Positions 1-64,000 of a DNA stretch of 64,000 nucleotides are shown in pieces (the stretch's first letter is position 1; each line of letters starts with the position of its first letter). The position numbers and the translations under genes were made by a program. Location of the stretch: contig CAMCXO010000003.1 of assembly GCA_945883565.1 (NCBI GenBank), forward strand, positions 1-64,000, written 5' to 3'. This DNA comes from Chryseobacterium gleum. Its GTDB lineage: Bacteria > Bacteroidota > Bacteroidia > Flavobacteriales > Schleiferiaceae. The notes below the pieces were generated by a model. That model was not told the DNA's origin. It searched no databases and saw only the letters and a program-made list of their open reading frames with translations.

Positions 1-225
1 TTTTAAGTGTGGTGTTAGGATGGTTTTTTAGCTGTTCAGCCTGTCGGCTGGTCTTCAATGAAGAATTGCGGCCGGGCGAGCTCCGTTGTGTGGTCGTACT
101 AAGCCTCTTCGGCGGTGTAACAGTCGCCATTGTCTGAACACGATTTTTAGGATTAATGGATGGGCATGATTAAGCTGGGACGCGTTGGGGTATTGTTTTT
201 GGGAAAAATTGTCTGGAATTATGTC

Positions 226-287
226 GCCCCTTCAGGGCTTAAGGTTATTGGTATGGTTATTCTATAATCATGTCGCCCCTTCGGGGC
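226..287. repeat. Pair of GCCCC-TTC-GGGGC hairpins (copy 1)
   Basis: Two small stem-loops lie 49 bp apart, at 226-238 (GCCCCTTCAGGGC, one mismatch) and 275-287 (GCCCCTTCGGGGC, perfect). Both are embedded in the phrase ATGTCGCCCCTTC. The same pair recurs in the second repeat unit. No U-tract follows that would make them convincing terminators. Confidence 0.75.
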
Positions 288-589
288 TTTGTTTTTAGTC
301 TAAATTGTTTTTTCTGCTTTTTTTTGAGTCGCCATGCTGAAAGGGCCGGGGGTTTTTCTGTTGAATTTTAAGTGTGGTGTTAGGATGGTTTTTTAGCTGT
401 TCAGCCTGTCGGCTGGTCTTCAATGAAGAATTGCGGCCGGGCGAGCTCCGTTGTGTGGTCGTACTAAGCCTCTTCGGTGGTGTAACAGTCGCCATTGTCT
501 GAACACGATTTTTAAGACTAATGGATGGGCATGATTAAGCTGGACGCGTTGGGGTAATGTTTTTGGGAAAAATTGTCCGGAATTATGTC

Positions 590-651
590 GCCCCTTCGGG
601 GCTTTAGGTTATGGGTACGGTTATTCTATAATCATGTCGCCCCTTCGGGGC
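590..651. repeat. Pair of GCCCC-TTC-GGGGC hairpins (copy 2)
   Basis: This is the second-unit equivalent of the hairpin pair at 226-287, with perfect GCCCCTTCGGGGC stems at 590-602 and 639-651. The 49-bp spacing between the two hairpins is preserved. Confidence 0.75.
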
Positions 652-778
652 TTTGTTATTAGTCTAAATTGTTTTTTCGGCTTTTATTGAGTTGCCATGC
701 AGAAAGGGCAGGGGGTTTGAATGGTGTTTGTTGGGACAAATGGGACTTTAGGGACGGAATTGTTGCTGTTTGGGATTT

Positions 779-805
779 GCGCCAGGGATTACAGCAAAAT
801 GCCCC
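779..805 (+). repeat. Dispersed motif GCGCCAGGGATT (copy 1)
   Basis: GCGCCAGGGATTACAG followed by a short A-rich stretch and GCCC resembles GCGCCAGGGATTGCAG plus GGAAAGCCC at 4539-4564. It is probably a remnant of the same intergenic element, here without the downstream hairpins. Confidence 0.4.
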
Positions 806-848
806 TTAAAGCACAAACGCCTTCCAAACCCATTCAAACAAAAAACCA

Positions 849-1406
849 TTAAGCCTTTTCACCCTGCAACCTCATCTCCTCATAAAAACCCTTCTCCATT
901 TTATACCAAAGGCAAGGTATATCCACATAATAAAAATGGCCATCGGCTTGCATGCCAATCTTTTTTAAAATTTTATTGGAAGCCACGTTGTCACAATTGG
1001 CCGCAGCGTACAAAACGTCGGTCTTCAAATCATCGAAAGCATAATTTCTGCAAACCAAAGCCGCCTCGGCAGCAAACCCCTTCCCCCAATACCGTTTAAT
1101 AAGCCGATAACCCAAATCGAAATAGTTGCAATGCCCATTCGTTGGTTCTGTTATCCATTTTAAACCACACCAGCCCATAAACGCATTGGTTTCTTTATTT
1201 ATCAAAGCCCAGCGGCCAATGCCAAAATCGTTATACTGCTTTATTACCCAATTTACAGTTTCCTGGGCTTGATGTCTATTGGAAATGGGCTTATTACCCA
1301 AATAGCGATGCACCTCCGCATCGGCATCCAATTCAAACATACCATCTACATCACTTGGCAACATATGCCTCAAAATGGTTCTCTCGGTTTCAATAATAAT
1401 CCCCAT
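849..1406 (-). CDS. GNAT-family N-acetyltransferase (RimJ/RimL type)
   Basis: This predicted cytoplasmic acetyltransferase of 185 residues would move an acetyl group from acetyl-CoA to an amine; the substrate is unknown. The start is taken at 1406 (MGIIIETERTILRHM), because the N-terminal beta strand of RimJ/RimL proteins begins with such an ETERxxLR sequence; the in-frame extension to 1505 has no family resemblance and would overlap the divergent gene's leader. The acetyl-CoA pyrophosphate loop is visible as RYWGKGFAAEA, and the C-terminal strand region contains NVASNKILKKIGM, the usual asparagine-containing helix before the last strand. It is a single gene facing away from the WG-repeat gene. 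Ribosomal-protein acetylation is one possibility for this family, but detoxification-type GNATs look the same. Confidence 0.85.
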   Translation of the reverse strand: MGIIIETERTILRHMLPSDVDGMFELDADAEVHRYLGNKPISNRHQAQETVNWVIKQYNDFGIGRWALINKETNAFMGWCGLKWITEPTNGHCNYFDLGYRLIKRYWGKGFAAEAALVCRNYAFDDLKTDVLYAAANCDNVASNKILKKIGMQADGHFYYVDIPCLWYKMEKGFYEEMRLQGEKA

Positions 1407-1666
1407 TCTAAATTTAAATAGACTTCGTATTAAGCTCTTTCCAAAAATGCAAAATGCATTTAACTTTTCGCCTGCTATTAAGCAATTGGCATTGGGTTTA
1501 TGCACTTTCTAAAAAGCCATTTGAAATGGCAGCGATAAAGAGAAAACCGAAACAAACCATAAAACCGCTTGCTTTGCAAACCCTTATTATCGCTTCAAGT
1601 AACGATTATACTCTTTTCCACGTTATAAGTCTGCGATGTCCATTCTGTGCTGCCAAAACCACCACC

Positions 1667-3634
1667 ATGAAAACAAGCCTATCCATTTTCAGTGCTTTGA
1701 TGGTCTTTTTTATAAAAACAACCTTCGCTCAAAGCCCAAATACCTCCAACGCTCTAACCGTAAATCAAGCCTTTAGCCCAAAGTTTCCGCTTAAAATAGA
1801 CACCCTGTATTATCCATTTTACAATGGTGTTCAAATGATTGAAATTGACCACATCGGGTATTGGGACAAGAAAATTTTTTTCCTCGAACAAAGTCGGCCT
1901 AGGGCCATTCCACATTCGGCTTTTAATCCTATGCCCATCGGAAACGAATATTTTTTCCGTCATACCTCCGGTAACATCGTTAAGGCCTACAACACAAAAC
2001 ACAGCTTAACAGAATTAAACCAGCACTTTAAAAAAATTCCCATTAAAAAGCAAAGCCGTGGACTTCAGGCTTTAAATCTCCACAGCCAACAACACAACCG
2101 AAAAGGCATTTGGTACCAAAGCCCACAAGCCAATTTTCATTTTTCGGGACACTACAAAGTTTCAACAGGTTATGCCGAACAAACCTCTGTACCAAACGCG
2201 CGGGCAACCGAATTGAAATTTGGTCTTATCGATTCTCTGGGTCAAATAGTCATTCCCATTCAGTACCACGAAATCTTGCCTTATTACGATAACCTTTTGA
2301 TTCAAAAAGCATATAAATGGGGCATTATCAATTATCAAAACGAAACTGTGGTTAACCCCGTTTACGAGCATCACGAAATTGACCATTACGCTTTCAACGT
2401 GCCCCACCAATTGGCCAGTGTGTTTTTTATGAACCAAAACGGCAACGAAAACCAAGGGCCCACATACACCTATAAAGCCGTATTCGTAGCCCAAAAAAAC
2501 CGCCTTATAGAGCTTAATAACTACGATAAGGTGGAGCATGAATACGCATGGACAGCCAAAGAAGATGCCAACAAACGGTATATTCCTGTGTTTAAAAACC
2601 ATCGAACAGGCTTTCTCAACGAGCACTATCAGGAAATTGTCGCTCCCCAATATGAGATATTCGAATTCTCGAGAAACACCTCTGGCTTGTTTAGAGTAGC
2701 AAAGGCAGGCAAATTCGGCTTTTACAACCGGTATTTCCAACCGGTAATACCTCTTGAATACGATTATGCCGAAAGTTTCTTGAACGATTCTACTGCTTTG
2801 GTGCTCAAAAATGGAACATTTTACAGAATTAATACCAAAAACACCAAACAAACCGGGGGCAATCTAAAGCCCAATTGGCAAATGGGTTATCTGAGCTTTA
2901 TAGCCGATAAACACCTCGTTGACGTGCAAACCAAGAATTTCCATGGCCTTATTGACACCTCTTCAAACCAACTTATTTTGCCCTTTGTGTACCACAAGCT
3001 TTTAGCACCCATTAAAATCACCGCCTTTTTAAATAAAAACAAAGCGTTTTTAGAACAGCAAAACATACAAGCCGCAAGCCAAGTGGATGTGACCGCCGAA
3101 CTGTTGTTTCATCAAAATAAGATTGTGCTTAAAAACCTCAACAACTTATATGGCGTTGTAGACACCAACTTTAAACTTTTAATAGATTTCAAATACGAAG
3201 ACTTACAACCTATTCCCTACCGGCTTGATTATTTGCTCTATAAGCAAAACGGTAAGCTGGGGGCTATGAATTATAATGGCCAAAACGTTTTAGAAGATGA
3301 CTACGAAAATGTTCGTTACAACTCGCACTATGTACAAGAAAGAGATGTATTTAAAGTAAAGAAAAACGGCAAATGGGGGGTATTGAATTTCCAAAACGAA
3401 GTGCTGTTGCCTTTTGAATACGACTCCATTACATTTCTGGGCCATTGGAACCGGCCAAAAAAGAAGTGGTGGGTGGTGCAAAAAGACGACAAATTTGGGG
3501 TGGTGGGCGTAAACAACGAAGTATTGGTTCCTTTTGAATACCCTGGAATATCGCACCTTGAAGGAGACAATCTTTGGATAATAGGCGAAAATAAAGTTCG
3601 GTATAAAGTGGTTTTGAAAGACCCTAACAATTAG
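1667..3634 (+). CDS. Secreted WG-repeat protein
   Basis: This 655-residue exported protein consists mostly of WG (KWG) repeats. The start at 1667 is chosen because it opens directly with a signal peptide (MKTSLSIFSALMVFF, cut near TFAQ); the reading frame stays open upstream to 1454 but without signal-peptide character. At least eight repeats can be read, with cores such as KFGLIDSLGQIVIPIQY, KWGIINYQNETVVNPVY, KFGFYNRYFQPVIPLEY, LYGVVDTNFKLLIDFKY, KWGVLNFQNEVLLPFEY and KFGVVGVNNEVLVPFEY. The pattern is G-x-h-[DN]-x-x-x-x-x-h-h-P-x-x-Y. WG repeats are thought to be beta-rich interaction modules; no enzymatic residues are evident. It has no obvious operon partner, since the next gene begins 105 bp downstream with its own leader. 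The biological role is unknown. Confidence 0.85.
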   Translation: MKTSLSIFSALMVFFIKTTFAQSPNTSNALTVNQAFSPKFPLKIDTLYYPFYNGVQMIEIDHIGYWDKKIFFLEQSRPRAIPHSAFNPMPIGNEYFFRHTSGNIVKAYNTKHSLTELNQHFKKIPIKKQSRGLQALNLHSQQHNRKGIWYQSPQANFHFSGHYKVSTGYAEQTSVPNARATELKFGLIDSLGQIVIPIQYHEILPYYDNLLIQKAYKWGIINYQNETVVNPVYEHHEIDHYAFNVPHQLASVFFMNQNGNENQGPTYTYKAVFVAQKNRLIELNNYDKVEHEYAWTAKEDANKRYIPVFKNHRTGFLNEHYQEIVAPQYEIFEFSRNTSGLFRVAKAGKFGFYNRYFQPVIPLEYDYAESFLNDSTALVLKNGTFYRINTKNTKQTGGNLKPNWQMGYLSFIADKHLVDVQTKNFHGLIDTSSNQLILPFVYHKLLAPIKITAFLNKNKAFLEQQNIQAASQVDVTAELLFHQNKIVLKNLNNLYGVVDTNFKLLIDFKYEDLQPIPYRLDYLLYKQNGKLGAMNYNGQNVLEDDYENVRYNSHYVQERDVFKVKKNGKWGVLNFQNEVLLPFEYDSITFLGHWNRPKKKWWVVQKDDKFGVVGVNNEVLVPFEYPGISHLEGDNLWIIGENKVRYKVVLKDPNN

Positions 3635-3739
3635 TACGTAATCCAGAGGCTTTTAGCCATAAATAAAATCCGAACCCTTTTGTGATGGGATGCTAAACCA
3701 AAAGGCTTAACTTTCGTCGCCCAGATTTGCCTATTGATC

Positions 3740-4444
3740 ATGAATACCCATCAAAACCATAGCCCCGAACACCAAAGCTTAATCTCTACAGCCCGTATAA
3801 CAGGCTTTTGGTATTTGCTTTTAGCCATTTTCGGTGTTTTAGGTTTTCTCGTTTTTCACCCTAAAATTTTCGTTCCCGATAATCCACACAACACCCTAAA
3901 CAACCTCATCCATCTTGAATCTATTGCCCGCATAAGGTTTGGATTGGAGTTGATTATCATTCTGTCTCAAGCCCTAGCAGCTGTTTGGTTTTTCAAGCTA
4001 TTTGTCAATATCAAAGCTTGGGCTGCTTTTGCCATTGGGGGTTGGGGACTGGTTAATGCCGCTGCCATTATGGTAAGCGCCATCGCGATGGGTTCTGCAC
4101 TTGAGGTAGCCCATTTTTCTACCCCTTCTTTTGAAGAAAAAAAGGTGGTTATACAGGTTTTAAACCACATTATTTCGCAATCTTGGGCAATTGGGGGCCT
4201 GTTCTTTGGGCTTTGGCTAATACCAATGGGCCATGTGGTAGTGGTTACCAAATGCATGCCCATATGGTTGGGCAGAATGCTGATAATAGGTGGCTTTGGT
4301 TACCTATTTAATACCCTCTTAATAGGCTTCGGCTTTAAAAACCCGGCCGTAGAGTACTTAACCATACCAGCTACCATAGGCGAGTTTTGGATGATTGGCT
4401 ACCTTTTGATTTTTGGGATTCGCCCTTCAAACCCGACTCAATGA
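3740..4444 (+). CDS. DUF4386 family membrane protein
   Basis: This 234-residue protein has about six hydrophobic helices, for example GFWYLLLAIFGVLGFLVF near the N terminus and MIGYLLIFGI at the end. The N-terminal ARITGFWYLLLAIFGVLG, the LESIARIRFGLELIIILSQALAA segment and the late GFGYLFNTLL are typical of DUF4386, an uncharacterised inner-membrane family. The start is the ATG at 3740 (MNTHQNHSPEHQ); a TTG two codons earlier is the only close alternative. TAACTTTC (3709-3716), one base off the Bacteroidota -7 element, lies upstream. It is followed by a GC-rich hairpin element (from about 4531) that could terminate transcription. No function is known. Confidence 0.85.
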   Translation: MNTHQNHSPEHQSLISTARITGFWYLLLAIFGVLGFLVFHPKIFVPDNPHNTLNNLIHLESIARIRFGLELIIILSQALAAVWFFKLFVNIKAWAAFAIGGWGLVNAAAIMVSAIAMGSALEVAHFSTPSFEEKKVVIQVLNHIISQSWAIGGLFFGLWLIPMGHVVVVTKCMPIWLGRMLIIGGFGYLFNTLLIGFGFKNPAVEYLTIPATIGEFWMIGYLLIFGIRPSNPTQ

Positions 4445-4530
4445 GACCAATGGATGGTGGTTTTGGTAAAAGGTGGCAACCATAGCTTGAAGTTCTTGAC
4501 AATTAGTAAGCCCGGGCTTTGTATTGGTTG

Positions 4531-4705
4531 GAACGAAAGCGCCAGGGATTGCAGTGGAAAGCCCACAGCCGCGCCCGGATTTGGGTTTGGTTGTGGGCTT
4601 TTTAATGCGCGGCGAGGACTTGGAGCGTAAAGCCCGGCCCACGAGGGGGTGATCGTGTTTTGGTTTTGAATGGCTGTTTGCCCCCGAGTGGGGGTGCCCC
4701 AGCTG
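4531..4705 (+). ncRNA. Intergenic multi-hairpin element, possible structured RNA
   Basis: The 279 bp between the convergent genes ending at 4444 and 4724 hold no protein gene but several inverted repeats. AAAGCCCACA (4558-4567) pairs with TGTGGGCTTT (4592-4601) and runs into TTTT, as a factor-independent terminator would for the DUF4386 gene. CCCCC-GAGT-GGGGG follows near 4681-4694. The phrases GCGCCAGGGATTGCAGTGG, GCGAGGACTTGGAGCG and AAAGCCCGGCCC look like a conserved Bacteroidota intergenic element. I cannot tell whether it is a functional RNA (a Flavo-1-like motif is one guess), a repeat, or only a terminator. Confidence 0.35.
4558..4605 (+). terminator. Terminator of the DUF4386 gene
   Basis: A perfect 10-bp stem (AAAGCCCACA with TGTGGGCTTT) is followed by TTAA, 114 bp downstream of the stop codon at 4444. 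Confidence 0.55.
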
Positions 4706-4723
4706 TTGAGCTTAATTTGTGGT

Positions 4724-6778
4724 TTATGGCTTCCAAACCAATTGGCATTTGAAATCGGTTCTGTAAGGCCCTTCGGTTTGCATGGGTGGGCTGCCAAGAC
4801 TTGTGGCGTTCCAAAAGCGGCTTCGACCTATTTTTAGTCCAAATTGCCAGGCGGGTTTGGGTTTCCATTGCAGCAACAAACTGCCACGTCCTCCCGATTG
4901 GGTGTAGGCGGGTATGCTCATGGCGCCGGGCAAATCGGCTTCGTAGGCGTAAAGACGACTGTTGTAGGTGGGTATGAAAAAGGCCATTAAACGAAACTGC
5001 AACTGCCAGGTTTGAGGTCTAAGTTGCCATTTTAAGTCTTGACAAACCAAGGTAGAAGTTTCCAATTCTTGGGCATTATACCACTGCTGCTCTATTCGCC
5101 AGCGAATGCCTAAGGCTGTATGGAGGTCTAATTTATAGTCGAGGCGCAACCTGTTTGAATGCTGGGTATGGGCGCGCTCGGGAATGCCTATACTGTCGAG
5201 TTCATTTTCTATAAAAGTGGGCGCTTGCCCGTCGGTTCGCATTCCACTTCTAAACATCAATTCGAGTCTACGGCCGTTAATGCTGTAAAGGCTCCTAATC
5301 AGCCAAAAAGTATTTACACTTTGCAGGGGGCGGTAATAGCCCGGGCCAAGACTTTGCGCATACTGCGCCTGAAACTCGAAACGCCAAAACCGACTTTGCG
5401 GCCAATCGATTCCAATGTTCAGGCTTTGTTCTCCGCCTCTTACAGCCAAATTTAAGAGTGGCGACAGGGCATGAAAGTATGCAGGCGGTTGATGCCAACC
5501 CCTTAGCCCGATTTCTAAACCGGAAGCCGTTTTAAACTGGGTGCCCAAAGTGGCCGACCAACTGTTAAATTGAAGGGTGGAAATTTCTCCATACAGAAAC
5601 AGGCCTTTGTAAACTTTTAAGAAATCGAAACCCATGTAATATGGCGCTTGTGCCGTGTTTACGAAGCCTTGGTTTTTTTGTGGCGATGCAAAGACAAAGG
5701 CCGATTGTATTTGGTTAAAGCTTATGCCCATTTTCAAACTTTGGAAATTGAGGCTGTGGTAGGTACCCAATTGTTTAAGGGGCAATTGGTTTTTGGTGCT
5801 TAAGGCATTGGGTGTGGTGTGCAAGCCTTCCCAATTAACCGAAGCCACTTCTTTATTGTGAATGCGGGCGCTTAAATTTCTATGGCTATACCACCATTGG
5901 CTTTTCCAGTTTTTATGTTCCAGAACAAAAGCCAAACCCCTTAAGCTGCGGTTCTCGATGGCGCCTTGGTAAGGCCGAACGCCTTGAGAAAAACGCATAA
6001 ATCCGCTGGCTGTAGAAGTGGCTTGGGTGGTAGGCGATGTCCAATGTTGCAAACCCTGCCCGATTTGCATATTAAAATCGCCCAAAATCCATTGCTTGCA
6101 AAGACCTTTTCCAAATTGGGCATAATGCCCTGTAAAGCTATCGGCCAAAAGGCCTCCCCAGGGTTCGAAGGGGTCTTTTTCGGCTGTAAAACCGAGTTGG
6201 TACTGATGGTTTTTCTTTAATTGAAAACGCAGGAGCCAGCGGTCGGCCGAGCCCAATAAGGCGCTTCCGGGATGGGTATGGGGGTTAAGGCTTTTGGCAT
6301 TCGGTAGTTCTGCTCTACGGCTGTAGCGCATTAGCCATTGCAATCGGCCCTGCTTAAATGCCAAAGGCTGCTGTTGAGGATTTGCCTTGGGCCTTTGTTT
6401 ATGCTCGAGGGCTTGGCGCAATTGGTAAATGGTAAGTGAATCGAAACCTGGAATGCGGGCCCATTCGAGTTGGCTTTGTGGAAAACCATACCGTTTGATA
6501 TGGGCTTCTAAGAAAGCTGCCCGGTAAACATTCATACCGGGCCATTGCGCCCAATGCTGCAAATTGTGGGGCATTGAATCGTTCAATTCTGTTTCGGCCC
6601 AGAGGTCGGTTTGAATGGCTTCGAGTGCATCTTCTTGGGGCACCGCATCACGGGCTTCCCAATCGAGGAACTGTTGCTCCCAAGGATCGGCCAGTGGCAA
6701 GGTTTCTTCTACTTGGGCCTGAAAGGGCCTGGCCCAAAACGCCAATACCATCAGATAATTAAGGCCACGCATAAGCAA
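4724..6778 (-). CDS. Helix-hairpin-helix outer-membrane barrel protein
   Basis: This 684-residue exported protein has a signal peptide (MLMRGLNYLMVLAFWARPFQ, cut near AQ). A helical region at about residues 30-125 contains a helix-hairpin-helix-like segment (ARIPGFDSLTIYQLRQAL). From about residue 150 to the end it is rich in alternating, aromatic-containing strands such as WLLRFQLKKNHQYQLGFTA, consistent with a large outer-membrane beta-barrel. ComEA-like HhH domains often bind DNA, and proteins pairing HhH with a barrel are known in Bacteroidota only as uncharacterised families. It overlaps the end of the upstream PorV/PorQ-like gene by 20 bp, so the two are probably translated together. 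The start could also be the ATG two codons later (6772). A role in DNA passage is a guess. Confidence 0.6.
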   Translation of the reverse strand: MLMRGLNYLMVLAFWARPFQAQVEETLPLADPWEQQFLDWEARDAVPQEDALEAIQTDLWAETELNDSMPHNLQHWAQWPGMNVYRAAFLEAHIKRYGFPQSQLEWARIPGFDSLTIYQLRQALEHKQRPKANPQQQPLAFKQGRLQWLMRYSRRAELPNAKSLNPHTHPGSALLGSADRWLLRFQLKKNHQYQLGFTAEKDPFEPWGGLLADSFTGHYAQFGKGLCKQWILGDFNMQIGQGLQHWTSPTTQATSTASGFMRFSQGVRPYQGAIENRSLRGLAFVLEHKNWKSQWWYSHRNLSARIHNKEVASVNWEGLHTTPNALSTKNQLPLKQLGTYHSLNFQSLKMGISFNQIQSAFVFASPQKNQGFVNTAQAPYYMGFDFLKVYKGLFLYGEISTLQFNSWSATLGTQFKTASGLEIGLRGWHQPPAYFHALSPLLNLAVRGGEQSLNIGIDWPQSRFWRFEFQAQYAQSLGPGYYRPLQSVNTFWLIRSLYSINGRRLELMFRSGMRTDGQAPTFIENELDSIGIPERAHTQHSNRLRLDYKLDLHTALGIRWRIEQQWYNAQELETSTLVCQDLKWQLRPQTWQLQFRLMAFFIPTYNSRLYAYEADLPGAMSIPAYTQSGGRGSLLLQWKPKPAWQFGLKIGRSRFWNATSLGSPPMQTEGPYRTDFKCQLVWKP

Positions 6779-7556
6779 TATCTATGGCCAAGCTGCTGTT
6801 GAGGCCTATTTGCCAGGCAAAGCCGCTACCCAAAAACAGTTTACGGTATTTCCATCTAAAAGCCGAGCTAAGGGCAAAAGGCCTATCGGCAAAGCCAAAC
6901 CCCATTTCTAACGACTTAACCACTTGGTATCGCCAACCCAACTGCCAGCGCAAAGCTGTGGCAGCAGATTGGTTGGTTTCGAGTAGAAAGACCGATTTAT
7001 CCGATTCTTGCCATTGTATGGCTAAGCCCATTCGGTTTAAATTCGAAAAATGGGGGTTTGACTTGCCCAATGCATGGCTTTGCCAGGCCATGCCCATGGC
7101 GAGTTTTTGATTCAACTGGTAAAACAATCCCAGGGCGGTACGTAAAAAGGGACGATTGCGGCCTATTTCACTGTTTTGCATTTGAAAATACTCGAGCTTG
7201 GTGCCTACATACAGGTTTTGATTGAGCTTTAGACCATAGGCCGTGGCAAATTGCTGCTGAGCATAATGGGCTGTACCCATTTGGGCCAAGGCGGCACGCC
7301 AAACGTGGCGCGAAGTGGCCCTTTGAATGGCCGCGGCCTGTATAAAAAGCGGCAGATGTATCCATGGCTTAGCCGAAGCCAAAGCCAAACTAAAGCCTTC
7401 GGTATCGGGCAATGCCGGGTTTTGAAAGCCCGACCAAATGCCACTTTGAGCCAGCTGAGCGCCACCTGTTCCTACATCTAAACTGCCCCGGTTAAGCAGC
7501 AAATCCTGGCCATAAACTTTACCCGTGAAGGCCAGAAGCCATAAAACAAAACGCAT
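6759..7556 (-). CDS. PorV/PorQ-like outer-membrane protein
   Basis: This 265-residue exported protein starts with a clear signal peptide (MRFVLWLLAFTGKVYGQ). The mature start, with RGSLDVGTGGAQLAQSGIWSGFQNPALP, is the N-terminal signature of the PorV/PorQ/FadL-like barrel family (SxGxGGAxxA, then N-P-A). The rest alternates strands and turns (LGLFYQLNQKLAMGMAW, LGWRYQVVKSLEMGFGF). PorV shuttles T9SS cargo at the outer membrane, but this protein is shorter and its role is unknown; it is more likely a paralogue dedicated to the barrel protein encoded just downstream with a 20-bp overlap. A perfect -7 element TATATTTG lies at 7577-7584, about 20 bp upstream of the start. Confidence 0.65.
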   Translation of the reverse strand: MRFVLWLLAFTGKVYGQDLLLNRGSLDVGTGGAQLAQSGIWSGFQNPALPDTEGFSLALASAKPWIHLPLFIQAAAIQRATSRHVWRAALAQMGTAHYAQQQFATAYGLKLNQNLYVGTKLEYFQMQNSEIGRNRPFLRTALGLFYQLNQKLAMGMAWQSHALGKSNPHFSNLNRMGLAIQWQESDKSVFLLETNQSAATALRWQLGWRYQVVKSLEMGFGFADRPFALSSAFRWKYRKLFLGSGFAWQIGLNSSLAIDIAYAWP

Positions 7557-7576
7557 TTATTGTGGTATATTTCACT

Positions 7577-7584
7577 CAAATATA
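7577..7584 (-). promoter_or_regulatory. -7 element TATATTTG for the outer-membrane pair
   Basis: On the minus strand TATATTTG matches the Bacteroidota -7 consensus TAnnTTTG and ends 20 bp before the ATG at 7556. I do not see a good -33 TTG at the normal distance. Confidence 0.4.
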
Positions 7585-7612
7585 AGCCCGTCTTTTTAGT
7601 GAACTTGGCGGC

Positions 7613-10432
7613 ATGTTAGGTTTGTACGGAATTCGCAAAGGTCTCTTGGCCTTGCTAACGTATTTCGGGCTATTGGCTTACGGCCAAGATGCAGAACTCT
7701 TACAGCGGTTTGGCCGAAAAGAAGGTATTTTACCTACAGTACCCGGGCAAATGCTGGAAGGTCCTGATGGTTTGCTTTGGGTGGCCACCGAGGGCCAAGG
7801 GGTTTACAGCTGGGATGGTTGGAATGCTAGGGCTGTTAATGGATTAGGCAATCACTTTGTAAGTTCTATGGCCTTTTGGGGCGATAGCGTATTGCTGCTG
7901 GCCACCGATAAAGGATTGTATGCATTTCAAAAGCAGCCCGAACGGCTTCGCTTGCTAAAATCAGATTTGCCGTTTCCATTCTATGTATTTGTATTAAATC
8001 AAGAAGTGGTTTTACTTGATTCTGAGGGCGGGTTGAATTTATACCCAACTGCTCTTCAAAAACCTGTACAACTTCCAATGCGGTTTGTGCAGCACTTTAG
8101 CCAAAACCCCAATCAATTGTGTATAAGCGGAGACACGGGGGTGTTTCTGGTAGAAGTGCACAGGGGCATCATAAAATATGCTTACTTAAGTGCAAACAAA
8201 TCGGCACTTTGGACCTATTACCAAGGCCAATGGGTAAACCACTCTCATTTGAAAAGGGACTCAAAACCCAATATGCCGGCTAAATTCAGAAGTTTTGTAA
8301 GCGGAGAAAACGGTTTGTTGGCTACCGACGAAAGTGGGTTTTGGATTGGCAGAGACACCTTTTCTTTAAGCCATTTGGATTTGAACTTTAAGCCCAATGC
8401 CGCTTTATTGGGGAGGCAAGGCGCTTGGGTGGCAGGAGAAGGCCATCTAACGTATTTGCCTTGGAACGGCAGAATTAATAAAATTGAATTAGCCGCTTCT
8501 TACGAACCAACAGCTTATTTAAATAAAGGTTCTTCGGTTTTTTTTGCCAACGACAAACTGCTGTGGCAAGAAGAAGGCGGCGTGGTTTCTGGCGCTACGC
8601 CACATAATGGAGGTTATGTATTTGCGCTGGCTCAAAACAACAGAACCAAACATTTGTATTTGGCTACCGAAAGTGGACTTTTAGAATGTAACCAAGGCCG
8701 TTGTAAAACCATAAAAGTTCTTGAAGAAGACCCTTTTGTTTTCGATGTTTTTTGGAAAAGCGACAGCCTTTGGGCGGTTTTGGCCGATGGCGTTTGGTGC
8801 AAGCATTCAAAAGGGGCTTTTACCTTGCCCATAAACGGCATTAAAAGCATTTTTAAAAGTGGAAACACCCTTTGGCTAAGCGCATTCGATGGCCGTTTGG
8901 GTGAGTGGAGCGCGGAAAAAGGGGTGAAATGGGCAGACAATGATACCGAAAATGGCGAGGCCAATTGGCTAAAAGGTGCGGAAGAAATGGTTTTCAAAAT
9001 ACACTCAAATGGCAAGTTGAACCGATTAAAAAGGGGTAGCAACCGTTGGGAGGAATGGAGTATGCCTTTGCCCGAAAGCAGCCGTCTTCTTAAGGCTTCC
9101 ATTTCTAAATCGGGCAGACTGGCTTTGTTGTCAGAAAACCATATTTTGATAGGGCATTGGAAACCCGATGGCCGTTGGCAAACCCAAGAAGTATTGGTGC
9201 TGGGTTTAGACTATGGCGCCGACCAGGTTGAAGCTTTAGAATTAAGCTGGCTGCCGGATTCAACCCTTTTGGTTTTTGAAGGCAGTAAGCGTTTGTACAT
9301 CAAAACAAAACATAAGTATCAAATACCTACCCCTTTGGTTCGTCAACTCGACTTAGGCAGGCCTAATGACAATTGTTTTGACCGCCCGGGTTTTATGGGT
9401 AAGATAAATAGGTTTGAGCTGCCCTATTCGAGCAGCTATTTGCGCATTGGCTTAGGGTACAGAGCCCATGAAGACCCCATGCGCTGGCAGTTTATGTATG
9501 TGCTTTACGATCGCCAAAACCGTATAGTGGTAAGTCAAACCGGGAAACAGGCTGTTTTTCCTGTAATTCCACCAGGTCAATACCGATTTGAAGCCTTTGC
9601 ACTCGACCCCTTTACCATGGCACGCTCTCAACCCATTGAATTGAGATTTTCGGTTCGTCCGCCTTTTTGGCTTAATGCCGGGTTTTGGTTGATGGTGTTT
9701 CTTGTTCTGTTAATTTTGGTTTACTGGCTGTTGAAAAGAAGAATTAAACAAATAGAACAGAAGGCCAAAACCGAGCGGGAGTTGAGCAAATTAGAAGGTA
9801 TGGCTTTGCGGTTGCAAATGAATCCGCATTTCATTTTCAATGCCTTAGACTCCATTTCGTCATTTATTTTAAAAAACGAACAAGACCGAGCCATACGTTA
9901 TTTAAGCAGTTTTGCGCGTTTAATTCGTTCAACTTTAGAGTCGTCGCACGAAAGTTTAATTCCATTGCGCACCGAGCTCGATATTTTGCGCGCTTATTTG
10001 GAGTTAGAACGTATGCGTTCGGGTGAACTGATGGCATTTGAATTGGTGTGCGACGAATACCTTCAAGATGAGCTGCTCATCCCACCGATGCTTGTTCAAC
10101 CTTATGTAGAAAATGCCGTAAAGCACGGATTAAAACCGCTTAAAACTGCCGGCAAGGTTGAAGTTCGATTTGAGCTCGATGCCGAATTTTTGAGGGTTGA
10201 AATCGAAGACAATGGTGTGGGCAGGGCCAAAGCACGGGAGTTGGCCGAACAGCGGCCCATGTTTACCAAAGGCAAAAGCATGAGCATGGGTATTACTGAG
10301 CAACGTCTTCGACTTTTAAAAAAATCGCTGGGGCAGGAAATTAAAATCGAAATCATCGACAAATTCACCGAAAAAGGATTGGCAGCCGGCACCTTAGTAA
10401 AGCTGTACCTCGCCAAAATTGAAGATGAATAG
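7613..10432 (+). CDS. LytS-type sensor histidine kinase with periplasmic propeller
   Basis: This 939-residue membrane sensor has a signal peptide (residues 1-24) and a periplasmic region to about 600 with two-component-propeller-like repeats (EGPDGLLWVATEGQGVYSWD, LATDKGLYAF, LATESGLLEC). A Y_Y_Y-type beta domain follows at about 610-690, then one membrane helix (FWLMVFLVLLILVYWLL). The cytoplasmic His_kinase domain has QMNPHFIFNALDS with phospho-acceptor His739, and the HATPase has ENAVKHGLKP and EDNGVGRAKA. It should autophosphorylate and pass phosphate to the LytTR regulator encoded 96 bp downstream. The layout resembles hybrid PUL sensors (HTCS), except that the regulator is a separate LytTR protein. 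The ligand is unknown. Confidence 0.9.
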   Translation: MLGLYGIRKGLLALLTYFGLLAYGQDAELLQRFGRKEGILPTVPGQMLEGPDGLLWVATEGQGVYSWDGWNARAVNGLGNHFVSSMAFWGDSVLLLATDKGLYAFQKQPERLRLLKSDLPFPFYVFVLNQEVVLLDSEGGLNLYPTALQKPVQLPMRFVQHFSQNPNQLCISGDTGVFLVEVHRGIIKYAYLSANKSALWTYYQGQWVNHSHLKRDSKPNMPAKFRSFVSGENGLLATDESGFWIGRDTFSLSHLDLNFKPNAALLGRQGAWVAGEGHLTYLPWNGRINKIELAASYEPTAYLNKGSSVFFANDKLLWQEEGGVVSGATPHNGGYVFALAQNNRTKHLYLATESGLLECNQGRCKTIKVLEEDPFVFDVFWKSDSLWAVLADGVWCKHSKGAFTLPINGIKSIFKSGNTLWLSAFDGRLGEWSAEKGVKWADNDTENGEANWLKGAEEMVFKIHSNGKLNRLKRGSNRWEEWSMPLPESSRLLKASISKSGRLALLSENHILIGHWKPDGRWQTQEVLVLGLDYGADQVEALELSWLPDSTLLVFEGSKRLYIKTKHKYQIPTPLVRQLDLGRPNDNCFDRPGFMGKINRFELPYSSSYLRIGLGYRAHEDPMRWQFMYVLYDRQNRIVVSQTGKQAVFPVIPPGQYRFEAFALDPFTMARSQPIELRFSVRPPFWLNAGFWLMVFLVLLILVYWLLKRRIKQIEQKAKTERELSKLEGMALRLQMNPHFIFNALDSISSFILKNEQDRAIRYLSSFARLIRSTLESSHESLIPLRTELDILRAYLELERMRSGELMAFELVCDEYLQDELLIPPMLVQPYVENAVKHGLKPLKTAGKVEVRFELDAEFLRVEIEDNGVGRAKARELAEQRPMFTKGKSMSMGITEQRLRLLKKSLGQEIKIEIIDKFTEKGLAAGTLVKLYLAKIEDE

Positions 10433-10465
10433 GGCTTTAAAGCTTTGATTAAACATTAAAGCCCT
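10431..10465 (+). terminator. Stem-loop between kinase and regulator genes
   Basis: AGGGCTTTAA (10431-10440) and TTAAAGCCCT (10456-10465) form a perfect 10-bp stem starting inside the kinase stop codon. No U-tract follows, so it may be a weak terminator or mRNA-processing structure rather than a full stop. Confidence 0.45.
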
Positions 10466-10476
10466 CCGCTTACTCA

Positions 10477-10512
10477 TTGGTACATAAAGTCGAATTTCAA
10501 TGGTTAACTTTG
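10477..10512 (+). promoter_or_regulatory. Candidate promoter of the LytTR regulator
   Basis: TAACTTTG (10505-10512) matches the Bacteroidota -7 element and lies 16 bp before the ATG at 10529. A TTG at 10477-10479 is 25 bp upstream, slightly farther than usual for the -33 element. Confidence 0.4.
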
Positions 10513-10528
10513 AACAAAACACCCATTT

Positions 10529-11293
10529 ATGTTAAAGGCTATAATTGTTGATGATGAAGCCGCCACCCGCGAAAGCTTAATTGGTAAATTAAAGTTGTTT
10601 ACCCCCGAAGTGGAAGTGGCAGCCGATGTTGCCACTATTGAGGAAGGACTTGCAGCCATACAAAATGAAAAGCCGGATTTGCTTTTTTTGGACATCAATC
10701 TGCAAGGAGAAAATGGATTTGAGCTGCTTGAGAAACTGGGAAATTTGGGCGATGAATTGGAATACAAACCAGAAGTGATTTTTGTAACCGCTCATGATGA
10801 ATATGCACTTCGCGCGATTAAATTTTCGGCTTTAGATTATTTATTGAAGCCCGTTGACCCGGAAGAATTGGTTAAAGCCATTCGCAAGTATGAAGAAAAA
10901 CGCAATTTGGGCGGCTCAGCCGGGTTGGGGGTTCTTCTCGAGAACTTAAGGGGAGGACAGCATACGCCAAAACGCATCGTAGTGCCAACTTACGACGGCA
11001 TGCACATTTTGAGAATTTCAGAAATCATACGTTGTGAGTCGAGCAGCAACTACACCAACTTTATATTGCAAAATGCCAAACCCATTTTAGCGAGCAAAAC
11101 GCTTAAAGAATACGACTTGCTGTTAAGTCCATACAACTTTGAACGCATTCATAAATCGCATCTCATCAATATGGATTTTGTTAAACGCTACGTGCCAGCC
11201 GATGGCGGCTATATGATTATGGACGACGGTTCCAGGATTCCGGTTGCTAACCGCAAGAAAGACCAATTGGTTAAATTGATTAAAAGCATGTGA
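10529..11293 (+). CDS. LytTR response regulator
   Basis: This 254-residue transcription factor has a receiver domain (about 1-120) and a LytTR DNA-binding domain (about 150-250). The receiver acidic pocket is intact: Asp8 and Asp9 in IIVDDEAA, phospho-acceptor Asp55 in LFLDINL, Thr87 in VTAHD and Lys107 in LLKPVD. The LytTR part shows RIVVPTYDGMHILRISEI, CESSSNYTNF, FERIHKSHLINMDFVKRY and DGSRIPVANRKK. It is almost certainly the partner of the LytS-type kinase immediately upstream. Targets cannot be read from the sequence. It has its own candidate -7 box and is followed by a strong hairpin shared with the convergent glycosyltransferase gene. Confidence 0.93.
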   Translation: MLKAIIVDDEAATRESLIGKLKLFTPEVEVAADVATIEEGLAAIQNEKPDLLFLDINLQGENGFELLEKLGNLGDELEYKPEVIFVTAHDEYALRAIKFSALDYLLKPVDPEELVKAIRKYEEKRNLGGSAGLGVLLENLRGGQHTPKRIVVPTYDGMHILRISEIIRCESSSNYTNFILQNAKPILASKTLKEYDLLLSPYNFERIHKSHLINMDFVKRYVPADGGYMIMDDGSRIPVANRKKDQLVKLIKSM

Positions 11294-11377
11294 TTAAATA
11301 GTTTACGAAACAGGTGAGCAACTTTTAAATACTTAGCTTGCCTCCTGTTGGGGTTAATGGAGATGAAAAGTCTCCCA

Positions 11378-11401
11378 GTTCGCGGCTTTAGGGCCGCGAA
11401 C
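11378..11401. terminator. Bidirectional terminator hairpin
   Basis: GTTCGCGGC (11378-11386) and GCCGCGAAC (11393-11401) form a perfect 9-bp GC-rich stem with a 6-base loop. It sits between convergent genes ending at 11293 and 11402 and is followed by TTATTTT on the plus strand. Confidence 0.65.
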
Positions 11402-12283
11402 TTATTTTAAAGAACATAAATAAGCCAATCTATATATATCATACACCCATAGTTGTGGGTTTTTACCACTCAAGTGGGCTTCCATTTCTTTGGCAGCTAA
11501 CTTAAAAAACAAAGCCGCTAAGCCGGTAATATGCACCTTCTTTAAATAAGCAAAATACTTATACAGTTTAATGTCTTCGTCCACTCTTCCGGCCAAAATA
11601 AGCTGATGAAGGGTTTTAACGGCCTCTTTCGATTTTTCTAAAAAAACAGAAACCGGATCTAATCCATCGTGGTAACAGGGATTGTTTATATGCACCACAG
11701 GGATACAATGGTATTGAAATTCCTTGCCCAACATAGTGTCTTCATGCCCATAATTTACTATGGTTTCATCAAAAGGCACTTTCAACATAATGGCTTTCGG
11801 ACACATAAAGTTGAACGAAGAAAAGCTCGTGTAAGGGTTTTGGTTGCGCAATTCGGCACCAATGGCTTCGCGTTTACGGCCATAAACCCAGCGCAACAAG
11901 TAATCTTGACTTGGCACTTCATTTCGATATGCCGTTCCTCCCACTACTACATTCTGCATATTACCGGCAGCTATATAACGCTCTATAAATGCCGAATCCA
12001 CCACAGAAGCGTCGCCATCCAAGAAAAGTAATAAATCAAATTTGGCGCGTTGTGCCAAACCATTTCGACTACTGGCTCGGGTTTTGTACGGCGTTTGGGT
12101 AAAATAAAGTACATTATCGAAGCCATTTAAGGCTTGGGCACATTGGGTTTGAAGATGTGAATCGGTACCATTTTCGTGAATAACAATTTCAAAGGCCAAG
12201 CCGAGCCGGAGGCATTGTTGGTGAATATTTTTCACCAATGCTAAAACATCTTGATTATAGGCCGATATTAGTAAAGAAATCAC
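11402..12283 (-). CDS. Family 2 glycosyltransferase
   Basis: This 293-residue GT-A-fold glycosyltransferase would transfer a sugar from a nucleotide-sugar in the cytoplasm. The N-terminal beta-alpha-beta nucleotide-binding start (ISLLISAYNQD), the metal-binding acidic motif in LLFLDGDAS and the later GHEDTMLG acidic site, where the catalytic base is expected, are all visible. The start codon is GTG at 12283; no in-frame ATG is near. It has no glycosyltransferase neighbours, so the acceptor (lipopolysaccharide, exopolysaccharide or glycoprotein) cannot be inferred. It converges on the LytTR regulator gene across a shared hairpin and is divergent from the small lipoprotein gene. Confidence 0.85.
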   Translation of the reverse strand: MISLLISAYNQDVLALVKNIHQQCLRLGLAFEIVIHENGTDSHLQTQCAQALNGFDNVLYFTQTPYKTRASSRNGLAQRAKFDLLLFLDGDASVVDSAFIERYIAAGNMQNVVVGGTAYRNEVPSQDYLLRWVYGRKREAIGAELRNQNPYTSFSSFNFMCPKAIMLKVPFDETIVNYGHEDTMLGKEFQYHCIPVVHINNPCYHDGLDPVSVFLEKSKEAVKTLHQLILAGRVDEDIKLYKYFAYLKKVHITGLAALFFKLAAKEMEAHLSGKNPQLWVYDIYRLAYLCSLK

Positions 12284-12349
12284 GAAAAAGTAAGTTGGTC
12301 AAGGCCGCGAATATCTTTATTTTAGCCCTTCTAATTGAATATTTTTTGA

Positions 12350-12829
12350 ATGAGAAAAATTCTCGCTTTTCTTTTTTTGTTAATGGTTTCATTAACGGGA
12401 TGCAACAACTGCGATTCAACAGAAATCCTTCCTGTTACTGCCAGTAAATTTCAGCTTTTCGATGTGAGTGGCAATAACTTGTGGTGGGGAAATGGGGCGC
12501 CTTACAGTGCAGACAGTGCCCAAGTTTACGTAAGGCAAGGCAACAGCGTTTTGCCTTTAACGGTAACCGTTACTTCGGGAAGTGGAAACAATAAATACGT
12601 GTCTTTTACTTTGCCATTGAGCTTAACAAACACCAGTACCGCGGTTATGTTGCTTAACGAAATAGACAGTTTAACCTTTGATTACATGCACAGCGAACTG
12701 GAAACCAACTGCCAGCAATACTACGAATTGGCCTACATTACCCAAAACGGTGAAATTGTGTGCAACCGATGCGGCATTTCAGAGGCCGACGGTGGCTCTG
12801 GTGAAATAATAAAAATATATAAAAACTAA
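12350..12829 (+). CDS. Small hypothetical lipoprotein
   Basis: This 159-residue protein has a signal peptide ending in a lipobox (VSLTGC, acylated Cys at about 18) followed by NNCDSTE. The mature part is beta-rich and Ser/Thr-rich. A closing segment contains paired cysteines (ETNCQQYYELAYITQNGEI, CNRCGI). I do not recognise a family. It sits between the divergent glycosyltransferase gene and the convergent ftsE-like gene, whose stop codon is only 3 bp away. The start ATG at 12350 is preceded by an AT-rich leader. Confidence 0.75.
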   Translation: MRKILAFLFLLMVSLTGCNNCDSTEILPVTASKFQLFDVSGNNLWWGNGAPYSADSAQVYVRQGNSVLPLTVTVTSGSGNNKYVSFTLPLSLTNTSTAVMLLNEIDSLTFDYMHSELETNCQQYYELAYITQNGEIVCNRCGISEADGGSGEIIKIYKN

Positions 12830-12832
12830 TTG

Positions 12833-13516
12833 CTAAAGCGTAGTTTGAATGGCTTCAAATACCCGTCCTTCAGCACATTTTAAAGTGCGGGACGGGTATT
12901 TCAGTATCAGTGCATAATCGTGGGTGGCCATTAGCAATGCTCGGTCTTGGCCGCAAACAGTTCTTAAAAGCTGCATTATTTCTTCTGAAGTACCCGGATC
13001 GAGATTTCCGGTGGGCTCATCTGCCAAAATAACCTTGGGTTCATTAAGCAATGCGCGGGCAATAGCAACACGTTGTTGCTCGCCACCCGATAGTTGATGA
13101 GGCATTTTATAACTTTTCGCTCCCATGCCCACTTTGCCTAAAACCTCTTGAATTCGGTCTTCAATTTTTCGCTTTTCCTTCCAACCAGTGGCCTCCAACA
13201 CAAAACGTAAATTATCGAAAACACTTCGGTCTGATAGCAATTGAAAGTCCTGAAAAACAATGCCCAATTTCCTCCGCAAAAATGGAATTTCACGTTCTTT
13301 TAGAGATTCTAAAGCATAACCGGTTATATGGCCTTGTCCCTTTTTTAAAGGTAAATCTGCATATAAGGTTTTAAGAAGCGAACTCTTACCGCTGCCGGTT
13401 GCACCAATTAGGTAAACGAACTCCCCTGGCATTAAAAAAAAATTCACATCAGACAGTACCAAGTGTTCGTCCTGAAAAATATTGGCGTTGGTTAAACTCA
13501 ACAGCGGCTCTACCAT
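12833..13516 (-). CDS. ftsE: FtsE-like ABC transporter ATP-binding protein
   Basis: This 227-residue cytoplasmic ATPase is related to the cell-division factor FtsE and to LolD/MacB-type exporters. Walker A is GATGSGKSS (38-46), the Q-loop lies in [18 protein letters not shown], the signature is [15 protein letters not shown], Walker B is [12 protein letters not shown] and the switch histidine is in MATHDYALI. FtsE normally partners with the membrane protein FtsX to control peptidoglycan hydrolases; no ftsX is in the window, but in Bacteroidota the two are often apart. It is the last gene of the serC-serA-HAD-ftsE cluster, 3 bp after the HAD gene. An assignment to another small ABC family is possible but less likely. 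Confidence 0.85.
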
Positions 13517-13519
13517 GTT

Positions 13520-13966
13520 TTACTCTGATTTAAACACTTCGATTTCGTGCGTTTTTAGCACCAAATCAGTAAACTTTCCTTTAAACCTAGTAGCCTTTAC
13601 CAAGTGGTTGTCTATCCAATGATAATTTCCACCTCTGGGCTTTCCCATCAATAAACCGTGATACTTAAAGCCATGCTTATCGAGCCATGTTTCGGTAATG
13701 CTTCGGTGGGCTTCGGTTCGACTGGTAAAAAAGGTGATAATATGGCCCTCTTCAAACCATTTGTTCAAAATTTCCAATGCATCTGGATAGGGCAGGCATG
13801 TTTCCATGCGCTCCGGCTCTTCATTTGGAACATCATCGGTTATTGTTCCGTCTATATCAATAAGGAAATTCTTTATGTTCTCGGGAAGCAATGGACTAGC
13901 CTGCCTTCCTTGTGCGTCGGTTACTTCATTAAGTTTACCTTCAATGTGGCTATTTTCTAAACTCAT
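13520..13966 (-). CDS. HAD-superfamily phosphatase-like protein
   Basis: This 148-residue protein has all HAD motifs: LIDIDGTITDD (catalytic DxDGT), FFTSRTEAHR (motif II), the lysine in MGKPRGG and the acidic WIDNH. It is short for a HAD enzyme, with only a minimal cap. Homologues in Bacteroidota are often labelled phosphoheptose isomerase or nucleotidase without proof. Its ATG overlaps the serA stop codon by 4 bp (ATGA), so it is translationally coupled to serine biosynthesis. A phosphoserine phosphatase role would complete the pathway with SerC and SerA, but that is only inferred from position; the sequence does not resemble classical SerB. Confidence 0.8.
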   Translation of the reverse strand: MSLENSHIEGKLNEVTDAQGRQASPLLPENIKNFLIDIDGTITDDVPNEEPERMETCLPYPDALEILNKWFEEGHIITFFTSRTEAHRSITETWLDKHGFKYHGLLMGKPRGGNYHWIDNHLVKATRFKGKFTDLVLKTHEIEVFKSE

Positions 13967-14931
13967 GCTTTAACGGTTCCGAAGGCTTCTATAATTAGAC
14001 CGGCCAACTCGCCTCCTATTCTCTCCTGGGCTTCTTTTGTTGCGGCCCCAATATGTGGACTTAAACTAATTTGACTATGCATCAACAACTGTACAGCAGG
14101 ATTAGGTTCATTTTCAAAAACATCGAGCCCGGCATAAGCCAAATGGCCATTGTTTAGGGCTTCCAGTAAAGCAAGCTCGTTAATCACCCCACCTCTGGCT
14201 GCGTTAATTATGCCTGATCCAGGCTTCATCATGGCCAATTCACGTTGGTCAATTAAGGCCCCATCCTTGCTTCCGGGAACGTGCAAACTAATAAAATCGC
14301 TTTGGGTCAGAAGGGCTTCGAGCTCTATGGTCTCAAATTTAAACTCCAGAGATCGACTATCAAAGAAATCCAAGTCCACAATAATGTGGTTGCCGGGGTG
14401 TTGATCGGCAAATAAAACATTCATCCCCAAACCAATGGCTCTTCTGGCTACAGCCTTGCCAATTCGGCCGGCCCCAACAATGCCCAAGGTTTTTCCATTT
14501 AGTTCGGTTCCTTGGCTATAAGCCTTTTTCAGCTCAGCAAAATGGGTTTCACCACTTAATGGCATTTGTCGGTTACTGTCGTGTAAAAAGCGAACCATTC
14601 CAAAGAGGTGGGCAAAAACCAACTCCGCAACCGAATCGCTCGAAGAAGCCGGCGTATTCACCACCCGGATGCCTTTTTCGCGGGCATATAACACATCAAT
14701 ATTATCCATGCCTACCCCACCTCTTCCAATCATTTTCAAACTTGGACATTGATCGATAAGTTCTTTCCGAACTTTGGTAGCGCTTCTTACCAACAGCACT
14801 TCAATATTGTTGGCTTGAATGTAGACCGCCAATTGTTCTTGGGCCACCTTGGTGGTTATCAATTCAAAGCCTGCTTTTGCCAGGCTTTCGATGGCCGAAT
14901 TTTCGATACCATCATTGGCTAAAATTTTCAT
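13963..14931 (-). CDS. serA: D-3-phosphoglycerate dehydrogenase
   Basis: This 322-residue NAD-dependent D-2-hydroxyacid dehydrogenase is the predicted first enzyme of serine synthesis (3-phosphoglycerate to 3-phosphohydroxypyruvate). The Rossmann motif is GIVGAGRIGKAVARRA, preceded by the substrate loop RGGVGMDNID. The catalytic arginine lies in INAARGGVINE, a glutamate in NEPNP and the catalytic histidine in LSPHIGAATKEAQ. It is a short form without the C-terminal ACT regulatory domain, so allosteric inhibition by serine via ACT is not expected. It lies 3 bp downstream of serC, which supports the assignment over other hydroxyacid dehydrogenases. Confidence 0.92.
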   Translation of the reverse strand: MKILANDGIENSAIESLAKAGFELITTKVAQEQLAVYIQANNIEVLLVRSATKVRKELIDQCPSLKMIGRGGVGMDNIDVLYAREKGIRVVNTPASSSDSVAELVFAHLFGMVRFLHDSNRQMPLSGETHFAELKKAYSQGTELNGKTLGIVGAGRIGKAVARRAIGLGMNVLFADQHPGNHIIVDLDFFDSRSLEFKFETIELEALLTQSDFISLHVPGSKDGALIDQRELAMMKPGSGIINAARGGVINELALLEALNNGHLAYAGLDVFENEPNPAVQLLMHSQISLSPHIGAATKEAQERIGGELAGLIIEAFGTVKA

Positions 14932-14934
14932 GAA

Positions 14935-16008
14935 CTATCCTTTAGTGCGTTCTAATTCTTGCATTACCTCAACCAAAACTTTCACACTGCTTAAAGGCAA
15001 GGCATTGTATAAACTGGCTCGATATCCTCCCACCGAACGGTGGCCGTTTAACCCAACTATTCCGGCGGCTTTCCACATGCTGTCGAAGGTCTCGGTTAGA
15101 GCTTCGTCTTTCAATAAAAAGCAAGCATTCATACGCGAGCGGTCTTCTGTTTCGGCCGTTCCGTAAAACAAGGCGTTGCGGTCAATTTCAGCATATAGGG
15201 TCGATGCTTTTTCATTGTTTATACCTTCAATCCAGGCTACCCCGCCATGGTTCTCTAACCATTCCATGGTTAGCATACTGGCATAAACTGCAAAAACCGG
15301 AGGCGTATTGTACATGCTCTCCTTTTCAATATGGGTAGCATAGTTTAGCATGGTTGGAATTCTGCGACCACTTTTACCCAAAATTTCGTCTTTTACAATA
15401 ACCACAGTGGCACCGGCCGGTCCCATATTTTTCTGTGCCCCGGCATAAATTAGATCGAAGCGGCTTACGTCTACTTGTCTTGAAAAAATATCGCTCGACA
15501 TATCGCATACCATTCCAACAGGCGATTGAGGAAATTCCATCATTTGCGTACCAAAAATGGTGTTATTGCTGGTACAATGAAAATAATCGGCGTCGCTCGG
15601 AATGCCGTAACCTTTTGGTATGTAGTTGAAATTTTTATCGGAGGAGCTGGCAACAGCCAGTGATTCGCCGAAAAGAGAGGCTTCTTTATGTGCATTTTTG
15701 GCCCAAGTGCCGGTAACCAAATAGGCAGCTTTACCCCCTTCCGCTTTCATCAGATTGTAGGGAACCATACAAAACTGCAAACTGGCGCCTCCTTGAAGAA
15801 ACAGTACAGAATACCCTTCGGGCACATTAAGCAATCGTTTTACCAAGGCGATGGCCTTGTCCATTACGGCTACAAAATTTTTACTTCTGTGCGATATTTC
15901 GATGAGCGAAAGGCCCATATTATCGAAATCTAAAACGGCTGAACTAGCCGCTTGCAAAACTTCGGGTGGAAGAATGCAGGGACCTGCTGAATAATTGTGC
16001 TTTTTCAT
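14935..16008 (-). CDS. serC: Phosphoserine aminotransferase
   Basis: This 357-residue class-V PLP aminotransferase converts 3-phosphohydroxypyruvate plus glutamate to phosphoserine. The start at 16008 gives MKKHNYSAGPCILPPEVL, the canonical SerC opening; an in-frame extension to 16062 has no conservation. FLQGGASLQF binds the cofactor phosphate, and the PLP lysine lies in LIYAGAQKNMGPAG. The C terminus GLNGHRSVGGYRASLYNALP is diagnostic. It is the first gene of a four-gene unit with serA, a HAD protein and ftsE. A -7 element TAGCTTTG is present at 16038-16045, about 30 bp upstream. Confidence 0.95.
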   Translation of the reverse strand: MKKHNYSAGPCILPPEVLQAASSAVLDFDNMGLSLIEISHRSKNFVAVMDKAIALVKRLLNVPEGYSVLFLQGGASLQFCMVPYNLMKAEGGKAAYLVTGTWAKNAHKEASLFGESLAVASSSDKNFNYIPKGYGIPSDADYFHCTSNNTIFGTQMMEFPQSPVGMVCDMSSDIFSRQVDVSRFDLIYAGAQKNMGPAGATVVIVKDEILGKSGRRIPTMLNYATHIEKESMYNTPPVFAVYASMLTMEWLENHGGVAWIEGINNEKASTLYAEIDRNALFYGTAETEDRSRMNACFLLKDEALTETFDSMWKAAGIVGLNGHRSVGGYRASLYNALPLSSVKVLVEVMQELERTKG

Positions 16009-16037
16009 AGATAATGGGAAATTGCCTGATTGGTTGG

Positions 16038-16045
16038 CAAAGCTA
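16038..16045 (-). promoter_or_regulatory. -7 element TAGCTTTG for serC
   Basis: TAGCTTTG on the minus strand fits TAnnTTTG and ends 29 bp before the serC ATG. A TTTG at 16060-16063 is only 14 bp upstream, shorter than the usual -33 spacing. Confidence 0.4.
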
Positions 16046-16181
16046 ATAAAAGCCTGAGGCAAAGCCCGATTAAGAAATCGGTTTTTAAAGCTTATCCTAA
16101 CATTTAACCATTAAAATCAACCAACTCAGCATTGATTATGAGTAAAAGCTCCAAATTGGCCCCCAAAACCCTTCAAACAAA

Positions 16182-17333
16182 TCAATTCAATGGCTCGTAC
16201 GAGAAACTTTGTATAACAATTTCGTGCTCTTGCCCATCAAAAGGAGCGGCTCCGTTAAACAACCAAAAATTAAATCGGGCGTGAGTGGTGTTTCCTGGGC
16301 CCGGAATAATAATTGGCGCAGATGTTTGACCGTTCTCGATCTTGACTCTTGGCGGATTGTTAAGATTAAAATACCAACTTCCTATAACATTGGGTCCGTC
16401 GGCCCTGTCTTTCCAACTGGTCCAAGTAATCAAGGTGTCGGTCCAAACAAAACGATGAGCCGTTACTCCATTCAAATCACCAGGTTGTGTGGGTACCAAA
16501 AAAGTTCTTTCCGGATTATACCCCCCAAACCAAACCGGCTGAACAGAATATTGAAGAATACGTTGTTCAGACACATTTCCCCAGCGCGCCACTTCGACGT
16601 CTACCTCTGAATTGCCATGGGTCAAAAGCGTGTTATTGTCCCAAGTAAATAAACCTACCACGGTATTGGCGGGCAAAGATTCTAAATTGCCTTGTACTAC
16701 AAACGTGTAGGTTCCATAGCCCATAGTATCTGGACTAATAACTTCGGTGCTGTACCATTTACCGTTGCGTTGTGCAATACGCAAGTGCAAAAAACCTTTA
16801 TCGTCTACAAAAACATCGTCTTCATGGTTAGAAAAGTAATTGCCTCCAGGCCCCCAAGTGTAATTCTCGTAAGACTTTATTTCCCAAATTCGACCTGCAA
16901 ATGCCATACGAGAGTTACACAAACACTCAGCCTCCGGCAACACACAAGGTGTACAACTTTCCCAGCATACGGCCGGCAGAATCTCAGGGCCGTTAACGAA
17001 AATGCGACGGTTTATGTAAATCCCACTGGTTTTGGTACACGGGTCAGATGAAATAAAAGTCTCTTGGTGGCTCCAACCATTCAAAGTGAATTTGTATTCG
17101 TGTTCGCCACTTGGCAGGTTTATATCCAGTTCCCAAATACCATCGTTATCGGCGTCGCTCATGGGGTTGCAACTGCCACACCAGTTGTTGAAGGTTCCGT
17201 TCAAATGAACTGTTTGGAAGGCTTGCCCTCCAAATTCGTTCATATCTACCCTAAATCGCACACTGTGGTTTTGAGCTTGTAAACCCAATACTTGGACCAA
17301 ACACAAAAATGCCAGTTGTTTAAAATGCTTCAT
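16182..17333 (-). CDS. GH16 endo-beta-glucanase with N-terminal six-Cys module
   Basis: This 383-residue secreted enzyme has a signal peptide (1-20), a six-cysteine beta-sandwich-like module (about 24-130) and a GH16 catalytic domain (about 140-383). The GH16 nucleophile and acid/base motif ExDxE is complete as NSEVDVEVARWG (Glu243, Asp245, Glu247). The regular ExDxE spacing, without a bulge residue, is also seen in lichenase-type enzymes, so beta-1,3-1,4- or beta-1,3-glucan are the likely substrates. The module has LNGTFNNWCGSCNPMSD, YKFTLNGW, SDPCT and VCWESCTPC, and recurs in the proteins at 30079-33931. The start at 17333 lies inside the previous gene (14-bp overlap). The GH16 part is a tandem paralogue of that upstream gene product. 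Confidence 0.88.
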   Translation of the reverse strand: MKHFKQLAFLCLVQVLGLQAQNHSVRFRVDMNEFGGQAFQTVHLNGTFNNWCGSCNPMSDADNDGIWELDINLPSGEHEYKFTLNGWSHQETFISSDPCTKTSGIYINRRIFVNGPEILPAVCWESCTPCVLPEAECLCNSRMAFAGRIWEIKSYENYTWGPGGNYFSNHEDDVFVDDKGFLHLRIAQRNGKWYSTEVISPDTMGYGTYTFVVQGNLESLPANTVVGLFTWDNNTLLTHGNSEVDVEVARWGNVSEQRILQYSVQPVWFGGYNPERTFLVPTQPGDLNGVTAHRFVWTDTLITWTSWKDRADGPNVIGSWYFNLNNPPRVKIENGQTSAPIIIPGPGNTTHARFNFWLFNGAAPFDGQEHEIVIQSFSYEPLN

Positions 17334-18126
17334 AGTAAAAAGATCGGATGATGACTTCGTGCTCGCGTCCGTCGGAGGGAGGGACTCCACCCAACATCCA
17401 ATAATTCATTCGCACATTGGTATTATTTAAGGGCTTTGGTATCCGTACTGGTCTCGAAGCCTGACCACCTTCATTTTTAACTCGAGCCGGATTGCTAATC
17501 GAGTCAAATTGCCACTGGGCTATTACCCGACCAGAGGTTCCTTCTCCAGCCCAGCTTGTCCAGGTTATTAAGGAATCTGTCCAAACAAATTCATGGGTAC
17601 TCACCCCAATCAAATCACCGTCTTGGGTAGGTGCAGCAAAACTTCGCTCCGGATAATAAGGCCCAAAGTTTACCGGTTGAACTGACATATGCAGAGATTT
17701 ATTGGCCGGATCGAACCACTTCGCGAATTCAATGTCCACCTCGCTATTTGCCTCTTCAAAAAACGATTGGGTATTCCAAGTAAAAAGGCCTAAAACAGTA
17801 TTGTTTGGAATGTTTTCAAAATCGCCTTCAACAACCCAGCGGTATCGGCCAAAACCCACTGTATCGCGACTTACCAGCTCAGTGGAAAACCAAGTACCTT
17901 CATGCTCGGCTATGCGCATGTGCAAATAGCCATTGCCATCTAGAAATATGTCTTCGGTTCGTTCTGAGAAGAAATTTGGTCCAGGACCTTGTTGGGCAGG
18001 GCCAGCTTTAACATCCCAAGTCCAACCCGAAAATCTTACTTCATTACCTACTCTACCAAATTCAGGTGCTTCTTCAAGCTCACATGATAAAACAGCCAGC
18101 CAAAGTATAGGCAAAAATTTCTTCAT
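17320..18126 (-). CDS. GH16 beta-glucanase lipoprotein
   Basis: This 268-residue lipoprotein has a lipobox AVLSC (Cys15) followed by the acidic run ELEEAPE, which resembles the surface-export signal of Bacteroidota lipoproteins, so the enzyme probably acts outside the cell. The GH16 domain fills the rest: FSGWTWDVKAGP, GPGPNFFS and the catalytic NSEVDIEFAKW (Glu129, Asp131, Glu133). It should hydrolyse internal beta-glucan bonds, as its paralogue encoded downstream does. Its ATG overlaps the stop of the GH3 gene by 4 bp, and its end overlaps the next start by 14 bp. It lacks the six-cysteine module of the paralogue. Confidence 0.88.
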   Translation of the reverse strand: MKKFLPILWLAVLSCELEEAPEFGRVGNEVRFSGWTWDVKAGPAQQGPGPNFFSERTEDIFLDGNGYLHMRIAEHEGTWFSTELVSRDTVGFGRYRWVVEGDFENIPNNTVLGLFTWNTQSFFEEANSEVDIEFAKWFDPANKSLHMSVQPVNFGPYYPERSFAAPTQDGDLIGVSTHEFVWTDSLITWTSWAGEGTSGRVIAQWQFDSISNPARVKNEGGQASRPVRIPKPLNNTNVRMNYWMLGGVPPSDGREHEVIIRSFYYEAF

Positions 18127-20378
18127 GGCAATCGGAATAAAGCTGTTTGATTTCCAACTCTCACCCTAAACCAACCCGGTTCGGTGGTACATTTTAGCTC
18201 GGCATCTATAAAGCACAAATCTTCTGGTTTCAGCTCAAACCGCAGCTTCCGGCTTTCACCTGCTTTTAACTTGATGTTCTCAATTCCTCTCAAACGCTTG
18301 GCAGGAGGGGTAATACTGGCCACCGAATCGCTAACGAACAGCAAAACACTTTCGCGGGCTTCTATACTACCTGTATTTTGTATGGTTAACTCCAGGTTGA
18401 TGCCCTTTTCAGCATCCATCAAGGTGTCGCTCAAGACCATTTGGCCATACTCGAAATGGGCATAACTCAAACCATGCCCAAATTCATATTGCGGTTTAAA
18501 AGCATTCATGCTAAAATCCACATCAAGCCTCTCGGTAAACTTGTGGTCGTAAGTCAAAAGGGCATTGGTTTGAGAAGGGTAGGTATATGGCAATTTTCCC
18601 GATGGACTGAATTGGCCTGAAAGCAATTGTGAGAATGCTTTTGTTCCTTGACTTCCTGGTTGATTTGTTAGAATTATGGCGTCGAATAGTGGCTCCAATT
18701 CGGCTATAATTCGCGGCCTATTTTGCACCAAGAGCAAAATGCGCGGTCCTTGATAAGAAGCCGAAATTTGTTTTACCCAACTTAAATCTGCCGATGACAA
18801 ATTCAAGTGATCAATATCGCCAGGTTTTTCTGTTGATGGCCATTCGGACAATACGACCACTAAGGGCACTGATGGACTATTCTGAGGAATTTCGGGCTGT
18901 GGAAAAAACCGGGCATTTGGAAATGCCTCACGCATGGCCTTTTCCAGCGTTATACCGGCATTCAATGTATCCCAATGGGCATGAGTTCCTTGCCAGGTTC
19001 TCGACCATGCACCATTCCAGTAGCGAACGTCGTTCAAAGATTGCCCCGCAACTTGAACCAACCTATCGGCTTTGAGAGGAAGTGTTTGCTTATTGTTTTT
19101 TAACAAGATAAATGATTGTCTGGCTGCCTCCAAGTTGAGTCGGGCAAATGAATCGCTCTGAACCAATGGATATTGGTGGCTGCTTGGTGTGAATGGTGCA
19201 TCGAACAAACCAAGGCTGTATTTCACATGCAAAATGCGGTATACGGCCTCGTTGATTCGCTCCATGCTTACTTCTCCGCTATTGGCCAAATCTATAAGAG
19301 CATCGGTAAATCGATAATCGTTGGGCACCATGGCCATATCTATCCCGGCATTTATCGACAACTTTACAGCTTCGCGCATATTGGCCGCGACCCTATGAAC
19401 AAGCACCAATTTTTCAATATCTTCCCAATCGGTTACTGCCAGCCCTTTAAAACCCAATTCATTTCTCAATAAAACAGTTAAAATATCGTAGTCGGCATGA
19501 CAAGGAATACCATTCAATTCACCTGAATTAATCATAACAGTTAAAGCACCTTGTCGCACAGCAGCCTCAAATGTGGGCAAAAAATACTCACGCAATTGCC
19601 TAGGGTGAATATAAACCGGTGTACGATCGCGACCGGTAAAGGGCAAACTGTAGCCCAAAAAATGCTTCATAGTAGCCGCGACTTTTTCGGGGTGCGACGG
19701 ATTATCGCCTTGATAGCCTTTTATACACGCTTCTCCAAGCGCTTTAGCCAAATGAACATCTTCACCATAGGTTTCGAACATGCGCGACCAAAGCGGCTGA
19801 CGGCCCAAGTCCAATACGGGTGAAAAGTTCCATGGAATTCCGGAAGCTCGGGTTTCGTAAGCTGTCACTGAAGCCAGTTTTTCAACCAATTCAGCATTAA
19901 ATGAAGCCGCTTGGGCTAAAGGCTGAGGCATTAAAGTACCTTCTATTAAATAATTAGCACCATGAATGGCATCTATACCATAAATAATCGGCACCCCGTT
20001 TTTGCCTTTCGATACCGCCAAATTCTGTATTTCCGAAATGATATTTTTCCAATGCTCCAGAGAATATGCATGGCCACCAACATTTAGTATAGAACCCACG
20101 TGGCGCTCTACGATGGCATGATATAACTTCGAACTGTCTAGCTTATGTGGTTCTTCCAAATTGTAAATACTGCCAACCGATACCACATCAAGGTTTAGTT
20201 GCGTCATTTGCCCCACTTTTTCTTCAAGGCTCATTTTGGCCATAAGCACCTCAATTTCTTTGTGGAATGGGCTCTTTTCTGTCCCAGTTCCAACCTTCGA
20301 TGCTTTATTCGAATCACAAGCCCAAAGACTTAAAACAGCAAACGCTCTGGCCAGTAAATGTTTAATGCGCATATTCAA
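18123..20378 (-). CDS. GH3 beta-glucosidase (BglX-like lipoprotein)
   Basis: This 751-residue exo-acting glycosidase is expected to release glucose from the non-reducing end of beta-glucan oligosaccharides. It has an N-terminal lipobox (LWAC, Cys21) without the acidic signal seen in the GH16 lipoprotein, so a periplasmic location is likely. The GH3 barrel spans about 40-370 with KHFLGYS and the nucleophile Asp317 in GLAVTDWEDIEKL. The alpha/beta sandwich follows at about 410-610, and a C-terminal fibronectin-like domain (about 660-751) contains LRGIENIKLKAGE and LKPEDLCFID. The start may be M1 (20378) or M3 (20372); either overlaps the upstream gene. It is in the middle of the glucan operon. 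Confidence 0.92.
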   Translation of the reverse strand: MNMRIKHLLARAFAVLSLWACDSNKASKVGTGTEKSPFHKEIEVLMAKMSLEEKVGQMTQLNLDVVSVGSIYNLEEPHKLDSSKLYHAIVERHVGSILNVGGHAYSLEHWKNIISEIQNLAVSKGKNGVPIIYGIDAIHGANYLIEGTLMPQPLAQAASFNAELVEKLASVTAYETRASGIPWNFSPVLDLGRQPLWSRMFETYGEDVHLAKALGEACIKGYQGDNPSHPEKVAATMKHFLGYSLPFTGRDRTPVYIHPRQLREYFLPTFEAAVRQGALTVMINSGELNGIPCHADYDILTVLLRNELGFKGLAVTDWEDIEKLVLVHRVAANMREAVKLSINAGIDMAMVPNDYRFTDALIDLANSGEVSMERINEAVYRILHVKYSLGLFDAPFTPSSHQYPLVQSDSFARLNLEAARQSFILLKNNKQTLPLKADRLVQVAGQSLNDVRYWNGAWSRTWQGTHAHWDTLNAGITLEKAMREAFPNARFFPQPEIPQNSPSVPLVVVLSEWPSTEKPGDIDHLNLSSADLSWVKQISASYQGPRILLLVQNRPRIIAELEPLFDAIILTNQPGSQGTKAFSQLLSGQFSPSGKLPYTYPSQTNALLTYDHKFTERLDVDFSMNAFKPQYEFGHGLSYAHFEYGQMVLSDTLMDAEKGINLELTIQNTGSIEARESVLLFVSDSVASITPPAKRLRGIENIKLKAGESRKLRFELKPEDLCFIDAELKCTTEPGWFRVRVGNQTALFRLP

Positions 20379-21561
20379 AAAATTGAAGGGTTCCCCAAGT
20401 ATCGGGCATATTGTTTATTGAAACATCTTTTTGATTCCAGTGAAGAAACTCGGATTTGCCTTTATTTGAATAGTTTAATTGGAAATCGAATAGATAAGGC
20501 TTTCCAACCTCTACACCAGGGTGCTTTGCAGCCCTTAGGTCAATCATTACCTTGAGGTGCAAATGCTGGCCACGTTTTTCTATTTTATAAGTCCAAGCCG
20601 ATTTAGAATCTGATGTTTTTTGAAGATTTAATTGCCCAATCAAATCGCTTAACCGCTTTTGTTTTCTATTGGCAGGCGGCTCCGATTGACCGGAAAGCCT
20701 CATCTCCAATGCACTCAATTCCGCTTCAGCCATTTGATTTTGAAAATCAAAATGCAAATAAAGTACCTGATCATAAGCATACATCCAAGCAACGGTGTTG
20801 GCATTGATTTTAAATTCAGGCTCCCAATTTGGCTCAAAATCAGGGGCTGGTGGACTGAGAAGGCTTGGCGCCAAAACTTGATTTAGTTGTTTGCGTGGTA
20901 AACGTACCAAGCGTATATGGTCTATAACCACTTCACCTGCAGCTTCGAATTGAATAATTAACTGTTTGAGGTTACTCGCGTTCGAATTCTGCCATTCAAA
21001 ATCTTTTAAAGGGAACCGGGCATAGCCCCACTCCTGTTCGCTAATGGGCAATTTTTCGAATTTATCTGGCGAAAAGCCTGTCCAAGCCTGCTTGTCCCCA
21101 TAATCTTCTAAAGCCATTGCCAAAGGCAAACCTTTAATTTGACCATTTTTGGGCTTAAGTCGAATTTCGATAGCAGCACTGTCTACAATGCCAAATAAAT
21201 CTTTAGCGGCCCAATTATCCCAACCAATTCCCAATCCTAACCAAATTGGGCAATTGCTTTGAAGTTTATCCCAACTAAGCCATAAGCCAGTTTCGTTTCC
21301 GGGAGCTATGTCTTTAAGGTTTTGAACCTTCAAACAAGGGCTTTGGGTAAACCAAACGGCTGCGTCTAACTGGTTTTCGAAAATAGAAAGTTGAAACACA
21401 TTGCCAATGTGTGGTGGAAGCGCATCTTCCTGCCCATAAAGGCCCTGGGCTTTAAGCAACGGACGCTCTCCTTCAATATCTACTGTGCGCAATACCGGCT
21501 TGTTTTGGGCCGAAGTAATTCCCCAGCAAACAAACCCAATGGCAAATAATGTAGCTCTCAA
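20362..21561 (-). CDS. Secreted protein with two carbohydrate-binding-like domains
   Basis: This 399-residue protein has a signal peptide (MRATLFAIGFVCWGITSAQ) and no lipobox. Residues about 90-225 form a galactose-binding-like jelly-roll ending in VVIDHIRLVRL, the usual last strand of CBM11/CIA30-type folds (compare IYLDYVIF in the next gene product). Residues about 240-399 resemble a CBM9/DOMON-like sandwich (INANTVAWMYAYDQVLYLHFDFQ, LHLKVMIDL, YLFDFQLNY). No catalytic residues are evident. Given its place between the GH3 gene and the lipoprotein gene, a periplasmic or secreted glucan-binding role is plausible. The family assignments are by fold-like pattern only. Confidence 0.65.
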   Translation of the reverse strand: MRATLFAIGFVCWGITSAQNKPVLRTVDIEGERPLLKAQGLYGQEDALPPHIGNVFQLSIFENQLDAAVWFTQSPCLKVQNLKDIAPGNETGLWLSWDKLQSNCPIWLGLGIGWDNWAAKDLFGIVDSAAIEIRLKPKNGQIKGLPLAMALEDYGDKQAWTGFSPDKFEKLPISEQEWGYARFPLKDFEWQNSNASNLKQLIIQFEAAGEVVIDHIRLVRLPRKQLNQVLAPSLLSPPAPDFEPNWEPEFKINANTVAWMYAYDQVLYLHFDFQNQMAEAELSALEMRLSGQSEPPANRKQKRLSDLIGQLNLQKTSDSKSAWTYKIEKRGQHLHLKVMIDLRAAKHPGVEVGKPYLFDFQLNYSNKGKSEFLHWNQKDVSINNMPDTWGTLQFFEYAH

Positions 21562-21563
21562 GT

Positions 21564-22574
21564 TTAAGGTTTAAGCGGTTCGTTTTCAGTAAAAATCACA
21601 TAGTCGAGATAAATCTGCGAATAGCCCGAAGCCGGATTGGCCAAAAACAAAGTAGAAACTCGCCATAGCTTTTGAGGCTCATGTAAGCCATTACCGGCCG
21701 GCGTTGCAGGCTGCCCATTTACCAAACTAACCAGATCACTGTATTTCAATGAAACCAAATTCCAGCCTTCGCTCAAGTCAGTGGTTAGCTCTATGCTGTA
21801 CAAATCTTCATTGTTGGTGTTAAAGTTGCCATCTCCATTTTCATCCTCCCTAAACTGGAACAAAACCAACGCATTGGTAATACTTTTAGGTAAGTAAACC
21901 AAAGCATTAAAATATACTTTGCTCGGGTCGCTGTTTAAGGGAAAGGTAGGGACATCGTAGGCACTGGCAGGGAATTCAATCATGCCAATCAACCAATCCC
22001 AGTTCACTTCTCCCCCCATATCATAATAGAAATCACCTTGTGCAGCTGTGTCGGCATCGTTTATTCTGAAACTCATATTGGCACCACTTTGCGCAAAACG
22101 CAACCATTTAGAATTGATACCAGCTTCAAAATCGGCAATAAGAAAGCCCTCGTTTACTTTTTTTGTTACCACTTCTATGGTATCGCGCCAAACCAATTCG
22201 CCTTCAGGCACACTCACTTCTATGGCCACACGTTCTTCACTAAAAACAGGAAAACGGGTGGTGGATCCATCCCACAGGGTATTGCTCTCATCTAAACTGC
22301 GGCTTCGGCCTTCTATTAACTTTAATCCACCTGTTTCCAGGCCCCTAATCCGAATGCTCCAGTCGGTTACTTTGTTAAATCTAGCCTTTAAATGAAAAGC
22401 TTCGCCCGATGCAAAATCAACAGAATTCTGATTGCCTTCTATTGGCTCCAGCACATTGAAATCACCAAAGAGATCGACTAAATCCGGGCCTTCTTGTTCA
22501 ATTTTATCGGTACATCCTCCTAAAAAAGACATGGCCACAATGGCTAAAAAGCCTGTAAAAAAGTTCGTTTTCAT
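21564..22574 (-). CDS. Lipoprotein with CBM11/CIA30-like domain
   Basis: This 336-residue lipoprotein has its start chosen at 22574 (MKTNFFTGFLAIVAMSFLGG, then the lipobox Cys), giving a clean lipobox GGC. The mature N terminus TDKIEQEG is acidic, which favours surface exposure. An Ig-like region (about 40-140) is followed by a jelly-roll (about 150-336) with LIADFEAGINSKW, LVSLKYSDLVSL and the terminal strand YLDYVIF. The same terminal strand pattern is found in the next gene product, which suggests related binding domains. Its ATG shares one base with the stop codon of the upstream barrel gene (TAATG). Position and topology suggest a SusD/E-like glycan-binding role, but there is no sequence similarity to SusD. 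Confidence 0.65.
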   Translation of the reverse strand: MKTNFFTGFLAIVAMSFLGGCTDKIEQEGPDLVDLFGDFNVLEPIEGNQNSVDFASGEAFHLKARFNKVTDWSIRIRGLETGGLKLIEGRSRSLDESNTLWDGSTTRFPVFSEERVAIEVSVPEGELVWRDTIEVVTKKVNEGFLIADFEAGINSKWLRFAQSGANMSFRINDADTAAQGDFYYDMGGEVNWDWLIGMIEFPASAYDVPTFPLNSDPSKVYFNALVYLPKSITNALVLFQFREDENGDGNFNTNNEDLYSIELTTDLSEGWNLVSLKYSDLVSLVNGQPATPAGNGLHEPQKLWRVSTLFLANPASGYSQIYLDYVIFTENEPLKP

Positions 22575-24280
22575 TAGAGATTCATAATTATGTTTAATTG
22601 CCAATTTCCCCAGTTGTATTCAGGTAGTGCAGATTTGGAATCGCTCCAATTAAAGCGTTGATAAAACAACTGAGCTTCAAATCGATCGGCAAGCTCGTAT
22701 TGCAAACCGGCTCCCATCATTTGTTCGTTGCGATCGGCTTCGAAAGGAACAAAATCTACCACCTCTGAATAATCGTTTCTCAAGGCATATAAATCGCTGC
22801 CAACGGCAGAAAACAGCCTCCACTCGGCCAGCAAACTAAGCCTTGGGTAAAAACCCCATTCTGCTCCTACCTGCACCATTTGGTTGTTTAACGAAACTTC
22901 CGGTCCAACACTGGCCTTATCCCTGCTTGTAGACTCCATCAGTAAAAATGGAGTAATCACTACACTTTGCTTCCAACCAAACATTTTATCGAGCAGCCAT
23001 TCTGCTTCCCATTCTACTTGCGTAAAGCCTCGTTTTAAGTCGGTACCTTGTCCGGCTATATCACTGAGCCAGCCCAATTTTGCTTTTGTATTGAAGCTTT
23101 TATTCGCATTTTCCCAATGCACACTGCCATTTACCCCACGTCGGTTTGGAGTAGCCAAACCATAAGGGGTTGCATTCCCATATAGTGGGTCGTATGGCAT
23201 TAGGCCCGCTTGAAGTTGTGTATTGTATAAAGAAGCGTCGCGAAGCAAATCGAAAGTACTCATCGGTCTAAGCACTTGCTCGTTGGTATATCTTCTAATG
23301 GCCAATGGATATGCCACCGCTCTAATGCGTTTGGTTTGGGCCCCACTGCTTCTAAAATTAGCACCTACTTCGCGGTAATTAAGCTGAACACTTAATCTTT
23401 TTGGTAGATTTCGCCATGATAATTTTGCGTCTAAGAACCCATCTGTCAATCTAGGCGCTTCAGAGTCTCCGGTCCATTCTAAAACCGATCGGCCACCTTC
23501 TATTGTTGCACCTAAACGGTACTGCTTAAGTGTTTGCTCCCAATGCAGTTGAATGCTGTTTACAGGATTGTTTAAGTTAACTGTATTTCGGGCAGTTTGA
23601 GCCACATCAAAAAGTTGAGCCCGATTGTATTTTATGCCTAAGCCTTTGGGCAACAATATTTCGGCCGACCCTCCACTAAAAAGTCTGTCAGGCGTTTGAT
23701 TAAAATCGCTGGCCGCAATTCTAGTGGTAAACAATTGAAAATTGACCTCTTTTAAGTACTTTTTCACATTAAATCCAAAATCGAAAGCCACACCTTGTTG
23801 ACGCCAGGTTTCGTTTGGCGATTGAAACAAATCGTATCGAATAAAATCGAGACCAGTGGTTGAAATAGACGAGCGGCTTCTCAATATCCACTCCTCTTCG
23901 TTTTGAAAAGTATAAGGGGTTAAACGGTAGTCGAGGTCGCCTAATTGAAAGCGTATGGCGTTGCCGATTATGCCTCGTATCCACAACTGCCTTAGATCGA
24001 ATGTTACTCCACTTCCCCAAAATCCTCCGTAATCGTTACGAACCCTCAACATGGCATGCACTTCTACCTTGTTGTTTGGTTTGATGTGCAAACCCAAATC
24101 AGCCAATGCATGGCCGTTTTGCAGTTTTCCAGGTGTTAAAGTATCGTTTTCGGTACTGAATGCATCAGACCAAACTACACCCCTGGCATATGAAGAAAGC
24201 CAAATTTTTCGTCCATCTTGGGCCATTACCAGTTGTGCAAATAACAATGCGATGGATGTAAAGGCGATTTTCGTTTTCAT
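22574..24280 (-). CDS. Outer-membrane beta-barrel protein, glucan operon (barrel B)
   Basis: This 568-residue exported protein has a signal peptide (MKTKIAFTSIALLFAQLVMAQ) and then almost continuous amphipathic strands separated by Asn/Gly/Asp turns: VEVHAMLRVRNDY, FRLGATIEGG-like segments, LSVQLNYREVGANFR, LSLLAEWRLFSAVGSDLY and FEAQLFYQRFNW. There is no TonB box, plug domain or SusC signature. I cannot assign a family. It directly follows barrel A (0-bp gap) and precedes the binding lipoprotein, which suggests a complex in which the barrels provide the pore and the lipoprotein the surface receptor. The N terminus GRKIWLSSYARGVVWSDAFST is not a known motif. Confidence 0.6.
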   Translation of the reverse strand: MKTKIAFTSIALLFAQLVMAQDGRKIWLSSYARGVVWSDAFSTENDTLTPGKLQNGHALADLGLHIKPNNKVEVHAMLRVRNDYGGFWGSGVTFDLRQLWIRGIIGNAIRFQLGDLDYRLTPYTFQNEEEWILRSRSSISTTGLDFIRYDLFQSPNETWRQQGVAFDFGFNVKKYLKEVNFQLFTTRIAASDFNQTPDRLFSGGSAEILLPKGLGIKYNRAQLFDVAQTARNTVNLNNPVNSIQLHWEQTLKQYRLGATIEGGRSVLEWTGDSEAPRLTDGFLDAKLSWRNLPKRLSVQLNYREVGANFRSSGAQTKRIRAVAYPLAIRRYTNEQVLRPMSTFDLLRDASLYNTQLQAGLMPYDPLYGNATPYGLATPNRRGVNGSVHWENANKSFNTKAKLGWLSDIAGQGTDLKRGFTQVEWEAEWLLDKMFGWKQSVVITPFLLMESTSRDKASVGPEVSLNNQMVQVGAEWGFYPRLSLLAEWRLFSAVGSDLYALRNDYSEVVDFVPFEADRNEQMMGAGLQYELADRFEAQLFYQRFNWSDSKSALPEYNWGNWQLNIIMNL

Positions 24281-26233
24281 TTAGAAAAATACTTTTAGTT
24301 CGATCAGGGTTTCCTGACCTTGAAAATGGTCGAGTGCAAAACTTTTATCCTGGAAATAGAACCACCGGTGCCTAAAGAATATGCCAGCATTTGGCCCCAA
24401 CGATTGATCAAAGCCTAGTCCGAGGCCCCAGCCTTCCTGATCCCTTGGACGGTAGCTTTCAACATCGATGTCAGTGGCATAATTACCTAAACTCCTTTCA
24501 TAACCTGCATAGGCATTGGCATATAAGCCAGAACGCACTTTCCAAAAGGCTTCTAATTCATTGCTGTACAATCTTAGATATGGACTTGGGTTTACTACAG
24601 GGACCATTGACCAGTGCTTTTGAACGCTTTGGTACCTACCCAAGAAAAACACATACAAAGGGTGCTTTATGCTGTTGGTTTTGTACTTTACATGCGCTTC
24701 GAGAGTAGAAAAGTGCTTGCGGTGAATGGGTTGCCCAGCTTGATCGTCGTTTAGCTGTACGGTTTCGAAAACATCGCGGTAAATAACCGATTGACGGCCA
24801 TAAGGCCCAATATTCTGCGGAAAATCCCAACGCCAAAACCGCGAACGGGTTAGTTGATTAACCGCGTGTGAAAAGGTGATTTGATTTGAAATGGCTTCAA
24901 TTTCGGCTGCTGCGCCTAAGCCTAAACTTAGCTTAACCCGTCCAATGGCAAATTGAGAATTTAAATTAAGCCCTTGACGGTTGTTTGTAAGTAATCCCAA
25001 TGGCAATACAGAACTGGCAAAAGGCCGTAATAAAGCCCCACTCCCAATATTGGTATTGCCTTCGGTGGGTGCTGGTATTTCGCTTACCGCCACATTCCAA
25101 TACAAGGCATTGTTGTTAACCACATTTGGGCTAACTCTAAAAGCCTGAATTTCGATTGGGATGAGACTGATTTTTTTGGATGTTGTAAATTTTAGGTTGA
25201 TGGCCTCGCCCCAATCAAGTGTATAGGTCGGGGTGGTGTAATTGCCAATTCCCCCTTCGAGATGAGCCGTAAACAAAGGATGAGACCAATGGCCTTCTAA
25301 GGTATGTACCTGAAAGCCTACCGAGTTACGGGCGTTGGTGTCTATGTACGTAAGGCCATTTAAGCTGTTAAATGCCAACCAATTACTACCAAACGTCTTT
25401 TTAATTTTCCCACCAAAAGTGTTGTTTGGAATGCTTAAAAATCCGCCATTTAGCTCGGTTTTACCATACATCATACTAACGTTCCAACCCCCTGGTAAAG
25501 CCAAAGCTTCACCAATAAAACCTTGAACCGCCCTTTCGCCAAAACGTGTATCCTGAAATACCTCGCCCGATTCGTATAAAGCATTGTAGCGCTCGCCTAT
25601 TTCTACACCGATGGGATCCCAGGGTGCCCTTTCGTTTAAGGTCCACCGGTAGTAGCCTTTAAAAGATGCCAAGGTTAAATCAGAAATGCTGTACCAGTGT
25701 ATTCCACCCAAACGCAAGTTAAAGGTTCCGAAAGTAGAAGCATAGCTTGCAAAAATGTTCAAACCCAAATTAAGGCCTAAAGAAGATCCCAATCGGGTTC
25801 CACCTAGAGGATCGAAAACGGTTGGGCGGTTATTCTCGCTTACTTGACCACTGTAAGCCGGTTGAACAACTCCGTTTAAGAACTGAAAGGCAAACAAATC
25901 GAAGCCCCAAGAAAATTGGTCGTTTGGTCTGCCTGATATATTTAGCATTAAATTGGGCAATTGGCTATCGTCTCCTATAAAAATGCTTCTCGGATTTACG
26001 ACATTGTTTCCATCTGCCGTTAAGGCATAAGGTAAATCTTGTTGGGTATAGGTACCGAAAAATCTATAAAAACCGCTTAAATTCCATTTATAGGTTTTAG
26101 GTAGCTCGGTTTTCGGAAAAATACCCGAACTCAAATTAAACAGACTGGAATCGCTGGCAGTTTGAGCTTTAACCCCAAGGCCCAAAAACAACAATGAAGC
26201 TGTAAACAGCAAAAGTTTATTAACTGAATACAT
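24281..26233 (-). CDS. Outer-membrane beta-barrel protein, glucan operon (barrel A)
   Basis: This 650-residue exported protein has a signal peptide (MYSVNKLLLFTASLLFLGLG, cut near VKAQ). From about residue 45 it is a long run of alternating strands (YKWNLSGFYRFFGTY, FNLRLGGIHWYSI, LGLNLGLNIFASYA) ending in ELKVFF, with the C-terminal Phe typical of BAM substrates. It lacks a TonB plug and any catalytic motif. It shows no clear similarity to the adjacent barrel B beyond general barrel composition. The start overlaps the symporter stop by 14 bp. I infer an outer-membrane channel or structural barrel that replaces SusC in this locus; a porin, secretion or adhesion role cannot be excluded. Confidence 0.6.
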   Translation of the reverse strand: MYSVNKLLLFTASLLFLGLGVKAQTASDSSLFNLSSGIFPKTELPKTYKWNLSGFYRFFGTYTQQDLPYALTADGNNVVNPRSIFIGDDSQLPNLMLNISGRPNDQFSWGFDLFAFQFLNGVVQPAYSGQVSENNRPTVFDPLGGTRLGSSLGLNLGLNIFASYASTFGTFNLRLGGIHWYSISDLTLASFKGYYRWTLNERAPWDPIGVEIGERYNALYESGEVFQDTRFGERAVQGFIGEALALPGGWNVSMMYGKTELNGGFLSIPNNTFGGKIKKTFGSNWLAFNSLNGLTYIDTNARNSVGFQVHTLEGHWSHPLFTAHLEGGIGNYTTPTYTLDWGEAINLKFTTSKKISLIPIEIQAFRVSPNVVNNNALYWNVAVSEIPAPTEGNTNIGSGALLRPFASSVLPLGLLTNNRQGLNLNSQFAIGRVKLSLGLGAAAEIEAISNQITFSHAVNQLTRSRFWRWDFPQNIGPYGRQSVIYRDVFETVQLNDDQAGQPIHRKHFSTLEAHVKYKTNSIKHPLYVFFLGRYQSVQKHWSMVPVVNPSPYLRLYSNELEAFWKVRSGLYANAYAGYERSLGNYATDIDVESYRPRDQEGWGLGLGFDQSLGPNAGIFFRHRWFYFQDKSFALDHFQGQETLIELKVFF

Positions 26234-27845
26234 ACCAAACGGCCATTATAAGCACAATTAAACCCGCAGTAAGCCAAGTGTTTGTGGTAGAACTGCCTTT
26301 ATCAACACCTGTTTTAGAATACATAACGGCCAATGCTTTTGGCTCTAGGGCAGAGGGTTTTAACGAACTGGCCGCCAAAAGAACCAAGGCGCATACCACA
26401 AACAAGAAAAAAGCAAAATGCAAGAAATTGATGTTGGCGTAGGTTAACCAAATACCGTCCAAACCGTCCTTATTTAGCTCCAAAAGCAACCGAAGCAAAC
26501 CAAGAGCGGCTCCGGTTAATAAGGTCATTTTGGCCCCAAAAGCATTGATTTGTTTATAAAACAGGCCAAGCAAAAACACAGCCGCTATGGGTGGGGAGAT
26601 ATAAGCCTGAATGCTTTGTAGCTTTTGAAACAAGCCTCCCTCTATTAATTTCAGCATGGGTATCCAAAGCAAGCCTAAACCTATGAGCACAACGGTTGCC
26701 ATCTGCCCCACAAAAACAAGCTTTTTTTCTGGGGTCTCCGGAAAATACTTGCGGTATATATCCATGGTAAACAGGGTGCTACAAGAATTAAAAACCGAAG
26801 AAAGGGAACTCATTAATGCAGCCAACAAACCCGCCACCACCAAACCTCTTAAACCGGCAGGAAGCAATTGCATGGTTAAAGCTGGCAAAGCAGCGTCGTA
26901 TTCCACTTGACCTTGGGCATTTATAGGCAATTGCAACAAACCTTTTTGAGCCAACGCAAAAGCTATTACCCCGGGAATAACAAAAATGAAAATGGGAAGG
27001 AGCTTTAAATAGCCTGCAAAAATGGTGCTCTGCCTGGCCACTTTAACATTTTTAGCCGATAGAACCCGTTGAACTATAAACTGATCGGTACACCAATACC
27101 AAACACCTAAAATGGGCGCTCCAAATAAAATGCCTGTCCACGGAAAGTCTGGATCGCTCATTGGTCTCCACAAACTCAAAGCATCCTCGCCCGCTATGGC
27201 CTTTACTTCGCCCCATCCGCCAGCCGCATCTAATCCAAATACAGTTAAAGCTATTGCGCCAGCCAGAAAAATAAACATCTGAATCATATCGGTGTAAACC
27301 ACTGCCCTTAAGCCTCCAAATAGAGTATAGATGCCGGTTGCTACGACCACCACAATAGCGCCGGTCCAAAAATCGATACCCAGTAAAGAAGTAAAAATGA
27401 TGCCACCTGCAGCAATGGTTACCGAGATTTTGGTGAGGACATATGAAACAATCGATACCCATGACAAATACCCACGCGACCAAGAATCGTATCGCCTTTC
27501 TAAAAATTCGGGCATGGTAAATACTCCACTTTTCAAATAAAATGGAACAAAAAGCCATCCTAAAAGAATTAAAATGAGAGCCGCTAATATTTCGAATTGT
27601 GCGGCCGGAAAGTCACCTGAAGCACCGGCTCCAGCTAAACCAACCAAATGTTCGCTGCCAATATTTGAAGCAAAAAGCGATGCGCCTATCGCAAACCATC
27701 CTAAACTTCGTCCTCCTAAAAAGTATTCACTACTTGAGGCTTCTTCTCCTTTTTTTCTTTGGCGCGAAGAAAACATAGCCACACCAAAAACCAAGGCAAA
27801 ATAGCCTAAAACAATGCTGTAGTCTATGAGGTGCAGTTTGTTCAT
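26220..27845 (-). CDS. SSS-family sodium/sugar symporter
   Basis: This 541-residue inner-membrane symporter of the sodium:solute symporter family is related to SGLT. About 14 hydrophobic helices are visible. SEYFLGGRSLGWFAIGASLFASNIGSEHLVGLAGAG is the region around the first SSS helices, and MSSLSSVFNSCSTLFTMD is the conserved SSS segment before the late helices with the serines used for sodium binding in vSGLT. It would import glucose or a short oligosaccharide released in the periplasm. It overlaps the GH-A glycosidase gene by 4 bp and barrel A by 14 bp, so its expression is tied to the glucan operon. The exact sugar cannot be read from sequence. Confidence 0.9.
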   Translation of the reverse strand: MNKLHLIDYSIVLGYFALVFGVAMFSSRQRKKGEEASSSEYFLGGRSLGWFAIGASLFASNIGSEHLVGLAGAGASGDFPAAQFEILAALILILLGWLFVPFYLKSGVFTMPEFLERRYDSWSRGYLSWVSIVSYVLTKISVTIAAGGIIFTSLLGIDFWTGAIVVVVATGIYTLFGGLRAVVYTDMIQMFIFLAGAIALTVFGLDAAGGWGEVKAIAGEDALSLWRPMSDPDFPWTGILFGAPILGVWYWCTDQFIVQRVLSAKNVKVARQSTIFAGYLKLLPIFIFVIPGVIAFALAQKGLLQLPINAQGQVEYDAALPALTMQLLPAGLRGLVVAGLLAALMSSLSSVFNSCSTLFTMDIYRKYFPETPEKKLVFVGQMATVVLIGLGLLWIPMLKLIEGGLFQKLQSIQAYISPPIAAVFLLGLFYKQINAFGAKMTLLTGAALGLLRLLLELNKDGLDGIWLTYANINFLHFAFFLFVVCALVLLAASSLKPSALEPKALAVMYSKTGVDKGSSTTNTWLTAGLIVLIMAVWYVFS

Positions 27846-29206
27846 GGTTCTAAACTGTTAGATGTAGTAGGGATATCGAGAGACGGGGTTTTCCATTCTA
27901 TCCATTGTGAAGGGCCTTGTCCTAAAGGCCTGGGATAGGCATAAAAGGGCAAATTGGCATAACCAACTTTACCTAAAGGGTCAACAATTTTGACATAAAG
28001 TCGATAAGCACCTTCGGTAGCTGGAATTCTTAAATCCGCACCATTAAAACCTTCTTTACTAATATGACCCGAAATGGTATTTAAAGCTAGTTCGGCGTCA
28101 CCGCCTGCTTTGGTATTACTGGCTTCAGGCATAAGGGTCCAAAGCACTTTAATTCTATCGTTATCGGGATCACTGCAAACCAAACTCACTTTAACTTTGC
28201 TTCCGGTATAAAACACATTATCACCAAGTTCGGTCTCGGATATTATTTTGATCTCACTTACTACAGGTGCTTGGTTGGCCGGCAAACTGCCTTTCCAATG
28301 TTTTTGAAGCATGTCTATTGGCCGAGTTGGCCTTCCTTGGGCATCAAACAATCCATACCAAGTTTCGGTGGTCTCTTGTTTTTGTCCCCATAAAAAAACA
28401 TAACTTCCTACTAATCCGTCGGCTTTAAAAGGCAAAATGTGTTTGGCATAACGCTCGTTATAGCTGTTGGACTTTTCTTCGCTATTCTGTTCAATTGGGG
28501 CGTCCCACGAAGTTTTAGCTACTTCCCAATGACCATTTGGCCCCCATTCGGTAATCATATAAGCTTTGTTCCAGCCATATTGTCGAATGGTTTTTGGCAC
28601 TTTGGCTAAATCGCCATAAGTATTAATCCCCAGAATATCGATATCGGGTGCCTTTTGTTTAATCCAGAAAACTTCATTTGAATCTAATCCGGCTGTTACC
28701 GTTGAAGTTGGATGATTAGGGTCGACTTCGTGAACCATTTTGGCTATTTCTTGGATGGCGTCCCAAACTTTTATATTCGAGTAAAAAAGATCCACTTCAT
28801 TGCCAATTCCCCACAACAAAATCGCAGGATGATTCTTCAATTCTTCCACTGCGGCCTTGAAATGGTTAAACTGACGCTGAACGGCTATCGGATCGTCGTA
28901 ATCAAAACCGTGGCGCTCATGCCCTACCCAAAGTCCAACCATTACTGTAAGACCCCTATCGTGTGCTAAATCGAGTACTTGTTTTGCATCATCTATGCCC
29001 CATGTTCGAATAGAATTGGCTCCTATTTCAACAGCCACATCCAAATGAACATGTCCTCCAACCCCTTTTACATAATAGGGCTGATTGTCTCTATAAAGTG
29101 TCCATTTCTCGGCACTCTGTCGAACTTCAACTTTAATGGCTTGTCCCAACAAAGTTGAAGTTTGGCATAAAACGGCCAAGAGGATAAGAACCGGAACGGT
29201 TTTCAT
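27842..29206 (-). CDS. Clan GH-A glycosidase (GH2-barrel/GH158-like)
   Basis: This 454-residue exported enzyme has a signal peptide (1-21), a TIM barrel (about 35-305) and an Ig/PKD-like C-terminal domain (about 312-425, with DPDNDRIKVLWTLMPEAS). The acid/base glutamate is in LWGIGNEVDLF (Glu137) and the nucleophile in YMITEWGPNGHWE (Glu220), the two-glutamate layout of clan GH-A. The barrel resembles the GH2 C-terminal catalytic domain without its beta-sandwiches; GH158 endo-beta-1,3-glucanases are another candidate. In this operon a beta-glucan substrate is expected. The gene follows the regulator gene after 3 bp and overlaps the symporter gene by 4 bp. The family number needs a profile search. 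Confidence 0.8.
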   Translation of the reverse strand: MKTVPVLILLAVLCQTSTLLGQAIKVEVRQSAEKWTLYRDNQPYYVKGVGGHVHLDVAVEIGANSIRTWGIDDAKQVLDLAHDRGLTVMVGLWVGHERHGFDYDDPIAVQRQFNHFKAAVEELKNHPAILLWGIGNEVDLFYSNIKVWDAIQEIAKMVHEVDPNHPTSTVTAGLDSNEVFWIKQKAPDIDILGINTYGDLAKVPKTIRQYGWNKAYMITEWGPNGHWEVAKTSWDAPIEQNSEEKSNSYNERYAKHILPFKADGLVGSYVFLWGQKQETTETWYGLFDAQGRPTRPIDMLQKHWKGSLPANQAPVVSEIKIISETELGDNVFYTGSKVKVSLVCSDPDNDRIKVLWTLMPEASNTKAGGDAELALNTISGHISKEGFNGADLRIPATEGAYRLYVKIVDPLGKVGYANLPFYAYPRPLGQGPSQWIEWKTPSLDIPTTSNSLEP

Positions 29207-29209
29207 AGT

Positions 29210-29983
29210 TTAGAGTTCAAAGGAAAAACCTTTCTGCTTAAGTTCAAAATAACGTTCAGGATCAAAGGCGTACAATCGGGCCGGTCTGTGCGACACATTT
29301 GTTTGCATTTCATCTAAATCTTTGAGCAACTTCATGCTCAAAATTTTCTTTCTAAAATTGCCCTTATCGAATTTTTCATTCAATACGGCTTCATAAAGCT
29401 TCTGCAGGTCGTTTAGAGTAAACTTATTAGGTAGGAGTTCAAAGCCCAATGGCTCCCTTCTTACCCTAACTTTCAACTTTTCAATGGCCTTTTCCAGTAT
29501 TTCATCGTGGTCAAAAGCCAGTGCTTCAATTTGATCCAATTTATGCCATTTGGTCTGATCGGCCCAAGATGATGGCTGAGTATCGTAGTTTTCAATTCGA
29601 ATCAATGCGATGTAAGCTACGGTTACCACTCGCCCCAATGGATGTCTGTCTACACGCCCAAATGATTTTATTTGTTGCATAAACACCTCTCTAATACCGG
29701 TCAAACTTTCGAGAACCCTTTGAGCGGCATTATCTAGGTTTTCATTGGGGTAAACCAAATCTCCAGGAATGGCCCATCGGTGTTTATATGGGGCTACACC
29801 CCTTTCTATAAGAAGCACTTTGATATCGTTGCCGTCAAAACCAAATACCACACAATCTACCGACAATCCAAAATGGAAAAACTCATTTAAAGGAATTCCA
29901 TAATTGGGTTCATCGTTGTGGCTCTTTTGCAAACCAGCTTCTAATGTAGCACCATTGGCCAACTCATCAAAGTCTCTTCTCAT
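29210..29983 (-). CDS. Nudix-related transcriptional regulator (NrtR/AraR type)
   Basis: This 257-residue predicted DNA-binding regulator has an N-terminal Nudix domain (about 38-170) and a C-terminal winged helix (about 180-235: PNKFTLNDLQKLYEAVL, NFRKKIL). The Nudix box is degenerate: after Gly74 the expected REUxEExGU reads RVLESLTGI (89-97), so the three metal-binding glutamates are Val, Ser and Leu. It should therefore sense a ligand rather than hydrolyse it, as in AraR-type regulators. As first gene of the operon it probably controls the locus, including itself. The intergenic region upstream (29984-30078) has a weak promoter and a TGCACT-N6-AGTGCA palindrome that could be its operator. 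Confidence 0.88.
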   Translation of the reverse strand: MRRDFDELANGATLEAGLQKSHNDEPNYGIPLNEFFHFGLSVDCVVFGFDGNDIKVLLIERGVAPYKHRWAIPGDLVYPNENLDNAAQRVLESLTGIREVFMQQIKSFGRVDRHPLGRVVTVAYIALIRIENYDTQPSSWADQTKWHKLDQIEALAFDHDEILEKAIEKLKVRVRREPLGFELLPNKFTLNDLQKLYEAVLNEKFDKGNFRKKILSMKLLKDLDEMQTNVSHRPARLYAFDPERYFELKQKGFSFEL

Positions 29984-30002
29984 CTCTTAAGTTTTGAAAC
30001 CA

Positions 30003-30030
30003 TTAAGGTAAGAGAAGGCCGCCTGATCAA
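30003..30030 (-). promoter_or_regulatory. Weak candidate promoter of the glucan operon
   Basis: On the minus strand TTG (30030-30028), 17 bp, then TACCTTAA (30010-30003) matches TTG-N17-TAnnTT with two mismatches in the -7 element. It lies 20 bp before the regulator ATG but is intertwined with the terminator hairpin of the upstream gene. Confidence 0.3.
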
Positions 30031-30045
30031 CCAAACGGCCCTTCT
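30013..30045 (-). terminator. Imperfect hairpin after the 452-residue T9SS gene
   Basis: AGAAGGCCG (30013-30021) pairs with CGGCCCTTCT (30036-30045) with one bulged base. The following minus-strand sequence is only moderately T-rich, so termination may be partial, leaving read-through into the glucan operon possible. Confidence 0.4.
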
Positions 30046-30053
30046 ACCCCCCA

Positions 30054-30071
30054 TGCACTCAGCAAAGTGCA
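30054..30071. promoter_or_regulatory. Palindrome TGCACT-N6-AGTGCA, possible operator
   Basis: A perfect 6-bp dyad lies 71 bp upstream of the Nudix-type regulator gene. It could be an operator for that regulator, or part of the 3' end of the preceding gene's transcript. Confidence 0.25.
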
Positions 30072-30078
30072 ATGCTTA

Positions 30079-31437
30079 TTAATTGTGCTTAATCCAATTG
30101 AAGCGAAACACTAGTTCTTTGTTTTTCACTTCTCCCGTATAAACACCAACAGGAAGATGCTCCACGTTGATTTGAGCTTCTTTGCCATTTACTACAGTTT
30201 CAAGGACTTGCTGACCCATAGTGTTGAAGAATTTTACCTCAGCGTTCTGCAAATGGCCTATTGCTGAAAGATCAAGATTTATAATGTGTTTAGCCGGGTT
30301 TGGATACACTTTCACAGAGAGTGCGTTGAAATCAACAGCAGAGAAAATATCGCAAACATCGCAGCTTGCCCAACATACAGGCAGTAAACTTTGGTCGCCA
30401 GATACGATGTGCAAACGATTCACAAAATTGCCATCGGTAAATGTGCATGGATCTCCAGAAGTAAGCTGTTCGTCTACAGTCCATCCATCTAAAGTGAATT
30501 TATACTGTATAGTATCGCCGATTGGAAGTGTAACACTCAATTCGAAAATGCTGTCGTTGTTGGCATCGGTCATAACAGCACAGCTACCACACCAATTGTT
30601 AAAGGTGCCATTCAAATTCACCATATTATAGGATGGTCCGGTATATTCAGATAAATCGATTTGAAAGAGAATATTAGCCGAAGTAGGCCCAGAACCGCAT
30701 GAAGCACAGCTGGACCAACAAACCGAAGGCAAAGTAGTGTCTCCGTTTAAAATGGCAATTCGGTTGGTAAAACCGGAACTCGTAAACGTACAAGGATCTC
30801 CGGGTAGAAGCGTTTCATCATCATTGAAATTGTCTACCACGAATTTGTACAAAATGGTGTCATAAGCGGCGGGAACAGAAACAAGTCCCTCGTATATGCC
30901 GTCACCATCACCATCGAACAACTCGTTGCAAATTCCACAGAAGCTATTGAAATTCCCAGCAACAAAAACCTGATTATAAGTAGGGACGTAGTCGCTCATG
31001 TCGACTTTAAAAATCACGTTCTTGGATATTGGGCTTCCGGCACAAGCCGAACAACTTCCCCAACAAACAATGGGAAGTGTAGCATTTCCAGTTATGTTCA
31101 ATATACGATTGGTAAAAGTGCCTACCGTTTGGGTACAGGCAGACCCGGGAACTAAAAGCTCTTGACCAGACCAATTGTCGTGGGCAAATTTGTATTCAAT
31201 AAAAGTTGCAGTGATCGAATCAACAGTAACCTCCCAAATGTCATCGCCATCTGGGTCCGACATCGGGTGACAAGATGCGCCGCACCAGTTATTGAACGTA
31301 CCATTAACTTCGGGAGTAGTAAAATTGGCGGTATAATCGCTCATATCGAGCCTAAAAGTGATGCTGTAGTATTGCGCTTGTGCAAATGCAGGCATCAACA
31401 GCACAAGCATAAGCCACTGTTTCAAAGTCGTTTTCAT
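30079..31437 (-). CDS. T9SS-secreted protein with three six-Cys modules
   Basis: This 452-residue secreted protein has a signal peptide (1-22), three tandem copies of the six-cysteine module found in the GH16 enzyme (about 23-132, 140-243, 252-353) and a type A T9SS sorting domain (about 365-452; SVKVYPNPAKHIINLDL, then LPVGVYTGEV). Each module shows FxxxMSDY-like first strand, FNxWCGxC or close variant, a DxDxD-type acidic stretch, E/QYKF, GDPCT, FxNR and VCWxSCxxC. There is no catalytic domain. I infer that it is displayed on or released from the surface and binds the same glucan as the GH16 module. It lies between the operon regulator gene and the longer module protein gene. Confidence 0.8.
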   Translation of the reverse strand: MKTTLKQWLMLVLLMPAFAQAQYYSITFRLDMSDYTANFTTPEVNGTFNNWCGASCHPMSDPDGDDIWEVTVDSITATFIEYKFAHDNWSGQELLVPGSACTQTVGTFTNRILNITGNATLPIVCWGSCSACAGSPISKNVIFKVDMSDYVPTYNQVFVAGNFNSFCGICNELFDGDGDGIYEGLVSVPAAYDTILYKFVVDNFNDDETLLPGDPCTFTSSGFTNRIAILNGDTTLPSVCWSSCASCGSGPTSANILFQIDLSEYTGPSYNMVNLNGTFNNWCGSCAVMTDANNDSIFELSVTLPIGDTIQYKFTLDGWTVDEQLTSGDPCTFTDGNFVNRLHIVSGDQSLLPVCWASCDVCDIFSAVDFNALSVKVYPNPAKHIINLDLSAIGHLQNAEVKFFNTMGQQVLETVVNGKEAQINVEHLPVGVYTGEVKNKELVFRFNWIKHN

Positions 31438-31451
31438 TGGGTAGTGATTTT

Positions 31452-31487
31452 TAAGAAAACCTGCCGGAAGCTTTCACTGCCGGCAGG
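31452..31487 (-). terminator. Terminator of the 809-residue module protein gene
   Basis: CCTGCCGG (31460-31467) and CCGGCAGG (31480-31487) form a perfect 8-bp stem. Reading the minus strand it is followed by TTTTCTT, so it should stop transcription 15 bp after the stop codon at 31502. Confidence 0.75.
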
Positions 31488-31501
31488 CCACTCAATTAAT
31501 A

Positions 31502-33931
31502 TTAGTTTTTAACCAGTTTGAAGTTTGATACTTCACCAGCCTTATTAGAAGCTCTTAGAACGTAAACACCTGCAGGATAGGTGCTAAGATCCAATTGGGC
31601 TTCTGCGCTGTTCATTTCATCCTGAACCAGAACACGGCCGTTCAAGTCTAGAAGCTCTATTTTCACACCAGCCTCAGCCACAACAAAGAGTTGGTTTTGA
31701 ACCGGATTTGGATAAACCTCAAGACCTGATAACGCACCTTCAGAAACCATATCGTTCTTATTGCCACCGGCGCCAAGATTGCGATTTCTTCCATTCGAGT
31801 AAGCAGAATTACGGGCTCCTGAGCCGGGATTGTAACGTGTGCGAACATTAAAACGGTACTGCTTATCAACGGTTAAGTTGTTTACATGGAAGAAGGTATC
31901 GGTAATTCCGGTAAACAATTGAACCAAAGCATTATCTGTTTCATTACGAACACGAACTTGATAGCTCAATACGCCAGGCTCATTTACACTGTTCCAAATT
32001 GGACGGAAACCATTAGGACTGCTGTTTATAGCGCTTATTAGATTTGGAACATAGGCAGTATCTAAGCTTAGAATGTTGGCCATTCCGATAGAATCTGCGG
32101 AACAGTTGTAACGATCGCTCACATAAATACTGTAAACTCCAGATTCAAGATCTGAGAAGGTAGCATTTCTGCGGTTTGTAACAGCGACGGTGTCTCCATT
32201 GCCTACCATCATAATATTGTACAAAGTGCGTCCTCCTTGGGTGTTAAACACAGTTACTTTTCCCAATCTGCCCATTTCAGGTGCTTGAAGAACATTGTAA
32301 GAATAGGTTACATCGGTGGCACAAACAATGCTAAAGTTAGCTGCGCAAGTTGTAGATGCAGGACCGTTGTTGGTAGTCACTTTGTACTCATAGTCACCAG
32401 GCTCCAGATTTTGAATAAGTTTAGAAGTACCGGTTACATTAGCGCCACTCCAAGTTGGCTCACCCACTTTGCGCCATTCTAAACGATAGCTGCTGCTGCC
32501 AGGAATGGCATTCCATGAGAAGTCAGATTGATAGTTACCTGATATCATAGCACTTGCACCTAAATTATAGCAAGTGGCAGTCGAATTAAAGCAGGAAGTG
32601 GGTAGGGAAGTATCGCTAGAAACGTACACTACCCGGTCGGAAATACTTTCCCATACCACACTTCCGCCTGCATATCTGCGAAACTTATATCTGGTTTGAC
32701 CATCTGGAATATTCAATTGCAAACTGTAAACACTTCCTCCCATATGGTTCATAATGTATCCTGAACCACCATTCCAACCATTAAAATTACCAACTACCTC
32801 TACAGAATCAAAAACGCATTCTGTCTGCATATCAACTGTAAAAGTGACATCGTAATTGTTGGTTGAGCAATTTGCACAGCTTCCCCAACACACAGGAGAA
32901 AGCACAGTGTCTTGAGTTGGATATAACACCCTATTGGTAAATCCACCAGTGGTCATAGTACAAAAGTCGCCTTGAGTTAATTGTTCATCGGCGGCCCAGC
33001 CGTCTACAGTGTATTTGTACTCAATGAAACCAGAAGTTGAAACATTTACGGTAATTTCATAGATGCTGTCGTTATTGGCATCTGTCATAACTGCACAGCT
33101 TCCACACCAGCCATTAAAACTTCCATTTAAATTCACATTGGTCCAAGTTCCAGGATAGTCGCGCATGTTAACTTGGAAAGTAACGTTAGCCGTTGAAGGC
33201 CCGCTTCCACATGGTGTGCATTGTGCCCAACACACCTGTGCCAGGTTGGTATCGCCGTTTAAGACAGTGAAGCGGTTGGTAAAACCGAAAGAAGTTTTGG
33301 TGCAAGGCTCGCCACCCGAGAAGTTCTCTTGAGCATTCCAGCCATCTGCAGTGAACTTATACTCAATTGAATCGGCTGTAATAGGCAAAGTAACTTGCCA
33401 AATGTCGTTACCCATATCAGTCATAGGGTTGCAGCCTCCACACCATCCGTTGAAACTACCGTTAACAAAAATACCAGAGTAAGAACCAGTAAAGCCTGAA
33501 ACGTCTACAGTAAAGGTGACATCCTTAGGCTGTGGTGCAGAAGCACAGTTGCTGCAAGAATTCCAGCATACAACATCTAGGTTGGTATTGCCGGTAATTG
33601 CTAAAAAGCGATTGGTGAAGCCAAAGTTGGTTTGGGTGCATGGCATCCCTTGAACCAAGGCTTCCTGATCGTTCCAGCCATCAACTGTAAACTTGTATTC
33701 GATGTTGCCTGCTGCCAATGGGAGTGTTACTTCCCAAATTCCATCGTTATTGGCATCGGTCATCGGATTACATCCGCCGCACCAACCATTAAAACTGCCA
33801 TTCACAAACACACCACCAAATGGACCACCGGCGTAACCGGCCATATCCACCTTAAAGGTCACGTTGTACGTTTGCGCATAGGCCATGAGTCCGGCAAATA
33901 GACCCATAACCGTGAATAAAATTCTCTTCAT
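31502..33931 (-). CDS. T9SS-secreted protein with four module repeats and FN3-like domains
   Basis: This 809-residue secreted protein has a signal peptide (1-20) and three full six-cysteine modules (about 21-131, 136-241, 248-355). A fourth, diverged module (about 360-455) keeps VVGNFNGW but has lost most cysteines. A fibronectin-like region (about 460-560 and 640-730; SYRLEWRKVGEPTW, SYQVRVRN) and a T9SS sorting domain (about 735-809; LEVYPNPVQNQLFVV, STYPAGVYVL) follow. No enzyme domain is present. It has a strong promoter (33959-33988) and a strong terminator, so it is its own transcription unit, presumably producing an abundant surface or extracellular glucan-binding scaffold. Confidence 0.82.
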   Translation of the reverse strand: MKRILFTVMGLFAGLMAYAQTYNVTFKVDMAGYAGGPFGGVFVNGSFNGWCGGCNPMTDANNDGIWEVTLPLAAGNIEYKFTVDGWNDQEALVQGMPCTQTNFGFTNRFLAITGNTNLDVVCWNSCSNCASAPQPKDVTFTVDVSGFTGSYSGIFVNGSFNGWCGGCNPMTDMGNDIWQVTLPITADSIEYKFTADGWNAQENFSGGEPCTKTSFGFTNRFTVLNGDTNLAQVCWAQCTPCGSGPSTANVTFQVNMRDYPGTWTNVNLNGSFNGWCGSCAVMTDANNDSIYEITVNVSTSGFIEYKYTVDGWAADEQLTQGDFCTMTTGGFTNRVLYPTQDTVLSPVCWGSCANCSTNNYDVTFTVDMQTECVFDSVEVVGNFNGWNGGSGYIMNHMGGSVYSLQLNIPDGQTRYKFRRYAGGSVVWESISDRVVYVSSDTSLPTSCFNSTATCYNLGASAMISGNYQSDFSWNAIPGSSSYRLEWRKVGEPTWSGANVTGTSKLIQNLEPGDYEYKVTTNNGPASTTCAANFSIVCATDVTYSYNVLQAPEMGRLGKVTVFNTQGGRTLYNIMMVGNGDTVAVTNRRNATFSDLESGVYSIYVSDRYNCSADSIGMANILSLDTAYVPNLISAINSSPNGFRPIWNSVNEPGVLSYQVRVRNETDNALVQLFTGITDTFFHVNNLTVDKQYRFNVRTRYNPGSGARNSAYSNGRNRNLGAGGNKNDMVSEGALSGLEVYPNPVQNQLFVVAEAGVKIELLDLNGRVLVQDEMNSAEAQLDLSTYPAGVYVLRASNKAGEVSNFKLVKN

Positions 33932-33958
33932 ATGAAACAGAGGTTAGGTTTTGTTTAT

Positions 33959-33988
33959 CAAACATAAAGTATTTTTTACTATATCAAA
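33959..33988 (-). promoter_or_regulatory. Promoter TTTG-N18-TATGTTTG of the module protein gene
   Basis: On the minus strand TTTG (33988-33985), 18 bp, then TATGTTTG (33966-33959) is a full match to the Bacteroidota -33/-7 consensus. The ATG at 33931 is 27 bp downstream. Confidence 0.65.
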
Positions 33989-34222
33989 TAGTTTTTTTTA
34001 CTATAAGCATATAAATTAACTTAACCAGCTCATAATCATAAACTAAAAATTTAACTTTTCTTTAATTCGCCTCTTAATGCACAGGCCACAAACCATTTTT
34101 TATAGAATACATACACATCTAGGCGCTTTAAATCTTCTTAATTTTGAACTTCCTTTATCAAATACTAAAGCGCATCTTCCAGATTTGACGTTAATTCCCA
34201 ATTATAGACTGTGTTTTACCTA

Positions 34223-34253
34223 TTGACTACTGATTCTCAGCGAACTATATTTA
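34223..34253 (+). promoter_or_regulatory. Candidate promoter of the LruC gene
   Basis: TTG (34223-34225), 20 bp, then TATATTTA (34246-34253) matches the consensus with one mismatch in the -7 box, 34 bp before the ATG at 34288. Confidence 0.45.
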
Positions 34254-34287
34254 GGCATTGGCTTTGCCATACTTCTAATACCAATAC

Positions 34288-36348
34288 ATGAACATGCGCC
34301 CTTTCCACATTTTCTTATCCACATTCGCTATTGCCCTTTTTGCTTCTTGCCAAAAAGAAACAAATCCAAATGGACCTAATACGCCCGGCACCCCCACATC
34401 TTCTTCTGAGATGCAAGTGCCTCCGGGATTTGCTTATGAAACCGATCACTTGGTAAACTTCAATATAGGCGTTCAAAGTCCAGATGGCAGTCCTATAAAA
34501 GGGGTTCGAGTATTTGTTTACAATGGGCCTACTGAAGAAGGTGGTGAATTGATTCATACAGGCTTTACGGGTCAAAATGGATTTTGGGTAAGCACTTTAA
34601 AAATGCCAGTTCATCTAGAAAATCTTTTTGTTCGGGTAAATCATATTGGCTTGGTAAATGAAGCTATGCTGAGGGTAGAAGGCAATTCATTGAATTTTGT
34701 ATTTGGGGCTAACCTTCAAGTTAACAAAAATTCTTCAAGAGCTAAAAGCCAAAAAGCATTAAGTCCCATACCTATTGGGCAGAATTACTATTTCATGGGC
34801 ACTTCAAACAGTTTAGGTGTTCCTGATTATTTAGAGCCAACAGATGATGTGGTTACTCAATCGCTTCGAGATATGATTACCCAGACACTACCCGAACGTG
34901 TGGCCATGGACGAAAGCCTCATTGGCGACAATTATGCAGAAGTGCTTCAAATTTCGGATCTTAGCGATGTATGGGTAACTTTTGTTCACGAAGGTGCAGG
35001 TTATAAAAATGTTTTGGCTTATTACACCTACCCTACAAACAATCCACCCGCCGATCCATCTGAATTAGATTCCATTTTTGTGGTATTTCCAAATGTAAGC
35101 TTCACGGGTTCTGGTGGAGGGTTGACGTCAGGAAACAAAGTAAAGCTGGGCACTTTCGATGCGGGTACTACTTTAGGCTTTGTTATTCTGGCCAATGCTT
35201 TCAACAGCAATACCAGCATCAACCTAAATTCCAGTAAATTCTTTTCCAATACGGCTTGGAATCAAGTGGCGAACCCCGCTCTAAGTCAGCATCATGTGTT
35301 TTTAAGAGATTGGACTACAGGGCGAATTGTTATTGGGTTTGAAGACATTTATCGCGGCAACAGCGGCAGCGATAAAGATTTTAATGATGTGGTGTTTTAT
35401 GTAGATGCCAATCCTATTACAGCCATTGCAAATAACAGCATTCCTTTTTTGGGCGGAATTCCAGACACCGATGGCGATGGTATTCCTGATTTTGATGATG
35501 ATTTCCCTACCGATGCCACCAAAGCATTTGCAGTTAAAAGTTTTGGAACATTGGCATATGAAGACCTTTGGCCCTACCAAGGTGATTACGATTTCAACGA
35601 TTTAGTTGTAGACTATGACAGTGAGGAGATTTTAAATGCCCTTGGCCACATACTCGAAATCAACATAAAGTTTACTTACCGTGCAGCAGGGGCAGAAAAA
35701 GACAATGGTTTTGCTTTTATGTTCGACGGCGTTTCGCCCAGCCAAATAGCCAGCAGCATTCTTCCAGCTTTAACAGATAATTACATTCAACGCAATGGCA
35801 ATGGAACCGAATTGGGTCAGTCAAAAGCTGTTTTCGTGGTAAACGATCGGTTATCTTCTGTTTTAGACAATCCTAATGGCATTTTTGTAAACACGATTCC
35901 AGGTGGTTTTCAAGTTGACCCCGAAACAGTTGAAACTAAAGTGGTATTTACTTCTCCACAAAACAGGGCTGATGTTGGTTTTGCTCCTTACAATCCATTT
36001 TTGATAGTGGGCGGCGAAAGAGGCCGAGAAGTACATTTAAGTAATTATGCCCCCAGCGATTTGGTGACCACTTCCTATTTCAATACCAACGACGACGACA
36101 GCAATCCTAACTCCAATCGTTACTACCTAACACCCAAAAACTTACCTTGGGCAATCCACTTATCTGGAGCCACTAGTTTTGCCTATCCAAACGAACAGAC
36201 GGACATTTTGCTTGCTTACCCGCGCTTTGCCCCTTGGGCTCAATCATCTGGTAAGGTATTTCCTGATTGGTATTTATTGATTGATGGACAAGTAGTTGGA
36301 GAGAATATTTACAACTTCGATAAGCTACAAGGCAACGGAAAAAGATAA
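34288..36348 (+). CDS. LruC domain-containing lipoprotein
   Basis: This 686-residue lipoprotein has a lipobox ALFASC (Cys21) followed by QKETNPNGP. A carboxypeptidase-regulatory-like beta domain lies at about 50-125 (NFNIGVQSPDGSPIKGVRVFVYN). A DUF4114-type segment (about 290-375) ends in DKDFNDVVFYVDA, and a calcium-binding-like PDTDGDGIPDFDDDFP follows. The LruC domain (about 415-680) is recognised by LAYEDLWPYQGDYDFNDLVVDY. LruC proteins are abundant in leptospires and Bacteroidota and their function is unknown; the acidic repeats suggest calcium-stabilised extracellular folding. It is transcribed away from the glucan locus with its own candidate promoter and terminator. Confidence 0.88.
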   Translation: MNMRPFHIFLSTFAIALFASCQKETNPNGPNTPGTPTSSSEMQVPPGFAYETDHLVNFNIGVQSPDGSPIKGVRVFVYNGPTEEGGELIHTGFTGQNGFWVSTLKMPVHLENLFVRVNHIGLVNEAMLRVEGNSLNFVFGANLQVNKNSSRAKSQKALSPIPIGQNYYFMGTSNSLGVPDYLEPTDDVVTQSLRDMITQTLPERVAMDESLIGDNYAEVLQISDLSDVWVTFVHEGAGYKNVLAYYTYPTNNPPADPSELDSIFVVFPNVSFTGSGGGLTSGNKVKLGTFDAGTTLGFVILANAFNSNTSINLNSSKFFSNTAWNQVANPALSQHHVFLRDWTTGRIVIGFEDIYRGNSGSDKDFNDVVFYVDANPITAIANNSIPFLGGIPDTDGDGIPDFDDDFPTDATKAFAVKSFGTLAYEDLWPYQGDYDFNDLVVDYDSEEILNALGHILEINIKFTYRAAGAEKDNGFAFMFDGVSPSQIASSILPALTDNYIQRNGNGTELGQSKAVFVVNDRLSSVLDNPNGIFVNTIPGGFQVDPETVETKVVFTSPQNRADVGFAPYNPFLIVGGERGREVHLSNYAPSDLVTTSYFNTNDDDSNPNSNRYYLTPKNLPWAIHLSGATSFAYPNEQTDILLAYPRFAPWAQSSGKVFPDWYLLIDGQVVGENIYNFDKLQGNGKR

Positions 36349-36375
36349 ACGTATAATGCATTCGCTTTAGGTATG

Positions 36376-36408
36376 AAGGCTTTGGCTATTTTAGCGCAAA
36401 GCCTTTTT
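36376..36408 (+). terminator. Terminator of LruC gene overlapping the next gene's promoter
   Basis: AAGGCTTTG (36376-36384) and CAAAGCCTT (36397-36405) form a perfect 9-bp stem followed by TTT. The loop contains TATTTTAG (36387-36394), one base off the -7 consensus, and the next start codon begins at 36410. Confidence 0.6.
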
Positions 36409-36409
36409 G

Positions 36410-36976
36410 ATGACCTACATTTCCAAAGATACACAAGATTTAATCGACCAACTTGAGGCCAAGCTTCAAAATACCCAAGTCGAATTAAACCAAAGTCAGC
36501 AATTTTTAGAGAAATCTACCAAAGCCCGAAAAGGATACATGGCCTTGAGCTTAGTGGCTTTTCTTATGGCTTTGGTTTTTGCATTTCTGTGGTGGCGCTC
36601 GAGTAAACTTGTTCTGCCGCCTAAGCAAAATGCAGATGTTTCGGCCTATTTAAGCGAAATAGACAGCCTAAAGAATCATATCGACATGGTGATGCAACAG
36701 CCTATAGAAGGACCGGAATTCGACAAAGGGCTTTGGTATTTTGTTCAAATTGGAGCCTACGAAAAGCGGAACTTGGGCATGTATACTGACGGGATGTTTA
36801 ATTTTCGGCAACAAGAAGCCAATCAATTATACAAATACACTTTAGGCTCTTTTAAAGATTTAAATCAAGCTTTGTTGTTTGTAGAAGAAGTTAGGGCTTT
36901 AGGGTTGAAAGATGCATTTGTATTTGCTCAACATAACGGTGAACGTATATCAATCGAAAAATCCAAAAATCTTTGA
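36410..36976 (+). CDS. Membrane protein with coiled coil and SPOR-like domain
   Basis: This 188-residue protein has a predicted coiled coil (about 5-40; DQLEAKLQNTQVELNQSQQFL), one transmembrane helix (about 45-64; MALSLVAFLMALVFAFLWW) and a C-terminal domain (about 105-185) that resembles SPOR: WYFVQIGAYEKRN, then YKYTLGSFKDLNQALLFVEE and LGLKDAFVFAQHNGERI. SPOR domains bind denuded peptidoglycan at division or remodelling sites, so a periplasmic cell-wall role is plausible. The start is the ATG at 36410; a TTG one codon before is the alternative. Its stop codon overlaps the TTG start of the next gene. Confidence 0.75.
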   Translation: MTYISKDTQDLIDQLEAKLQNTQVELNQSQQFLEKSTKARKGYMALSLVAFLMALVFAFLWWRSSKLVLPPKQNADVSAYLSEIDSLKNHIDMVMQQPIEGPEFDKGLWYFVQIGAYEKRNLGMYTDGMFNFRQQEANQLYKYTLGSFKDLNQALLFVEEVRALGLKDAFVFAQHNGERISIEKSKNL

Positions 36977-37656
36977 AAAGCCGCCTTTTGGTTTTGACCC
37001 TTCTGGCTGTTATTCTGAAATTTAATGCCCAAGAGCTGGCCGTTGGAACTTCTTATTTTTTGCCAGTAAACGCCCCTTTATCTGTAGCGGTTCCCCCAGT
37101 GGTTTTAAGAGGAGAGTTAATAGGTGATGAAAACTGGGCATTAGAGACGGGCATCACGTGGTATAGAATGTCTGGAATGGCACTTCAAAACTTAAGTTTC
37201 CCCATGTTAGAATCGGCCTTATTGCCATTTAACAGCTTTGTTTTTCCATTACAAATTGGTGGAAAATGGCGTTTCAAGTCCATTCGAATTCAACCTAAAA
37301 TTGGCGTTTTTGCTTCCATAAACAGTCAATACAAGCTGCATGAAGATGCTTTAAGTCGGGCATATTTACGCAGTCGCCTCGATTTGAGTCAAATGCAAAC
37401 CAATTCACGCATCGAGCAAAGCAATACTTTTGGTCTATTGGCTGGGGTATTTTTGGGATTGCCTCTAAAAAAAGAATGGATGCTTAAAATAGGTGGAAGT
37501 TGGTACGAAGGGCAATCACCAGCAGCTGTTACAGGAAGCTTTCAAGGCCTAAGTCAGAATCAAGTACCAGTAACAGGTAATTTTAATTTCAACAACAGTA
37601 CATTGGATTTTAGGGGCTTCGAAATGTACCTTGGGATTGAATTTAAATGGGAATAA
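36973..37656 (+). CDS. Hypothetical barrel-like exported protein (TTG start)
   Basis: This 227-residue protein has a signal peptide (MKSRLLVLTLLAVILKFNAQ) and a beta-rich mature part (VVLRGELIGDENWALETGITWYRM, FPLQIGGKWRFKSIRIQPKIGVFAS, FEMYLGIEFKWE), consistent with a small outer-membrane barrel. I recognise no family. The start is TTG at 36973, within the TTGA overlap with the stop of the SPOR-like gene, so translation is probably coupled. The pair may be a small envelope unit, with the SPOR-like protein in the inner membrane and this protein in the outer membrane, but that is inference. It ends 1 bp before the fabG start. Confidence 0.65.
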   Translation: MKSRLLVLTLLAVILKFNAQELAVGTSYFLPVNAPLSVAVPPVVLRGELIGDENWALETGITWYRMSGMALQNLSFPMLESALLPFNSFVFPLQIGGKWRFKSIRIQPKIGVFASINSQYKLHEDALSRAYLRSRLDLSQMQTNSRIEQSNTFGLLAGVFLGLPLKKEWMLKIGGSWYEGQSPAAVTGSFQGLSQNQVPVTGNFNFNNSTLDFRGFEMYLGIEFKWE

Positions 37657-37657
37657 T

Positions 37658-38404
37658 ATGCAGCTTTTACAAGGAAAACGCGCTTTAATAACAGGCGCCA
37701 GCAAAGGAATAGGAAGGGCTATAGCTTTAGCTTTTGCTCGCGAAGGGGCTTCGGTGGCTTTTACCTATTTATCGTCGGTAGAAAAAGGGCAAGCCCTAGA
37801 AAATGAGCTTAAATCTTTTGGAGGTCAGGCATTGGGATTTAGATCGGATGCCGGGGATTTTAAGCAAGCCGAAAATCTTATTGATGAAGTGACCAAAGCC
37901 TTTGGAGGCATAGACATTTTGGTAAACAATGCTGGTATTACTCTCGATAACTTGCTTTTGCGCATGAGTCCGGAAGACTTTGACAAAGTTCAAAAAGTTA
38001 ATCTTTACTCCGTTTTTAATACTACCAAAGCTATTTCTCGCTTAATGATGAAACAGCGTTCAGGAAGCATCATCAATATTTCATCTGTAGTTGGGGTAAA
38101 AGGCAATGCCGGGCAAGCTAATTACGCCGCCTCCAAAGCCGGAATCATTGGGTTTACGAAATCTGTAGCGCTCGAATTAGGTTCACGCAATATTCGTTGT
38201 AACGCTATTGCGCCAGGTTTTATTGAAACAGAGATGACTGCTCAATTAGACGAAAAAACGGTTGAAGGATGGCGCAATGCCATTCCGTTAAAACGTGGTG
38301 GAACGCCAGAAGATGTTGCCGAAGCTTGTGTATTTCTAGCCTCAGACCGAAGTACTTACATAAGTGGACAAGTGCTTAATGTGTGCGGCGGTATGCTCAC
38401 TTAA
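37658..38404 (+). CDS. fabG: 3-oxoacyl-[ACP] reductase
   Basis: This 248-residue short-chain dehydrogenase is the predicted NADPH-dependent reductase of fatty-acid elongation, acting on beta-ketoacyl-ACP. The cofactor motif is ITGASKGIGRAIA, followed by NNAGITLDNLLLRM. The catalytic Ser is in SIINISSVVG and the Tyr-x-x-x-Lys in NYAASKAG. The C terminus GFIETEMTAQL, IPLKRGGTPEDVAEACVFLAS and YISGQVLNVCGGM is typical of FabG. The start at 37658 (MQLLQGKRALITG) gives the standard length; an in-frame upstream extension overlaps the previous gene. It is followed 11 bp later by the vWA gene. Confidence 0.93.
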   Translation: MQLLQGKRALITGASKGIGRAIALAFAREGASVAFTYLSSVEKGQALENELKSFGGQALGFRSDAGDFKQAENLIDEVTKAFGGIDILVNNAGITLDNLLLRMSPEDFDKVQKVNLYSVFNTTKAISRLMMKQRSGSIINISSVVGVKGNAGQANYAASKAGIIGFTKSVALELGSRNIRCNAIAPGFIETEMTAQLDEKTVEGWRNAIPLKRGGTPEDVAEACVFLASDRSTYISGQVLNVCGGMLT

Positions 38405-38415
38405 TAGCTGTACAT

Positions 38416-40485
38416 ATGCTGCATTTCGAAGCCCCTTTTTGGCTTTGGTCTATTCTTTTGGTTATAGCCTTTGCTTTGATAGGCATTTCTTATTACAAAC
38501 CACCCGATTTTAAAGGAAAACCTTTAAAACACTATATGTTACCCGCTATTTTGAGGACATTGGCGGTTTTAATGGTTATCGTTTTAATTGCCGATCCTCA
38601 AATTCGAACCTCTGAATTTGAAGAGCGCAAGCCTATTCTAGCAGTTCTTGTTGATAATTCTGAAAGTATGCGCCTTCACGGAATGGATGTAAAAGCGCTC
38701 AATGAGTCCCTTTATTCATTAATGGCATCATTACAATCAAAATACGATTTACGTGTTTTTGGCATCGGTGAACAGGTTGCAGCCCTAAACGACACCCTAA
38801 CTTTTATTGACTCTCAAACCAATTTAAGCGAAGGACTGCAATTTGTTCAACAATCTCTTTCTTTAGATCCCGCATGGGCCGGAACTCTTTTAATTAGCGA
38901 TGGTAACCACAACAGAGGTCATAATCCTTCTGATTTATTAAACAGCTTCAAAAATGATGTTTTTGTTTTGGCTGTAGGAGAACCTGCTTCGAAACCCGAC
39001 TTGGCCATTTTGGATGCTTACTACAGCCCTAAAGCCGTTGTTGGCAATATGGCCGAAGTTGAATGGGTAATAACAACACAACGAGCAGCAGGGCAATCTC
39101 TGGAATGGTGGATAGAAACCGAAAATGGCCAACATATTGAAGATGGTACCGATGTTTTGATGAAGCCCAACCAAACATTAAGAAAACGAATCTTTTTACC
39201 CATAAACAAAATTGGCGTTCAAAGCTTTAGCTTGAGAATAAAAGCCTTAAATCAAGAAGTAAATATTAGCAACAATTCCCGAATAATTAAAATTCAGGGA
39301 ATTGAGTCAAAAGAAGAAATTGGTGTTTTGTTCAGTGAATACCATCCCGACTTAGGCGCTTTTATACGAAGTGTTGAAACATTCTCTACCTATAAAGTAT
39401 CAAAAATCAACGTTTCCGAAAATAACATAGCTCCAAAAGACCTTTCCATGATGCTATGGTTTCAACCGCAAACCAAGTATTTTGATGTTTACAAAAATTG
39501 GCTTAACGCACAAAAATCACCTCAAACAGGCGTTTGGATTTGGGGAGGTGATGTTAGTTTGGCCTCAAAATTCGTTCAAGGCCTAACGTTTCAAAATCAA
39601 AAAGGCGATTTTGACGAGGTTCAAGCTGCCTTCAAAAAAGAGTTTACTTTGTTCAATCTATCAGAAAAGAACCAAAGTACCATTTCGAATCTACCCCCAG
39701 TAGAAACGCCTTTTGGCCGCTGGAGTTTAAAGAGCAATGTCCAAATAGAAATGGAACAGGTTTTAAATGGCACTCCCGTTCAAAGGCCTCTTTCGTTTGT
39801 GTTAAAAGACGCTACCAACCGGAATTGGGGTTTTTTTGTGGGTGAAGGATTGTGGAAATGGCGCTTATATAACTTTAAAAATCTGCAAAATACCGAAGCT
39901 TTCGATCAATGGGTTTCGTCTTGGGTACGTTATCTCTCGAACAGGCCTAACAACAAAAGATTAGCTGTTGAGCACCCCTATTTGGTACCAAAAGATGCCG
40001 GTGCCGAAGTTAAGGTTCGCCTTTACGACGCTTCCGGGGCTTATTCGCAACTTGGCAATGTTAAGTTAGAAGCGATTCTAGAATCGGGTAAAAAAATGGA
40101 ATACCAATTACAGAATGGAGCACAATATTATTATTTAAATCTTCCAACACCAGAAGTTGGGAACTACGAACTAAGAGTAAAGGGGAAGATAGGTGCTGAT
40201 ATTTTTGAAGAAAAAAGCGAGCTGCTTGTCGAATCTCAATCATTAGAAAATTTACTGGTTGGCAGTGATACTGCCATTCTAAATTCCTTGGCGAGTTCTG
40301 GGAAAAGCTTTAACTGGAACGAGCAGAACAGAGTACTTGAGCAGCTATTGGCTTTAGATGTTCCAAAAACGAGGAGTGAAAATGTGCGTTCTGGAAGCTT
40401 GATTGAATGGTACTACTGGTTCCTTATAATACTTGCACTTTTAACGGGCGAATGGTTTTTGCGTCGCTATAGTGGGCGATATTAA
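38416..40485 (+). CDS. Membrane protein with von Willebrand factor A-like domain
   Basis: This 689-residue protein has two N-terminal helices (FWLWSILLVIAFALIGISYY; ILRTLAVLMVIVLIADPQI) and a final one (WYYWFLIILALLTGEWFL) before RRYSGRY. Between them, a vWA-like domain starts at about residue 75 with a MIDAS-type LAVLVDNSESM (DxSxS) and continues to TLLISDGNHNRG. The remaining periplasmic part is beta-rich. Homologues in Bacteroidota are unnamed and often lie near cell-envelope genes. Divalent-metal-dependent protein binding is the general vWA role; no partner (for example a MoxR ATPase) is adjacent. The start is at 38416 (MLHFEAPFWLWS), which removes an unlikely leader that overlaps fabG. 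Confidence 0.75.
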   Translation: MLHFEAPFWLWSILLVIAFALIGISYYKPPDFKGKPLKHYMLPAILRTLAVLMVIVLIADPQIRTSEFEERKPILAVLVDNSESMRLHGMDVKALNESLYSLMASLQSKYDLRVFGIGEQVAALNDTLTFIDSQTNLSEGLQFVQQSLSLDPAWAGTLLISDGNHNRGHNPSDLLNSFKNDVFVLAVGEPASKPDLAILDAYYSPKAVVGNMAEVEWVITTQRAAGQSLEWWIETENGQHIEDGTDVLMKPNQTLRKRIFLPINKIGVQSFSLRIKALNQEVNISNNSRIIKIQGIESKEEIGVLFSEYHPDLGAFIRSVETFSTYKVSKINVSENNIAPKDLSMMLWFQPQTKYFDVYKNWLNAQKSPQTGVWIWGGDVSLASKFVQGLTFQNQKGDFDEVQAAFKKEFTLFNLSEKNQSTISNLPPVETPFGRWSLKSNVQIEMEQVLNGTPVQRPLSFVLKDATNRNWGFFVGEGLWKWRLYNFKNLQNTEAFDQWVSSWVRYLSNRPNNKRLAVEHPYLVPKDAGAEVKVRLYDASGAYSQLGNVKLEAILESGKKMEYQLQNGAQYYYLNLPTPEVGNYELRVKGKIGADIFEEKSELLVESQSLENLLVGSDTAILNSLASSGKSFNWNEQNRVLEQLLALDVPKTRSENVRSGSLIEWYYWFLIILALLTGEWFLRRYSGRY

Positions 40486-40535
40486 AATTTATGGGGGACT
40501 ACTTAGTTTAAGTATTTATTTAGTTTGGTTTGAAT

Positions 40536-40593
40536 GATTTTTTCTCTAGGCCTGCGGCTATTACATTCTTGCAATTGATTGGTCTTTTGGGCG
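40536..40593 (+). repeat. Direct repeat, left copy
   Basis: This 58-bp segment begins GATTTTTTCT and contains CCTGCGGCTATTA and TTGGTCTTTTGGGCG. A second, about 85-90 percent similar copy is at 40807-40862. The pair brackets the dispersed element at 40621-40785. Confidence 0.75.
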
Positions 40594-40620
40594 CCTCAAT
40601 CGCCGGCGCAGGGGCTTGTT

Positions 40621-40642
40621 CCTTTTGGCTTGACCCAAAAGG
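40621..40642. repeat. Stem-loop CCTTTTGG/CCAAAAGG
   Basis: CCTTTTGG (40621-40628) and CCAAAAGG (40635-40642) form an 8-bp stem immediately before the dispersed element. Similar TTTTGGCTTGACCCAAAA phrases are common in Bacteroidota intergenic repeats. Confidence 0.55.
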
Positions 40643-40650
40643 TCAAGGCC

Positions 40651-40785
40651 TGTTCAGCCTGTCGTCTGGTCTCCATTGAAGAGGCTAAGTGCGGCCGGGC
40701 GAGCTCCTTCGTGTGGTCTTACTAAGCCTCTTCGGCTGTTTACCAGTCGCCATGCTGAAAGGGCCGGGGTTTTTTCTTTTTTTAT
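40651..40785. repeat. Third, short copy of the 5'-end dispersed repeat
   Basis: TGTTCAGCCTGTCG, GCGGCCGGGCGAGCTCC, ACTAAGCCTCTTCGG and GTCGCCATGCTGAAAGGGCC align with the outer parts of the units at 1-719. The 205-bp inner part bounded by GTCGCCAT in those units is absent; here a single GTCGCCAT (40746-40753) joins the two outer halves. Confidence 0.75.
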
Positions 40786-40806
40786 AGTGATTTGGGTGCT
40801 ATGATT

Positions 40807-40862
40807 GATTTTTTCTAAGCCTGCGGCTATTAGATTTCTTCAATTGGTTGGTCTTTTGGGCG
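40807..40862 (+). repeat. Direct repeat, right copy
   Basis: This is the partner of 40536-40593: GATTTTTTCTAAGCCTGCGG, later TTGGTTGGTCTTTTGGGCG. The two copies start 271 bp apart. Confidence 0.75.
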
Positions 40863-40877
40863 ATTGTATGAACGATT

Positions 40878-40905
40878 GTAGAGACAGGGCATGCCCTGTC
40901 TCTAC
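40878..40905. repeat. 28-bp perfect palindrome
   Basis: GTAGAGACAGGGCA is followed directly by its reverse complement TGCCCTGTCTCTAC with no spacer. It lies between the direct repeat and the 21-bp array. It could be a REP-like palindromic element or a site for a dimeric protein; there is no coding context. Confidence 0.85.
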
Positions 40906-40918
40906 GTTATCGGTGTGG

Positions 40919-41864
40919 GCCGTTGAACATTCGAAGGCTGTAGATAATTTGAAAACGTCGGTAAAAAAAATGAAAATGCCTAGTAATGAATGCTCGAAGT
41001 CAACTTATGACTGTTCGATGCCGGTGAGGGAAGGTTTGAAGTCTGTCGAAATTTTGAAAACGTCGGTAAAAAAATTGAAAATGCCAAGTAATGAATGCTC
41101 GAAGTCAACTTATGAATGTTCGATGCCGGTGAGGGAAGGTTTGAAGTCTGTCGAAATTTTGAAAACGTCGGTAAAAAAATTGAAAATGCCTAGTAATGAA
41201 TGCTCGAAGTCAACTTATGGCTGTTCGATGCAGGTGCGGGAAGGTTTGAAGTCTGTTGATAATTTGGAAACGTCGGTAAAAAAATTGAAAATGCCAAGTA
41301 ATGAATACTCGAAGTCAACTTATGAATGTTCGATGCCGGTGCGGGAAGGTTTGAAGTCTGTCGAAATTTTGAAAACGCGGGTAAAAAAATTGAAAATGCC
41401 AAGTAATGAATGCTCGAAGTCAACTTATGACTGTTCGATGCCGGTGCGGGAAGGTTTGAAGTCTGTTGATAATTTGGAAACGTCGGTAAAAAAATTGAAA
41501 ATGCCAAGTAATGAATGCTCGAAGTCGACTTATGGCTGTTCGATGCCGGTGCGGGAAGGTTTGACCTCCGCGCGGAAATGTGCGACCTCGGCACGGGAAT
41601 GAATGACCTCGGCACGGGAATGTATGACCTCAGCACGGGAATGACTGACCTCAGCACGGGAATGACTGACCTCGGCACGGGAATGTATGACCTCAGCCCG
41701 GGAATGACTGACCTCGGCCCGGAAGGGTGTGATGCCGGCGCGGGAGTGTGTGACCTCGGACCCGGGAATGACTGACCTCAGCGCGGGAAAGTTAAAAGCC
41801 AGTAGTTGAAGGCTTGAAGTAAGTGAAAAAATTTAAAACTTCGGCAGAAAAATTGGTAAGAGCC
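40919..41864. repeat. 21-bp satellite array with 105-bp higher-order unit
   Basis: The whole segment resolves into 45 monomers of 21 bp (one is 22 bp). One diverged monomer (40919-40939) is followed by six copies of a 105-bp unit made of five different 21-bp monomers (starts 40940, 41045, 41150, 41255, 41360, 41465). Eleven near-uniform monomers of the type GCACGGGAATGACTGACCTCG minus its last base follow (41570-41801), then three diverged ones (41802-41864) in the order of monomers 5, 1, 2. Because 21 and 105 are multiples of three, open frames run through on both strands; I consider them by-products, not genes. Confidence 0.85.
41570..41801. repeat. Homogenised 21-bp monomer block
   Basis: Eleven monomers carry the shared core CACGGGAATG followed by TGACCTC. 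They most resemble monomer 5 of the 105-bp unit (for example GTGCGGGAAGGTTTG at 41549), which suggests a local expansion of that single monomer. Confidence 0.8.
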
Positions 41865-41900
41865 TCCTCTTAATACAAACGGACCTCCATTTATAAAATA

Positions 41901-43571
41901 TTAATTGCTTTCGCCCGTAATACATGCTTTTGCAGCGTTTTTAACTCGATCATCTACATCTAAATTCGCTAAATTTTCAAATGTTTCCATTAATTTTTGC
42001 CTTCCAAATTCGTTTAATGTTGAACAAGACGACAGCGCTAACAATCTAATTTCACTCCAGCGATCGTCGGCCCCAATTCCCACAACCGTACTTTTGAGAG
42101 ATACATTTTTGGTTTGCAACAGTTCCTCAATAGCTTCATATCGACTAATATCGTTTTCAGCTTTGTTCAATTGTGCCAATAATTGGGCATCGCTTTTTTT
42201 GAACGTCCATTTTATTGGCAGTTCGCGCAGTGGATCAATAATCAGCACTTCAATATTGCTGTTTATTGGTTCTTGAATAAAGGCTTCAAACGCTTTTTGA
42301 GATTTCAATTTCAGCGTGAGCTCCCCTTCATCGGTTATAAGTAAAAGCTCTGTTTCCAGGGATAAAACCGAACCTTGATTTTGCTGAACCACCACCTGAA
42401 CTCTGCCAGTTTGTCGATTGTGTGTATAAGAAATTTCTACAGAAGGAGCCCTTGCCCCCTTAAAAAATGACAACCAGATAGAACGGACTTTCTTTGGGAA
42501 GTGACCTAGCAAGGCACTATCTGTTTCCAAACTCAACATTTTACAAACAAGCTCTTTCCTAATTGCTTTTGGAGCAGAGGCCAACAAAAATTCGAAAGCT
42601 TGTTCTTTACGCCTCAATGAATCGGCACGACTATAACCTTCTATCTTAAAATACCTTCTGCCTTCAAGCAAAAAACCAAGCTCGCTAGACTCATCATATT
42701 CATCTAAAAAAAACCGTTTTAGAGCCATGGCCCGCGAACCAGTTTCCAACAATCTCCACTGCAACAAATCCTCTTTTAAACGTTCATAACCAATTTTTCC
42801 ATGCAAATAATCGTTACGTATTTTTTCAAAACTTTCATCCCCTGCTTTTCCCAAAAGGAAATTGGCCTCAATTTGATTATTCTCGCAATCCACTTCAGAA
42901 AAGCCTTTGCCACTAATAAGCTTTTCGAATTCCTGCATTCTCTTAGTTCTACTGCCATCTACTTGTGGTGATTTAACGTTTTGGCCTGCTATAAGCAAAT
43001 TCTCTGACAATTGACTTTCGAGTTTCAAAACCAAGTTAGACTCGCTTGTAGTAGTTGAAGCAAAAAAATGGGCTTTACGTCCTCTTGACCTTCTTACTTC
43101 CAGTTGTTTTAGAGATGACCAAATGGGAAGCCGGTAATCTTGAACTTCCAAACTTAAAATAGTCTCAAATTCTTCCAGTTTAAAAGGAATAGGAATCTCC
43201 TTGCCAATTTGCCCTTGCCATAAACCCCCATACAGTGAAGCGGTTTCCGTTAAAGAAAATTCATACTCGACGATTACTCTGGTGCACCGATCAGGCAGTT
43301 TCAATTTATGTGAACCCATTGATGAAAGGATCAAAAGATTTTGCTGATAATACAATACCTGTTTAATCTGCAACTCGTATGTATTAAAATCAGGAAAATT
43401 CTTCCAATTCTGAAGCTCCGCTCTCGCCAGAACGTAGTTTTCGTTTTCGTTAAAATCTAAGTGTAAATCTATTGTTGGTAATTGGGCCCAAGAAATCGAC
43501 AACTTTAAGACGAAAAAGAGGCAAAATATTACAATCCTGCTTGATGCCTTTTGTGAAAATCCATTAAACAC
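41901..43571 (-). CDS. Degenerate M1-aminopeptidase-like exported protein
   Basis: This 556-residue protein has a signal peptide if started at the GTG at 43571 (FNGFSQKASSRIVIFCLFFV, cut near SWAQ), 1 bp after the ctaA stop; an ATG at 43631 inside ctaA is the alternative. The C-terminal half resembles the region after the catalytic domain of Bacteroidota M1 peptidases: LSFFKGARAPSVEISYTHNR, VQVVVQQNQ, LPIKWTFKKSDAQLLAQLNK and ISRYEAIEELL, then HEAT-like helices. The zinc site HExxH and the GAMEN motif are absent, so it is probably not a peptidase. It lies third in a unit with a metal-binding lipoprotein and heme A synthase. Confidence 0.65.
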   Translation of the reverse strand: MFNGFSQKASSRIVIFCLFFVLKLSISWAQLPTIDLHLDFNENENYVLARAELQNWKNFPDFNTYELQIKQVLYYQQNLLILSSMGSHKLKLPDRCTRVIVEYEFSLTETASLYGGLWQGQIGKEIPIPFKLEEFETILSLEVQDYRLPIWSSLKQLEVRRSRGRKAHFFASTTTSESNLVLKLESQLSENLLIAGQNVKSPQVDGSRTKRMQEFEKLISGKGFSEVDCENNQIEANFLLGKAGDESFEKIRNDYLHGKIGYERLKEDLLQWRLLETGSRAMALKRFFLDEYDESSELGFLLEGRRYFKIEGYSRADSLRRKEQAFEFLLASAPKAIRKELVCKMLSLETDSALLGHFPKKVRSIWLSFFKGARAPSVEISYTHNRQTGRVQVVVQQNQGSVLSLETELLLITDEGELTLKLKSQKAFEAFIQEPINSNIEVLIIDPLRELPIKWTFKKSDAQLLAQLNKAENDISRYEAIEELLQTKNVSLKSTVVGIGADDRWSEIRLLALSSCSTLNEFGRQKLMETFENLANLDVDDRVKNAAKACITGESN

Positions 43572-43572
43572 T

Positions 43573-44589
43573 TTAAAACGACTTTCTTCTTCTTCCAAAA
43601 ATCCGGAGATTAAAATAAAAAAGCCATGCAAAAAAGATTTGGGCCCATACCAAATGAATTGGTTGCAGAGTCTTAGGCATATCTTTATATGCCAAACCTA
43701 TTCCAATAAGCATAGAAACAAAAGTAAAAACCAGAGGCCAAATGGCTTTAAAGCCCAATGTTCTGCGATTTAATAAAAAAAACAAAAGAGACAAAGCTAA
43801 TACTGCCCATGAAATACTTCTGTGAATTATAAAACTTTGACCCAATAAACCCACCCAAAGTTCACGTTGTTCACCTGAAAAATGCTTATACAAACCATCA
43901 ATTTCTTCTCGAACCTCAGTTCCCCAAAATATTTGTACAAGAAGTAGAATCAATAAAACAGGCATTAAAAAAGCAAAACGCACTTCGCGTTTCAAAATGG
44001 CTCGTGACTGATTCTTTATTAACAGAGCCATTAAAGTGGCCAGAATACCCATGGCTCCAAACATATGTAAACTGATTTGGTGTGGAATGAGGTTACCGTC
44101 TACCACCAGTTTTCCAAGCCAAGCTACAAATCCCAATAAAAACAAACCCAACGCGGCCAAAACAAAACTCCAAATATCCTTTCTTATTCTAAATAAACAA
44201 ATTATGAAGATGATTAGCATAGGTAATCCACTCAACGCCCCTAGCAAGCGGTTTAAATACTCTATCCAAGTATGATAAGCATTAAAGATGGCATAGTCAT
44301 GCTTTGTATATGGTGCAAAATCTTCTTTTTTAAAATTCCCGGAACTCTTGAATTTTTCTTTAGCGACCAATAACTGCTTTTCATGTACAATAATTTGTCC
44401 TTTTTCATACTGAAAGTTCGGCTTCCATAAAACTTCACTTTCTCGTGTGGGAGGTATTAAATGTCCGAAACATTTTGGCCAGTCAGGGCACCCCATTCCA
44501 GAACCTGTCATCCTCACTACACTTCCGGCCAAAATAACCAGAAAAATGAGTGTGATTTCTAAACGAATGAGCTGTCGCAGGAGTTTCAA
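43573..44589 (-). CDS. ctaA: Heme A synthase (COX15/CtaA)
   Basis: This 338-residue inner-membrane enzyme oxidises heme O to heme A for cytochrome oxidase. About eight transmembrane helices are visible. The N-terminal TGSGMGCPDWPKCFG with its cysteine pair, and conserved histidines in YHTWIEYLNRLLGA, PHQISLHMFGA, IIHRSISW and IHLVWAQ, match the heme-ligating helices of COX15. The first periplasmic loop (about 50-100) is longer than in proteobacterial CtaA, as is usual in Bacteroidota. The start codon is TTG at 44589, 1 bp after the stop of the metal-binding lipoprotein gene. That lipoprotein may supply copper or another metal to the same oxidase. Confidence 0.93.
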   Translation of the reverse strand: MKLLRQLIRLEITLIFLVILAGSVVRMTGSGMGCPDWPKCFGHLIPPTRESEVLWKPNFQYEKGQIIVHEKQLLVAKEKFKSSGNFKKEDFAPYTKHDYAIFNAYHTWIEYLNRLLGALSGLPMLIIFIICLFRIRKDIWSFVLAALGLFLLGFVAWLGKLVVDGNLIPHQISLHMFGAMGILATLMALLIKNQSRAILKREVRFAFLMPVLLILLLVQIFWGTEVREEIDGLYKHFSGEQRELWVGLLGQSFIIHRSISWAVLALSLLFFLLNRRTLGFKAIWPLVFTFVSMLIGIGLAYKDMPKTLQPIHLVWAQIFFAWLFYFNLRIFGRRRKSF

Positions 44590-44590
44590 A

Positions 44591-44944
44591 TTACAATGTG
44601 CTGGCAGTGTAATGGCCTTCGGCCAATGAATTAATTACAGCGATGATAGCCTTAGGTTCTGTTAAGGTTGAATCAAACTTAATTACAGCGCTGCCTTCTT
44701 CGAAATTAATTTCACAAGAGCTTACACCTTGTGTTTCAGCCATGGCTTTAGAAATGGTCGCTACACATCCCTTTTCACACATCATACCATCAATTTTGAG
44801 ACTGGTTTCGGCATTGGCTATAAAGACTTTGGCTTCTGCCTCTAAAGCCCCCCCTTTATTAACCTCGTGATTTTCTGTAGCTTTGGTATTAGGGCTACAT
44901 GAGAGCACCATTACAGCCAAAACCAAGAATGCATATTTAAACAT
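44591..44944 (-). CDS. Heavy-metal-associated (HMA) domain lipoprotein
   Basis: This 117-residue lipoprotein has a lipobox MVLSC (Cys16) and a single HMA-type ferredoxin-like domain (about 45-115). The metal site is GMMCEKGCV (Cys55 and Cys59 by count; spacing C-x3-C, while the usual motif is C-x2-C). The rest, TISKAMAETQGVSSCEINFEEGSAVIKFD, is the typical HMA beta-alpha-beta pattern. It is probably a periplasm-facing copper or similar metal carrier. It is first in the unit with ctaA, which fits supply to a copper-containing oxidase. A -7 element TACCTTTG lies at 44965-44972. Confidence 0.8.
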   Translation of the reverse strand: MFKYAFLVLAVMVLSCSPNTKATENHEVNKGGALEAEAKVFIANAETSLKIDGMMCEKGCVATISKAMAETQGVSSCEINFEEGSAVIKFDSTLTEPKAIIAVINSLAEGHYTASTL

Positions 44945-44964
44945 CGGTTTAAATTTTAGTTATG

Positions 44965-44972
44965 CAAAGGTA
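44965..44972 (-). promoter_or_regulatory. -7 element TACCTTTG for the HMA-ctaA unit
   Basis: It is a perfect TAnnTTTG on the minus strand, 20 bp before the ATG at 44944. No convincing -33 TTG is present at normal spacing. Confidence 0.45.
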
Positions 44973-45002
44973 ATTCAGAACAAGCAAGGATGCACTGAAG
45001 CT

Positions 45003-45010
45003 TACTTTTG
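45003..45010 (+). promoter_or_regulatory. -7 element TACTTTTG for the EamA gene
   Basis: It matches TAnnTTTG and ends 6 bp before the ATG at 45017, so the transcript would start at or next to the start codon (near-leaderless). Confidence 0.4.
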
Positions 45011-45016
45011 CCCAAT

Positions 45017-45976
45017 ATGAATACCCCCTTGGCCAAATGGTCGATTTTTATTGCCCTCGCTCTTATTTGGGGCAGCTCGTTTATTTTGATGAAGCGCGGA
45101 TTAGAAGTTTTTAGCTTTGTTGAAGTTGGATTGCTTCGAATTGTATTGGCATCGTTAATGACCCTGAGTTTTGCTTTCCCATCAATTAAAGAATTCCATA
45201 AAAAGGATTTCTGGCCTTTATTGGCGGTAGGGTTGTTCGGGAATGGAATCCCTTATTTCTTGTTTCCCATAGCACTAACCCATCTCGATAGTTCTATTGT
45301 AGGAATCACCAATTCGCTCGTTCCTCTGTTTACTGTATTAATTGGGATGCTTTTTTTTGGGTTCATTGCCCGCAAATTACAGTTATGGGGTATTTTAGTA
45401 GGCTTAAGCGGTGCCATTTGGCTTTTGGCGCCTTGGCAGGCTGAAGTGGCCGCTAGCGATTTGGTTTATGGTTTATTCCCCATTTTAGCTACTATTCAAT
45501 ACGCTTTCAGCATAAATATTATAAGCCGTAAGCTTGCACATTTAAGCAGCAATGCTATTACATTGCTAGGATTTGCAACTATATTCTTTCCAGCCTCTCT
45601 GGCCTTACTGTTTTTCACCGATTTTATTACTAAAATTTCAACTCATCCGAATGCATTAAACAGTTTTGGATATGTGGCCATTTTAGGAATAGTAGGCACT
45701 TCTTTGGCCGTCGTATTTTTCAACAAGCTAATAAAAAGCACTAGTGCCATATTTGCCTCTAGTATAACCTATTGCGTTCCAATTGTAGCTGTAATCTGGG
45801 GCTTTGTTGATGGCGAGACTATTGGAATAAGGCATGGAGTGGGAATAGCGGGGATTTTAACAGGCGTGTATTTAGTTAATGTTAAAAGAACACCGAGAGA
45901 TTTTTTTTTAAAATCGAAGAAAACACCTAATACACTTATTTCTTCCTCAAGTAAATCTGCACCGGCGCCCCACTAA
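45017..45976 (+). CDS. EamA/DMT-family transporter
   Basis: This 319-residue inner-membrane protein of the drug/metabolite transporter superfamily has ten predicted helices in two EamA repeats. The first repeat begins [19 protein letters not shown] (the WGSxF motif), and the second includes [25 protein letters not shown]. The tail [19 protein letters not shown] is basic and cytoplasmic. The exported or imported solute (amino acid, nucleotide or drug) is not predictable. The start is the ATG at 45017 ([16 protein letters not shown]); a TTG three codons earlier is possible but would lie inside the promoter box. Its end overlaps the convergent der gene by 41 bp. Confidence 0.88.
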
Positions 45977-47243
45977 AATTAAATTGTGCTCTAAGCTGAC
46001 GTTCAAGAAAGCGTTTATAGGGTTCTTTTACGTATTGAGGCAAGTTGGCAAAAAACAAGAATTGCGGGTGGTGCGAAGGGAGTTGGGTGATATACTTTAT
46101 TTTAATGTATTTGCCTTTTAAAGCAGGTGGCGGAAACGCTTCTATTAATGGCAGAAGCGTTTCGTTCAGTTTGTGCGTTGGAATACGCTGTTTCCTCCTT
46201 TCATGCACTGCAATTCCTTCTTCCAAAGCTTTTAACAATCTCTGCTTTTGTACGGCTGAAACGAATAAAATCGGAATATCCATAGATGGAGCAATACGTT
46301 CTTCTATGGCTTTTTTAAAAGTATCGAGTGTCTGATTATCTTTTTCCACAAGATCCCATTTATTGACGAGAATAACAATACCCTTATTGTTTTTCTCGGC
46401 TAAATGAAAAATGTTCAAATCTTGCGACTCAAAACCTTGAGTTGCATCTATCATTAGAAAGCAAACATCGCAATTCTCTATGGCTCTTATTGAGCGCATA
46501 ACCGAATAAAATTCCAGGTTTTCGTGAACTTTGGTTTTCTTTCGCAACCCGGCTGTATCTACCAAAATAAAGTCGTGGCCGAACTGTCTATAGCGGGTAT
46601 GAATGCTGTCGCGGGTTGTTCCTGCAATATCGGTTACGATGTTGCGATGCTGTCCGGTAAGCGCATTAATGAAAGATGATTTACCTACATTAGGTCTACC
46701 GATAACAGCGAAACGCGGTAAGCCTTCCTCTTCATCAATGTAAACATCATTTGGTAAATGTTCAACCACGGCATCTAGCAATTCACCAGTTCCACTGCCG
46801 TTTGAAGAGGATATAGGAAAATAAGCCTCGAAACCCAAGCCATAAAACTCGGCGGCATCTGCCATTTTCTCAGATGTATCTACCTTGTTCACTACTAAAT
46901 ATACTGGCTTGTGGCTTTTACGCAATAATTGGGCTATTTCGCGGTCTGTAGGATGAATGCCTTCCAAAGCATCTACCACAAAAAGCACAGCACTGGCCTC
47001 ATCGAGAGCTAACTCCACTTGACGACGAATTTCCTCTTCAAAAACATCATCGCTGCCCGTTACATAACCCCCTGTATCGATAACCGAAAATTCTTTACCG
47101 TTCCAGTCGCTTCGACCATAATGTCGATCGCGGGTTACCCCGGCAACACTATCAACAATGGCTTCGCGTCTTTGAACCAGACGGTTGAAAAAGGTCGATT
47201 TGCCCACATTAGGTCTGCCAACAATAGCCAGTATATTTCCCAT
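45936..47243 (-). CDS. der: Ribosome-assembly GTPase Der (EngA)
   Basis: This 435-residue protein has two consecutive GTPase domains (about 1-165 and 175-345) and a KH-like C-terminal domain, required for 50S subunit maturation. G1 motifs are GRPNVGKST and [10 protein letters not shown]3 motifs DTGGYV and DTAGLRKK, and G4 motifs NKVD and NKWD. The C terminus [15 protein letters not shown] is the standard Der ending. It is encoded 8 bp downstream of era, forming an era-der unit of ribosome-assembly GTPases. The 3' end overlaps the convergent EamA gene, which is unusual for an essential gene but harmless to its frame. Confidence 0.96.
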
Positions 47244-47251
47244 TTTGTTAT

Positions 47252-48124
47252 TTAATTATACCCAAATCGACGCAACTGGGTATCGTTTTCACGCCAATTC
47301 TTGTTCACTTTTACATATAAATCGAGAAACACTTTTTGCTGAAAAAACTTTTCTAAATCTAATCGTGCTTGTGTGCCCAAATTTTGAATGGCTTTTCCTT
47401 TATGACCTATTAGAATTCCTTTTTGAGAATCGCGGGCCACATGAATAAGAGCCCGTATACTTAAAAGGTGGTTTTCTGCCTTAAACGACTCAATTTCCAC
47501 TTCAACCGAGTAGGGAACTTCCTTTTCATAATTTAATAAAATTTTTTCGCGAATAATTTCTGAAGCAAAGAAGCGTTCGCTCCTGTCGGTAATGGCATCT
47601 CGATCATAAAATGGCATACCCTCGGGGAGAAGATTAAGAATACGGCTTAGCAGGTAATCTGTGTGAAATTGCTTTAGGGCTGAAATTGGAATGATTTCTG
47701 CGCGAGGCAATCGCTCTGTCCAAATTTCGGTTACTTTTTCAAGTTGCTCCTGCTGAATGGTGTCTATCTTATTAATTACTAATAACAGAGGGGCGTTATG
47801 GGCATTAATCCTATCTACAAATTTCTCATCCTTAATTTCGCTTTCGTTTGGTTCTACTACTACTACAAGCAAATCAGCATCTTCAAACACCGCTTTAACG
47901 GCATCCATCATGCGTTCTTGTAAAGTGTAGGCCGGTTGAATAATTCCAGGTGTATCCGAAAACACTATTTGGTAATCGTCACCATTGGCAATTCCAAAAA
48001 TGCGGTGTCTTGTGGTTTGGGCTTTAGAAGTAATAATGCTCAGACGTTCGCCTAGCATGGCATTCATCAAAGTTGACTTGCCCACATTGGGGTTGCCAAT
48101 TATATTCACAAAACCAGATTTCAT
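47252..48124 (-). CDS. era: Ribosome-assembly GTPase Era
   Basis: This 290-residue GTPase has a G domain (about 1-165) and a KH domain (about 200-285) that binds the 3' end of 16S rRNA during 30S assembly. G1 is [10 protein letters not shown]3 DTPGI and G4 NKID; the Era-specific [15 protein letters not shown] switch region is present. The KH core is [26 protein letters not shown]. It is the first gene of the era-der unit. The -7 element TACCTTTG (48129-48136) ends only 4 bp before the ATG, suggesting a leaderless transcript. Confidence 0.96.
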
Positions 48125-48128
48125 TTTG

Positions 48129-48136
48129 CAAAGGTA
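48129..48136 (-). promoter_or_regulatory. -7 element TACCTTTG for era (possibly leaderless)
   Basis: It is a perfect TAnnTTTG on the minus strand, 4 bp before the era ATG. With the usual distance to the start site, transcription would begin at or just inside the start codon. No good -33 element is visible. Confidence 0.4.
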
Positions 48137-48214
48137 GGCCTAAGCCCAGCTAACCCATCTTTTTGTTTAATCTGCTTGGTTTAGCTGTTTTATATTTTCA
48201 GTGCGGGATGAAAA

Positions 48215-48940
48215 TTAATCATCATATCGACTATTCCAAAGAACATTGTTAAAGTTCTTCATTCTCGAAAAACCATATAAACTACCCAATCCGGCCATAG
48301 CCAAAATCATGTAGAAAAAGAAAATACCCCTTAATCCAAAACTATTTTGATCGTATGGCCCCAGGATTACGGAGTCAGGAATAAACACAAAGGCCAAAAG
48401 AAACGCAAGTAATACCATAGTTGCGAAGGTATGAGTGAAACTTCTAAATGGATAAACCATCCATTTTCTAAAGAAGGACATATCTTTTCCCCATTGATGA
48501 ATAAGTGCAAAACGGCCATCACTCAAAGGCACAAACAGCATAGGATCGCGATCTTGCAACTCGAGCTTAAACAGCGAAGCAGGGGCTAAAATTTTTAATC
48601 CACTTAAAGTATGACCCAATTTCATTTCAAGTCTAGACATTTTGGCGATTGCAGCATGCGGTACTTCTCCTTTAAAAAATTTGCTATCTAAAAATCGCAG
48701 TCTATAATTAACACATAATTCGCGAATGTGCTCGAGGGTAAATATATCGTTTTCAGAAAAAACGCTTGAATGAATTGCAAACATATTGTGAGGATGTTTG
48801 TTGGAAATCAAAGCCATTTGGGCTGAACATTCGGTTTCTTCAACCTGACTCAATAAAGCCTTGATTTTTTCTAACTGTTTTTTCTCGTTTTTTAGCCTTA
48901 TTTCATTTAAAGCTTGATGCAAATTGGTTCCGGGTATCAT
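48215..48940 (-). CDS. Hypothetical two-helix membrane protein
   Basis: This 241-residue protein has no signal peptide. The N-terminal half is helical and charged (NEIRLKNEKKQLEKIKALLSQVEETE) and has a strand-rich middle. Two C-terminal transmembrane helices follow (TFATMVLLAFLLAFVFIP at about 168-185 and GIFFFYMILAMAGLGSLYGF at about 203-223). I recognise no family. It is encoded upstream of era in the same direction with a 90-bp gap and diverges from queA. A soluble cytoplasmic domain anchored by two helices is the simplest topology. Confidence 0.65.
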   Translation of the reverse strand: MIPGTNLHQALNEIRLKNEKKQLEKIKALLSQVEETECSAQMALISNKHPHNMFAIHSSVFSENDIFTLEHIRELCVNYRLRFLDSKFFKGEVPHAAIAKMSRLEMKLGHTLSGLKILAPASLFKLELQDRDPMLFVPLSDGRFALIHQWGKDMSFFRKWMVYPFRSFTHTFATMVLLAFLLAFVFIPDSVILGPYDQNSFGLRGIFFFYMILAMAGLGSLYGFSRMKNFNNVLWNSRYDD

Positions 48941-48996
48941 AATACGTTATTTATTGGTTAACAACTTAAAAGGAGAAGGGTTCGCTATATTATGGC

Positions 48997-49027
48997 TTGA
49001 CAAACGGCTTCTATAAAGTTACCTTTG
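48997..49027 (+). promoter_or_regulatory. Promoter TTG-N20-TACCTTTG of queA
   Basis: TTG (48997-48999) and TACCTTTG (49020-49027) with 20 bp between match the Bacteroidota consensus fully. The ATG at 49067 is 39 bp downstream. Confidence 0.6.
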
Positions 49028-49066
49028 CCGCCCTTTATTCACAACTTACATTGAAGGGGTCTGATT

Positions 49067-50122
49067 ATGAAAATGAAGCTGTCTAATTTCCAATACCATT
49101 TACCGGAAGAACTAATTGCCCAATATCCAACCATTAACCGCGACGACAGCCGACTTATGGTGGTACATCGCGACTCTGGAAAAATTGAGCATAGAATATT
49201 TCGCGACATACTCGACTATTTCGAGGATGGTGACGTAATGGTTATGAATGACAGCTTGGTTTTTCCTGCTCGAATGTACGGAAATAAGGAAAAAACGGGT
49301 GCCGTAATTGAGGTTTTTTTGCTACGTGAATTGAACTCTGAAAGTCGGCTTTGGGATGTTTTGGTTGATCCAGCTCGAAAAATCAGAATTGGAAACAAAC
49401 TTTATTTTGGCGACGACGACAGTTTGGTGGCTGAGGTAATTGACAATACGACTTCGCGTGGCCGCACTTTGAGATTTTTGTTCGATGGTAGTTATGAGGA
49501 ATTTCGCCAAAAACTTAAAGACTTGGGCGAAACACCGCTTCCGAAATACATTACGCGTCCGGTAGAACCGGAAGATGCTGAGCGTTACCAAACCATTTTT
49601 GCCAAACACGAAGGAGCAGTAGCAGCTCCAGTGGCAGGACTGCACTTCAGCAAGCATTTGGTTAAGCGCATGGAAATTAAAGGAGTGAATTTTTCCACCA
49701 TTACCTTACACGTTGGCTTAGGGACTTTTAGGCAAGTAGAAGTTGAGGACTTGAGCAAACATAAAATGGACTCTGAGCAGTTTTTTATAACCCGTGAAGC
49801 TTGCGATGTTGTAAATAAATCTATTGTAAATAATAAAAAGGTTTGTGCAATTGGAACAACTGTTTTAAGGGCTATTGAAAGTAGTGTTAGCACTGAGAAC
49901 ACTTTAAACCCACATGAGGGATGGACATCCAAGTTCATTTTCAATCCCTTTAATTTTCGAATTGCCAACAGCATTGTGACCAATTTCCATGAGTCGCAGA
50001 GTACTTTACTGATGATGACTTCGGCTTTTACCGGACATGATTTGTTAATGGAAGCTTATCAAACGGCTTTGAAAGAAAAGTATAGATTTTTAGCTTATGG
50101 CGATGCCATGTTGATCTTGTAA
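49067..50122 (+). CDS. queA: tRNA preQ1(34) S-adenosylmethionine ribosyltransferase-isomerase
   Basis: This 351-residue enzyme adds the ribosyl part of S-adenosylmethionine to preQ1 at the wobble position of GUN tRNAs, forming epoxyqueuosine. The N terminus [29 protein letters not shown] is characteristic. [12 protein letters not shown], the central [30 protein letters not shown] and the C-terminal [19 protein letters not shown] follow. The start may be the ATG at 49067 or at 49073 ([10 protein letters not shown]), the latter giving the more usual QueA opening. It has a good promoter just upstream and converges with the PLP-enzyme gene, whose stop is 1 bp away. Confidence 0.95.
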
Positions 50123-50123
50123 A

Positions 50124-51011
50124 TCAACCATTTTCGAACCCATTCCATCCCTGTAAACCGCCTGTATTTACCCAAAGTACTTGGCTGTATGCAGGGATTT
50201 CGTGATTGACTGCCATTTGGTATAGACCTAAAAGCAATTTGGTATTATAAATCGGATCAGGTTTAATTCCATATTGCTGTTGAAACCAATTCGCAAAATC
50301 TCGCTCACTTTTGTCCAGTTTTCCAAATCCTTTTCCTGCATATTTTGAGATTATTTGATATTTTGAATGATTTGAGTAAGATAAAGACGTTATGAAGTTC
50401 TCCTGAACTGCAAATTGTTTAAGTGCACTAAAGCCCCACAATATTTGATGTGGAAGAATAGTGTTGAGAAGGCCGGCAAATGTGGTACCTGTGCCCAAAG
50501 GGCAAACAATATGGGTAGAAAAATTTGTGTGTTCGCCCAAAATTTCGCAGCATCCCAAAAACCCTAAATAAGTTGAACCGCCTTCAGGCAAATAGTACCA
50601 GTTATCGCTTTGCAAACCTTGCTTTTCGTTAAACGATACTTTGAGTTCCTTGAATGATTCATAAGGCACGAAACACAGCTCTACCCCTAATTTCTTTAAG
50701 CTTTCAATAGTTTTATTATTAACCTCTTGACCTCTTAAATAAGCCCGACAAGGAATGTTTAACTGGGCGCAACATGCAGCCATAGCGGCTAAATGGTTAG
50801 AATAAGCACCACCAATCGATACTATGCCTAAAGCACCTTTATCAAGTGCATCCAAAACTGGATATTTTAATTTTCGCCACTTATTCCCACCAAACTCGGG
50901 GTGAAGTTCATCTTCTCGAAGCACCCATACTTCTACTCCATTCCAATTATCAATGAATTGCACTTGTGACTTCTCTGGTATTTTGGCCCAAGGCAATTCT
51001 CTTAAAAACAT
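50124..51011 (-). CDS. ACC deaminase/D-cysteine desulfhydrase-like PLP enzyme
   Basis: This 295-residue fold-type II PLP enzyme is of the 1-aminocyclopropane-1-carboxylate deaminase/D-cysteine desulfhydrase group. The cofactor lysine is in the motif REDELHPEFGGNKWRKLKY. IGGAYSNHLAAMAACC is the usual substrate-side serine/asparagine loop, and the cofactor phosphate loop appears as CPLGTGTTFAGL. It would deaminate a small amino acid or release sulfide from D-cysteine. Family members in bacteria without plant contact usually act on D-cysteine. Its ATG lies within the 3' end of the trmN6-like gene (10-bp overlap), and it ends the five-gene minus-strand unit. Confidence 0.82.
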   Translation of the reverse strand: MFLRELPWAKIPEKSQVQFIDNWNGVEVWVLREDELHPEFGGNKWRKLKYPVLDALDKGALGIVSIGGAYSNHLAAMAACCAQLNIPCRAYLRGQEVNNKTIESLKKLGVELCFVPYESFKELKVSFNEKQGLQSDNWYYLPEGGSTYLGFLGCCEILGEHTNFSTHIVCPLGTGTTFAGLLNTILPHQILWGFSALKQFAVQENFITSLSYSNHSKYQIISKYAGKGFGKLDKSERDFANWFQQQYGIKPDPIYNTKLLLGLYQMAVNHEIPAYSQVLWVNTGGLQGWNGFENG

Positions 51012-51706
51012 AAGAAATCTTTAACCAATTCTCTGTATTGACTACTCCATTCCCCGGCTGAATCTTTTAAATAAAGTTCTGTTTCAATTAATCCAACTTC
51101 AGGCAAAGGGCCATATTGTAATAGATGCCTCAATGGTTTCTTCCCAATTCGGTCAAAAATTACGCAGCTTGCTTGAATACTCTTATTGAAGATATCTCCA
51201 TAAACTTTGATGTTCAAATTGGACTGATAAGGCAAAACAAGTGCTATACTTCCTTCCTCAGAACAAAAACCGGCTAAAACTTTGAGCCAAATTATAAAAT
51301 CGCTTAAAGAAATATGCCTACCGGCATTTGAAGCCGGATTTGTTGATTTTAGAGAATTCAAGAAAAACGGTGGATTGCTTACAATCAAATCATAGCTTGC
51401 TTTTCTTTGGTCATTTAAAACATCAAATTCAAATAATTTAATTTGGTTTTGAAATGGCAAAGTTGCTAAGCTTTCACCAAACTCAAATAGTGCTTCTCGA
51501 TTGTTTTCAAAAGCATGAATTTCAGCTGTTCTATGCCTTTGTGCGATCATGGCCGAGAGGACTCCCGTTCCGCTTCCTACATCTGCAACTCTTTTTACAT
51601 TTTTACCTATATTTAACCAAGCGCCTAAACACACTGCATCGGTTCCAATTTTATGTGGACTAATTTGATTGTAAAGACTAAAGTATTTAAATCGAAATAT
51701 CTGCAA
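51002..51706 (-). CDS. trmN6: tRNA1(Val) (adenine(37)-N6)-methyltransferase-like
   Basis: This 234-residue class I SAM-dependent methyltransferase has the N terminus FRFKYFSLYNQISPHKIGTDAVCLGAW, which is typical of the YfiC/TrmN6 family, in which the K-x-G-T-D-[AG]-x-L-L segment precedes the SAM site. Motif I is VADVGSGTGVLSAMIAQR, the acidic ribose-binding region is HAFENNREA, and the catalytic NPPF is in LIVSNPPFFLN. It would methylate A37 of tRNA-Val. It lies between rimM (2-bp gap) and the PLP-enzyme gene (10-bp overlap), in a translation-related cluster. Confidence 0.88.
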   Translation of the reverse strand: MQIFRFKYFSLYNQISPHKIGTDAVCLGAWLNIGKNVKRVADVGSGTGVLSAMIAQRHRTAEIHAFENNREALFEFGESLATLPFQNQIKLFEFDVLNDQRKASYDLIVSNPPFFLNSLKSTNPASNAGRHISLSDFIIWLKVLAGFCSEEGSIALVLPYQSNLNIKVYGDIFNKSIQASCVIFDRIGKKPLRHLLQYGPLPEVGLIETELYLKDSAGEWSSQYRELVKDFLCF

Positions 51707-51708
51707 TT

Positions 51709-52233
51709 CTATCTGTATAAATCTATCAAGCCAGCCGGAAGGTTAAACGTTATCAAAGAATTGTTTCGATCAATTTCATGAATTAAGGCATCATCGATAG
51801 GAATTAAGGCTTCCTTGCCATTCTCCAATTCTACAGCAATTAAGGGCTGCATAGCTCTATCTAGAACAGATTTTATAGTCCCAAGTAAACCATCTTCTCT
51901 ATCAAACGCCTGAAAGCCTATAATTTCGTGATAATAAAAGGCATTACCGACAAGTGGTGGCAATAAATTTAAAGGTAAAAATATCTTTCGTCCTAAAAGC
52001 ACCTCAGCGTCGTTGGCCGAATCGAATCCTTCAAATTTTATTCGAAAACGACCTGCAGGGTCATACTGGCAATCTTCAGAAAAATGAGGAAGCATATTGC
52101 CATCATCCTCAATATAAAACACTTTTTGATCCGCAAAAACCTCAGGATTATCGGCGTCAGGATGCATCACCACATATCCTTTAAGTCCAGTGGTTTTGCT
52201 TATGTATCCAAGTTCGAAATAAAGCGGGTTCAT
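51709..52233 (-). CDS. rimM: 16S rRNA processing protein RimM
   Basis: This 174-residue ribosome-maturation factor acts on the 30S head. The N-terminal beta-barrel starts FELGYISKTTGLKGYVVMHPD. A PRC-barrel follows with FYYHEIIGFQAFDREDGLLG, then LENGKEALIPIDDALIHEID and the terminal LPAGLIDLY, all matching RimM. The usual neighbours rpsP and trmD are not adjacent; instead it follows the acyl-CoA carboxylase gene with a 4-bp ATGA overlap and precedes trmN6. Confidence 0.92.
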   Translation of the reverse strand: MNPLYFELGYISKTTGLKGYVVMHPDADNPEVFADQKVFYIEDDGNMLPHFSEDCQYDPAGRFRIKFEGFDSANDAEVLLGRKIFLPLNLLPPLVGNAFYYHEIIGFQAFDREDGLLGTIKSVLDRAMQPLIAVELENGKEALIPIDDALIHEIDRNNSLITFNLPAGLIDLYR

Positions 52234-53867
52234 ACTTGAATAATACCAGGATTGTATACGGGAATATTATACTGGTTGTTAGCCATTTCTATGCCCATAC
52301 TCAACCATTTGCGGGTGTCGAGAGGATCAATTATGGCGTCTACCCAAAGCCGAGCTGCCGCATAATATGGTGATGTTTGCTCGGTATACCGATCTTTAAT
52401 GCGGTTGTAAAGCTCATTCTCACCTTCTGGACTTAATTTCTGACCATCGCCTTCCACCCTTGCTTTTTCTATTTGAAGAAGTACTTTGGCAGCTTGGGCA
52501 CCACCCATTACGGCCAACTGAGCACTAGGCCAAGCCACAATTAATCTGGGGTCATATGCTTTTCCACACATAGCATAATTGCCTGCGCCATAAGAATTGC
52601 CTATTATAACAGTGAACTTCGGAACCACAGAGTTGCTTACAGCATTCACCATTTTGGCCCCATCTTTTATTATGCCGCCATGTTCCGATCTACTGCCAAC
52701 CATAAAGCCTGTCACATCTTGAAGAAAAACCAACGGTATTCGTTTTTGATTACAATTCGCAATAAACCGAGTAGCTTTATCTGCAGAATCAGAGTAAATA
52801 ACCCCTCCCATTTGCATTTCACCCTTTTTATTCTTAATTATTTCACGGTTATTGGCCACAATGCCTACCGCCCAACCATTTATTCTGGCATACCCTGTAA
52901 GAATGGTTCTTCCATAACCCTCTTTGTATTGCTCAAATTCGCTATTGTCTACCAGCCTTTCTATAATTTCTAACGAAGCATAAGGCTTGGTTCTATCGCT
53001 TGGTAGAAGGCTATAAATTTCTTTAGGATTTTTAACCGGTTCTTTAGCTTGAATTCTTGAAAATCCTGCTTTGCTTTGGTCGCCTAACTTATCAACTAAA
53101 TTTCGTATGGTCTTTAAAGCATCCGCATCGTCTTTGGCTTTGTAGTCGGTAACACCCGAAATTTCGCAATGGGTGGTGGCACCCCCTAAAGTTTCATTAT
53201 CGATATCTTCACCAATTGCAGCTTTTACCAGATAGGAACCAGCTAAAAAAATACTCCCTGTTTTATCAACAATCAAAGCTTCATCGCTCATTATAGGCAA
53301 ATAAGCCCCACCTGCTACACAGCTCCCCATAATGGCTGAAATTTGAGTTATGCCTTGGCTTGATAAAATGGCGTTGTTTCTAAAAATTCGCCCAAAATTC
53401 TCTTTATCCGGAAAAATCTCGTCTTGCATGGGTAAATAAACTCCGGCGCTGTCAACCAAGTATAAAATTGGTATTCGATTTTCAAGTGAAATCTCTTGAG
53501 CCCTTAGGTTTTTTTTTCCTGTTATAGGAAACCATGCACCGGCTTTCACTGTGGCATCATTGGCTACAATAAGGCACATTCGGCCTTTTACATAACCCAA
53601 AACCACAACCACACCTCCAGCCGGACAGCCTCCATGTTCTTTATACATTTCGTACCCGGCAAAAGCGCCTAATTCTATAAAATCAGATTTTTCATCAATC
53701 AAAAGGGCAATACGCTCTCGGGCACTCAGTTTACCCTGTTCGTGCTGCTTTTGTATTCTTTTCAGACCTCCGCCAAGTTCGATTTTTGACAGGCGCTGGC
53801 GCATTTCGCTAATGAGCAATTTTATGTCGTCCTCGTTGCGGTTAATTTCAAGCTCTTTGGGGTTCAT
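52230..53867 (-). CDS. Acyl-CoA carboxylase carboxyltransferase subunit (MCC-beta-like)
   Basis: This 545-residue subunit transfers CO2 from carboxy-biotin to an acyl-CoA. The crotonase-fold duplicate domains are about 35-270 and 290-530. The segment LVDSAGVYLPMQDEIFPDKE followed by FGRIFRNNAILSSQGI, MGSCVAGGAYLPIMSDEALIV and the late GRSEHGGIIKDGAKM-like region match methylcrotonyl-CoA carboxylase beta subunits (leucine breakdown) better than propionyl-CoA carboxylase. The biotin carboxylase alpha subunit is not in the window, so the substrate remains open. It is fused transcriptionally to rimM (4-bp overlap). A perfect 17-bp duplication lies directly upstream. Confidence 0.88.
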   Translation of the reverse strand: MNPKELEINRNEDDIKLLISEMRQRLSKIELGGGLKRIQKQHEQGKLSARERIALLIDEKSDFIELGAFAGYEMYKEHGGCPAGGVVVVLGYVKGRMCLIVANDATVKAGAWFPITGKKNLRAQEISLENRIPILYLVDSAGVYLPMQDEIFPDKENFGRIFRNNAILSSQGITQISAIMGSCVAGGAYLPIMSDEALIVDKTGSIFLAGSYLVKAAIGEDIDNETLGGATTHCEISGVTDYKAKDDADALKTIRNLVDKLGDQSKAGFSRIQAKEPVKNPKEIYSLLPSDRTKPYASLEIIERLVDNSEFEQYKEGYGRTILTGYARINGWAVGIVANNREIIKNKKGEMQMGGVIYSDSADKATRFIANCNQKRIPLVFLQDVTGFMVGSRSEHGGIIKDGAKMVNAVSNSVVPKFTVIIGNSYGAGNYAMCGKAYDPRLIVAWPSAQLAVMGGAQAAKVLLQIEKARVEGDGQKLSPEGENELYNRIKDRYTEQTSPYYAAARLWVDAIIDPLDTRKWLSMGIEMANNQYNIPVYNPGIIQV

Positions 53868-53901
53868 TTAGTTGCAGGTTTCTATTAGTTGCAGGTTTCT
53901 A
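53868..53901. repeat. Perfect 17-bp tandem duplication across a stop codon
   Basis: TTAGTTGCAGGTTTCTA occurs at 53868-53884 and again at 53885-53901. The second copy is the last 17 bp of the SH3-like gene including its stop; the first copy fills exactly the 17-bp gap to the carboxylase ATG. Before the duplication the two genes would have been separated as TAA-ATG. Confidence 0.9.
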
Positions 53902-55015
53902 TGTTGAAAATATCGGCAATTCTCCAAATGCCTTCATTTTGGTTGTGGCTAAGTAAGAGGGTAAATCTTGATTGAATAAGCGAGCGCTCTGCTATTAAAA
54001 CATCCGGAATTCGGTCTTCGTTTAAATCACCTATCCAAATTATTTCCGGACTGCCACAACGGTTTTCAAGATTCAAAACGGCTGCTAGATCTTGAACTTG
54101 TTCGCCCATTTGCGCCTTTAAACGATAAGCTTCAATAGCTAAACAACCTTCGACACTGTTTATATTTCCCAATGCCGTTAAACGAATCGAAAGCCGGTTT
54201 TCTATTCCATAAACTGGCAAATTAGCCAATTGACCTGGCATCAAGCCTATGGGTAAGCTAACCGATTGTGGTGGATTCTCTTTAATATCTTTATACCTTT
54301 CTAGGGGTAAATTGGTGCCAACCAAAAAAATCGATTTTTCAACTTCACCTGTTTCGATATCAAATTCTAAATTCTCGCTTGTTCGACTTTGACTTAAAAC
54401 CACTTTTAAATTTACTCGTTTTAATTTGTATGAAGGGGGGGCTTGTTCATCAGTGTATAATCCATACCAGTTTAAACTAGGATCTATTTGATTTACATTA
54501 CCACAATAATTGTAAACTTCAGCCAGAACTTTAAAATTATGATAGTTAAGTGTTGTTATCTTAGACAAAGTGTCAACTCGTTCAATATTCTTAACACTAT
54601 CGAGCTTCCAATTTTTTTGTCTAAGAATAGTATCTGTTATTTCGAAAATGCCCGTTTTAGAACTATCTTTAGTTTCGATAGATTTTTCGGGTTCAAGGTC
54701 AAAGGCTTTGGTAAATCCATCAAATAAAAATCCCTCGTACTTCTTATACTGAACAAATCGCCAATGGCCTTCAACTTCTTCAGTTTTAAAACCCCCAAAT
54801 AATTCAGGACAAGCCAGAATTAAACTATCGAAAGGTACCGTTGCAACTATTTTACCTTCAACACTTGGTTTAATACGTATACGCAAGCCCGATGGCGCAA
54901 AAACCCTAAGTAAATCGCTGGGAACACACACTTTCTGAGCCAATAATTCTTGGCCGAAACCTAAGAAAACAAGAGGAATAAAACACTTCACCCCAAAAAC
55001 CCTACTTAACCACAT
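53885..55015 (-). CDS. Exported SH3-like protein, unknown function
   Basis: This 376-residue protein has a signal peptide (MWLSRVFGVKCFIPLVFLGF, cut near LLAQ) and a bacterial SH3-like domain (about 35-105: RIRIKPSVEGKIVATVPFDS, WRFVQYKKYEGFLFDGF). A middle region of no recognisable fold follows. The C-terminal segment IIWIGDLNEDRIPDVLIAER resembles an FG-GAP/calcium-binding loop. SH3-like domains often bind peptidoglycan or proteins. It is the first gene of the unit running through the acyl-CoA carboxylase, rimM, trmN6 and PLP-enzyme genes. The start is the ATG at 55013-55015. Confidence 0.65.
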   Translation of the reverse strand: MWLSRVFGVKCFIPLVFLGFGQELLAQKVCVPSDLLRVFAPSGLRIRIKPSVEGKIVATVPFDSLILACPELFGGFKTEEVEGHWRFVQYKKYEGFLFDGFTKAFDLEPEKSIETKDSSKTGIFEITDTILRQKNWKLDSVKNIERVDTLSKITTLNYHNFKVLAEVYNYCGNVNQIDPSLNWYGLYTDEQAPPSYKLKRVNLKVVLSQSRTSENLEFDIETGEVEKSIFLVGTNLPLERYKDIKENPPQSVSLPIGLMPGQLANLPVYGIENRLSIRLTALGNINSVEGCLAIEAYRLKAQMGEQVQDLAAVLNLENRCGSPEIIWIGDLNEDRIPDVLIAERSLIQSRFTLLLSHNQNEGIWRIADIFNIETCN

Positions 55016-55115
55016 GATTTATATATTTTCTTTCATGAAAGCGCTAAGTTAGGATGCTCAAACAGGGCTTTGCAAATGACATTATATTTTTTGGTAAAAT
55101 AAGTCCTTTTTGGGT

Positions 55116-57413
55116 TTAAAAAGGATATCCGATACCCAAATTGAAGGTATAGTCATTTATTTTTAATGGTTCCGGAAACCAATTTCGGTTATTGCTTCCC
55201 TTTTGGTAAGGATAACGGAATGGCACTCCTATATCAAGTCTAATAACAAAGAAGCTTAAATCATAGCGAACACCCAAACCACCACCAATGGCAATCTGAT
55301 TCAGGAATTCGTTCCATTTAAAAAGTGTTTCAGGAAACTGCAAATAAGCCTCATGTACTGGTTTATTAGATTGAATAACCCAAATATTGCCTACATCAAT
55401 AAAAGCTGCCCCTTTTAAAGCTCCCCAAATTGTATTACGGTATTCTAAGTTCCCCAGTATTTTTAAGGGTGCAATATTGATTCGGGTATTGCCCTCGCTA
55501 TAACCTCCTGGACCAAGCCTATAAGCTGGCCATGCACGAATATCGTTGGTGCCACCGGCAAAAAAAGCTTTTTCGAAAGGTAATACATAATCTCCATTTC
55601 CATAGGCCCACAATATCCCTGAAAAAAATCTGAAAATCAGATACTCATCTTTTTTTTGATGCCAATAAAAACGAAAATCTGCATCTAGTCTTAAATATTG
55701 CGTTGATTGCACACCAAAAATCCTATCTGCTTGTCCAGACTCTACCGTTCGTTTTAACAACAGGCTACTAACATTACCTGCTGTTTCGATGTTCCCTCTT
55801 AAAATTCTAAAATTTCGATTACCTTTTATAGGTTGTTCATTATAATTGAAAGTATAACGGGTACTAAGTGCTACCAACGACTCAAAACCGGTTTTAAATG
55901 GTAAATCTTCAAAAAACTCAGGATCAATTCTAATCACATTTGTGTACCTTAAATCTATAAGGTTGAATGTATGTTGTTTTGTGTTACTTTCCCACCAATC
56001 GTAATACAATCTTGTACTTAACAAATAGCGCTCAAATTCGGCTCTTTGCTGATAAATAATATCAAAGGCTACACCCGACCGTGGGCGCATTCGTTTGGGC
56101 AACAGGCCATATGTTCTGAATGGCAACAAAAACCGCGGAAAATCTATACTGGTTTCTAATCCGATTTCGCGAGTATTGAATATTTGATCTGAATACCTTG
56201 AATTGTATTGTGCTTCAACAGAACCTCTAATACGCAAATTTAAAATTTCACCTCCTTTAAATGGATTGCGGTTGGTCCATCCAAAACTGCCTCCAATTCC
56301 AAAATTGCCAGCCGTATTGGTACCAGTTAATTCTGTTGTGAATGCGCTGCTGTTATATGGATTTAGTTTTATTCTCGCCACTAATCGTTCAGAATTGCTG
56401 TCGGCAGGTAAGTTAGCAAATGAAATATCTGTACTTTGAAAAATTCTCAACCCTATAAGGTGACGATAGCTATCTCGAATCTTACTTTGTTGGTACACTT
56501 CGCCAGGTTTAAAATACAAGGCTTCGGAAACAACTTGTGGTTTTAAAAGATCAGAACTGTCGCGATAAAAAAACCAATATTTTGAGTTAAACAATAAGCT
56601 ATCTACAAAAGGCTTTCGCTCACGAACAATGGCAAAATCAGGGTCAATTTCAACTCGTTCTATAACGCTTGGCAAGAATGGCACTCGGTATGAAGAATCG
56701 CGAATTTCAATTACCCGATCTTCAATTTTCATATGAAGGGAAACTAGTTTGGCAGCCACATTGGTATCGGCTTCAAACTTTATTCGCTCTTTTGGGAATG
56801 CGTAAAAACCTTTTTCTCTCAATAAGTCAACAATTCGCTCACGTTCACTTTCCAGAACTGCGGCATCATAAGGTTGTCCAATTTTTACTAGAGATGTACC
56901 TTCACTTTGTTTAAGCCAGTATTCAACCGAGGGTGACTCAACCGAGTATTTATAAGTCGACACATTGTATCGTGGACCTGAAAACAACTCATAAACTACC
57001 TTGGCTTTTTTATTGCCACTAGAAACAATTTGATAAGTGGTGGCATTCTCGAAATAACCTTGATTAAATAAATAGACCCCCATTTGGTAAGCAGAACGTT
57101 CTACTAAAGCTGTGTCTATGATTACAGGGGCTTCTCCGGCCTCTATCCAAAATTTTTTCAGGCCTTTTTCTGCTTCAGGATTTCCCCAATTATAAAGGTA
57201 CAAAGCTGTTCTTGGCCCTCTTAGCAGTCTTTTATTTGGGCTTTGTTTTACAATGCTCTTAATGGCGGAAGGCACCTTTTTTCTCCCGTTTAATACGAAC
57301 TCATTTTTTAACAACAACTGTTTATGACTCGGTACCCAGCGAGTTAAACTACAAGCTGTGAATATGAACAATACAATGAATGCGATAAAAGGCCGCAATA
57401 GCTTTACTGACAT
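55116..57413 (-). CDS. tamL: TamL-like outer-membrane lipoprotein (BamA/TamA family)
   Basis: This 765-residue Omp85-family protein has a lipobox FIFTAC (Cys21), so it is the lipoprotein form of TamA found in Bacteroidota. POTRA-like repeats occupy about 90-330 (YLFNQGYFENATTYQI, LLREKGFYAFPKE, YRHLIGLRIFQSTDI). The barrel (about 360-765) includes FFAGGTNDIRAWPAYRLGPGGYS, the (V/I)RG(F/Y)-like lid motif region, and ends GIGYPF with the terminal Phe. TamA and TamB help move outer-membrane components; TamB is not in the window. It diverges from the TrmH-type gene with a 41-bp gap containing both promoters. Confidence 0.88.
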   Translation of the reverse strand: MSVKLLRPFIAFIVLFIFTACSLTRWVPSHKQLLLKNEFVLNGRKKVPSAIKSIVKQSPNKRLLRGPRTALYLYNWGNPEAEKGLKKFWIEAGEAPVIIDTALVERSAYQMGVYLFNQGYFENATTYQIVSSGNKKAKVVYELFSGPRYNVSTYKYSVESPSVEYWLKQSEGTSLVKIGQPYDAAVLESERERIVDLLREKGFYAFPKERIKFEADTNVAAKLVSLHMKIEDRVIEIRDSSYRVPFLPSVIERVEIDPDFAIVRERKPFVDSLLFNSKYWFFYRDSSDLLKPQVVSEALYFKPGEVYQQSKIRDSYRHLIGLRIFQSTDISFANLPADSNSERLVARIKLNPYNSSAFTTELTGTNTAGNFGIGGSFGWTNRNPFKGGEILNLRIRGSVEAQYNSRYSDQIFNTREIGLETSIDFPRFLLPFRTYGLLPKRMRPRSGVAFDIIYQQRAEFERYLLSTRLYYDWWESNTKQHTFNLIDLRYTNVIRIDPEFFEDLPFKTGFESLVALSTRYTFNYNEQPIKGNRNFRILRGNIETAGNVSSLLLKRTVESGQADRIFGVQSTQYLRLDADFRFYWHQKKDEYLIFRFFSGILWAYGNGDYVLPFEKAFFAGGTNDIRAWPAYRLGPGGYSEGNTRINIAPLKILGNLEYRNTIWGALKGAAFIDVGNIWVIQSNKPVHEAYLQFPETLFKWNEFLNQIAIGGGLGVRYDLSFFVIRLDIGVPFRYPYQKGSNNRNWFPEPLKINDYTFNLGIGYPF

Positions 57414-57454
57414 TTAAATGGCTTGCGTATTTTGCGAAGATAAACATCCTAACC

Positions 57455-58177
57455 TTGTTAAGCACCTCACAAGAAAAGCGCATCAGAGCACTACATAGCA
57501 AAAAACAACGTCAAAAACTCGGGCTATTTATAGCCGAAGGAGATAAACTCATTGCTCAATTACTTAACTTTGAATGCATATTAGAAAACTTATTTTGTGT
57601 TGAACCATTCGATTCGGAATTATCATTTTCACCTATTCAAGCAAATGAATTAAAACGTCTATCATTGCTGGAACATCCTGCCAATAGTTTGGCGGTTTTT
57701 CAGCAAAAAAAATTCAATGCCATTAATGAAAAGATGCCTTGGCTTTTTCTTGATTCCATGCGCGACCCCGGGAATTTAGGAAATACCATTCGAACGGCGG
57801 CTTGGTTTGGAATCAAGCGTATTTATGCAAGTCTGGATACAACAGAAACTTACAATCCAAAAGTTGTTCAGGCCTCAATGGGTGGTGTTGGTTTTGTTGA
57901 TGTTGTTCGTATGGACCCCGAAGCGTTTATCGAGAAATGCAACAATAATCAGAAAACGCTCTGTTTAAGTCATATGGATGGACAAGACAGCCAGAAGTGG
58001 CATTTTGATGACACCCAAGCATTAATAATTGGTAATGAATCGAGAGGCATTTCACAAATATTTTATGAATACAACCATCTAAGAATTGCCATAAAACCCA
58101 TGACCCTTAACACTGTTGAATCTTTGAATGCGTCAACTGCGGCCGCTTTGCTCATGGCGCGCATCAGCCCACCATAA
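57455..58177 (+). CDS. TrmH/SpoU-family RNA 2'-O-methyltransferase (TTG start)
   Basis: This 240-residue SPOUT methyltransferase would add a methyl group to a ribose 2'-OH of rRNA or tRNA. Motif 1 is MRDPGNLGNTIRTAAWFG, motif 2 is ALIIGNESRGI and motif 3 is VESLNASTAAALLM, all intact. The N-terminal substrate-recognition domain (LHSKKQRQKLGLFIAEGDK) has the KxRxxxxxFxxEG pattern of the RlmB/TrmH group. No ATG is close to the conserved start, so TTG at 57455 is the likely start codon. It is divergent from tamL and converges with trkH (14-bp overlap). The target nucleotide is unknown. Confidence 0.9.
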   Translation: MLSTSQEKRIRALHSKKQRQKLGLFIAEGDKLIAQLLNFECILENLFCVEPFDSELSFSPIQANELKRLSLLEHPANSLAVFQQKKFNAINEKMPWLFLDSMRDPGNLGNTIRTAAWFGIKRIYASLDTTETYNPKVVQASMGGVGFVDVVRMDPEAFIEKCNNNQKTLCLSHMDGQDSQKWHFDDTQALIIGNESRGISQIFYEYNHLRIAIKPMTLNTVESLNASTAAALLMARISPP

Positions 58178-59978
58178 CTGTGGTATCAGGATACTTGTAG
58201 TCGTAGCTCTCATCTTGACTACTAAGAGCGAAGGCCAGTGTTAGAGTGCCGACACGCCCAACGAACATAGAAAGCATTATTATGACCTTTCCTGCCAAAC
58301 TTAAATCAGCAGTAATACCTGTCGACAGTCCAACAGTACAAAAGGCTGAAACCTGTTCAAAAGCCAATTTGTGTAATGGGATTTCCGGGTCGGTTATAGA
58401 AAGTAAAACAGTTCCTCCGAATATGGCTGTCAAAGTAAAAAGAAAGACCGAAAATGCCATAGTCAATAAGTAATTGGGTACAGTTGATCGATAAATCTCG
58501 AGCCGTGGTTTACCTCTAATGGTAGAAATTGCAGACATAAGTATTAACGTAAATGTGGTGGTTTTTATACCCCCTCCAGTAGAACCCGGACTAGCCCCAA
58601 TAAACATTAAAACCAGAAAAACCAACAAAGTAGCTGTTGAAAACTGGTTAAAATCCAAGGTGTTAAAACCTGCTGTACGCGCAGTAATAGATTGAAAAAA
58701 ACTATGGTTTAACAACTGCCAAAACCCCATATTTCTCATCACGCCCCGACCTTCAAGCAACACAAAAGAGAGACTACCACTAAGTATTAGAATCAAGGAA
58801 CTATAAATGGCAATCTTACTGCCAACCTTAAGGTGCACCCAAGGTTTTAACCAACGCTCTCTTAACTTAGAAATTGAAAAAACATCCTGCATGACGGTAA
58901 AACCTAAGGACCCTAAGACAATTAACATAGCTATTACCCAATGTAATGCCGGTAAATTTTGTATGCCTGTGGTTGCCAATCCATTTGAAAATAAAGAAAA
59001 ACCCGCATTATTAAATGCCGAAATGGCATGAAACAAAGAATAAAATAGCTTTTGACCATTATGCGTAAATTCTGCCTGCCCCCAACTAATATAAATTAGC
59101 CCGGTTCCAATAGCCTCAAATAGTAAAGTAAACCCAAATATTTTCTTGAGTATTTTTTCGGTTTCTTCTAAATTCTCTATATTAAAATTTTGTTGGAGAA
59201 TGCTGGAATGACGTATCCCAATTCCACTTTTATTAAAAAACGCAAAAATAGATGCAAATGCAATAATATTCAACCCGCCCAATTGCATTAATATCATTAT
59301 AACTACATGACCTTTAAATGTAAAAAATGTGGAAATATCTACTAGACTTAATCCTGTTACGCAACTTGCACTTATAGCTGTAAACAAAGCTGGTAGTAAT
59401 GGGGCACTTCCTTTTTCGACACTCATTTCCGGAAGCATTAACAAAGCTGTTCCCAATGCGATTAGAACCACAAAAGACAATACAAAGAGCTTTGATGGAT
59501 TGAGATTAAACCGCGGTAGTGTTTGACTCCCTTTCCCGATTTCAACACCAACCATTACCAATAAATAGGCCTGAATGAATAACATAAAAAAATCATCAAG
59601 GGTGAGTATTTGAATGGCTCCACCAAATCTCTCTATCATTGGAAAACTAAAGAAAAATTTAGAAATTGAATTAATGGTAATCAATAAAACCAAAAAGCCC
59701 TCTGGCCATGTACTTTTAATATATTGAAACGGGTGAAAATCGTAAAATAGTTTTGTGAAATATTTAAACACATAAAAACCCAGTGAAAACCGAATTATTC
59801 TTTCTATCCAAAGCCGACCACTCTCGCTTATTGGATTTCCATGATAATAAATGAGACTTAATAGAGCGATTACCGAAATAATCATGCTTAAAATCCTCAA
59901 GGTCTTTATAACCTTTGACTTATGGTCATATAACCTAATATTGATGGCCTCACGTATGGCCCGAATGTTCCATTTCAT
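58164..59978 (-). CDS. trkH: TrkH-family potassium uptake protein
   Basis: This 604-residue inner-membrane potassium channel subunit of the Trk/Ktr family has four pore-loop repeats with selectivity-filter-like glycines: ISASCVTGLSLVDISTF, HAISAFNNAGFSL, ITARTAGFNTLDF and VSAFCTVGLSTGITADL. It is longer than typical TrkH (about 480) by an N-terminal extension of about 110 residues with extra helices. The C terminus IIMLSMFVGRVGTLTLAFAL is standard. TrkA, the cytosolic regulator, is not in the window. It converges with the TrmH-type gene. Confidence 0.92.
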   Translation of the reverse strand: MKWNIRAIREAINIRLYDHKSKVIKTLRILSMIISVIALLSLIYYHGNPISESGRLWIERIIRFSLGFYVFKYFTKLFYDFHPFQYIKSTWPEGFLVLLITINSISKFFFSFPMIERFGGAIQILTLDDFFMLFIQAYLLVMVGVEIGKGSQTLPRFNLNPSKLFVLSFVVLIALGTALLMLPEMSVEKGSAPLLPALFTAISASCVTGLSLVDISTFFTFKGHVVIMILMQLGGLNIIAFASIFAFFNKSGIGIRHSSILQQNFNIENLEETEKILKKIFGFTLLFEAIGTGLIYISWGQAEFTHNGQKLFYSLFHAISAFNNAGFSLFSNGLATTGIQNLPALHWVIAMLIVLGSLGFTVMQDVFSISKLRERWLKPWVHLKVGSKIAIYSSLILILSGSLSFVLLEGRGVMRNMGFWQLLNHSFFQSITARTAGFNTLDFNQFSTATLLVFLVLMFIGASPGSTGGGIKTTTFTLILMSAISTIRGKPRLEIYRSTVPNYLLTMAFSVFLFTLTAIFGGTVLLSITDPEIPLHKLAFEQVSAFCTVGLSTGITADLSLAGKVIIMLSMFVGRVGTLTLAFALSSQDESYDYKYPDTTVMVG

Positions 59979-60041
59979 TTGCCTTACTCTAACATACGGT
60001 TTCGCTTGTAAGCCACAGGGTGTTTATTTTTCTAAACGAAT

Positions 60042-61040
60042 TTAAGGAAGTTGGACAATTCGACTGACTTTCTTCAAAACTTCTTGAGGTGATATGCCCC
60101 ACAAGCAAGCCCAATCACCACGATAACAAGTGTATTGACCGAAAACGGAACAAGGCCTACAGCTTAATTCTTTCGAATCTAATTGAATGATAATATTGCT
60201 TGATCCCATTGGCCCAAAACCTAAATCAGGGTGCGTTGCACCCCAAATACTTAAGGTTGGAGTTCCGGCTAACGCAGCGAGGTGCATATTGGCCGAATCC
60301 ATACAAATCATAAGTTTCAATTGTTTAATGGCTTCTATTTCATTCTGCCAATTTCCATTTCCTTTATAACATTCTACATTGATTAAACCTTTACTCAATT
60401 CCAATAGTTGTTTTTGCTCCTCTTTTGATCCAAAAAGAATCACTTCAAATTTCTCGGAATCCAGCAGTTCCATAAGGCGTCTAGAAAGCTCTAAAGGCCA
60501 TGTTTTTTGCTTATTTGATGCAAATGGCGCAAAACCAATTTTTCCATTAGGCGAATCTTTTCTATTACCAAAATATGGTGGATTTTTAATAGCAATAGGC
60601 AACTTAGCCTTTTCGAAAACCTGTCCGTATGATAAAGCTACAGGTGTTAGTGCGTTTCGAATTTTGCTCTCTTTTCGGGTATAAGCCCTCCTTGCTTTGC
60701 GGTCTTTTCTGTATACATAAACGCGTTGTAAGCTCAAATAAAATAATGCAGCTAAAACTTTAGTTCTTAAAACATTGTGCAAATCAATTACTTTGTCAAA
60801 ATGCCCTAGCGCTCTAAGATCAAAAAACAAACGAAACAACCCTAAAACACCTTTATGACGATCTTCAACATTTATTTCAAAAACTTTCAAGTTGGCAATA
60901 CCCATCATTAACTGAGTAAATGGCTTTTTACTTACAAAAACGACCTCAGCCTGAGGATACTGCTCAACCAAAGCCAATAGAACGGGCCTACAAAGTGCCA
61001 CATCACCAAGTGATGAAAAGCGTAAAACCAGAATTCTCAT
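60042..61040 (-). CDS. Family 9 glycosyltransferase (heptosyltransferase-like)
   Basis: This 332-residue GT9 enzyme is related to ADP-heptose:LPS heptosyltransferases. It begins MRILVLRFSSLGDVALCRPVL, the classic GT9 start. FDKVIDLHNVLRTKVL, IGFAPFASNKQKTWPLE, MICMDSANMHLAALAGTPTLSIWGATHPD (the acceptor/donor region) and CRPCSVFGQYTCYRGDWACLWGI with its cysteines follow. It probably elongates lipopolysaccharide core or another glycolipid at the cytoplasmic face. Its start overlaps the DUF4254 gene by 4 bp, a pairing also seen in other Bacteroidota, which suggests a shared envelope-sugar role. Confidence 0.9.
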   Translation of the reverse strand: MRILVLRFSSLGDVALCRPVLLALVEQYPQAEVVFVSKKPFTQLMMGIANLKVFEINVEDRHKGVLGLFRLFFDLRALGHFDKVIDLHNVLRTKVLAALFYLSLQRVYVYRKDRKARRAYTRKESKIRNALTPVALSYGQVFEKAKLPIAIKNPPYFGNRKDSPNGKIGFAPFASNKQKTWPLELSRRLMELLDSEKFEVILFGSKEEQKQLLELSKGLINVECYKGNGNWQNEIEAIKQLKLMICMDSANMHLAALAGTPTLSIWGATHPDLGFGPMGSSNIIIQLDSKELSCRPCSVFGQYTCYRGDWACLWGISPQEVLKKVSRIVQLP

Positions 61041-61651
61041 TGTTCGGCCTTATATAATGCCGGATTTAGTTTTGGGTCGTTATACATTTTCATTTGTCTA
61101 TACACCTTCATGATACGCTTTCCAGTCGAAATATCTTCAAGAAGCTGAGCTATGGAAAGACTTAAATCGCAGCGTTGTTCCAGTAATACATCGAGTTTTT
61201 TCAAACAGTTTTCAATATGTCTTGTATCTGCATCGTCTCGGAGTGTCTCCACCCTCATATGGAAAATCTTTAGCGCTAAAATGCTCAATCGGTCTAAAGC
61301 CCAAGCCGGACTTTCTGTATTTAAACGCGCATTCTCTTTTGGAATTATCTCCTTAAAACGTTCAACAAACGCATCATCAATTTGCTCTACTTTATTTGTC
61401 CTCTCTTGATTGCTGTAATCTATTCTTTTTTTAAGCAACATTCCAGCCTGTGCATCCAAACCTGGCCTTCTGATTTCATCTTCTAAGTGCCATTGAACGG
61501 TATCAATCCAGCACTTTTCATAAAACAAATGGCCTTTGCCACTTTGAGGCATTGGTTGGTCTATTTCATCAATAAAATGATACTCTTCAATAACCTTGTC
61601 AAACAGACTATTAAATCCAGAAATTTCGCTTTCAAAATCTTTTAAACTCAT
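61037..61651 (-). CDS. DUF4254 domain protein
   Basis: This 204-residue soluble, strongly helical protein contains the DUF4254 signature around WHLEDEIRRPGLDAQAGMLLKKRIDYSNQERTNK, split here as WHLEDEIRRP and KKRIDYSNQERTNKVEQID. The family has no known function. It overlaps the aminotransferase gene (4 bp, at its start) and the GT9 gene (4 bp, at its end), so the three are co-translated. The link to GT9 suggests involvement in lipopolysaccharide or glycan synthesis, but no catalytic residues can be named. Confidence 0.85.
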   Translation of the reverse strand: MSLKDFESEISGFNSLFDKVIEEYHFIDEIDQPMPQSGKGHLFYEKCWIDTVQWHLEDEIRRPGLDAQAGMLLKKRIDYSNQERTNKVEQIDDAFVERFKEIIPKENARLNTESPAWALDRLSILALKIFHMRVETLRDDADTRHIENCLKKLDVLLEQRCDLSLSIAQLLEDISTGKRIMKVYRQMKMYNDPKLNPALYKAEQ

Positions 61652-62835
61652 GCCTTCAAAACTTCTGAAATTCTATAGATGGCTTCTTTTATATTATCTT
61701 CAGAAGTTGCATAAGACAGTCGAATAGAATTTGGTGAACCAAAAGCATCGCCCGGAACCGTTCCAACATGAGCTTCTTCTAATAAAAGCATACAAAAATC
61801 TGTAGAAGTTTCAATTTTTCTTCCCTTGATGACTTTTCCCAACCAATAGCTTATATCGGGAAACAGATAAAATGCTCCTCCGGGTAAGGCCACTTCAAAC
61901 CCAGAAAGTTTTTTCATTAAGTCAAACATCAACTTTCTGCGATTTCGAAATGCTTCTAACATGTAGGAAACTTCTTTTGGTGAAGCGTCTAAGGCCGTTA
62001 TGGCTGCCATTTGTGCAATAGAATTTGGTGCCGAAGTAAACTGACCCTGAAGTTTATCGCATGCTTTGGCAATATCTAAAGGGGCGCCTATATAGCCCAA
62101 TCGCCATCCGGTCATGGCAAAACCTTTAGACATTCCGTTTACCGTTACAGTTCGCTCCCACATTCCATCAAAACCAGCAAAGCTCTTATGGGAACCTTCA
62201 TATCTAATAAGCTCATAAATTTCGTCGCTTATAACGAATAAATTGGGATGCCGTGCTACCACCTTAGCAATTTCGGCTAGCTCTTCTGGTTCGTAAACGG
62301 CCCCGCTTGGATTACAAGGATTGCTAAAAATGAGCAGTTTGCTCTTTTCGGTCAATACCCTTTCTAATTGATTGGCCGAAAATTTATATCCTTCTTTAGC
62401 CGTTGTAGGGATGAAAACCATTTCACCCTCTGCCAATTTAACTATTTCAGTATAACTTACCCAAAAAGGCATTGGAATGATGACCTCATCGCCGGGATTT
62501 ACAAGTGCCAAAACGGCATTGGCGATGCTTTGCTTGGCACCCGTAGAAGCCACAATTTCATCGGCGGTATAATTCAATTGGTTATCACGCTCAAACTTGC
62601 GGGCTATGGCTTTTCTTAATTCGGTATATCCAGCAATTGGCGTATAATGCGAATAGTTGTTTTGAATAGCCTGAATGGCCGCTTCTTTTGCGAATTCAGG
62701 AACATTAAAATCTGGTTCTCCTAAAGTGAGGCTAATTACTTTGATGCCTTTTTCACCCAGTTCTCTGGTTTTGCGCGCCATGCCAATGGTTTGCGATTCA
62801 TCCATCATCATAACACGTTTCGAAAGCTCTAACAT
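61648..62835 (-). CDS. Class I PLP aminotransferase (aspartate aminotransferase-like)
   Basis: This 395-residue aminotransferase of fold type I has the N-terminal substrate-binding LTLGEPDFNVP, the cofactor-binding GAKQSI, the NPCNPSGAVY segment, the aspartate in ISDEIYELIRY, the PLP lysine in NGMSKGFAMTGWRLGY and the C-terminal arginine in SIRLSYA. It probably interconverts aspartate and oxaloacetate using 2-oxoglutarate, though related enzymes act on other amino acids. It is the first gene of the unit with the DUF4254 and GT9 genes. Confidence 0.92.
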   Translation of the reverse strand: MLELSKRVMMMDESQTIGMARKTRELGEKGIKVISLTLGEPDFNVPEFAKEAAIQAIQNNYSHYTPIAGYTELRKAIARKFERDNQLNYTADEIVASTGAKQSIANAVLALVNPGDEVIIPMPFWVSYTEIVKLAEGEMVFIPTTAKEGYKFSANQLERVLTEKSKLLIFSNPCNPSGAVYEPEELAEIAKVVARHPNLFVISDEIYELIRYEGSHKSFAGFDGMWERTVTVNGMSKGFAMTGWRLGYIGAPLDIAKACDKLQGQFTSAPNSIAQMAAITALDASPKEVSYMLEAFRNRRKLMFDLMKKLSGFEVALPGGAFYLFPDISYWLGKVIKGRKIETSTDFCMLLLEEAHVGTVPGDAFGSPNSIRLSYATSEDNIKEAIYRISEVLKA

Positions 62836-62912
62836 AAGGGGGAGGATTGAGCAACAAAGCTATTGAAAACCCATGCTTGTAGCCTTTGAAATGACATGAA
62901 TTCTAAAAGCCT

Positions 62913-62950
62913 AATAAAAAGAAGGCCGTCAAACTTGAACAACGGCCTGT
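62913..62950 (-). terminator. Terminator of the PspC-like gene
   Basis: AGGCCGT (62923-62929) pairs with ACGGCCT (62942-62948). On the minus strand it is followed by TCTTTTTATT, 12 bp after the stop codon at 62960. Confidence 0.75.
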
Positions 62951-62959
62951 TTATGAATA

Positions 62960-64000
62960 TTATGGACGCTCCGGAATATTCTCCAAATCCTGCCATGGGT
63001 CATCTTTAGAATCGCTTCCTACTTTCGATTCTTCTTCAGGACAATTTAAACAAACCAATTGCCCATTAGTCATTTTCCATTTGAACCCCAAAGTTCTATA
63101 AGCCTCATGGCCAAGTGCATTTTCTGAACTTTCAAGCAGACCATCTAAGCTCGGATCGAGATAAATCTCAGTGCCTTCGTTCAAATACAGTTTTACTTCT
63201 ACATAATTGCCACGAAAGGGCGTTTGGTTGAATAAGGTAAAATGGGTGGGTATTGAGATCAAAGTGTCATTGAATTCTGGAATAAAAACAATCGAAGATG
63301 CGTTTTTTCGGGCTTGTGAACGATCAACACCCCTAGCATGGCGTTCAATTCTAAAGTAAGACTGTTCCTCTTGGGTTGAATGGATTTCTACATTTACCAA
63401 TCCTATATGCTTAGCATCGGTATTAAAGTACCAATCTCGCTTAACTCCATTTATTTCTATCGAAAACTTTGGTCCATTCAATTCGCCCAACTCTAGGCTT
63501 TTTAAGAAGATAGGCCCCAAACCCGGTGGCAAATCTATGCGCTCAATTGTTTCCCCTTCTTCTTTAAATACACGGGTTGTTGCCGAAACCGCATATCCCA
63601 AGAGTAGAAACCCTAAAATACTTAAAACCAATGCCGAACGACCAATTATTGGGTTCAACTTGGGCAATTTGAAAAAGTATCGAATTAATACACTTAGAGC
63701 AAATAAGGCAGGAGGAACTAAAAAGAGCAGAACTCCGCTTACAAAAACCCCATACCCACCGGGAAACTGTAGCACATCGTGAAGCAATACCAAAGCTTCT
63801 TTTGGTGAATAAACAGAATGCCCAATTGTCCAGGGTAAACTCCAAAACAAGCTAACTGCAATAATCAGTAAGCCGAAAATACCCAATGCAATAAGCAAAG
63901 CCCTAATCACCTTAAAAACTGTTTGAAATGTCAGTCTGATGAACCGTCCTATTAACTTAAAAACATCATCTGCAAACTTTCCGACTTTCCCCAATCCTTG
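62960..64000 (-). CDS. PspC-like membrane protein, 5' end outside the window
   Basis: The reading frame is open to the window edge, so only the last 346 codons or so are visible. The visible part has a basic amphipathic region (KFADDVFKLIGRFIRLTFQ) and four hydrophobic helices (ALLIALGIFGLLIIAVSLFW, GVFVSGVLLFLVPPALFALSVLI, SALVLSILGFLLLGYAVSA among them). A C-terminal beta-rich domain has PLGxx-free text such as GPKFSIEINGVKRDWYFN and NYVEVKLYLNEGTEIYLDP. This architecture is that of Bacteroidota PspC-domain proteins, whose PspC domain would lie in the missing N-terminal part. A stress-related envelope role is likely but the key domain is not visible. Confidence 0.7.
   Translation of the reverse strand, partial: QGLGKVGKFADDVFKLIGRFIRLTFQTVFKVIRALLIALGIFGLLIIAVSLFWSLPWTIGHSVYSPKEALVLLHDVLQFPGGYGVFVSGVLLFLVPPALFALSVLIRYFFKLPKLNPIIGRSALVLSILGFLLLGYAVSATTRVFKEEGETIERIDLPPGLGPIFLKSLELGELNGPKFSIEINGVKRDWYFNTDAKHIGLVNVEIHSTQEEQSYFRIERHARGVDRSQARKNASSIVFIPEFNDTLISIPTHFTLFNQTPFRGNYVEVKLYLNEGTEIYLDPSLDGLLESSENALGHEAYRTLGFKWKMTNGQLVCLNCPEEESKVGSDSKDDPWQDLENIPERP

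Follow-up and report, generated by a model that had tools for sequence, protein, structure and literature searches.

Starch- and glycogen-binding domains of the CBM48 build occur in organisms from bacteria to humans, and annotators take CBM48 as a sign that alpha-glucans are used. One metagenomics study of a bloom likewise describes alpha-glucan binding as a known property of CBM48 (PMC6794258), and in the AMPK beta1 subunit the residues W100, K126, W133 and N150 of this domain have roles in sugar contact (PMC9788615). A different storage glycan is targeted by the beta(1,3)-glucan locus of Bacteroides uniformis, whose enzyme set comprises GH16, GH158 and GH3 (PMC7157763). Here we describe a CBM48-type module with six cysteines (six-Cys) that is encoded within a locus of this second kind in the 64,000-nucleotide stretch of DNA analyzed (the window). 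We consider it, with a probability of roughly 0.6, to be a carbohydrate-binding module (CBM) of the CBM48/AMPK glycogen-binding domain (GBD) superfamily that forms a Bacteroidota branch, is rigidified by three disulfides, is exported by the T9SS route and putatively captures beta-1,3-glucan of the laminarin type, a ligand preference predicted from sequence and gene context.

The window encodes eight copies of the module, each of 108 to 111 residues, of which seven have six cysteines and one is degenerate; they are spread over three exported proteins whose genes all lie on the minus strand (Table 1), with one copy in a 402-aa GH16-like open reading frame (ORF), three in a 452-aa protein and four in an 809-aa protein. 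The seven copies share the order FNxWCGxC, a D-rich stretch, YKF, DGW, CTxT, F/YxNR and VCWxSCxxC, are 45 to 64% identical to the first copy, and have in common all six cysteines and 18 further invariant positions, while module 4 of the 809-aa protein retains just two cysteines, those corresponding to C4 and C6. Profile E values of about 1e-50 per copy are far outside chance, and the profile search recovered 27 module matches on six contigs of the same genome; the module is not restricted to the three window genes. The Pfam T9SS sorting domain Por_Secre_tail scored above its cut-off in the 452-aa and 809-aa proteins and was absent from the glucanase, which therefore may be periplasmic. An earlier note on this DNA, which did not give the strand, had described the same division of eight copies with a diverged fourth copy in the 809-aa protein, the six conserved cysteines and the T9SS nature of both tandem proteins, and motif, identity and profile evidence bears out all of these points. 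The glucanase ORF begins with GTG at 17390 (402 aa), and its likely start is the ATG at 17333 (383 aa).

Table 1. Coordinates of the module-bearing proteins, their domains and the neighboring genes in the window.
Feature	Position	Strand	Remarks
Secreted GH16-fold glucanase, N-terminal six-Cys module	16182..17333	-	signal peptide, no T9SS tail
GH16-fold domain of glucanase	16185..16919	-	motif NSEVDVE, E262-V-D-V-E266; no Pfam/PDB sequence match
Six-Cys module of glucanase	16938..17267	-	aa 42-151 in 402-aa ORF numbering; C71, C74, C118, C142, C146, C149
Paralogous GH16-fold lipoprotein, 268 aa, without module	17320..18126	-	EVDIE at 129; domain 49% identical
GH3 beta-glucosidase	18123..20378	-	closest solved structure BoGH3B, E 1e-157
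399-aa exported protein	20362..21561	-	weak CBM30-like match, under cut-off
346-aa lipoprotein, without family match	21564..22604	-	kept in syntenic loci
568-aa predicted outer-membrane barrel	22574..24280	-	weak OMP_b-brl
650-aa exported protein, probable outer-membrane barrel, without family match	24281..26233	-	kept in syntenic locus L058
SSF sodium:solute symporter	26220..27845	-	
GH158 endo-beta-1,3-glucanase	27842..29206	-	N136, E137, E220 at BuGH158 catalytic positions
NUDIX + NrtR/AraR winged-helix regulator	29210..29983	-	
452-aa T9SS-exported protein, three six-Cys modules	30079..31437	-	
452-aa protein, Por_Secre_tail (T9SS sorting domain)	30115..30309	-	
452-aa protein, module 3	30349..30678	-	
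452-aa protein, module 2	30691..31023	-	
452-aa protein, module 1	31036..31368	-	
809-aa T9SS-exported protein, four modules (three six-Cys, one degenerate), Fn3-like domains and sorting tail	31502..33931	-	
809-aa protein, Por_Secre_tail (T9SS sorting domain)	31526..31717	-	
809-aa protein, degenerate module 4	32564..32854	-	without C1, C2, C3, C5
809-aa protein, module 3	32861..33190	-	
809-aa protein, module 2	33203..33526	-	
809-aa protein, module 1	33539..33868	-	

All three module proteins matched CBM48 and AMPK1_CBM (PF02922 and PF16561) above the curated Pfam cut-offs (30.4 and 31.2 bits in the glucanase, P0001; 46.9 and 36.4 in P0002; 90.7 and 76 in P0003), and among 73 homologous copies 66 matched AMPK1_CBM and 49 matched CBM_48. 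The AF2 model of the module (pLDDT of 94.9) found the AMPK beta1 GBD 1z0n as its top Foldseek match (E of 2e-6, 32% identity), and VIA aligned it with AMPK GBD and CBM20 domains at Z of 10.5 to 11.2 and 2.1 to 2.7 A; together these place it in the E-set starch-binding beta-sandwich fold of 1z0n and the CBM20/48 domains, as the E-set/CBM48-like guess of the earlier note had anticipated. A profile alignment equates W70, K100, W106 and N127 of the module with W100, K126, W133 and N150 of AMPK beta1, and these four residues are near-invariant, being kept in 67 to 72 of the 73 copies. The view of the note that the module belongs to no characterized family is ruled out for the core by the Pfam and fold matches; it stands for the six-Cys branch. 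The open-access literature searched contained no description of a CBM48-fold laminarin binder, and relative to it this branch is new, as are the disulfide pattern and the association with beta-glucan loci. Most genome matches at 1e-8 in a first survey of the phylum were generic Cys-free AMPK1_CBM domains, distinct from the six-Cys module.

The pattern of cysteine loss among the homologous copies suggests how the six residues pair. C71 and C74 (C1-C2) are lost together in 25 copies and alone in none, C118 and C146 (C3-C5) together in 2 and alone in none, and C142 and C149 (C4-C6) together in 3 and alone in 2; because the members of each pair mostly vanish together, disulfides C1-C2, C3-C5 and C4-C6 are predicted. 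The C1-C2 pair adjoins the first sugar-stacking Trp, and it is absent from 21 of 64 copies in proteins with a beta-glucan context. The two CxxC-like motifs could also be read as a redox or metal site, or the module as a spacer or surface-layer repeat without a binding role, as the occurrence of very large T9SS proteins with long tandem arrays and no glycoside hydrolase nearby might suggest. A spacer would not be expected to keep the four contact residues as nearly throughout as they are kept here, however, and the loss of the first CxxC as a unit while the other four cysteines stay fits a disulfide that stands on its own better than a metal site made of four cysteines, which disfavors a Zn or redox reading; we therefore regard a module without a binding role as very improbable.

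The genes around the module proteins encode GH16, GH158 and GH3 enzymes, the GH16 by fold only, and judged from these predicted functions the cluster is a beta-1,3-glucan locus. The GH158 protein matches PDB entries 9oro (E of 2e-97) and 6pal (E of 3e-71) by sequence. Searches of the glucanase catalytic domain with PF00722 (GH16) gave no match at E of 1, those of the whole genome gave none at 1e-5, and a comparison with PDB sequences gave none either; the designation of this protein as a GH16 enzyme, made in the earlier note, therefore holds for its predicted fold, for which Foldseek returned GH16 enzymes as best matches (5nbo, E of 4.6e-9), and for its ExDxE catalytic motif (EVDVE at 262, EIDIE-type in most homologs), and lacks Pfam or PDB sequence matches. 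In the full-length AF2 model of P0001 the GH16 domain was usable and the module part poor (few alignment rows). No SusC/SusD pair was detected by Pfam among the cluster genes; relatives in L060 and L067 encode large exported proteins in the SusC/SusD position. GH16 is a broad family, and the mixed-linkage glucanases 5nbo and 1gbg are among the Foldseek neighbors of the window domain, so that the module might bind another beta-glycan, such as mixed-linkage glucan, cell-wall glucan or xylan, with the laminarin enzymes as mere neighbors; the CBM48s of CE1 esterases, which have abandoned starch (PMC8040265), offer some precedent. The presence of GH158 and GH3 nonetheless indicates beta-1,3-glucan, and we consider another beta-glycan distinctly unlikely.

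Gene neighborhoods in other genomes separate the six-Cys form from its plainer relatives. Across 27 genomes, 22 loci with a WCGxC copy had GH16/GH158 within 5 kb and not one had GH13 within that distance, whereas loci in which all copies lack WCGxC were near GH13 in 12 cases and near GH16/GH158 in none. With the prediction fixed in advance, a hold-out of 19 other genomes gave 13 GH16/GH158 and 0 GH13 neighborhoods for WCGxC carriers, against 1 and 16, respectively, for carriers without it. Within 5 kb of GH16/GH158 were 20 of 41 high-scoring carrier loci (0.55 expected); such a gene is missing from the surroundings of about half the strong carriers, in part because contigs are short. Six relatives have the module fused directly to Pfam GH16 enzymes (G045, G064 and G415, and, by coordinates, G460, G519 and G698). 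Exceptions are a carrier without WCGxC with a GH16 4.5 kb away (G664) and one case at 6 kb (G158:C22). The suggestion in the earlier note of a CBM tied to beta-glucan (binding being putative) is well supported by these neighborhoods and fusions, and absence of the module near glycoside hydrolase genes elsewhere, which it had named as evidence to the contrary, was looked for and did not occur. The context split reflects few evolutionary events: it corresponds in essence to a single deep division of the tree, with 5 changes in total, and supported branches yield just 2 independent pairs; because neither of these pairs differs in C1-C2 in a test of correlated evolution, the C1-C2 disulfide counts as a marker of context and carries no causal claim.

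The conserved contact residues, which are those of alpha-glucan binders, speak against the beta-1,3-glucan reading, as does the finding that certain CBM48s bound no glycan tested (PMC8040265). The module may instead have kept the alpha-glucan specificity that is ancestral in CBM48, and reside in laminarin loci through joint harvest of several storage glycans. The four residues are kept in the GH13-linked branch too, and those solved neighbors of the module in the Foldseek, VIA and profile comparisons that have a known ligand all bind alpha-glucans. Yet no WCGxC carrier was placed within 5 kb of GH13 (0/22 and 0/13) despite GH13 genes being common in the surveyed genomes, the module is fused directly to GH16 catalytic domains, and the loop of the first Trp differs by branch (FNxWCGxC versus FQxxAGFxxDW). 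Retained alpha-glucan specificity thus appears unlikely to us, if the foremost of the alternatives.

If the module instead captures beta-1,3-glucan, the three- and four-copy tandem proteins would leave the cell via T9SS and attach to its surface, where multivalent binding could hold laminarin while the GH158 and GH16-fold enzymes cleave the chain; GH3 would then free glucose for uptake by the SSF symporter. The copy fused to the glucanase may retain that enzyme on its substrate, and the C1-C2 disulfide would fix the loop bearing the first sugar-stacking Trp. Because the six-Cys form adjoins or joins enzymes for laminarin-type glucan and its plainer relatives adjoin starch enzymes, a ligand switch in one branch of a starch-binding family is suggested. 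For the broader proposal, that this whole CBM48 branch switched from alpha-1,4-glucan to beta-1,3-glucan with the WCGxC disulfide as its marker, and that a single cell would carry two sister T9SS tandem-module sets, for starch and for laminarin, we see the balance as even. Were the branch to bind laminarin, CBM48 annotations would misidentify the storage glycan that many Flavobacteriales use. Because sister branches with common contact residues coexist in single genomes, the alpha/beta switch can be tested directly within one fold.

Several described systems resemble this one in part. Against CBM56 (PF22184), which binds beta-1,3-glucan, a degenerate module copy of a distant GH16 fusion (L109) scores 29.2 bits versus a cut-off of 27, but the window copies reach only 14.1 bits, and a PDB search with the L109 region recovered no CBM56 structure; CBM56 membership was rejected. 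The CBM48s of CE1 feruloyl esterases (PMC8040265) are likewise joined to enzymes of beta-glycan loci and are reported to lack starch binding, but each is a single domain packed on the esterase, with no six-Cys pattern reported and no tested glycan bound. SGBP-B of the B. uniformis locus (PMC7157763) is also a catalysis-free protein encoded with GH16, GH158 and GH3; it is a sequence-divergent, surface glycan-binding protein encoded next to SusC/SusD, whereas the window has T9SS tandem CBM48 proteins in a cluster without that pair. If our reading is correct, these tandem proteins would correspond, on the T9SS side, to the surface glycan-binding proteins that Bacteroides loci encode. The X25_BaPul_like/CBM48 repeats of Bacteroidota alpha-amylase proteins, the GH13-linked branch, share the superfamily, the four contact residues, T9SS export, the same genomes and, mostly, C3-C6, but differ in lacking the WCGxC pair, in the longer FQxxAGFxxDW loop, in having NGNxW for DGW and in their GH13 context. 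The AMPK beta-subunit GBD (CBM48; PF16561, 1z0n) shares the fold (Foldseek E of 2e-6, VIA Z of 10.5), the FNNW/YKF/DG-W order and the equivalents of W100, K126, W133 and N150; unlike this glycogen sensor, the module has six cysteines and a C-terminal VCWxSCxxC extension, does not retain L146, and is exported by bacteria in tandem from a beta-glucan locus.

The earlier note had described a six-cysteine module repeated in three proteins, and a profile search bore this out (E of ~1e-50 per copy), with the addition that the genes of all three lie on the minus strand. Seven of the eight copies contain all six cysteines and have 24 invariant columns in common; the fourth copy of the 809-residue protein is degenerate. 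Across the whole genome, the same search recovered 27 matches spread over six contigs. The family is a known one, in that the six-cysteine form is a variant of CBM48: curated cut-offs of Pfam CBM_48 and AMPK1_CBM are exceeded in all three proteins, and AMPK1_CBM recognizes 66, and CBM_48 49, of a collection of 73 homologous copies. The solved sequence nearest to the seven-copy profile is the glycogen-binding domain of AMPK beta (E, 6e-4), and the match is stronger with the 73-row profile (E, 4e-7). An AF2 model of the glucanase-fused copy (mean pLDDT, 94.9) has 1z0n, the AMPK beta1 domain, as its top Foldseek match (E, 2.1e-6; 32% identity), and VIA comparisons with AMPK and CBM20 domains gave Z scores of 10.5 to 11.2, exceeding that tool's "common arrangement" range.

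A profile alignment equates module residues W70, K100, W106, and N127 (numbered on the 402-residue glucanase) with AMPK beta1 W100, K126, W133, and N150, which stack on or hydrogen bond with sugar (PMC9788615); they are conserved in 71, 72, 67, and 72 of the 73 copies, respectively. The equivalent of AMPK L146 is not kept in this alignment, where the loop is aligned with low confidence. The module is predicted, very probably correctly, to bind carbohydrate in general. Its contact residues match those of starch binders, and for this reason retained alpha-glucan binding, which we consider unlikely, is the chief rival to a beta-1,3-glucan ligand; CE1-linked CBM48 domains provide a precedent for members of the family that have departed from starch (PMC8040265).

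Cysteine losses among the 73 copies are paired. C71 and C74 (C1 and C2) were lost jointly 25 times and C118 and C146 (C3 and C5) twice, never singly in either case, and C142 and C149 (C4 and C6) were lost jointly three times and singly twice, both at truncated domain ends. The simplest reading of this pattern is a set of predicted disulfides C1-C2, C3-C5, and C4-C6. The C1-C2 pair lies in a W-C-G-x-C motif, immediately after the first sugar-stacking tryptophan.

The module genes belong to a single-strand cluster (see the table). Its 454-residue protein is a GH158 enzyme (PDB 9oro; E, 2e-97) in which N136, E137, and E220 occupy the positions of residues reported as essential in BuGH158, from the beta(1,3)-glucan locus of Bacteroides uniformis (PMC7157763). 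Pfam searches matched no cluster gene to SusC or SusD. One or both of the large exported proteins are likely outer-membrane barrels, and the surrounding gene set may provide a route of uptake that does not depend on SusC/D. Cryomorphaceae MAGs contain a syntenic locus in which the module-glucanase fusion is also present, at 65% identity.

Features of the module gene cluster and of related stretches in this and other genomes
Location	Feature	Remarks
Window 16182-33931	Cluster on one strand	Two T9SS tandem-module proteins, NUDIX/AraR-like regulator, GH158, SSF symporter, outer-membrane barrels (one probable, one predicted), two exported proteins of unknown family, GH3, two GH16-fold proteins
Window 16185-16919, 17323-18051	GH16-fold domains	
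Window 20362-26233	Two large exported proteins, two unknown exported proteins, SSF symporter	Kept in L058, a stretch of another genome
Window 34288-36348	686-residue lipoprotein-like protein	DUF4842 and DUF4114; divergent from the module gene cluster
L058:5788-8053	GH3 gene	Broken into two frames in that MAG; frameshift or assembly error
L109:7512-9665 (minus)	GH16 fusion	Degenerate third module copy exceeds the cut-off of CBM56 (beta-1,3-glucan binding)
G000:C18:44922-52496 (L103:4923-12497)	2,525-residue T9SS protein in the window's own genome	Alpha-amylase domain, nine GH13-linked modules, SusF-like profile matches

The glucanase had previously been labeled GH16. Sequence gives no basis for this label, since its domain family has no match in Pfam or PDB, but the predicted fold supports it: the top matches of the model are GH16 enzymes, mostly glucanases (best E, 4.6e-9). 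An E-I/V-D-I/V-E motif is kept in most homologs (lost in 3 of 20 aligned), and the family is present in 18 of 395 genomes of the phylum. The upstream GH16-fold gene ends at 17320, ~14 bp inside the module-glucanase gene given an ATG start at 17333, and the two overlapping paralogs are probably translationally coupled.

Lower-scoring copies of the module are without C1-C2, have a longer FQxxAGFxxDW loop, and lie within or beside GH13 alpha-amylases. When each locus was scored, carriers that have one or more WCGxC copies had GH16/GH158 nearby in 22 cases and GH13 in none, carriers without any such copy had GH13 nearby in 12 cases and GH16/GH158 in none, and 24 carriers in this first set had neither nearby. 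We predicted the split in writing before scanning the surroundings of all GH16, GH158, and GH13 matches in 19 other genomes, picked as module carriers and related to the training genomes; there the counts were 13 GH16/GH158 versus 0 GH13 with WCGxC, and 1 versus 16 without (13 on omitting three GH13 proteins with an ordinary CBM48 of their own). The exception is a carrier in G664, 4.5 kb from a GH16 gene and adjoining a six-cysteine carrier, and a near-exception lies at 6 kb in G158:C22. Both branches occur together in single genomes of the first set (G000, G045, G395, G396, G398, and G415) and the hold-out set (G440, G611, G664, G698, and G711).

In a tree of 194 copies built with the C1-C2 columns left out, a supported set of 91 rows includes the window copies shown, with 54 rows in beta context (GH16/GH158 nearby), 37 unplaced, and none in alpha context (GH13). 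The label requires 5 changes on the tree versus 35.6 when shuffled, just two independent supported contrasts exist, and C1-C2 differs in neither; the split is therefore a clade property, seen in many genomes with few origins, and does not make the disulfide the cause of a ligand change. Of the 64 copies that belong to beta-context proteins, 21 also lack C1-C2.

A search of 395 genomes from the class at E of 1e-14 found the module in 95 of them, and in 55 of 197 genera. In several distinct locus types, a carrier adjoins a Pfam-verified GH16 or GH3 or a GH158 relative. Six relatives (G045, G064, G415, G460, G519, and G698) encode GH16 (PF00722) and the module in a single open frame. Among 41 high-scoring carrier loci, 20 had a GH16 or GH158 gene no more than 5 kb away, against 0.55 expected from gene density; as many of these genomes are related, the P value computed for this comparison is to be disregarded. 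From the score of the third copy in L109, CBM56 and the six-cysteine branch may be related. Proteins of 295 to 318 residues (276 where cut) in L066, L071, L074, L075, and L077 each have one C-terminal six-cysteine module and an unknown N-terminal half, and neither GH16 nor GH158 lies within 5 kb of them.

The evidence best supports a disulfide-stabilized branch of CBM48, exported by T9SS, for putative beta-1,3-glucan capture, and we put the probability that beta-1,3-glucan is the ligand of the six-cysteine branch at roughly 0.6. The exported modules would hold this glucan for GH158, GH16, and GH3 enzymes, and one copy is itself part of a glucanase. The open-access literature searched gave no precedent for a laminarin binder of CBM48 fold; GH16_3, GH158, and GH3 are described as the enzymes that together make up a beta(1,3)-glucan locus (PMC7157763).
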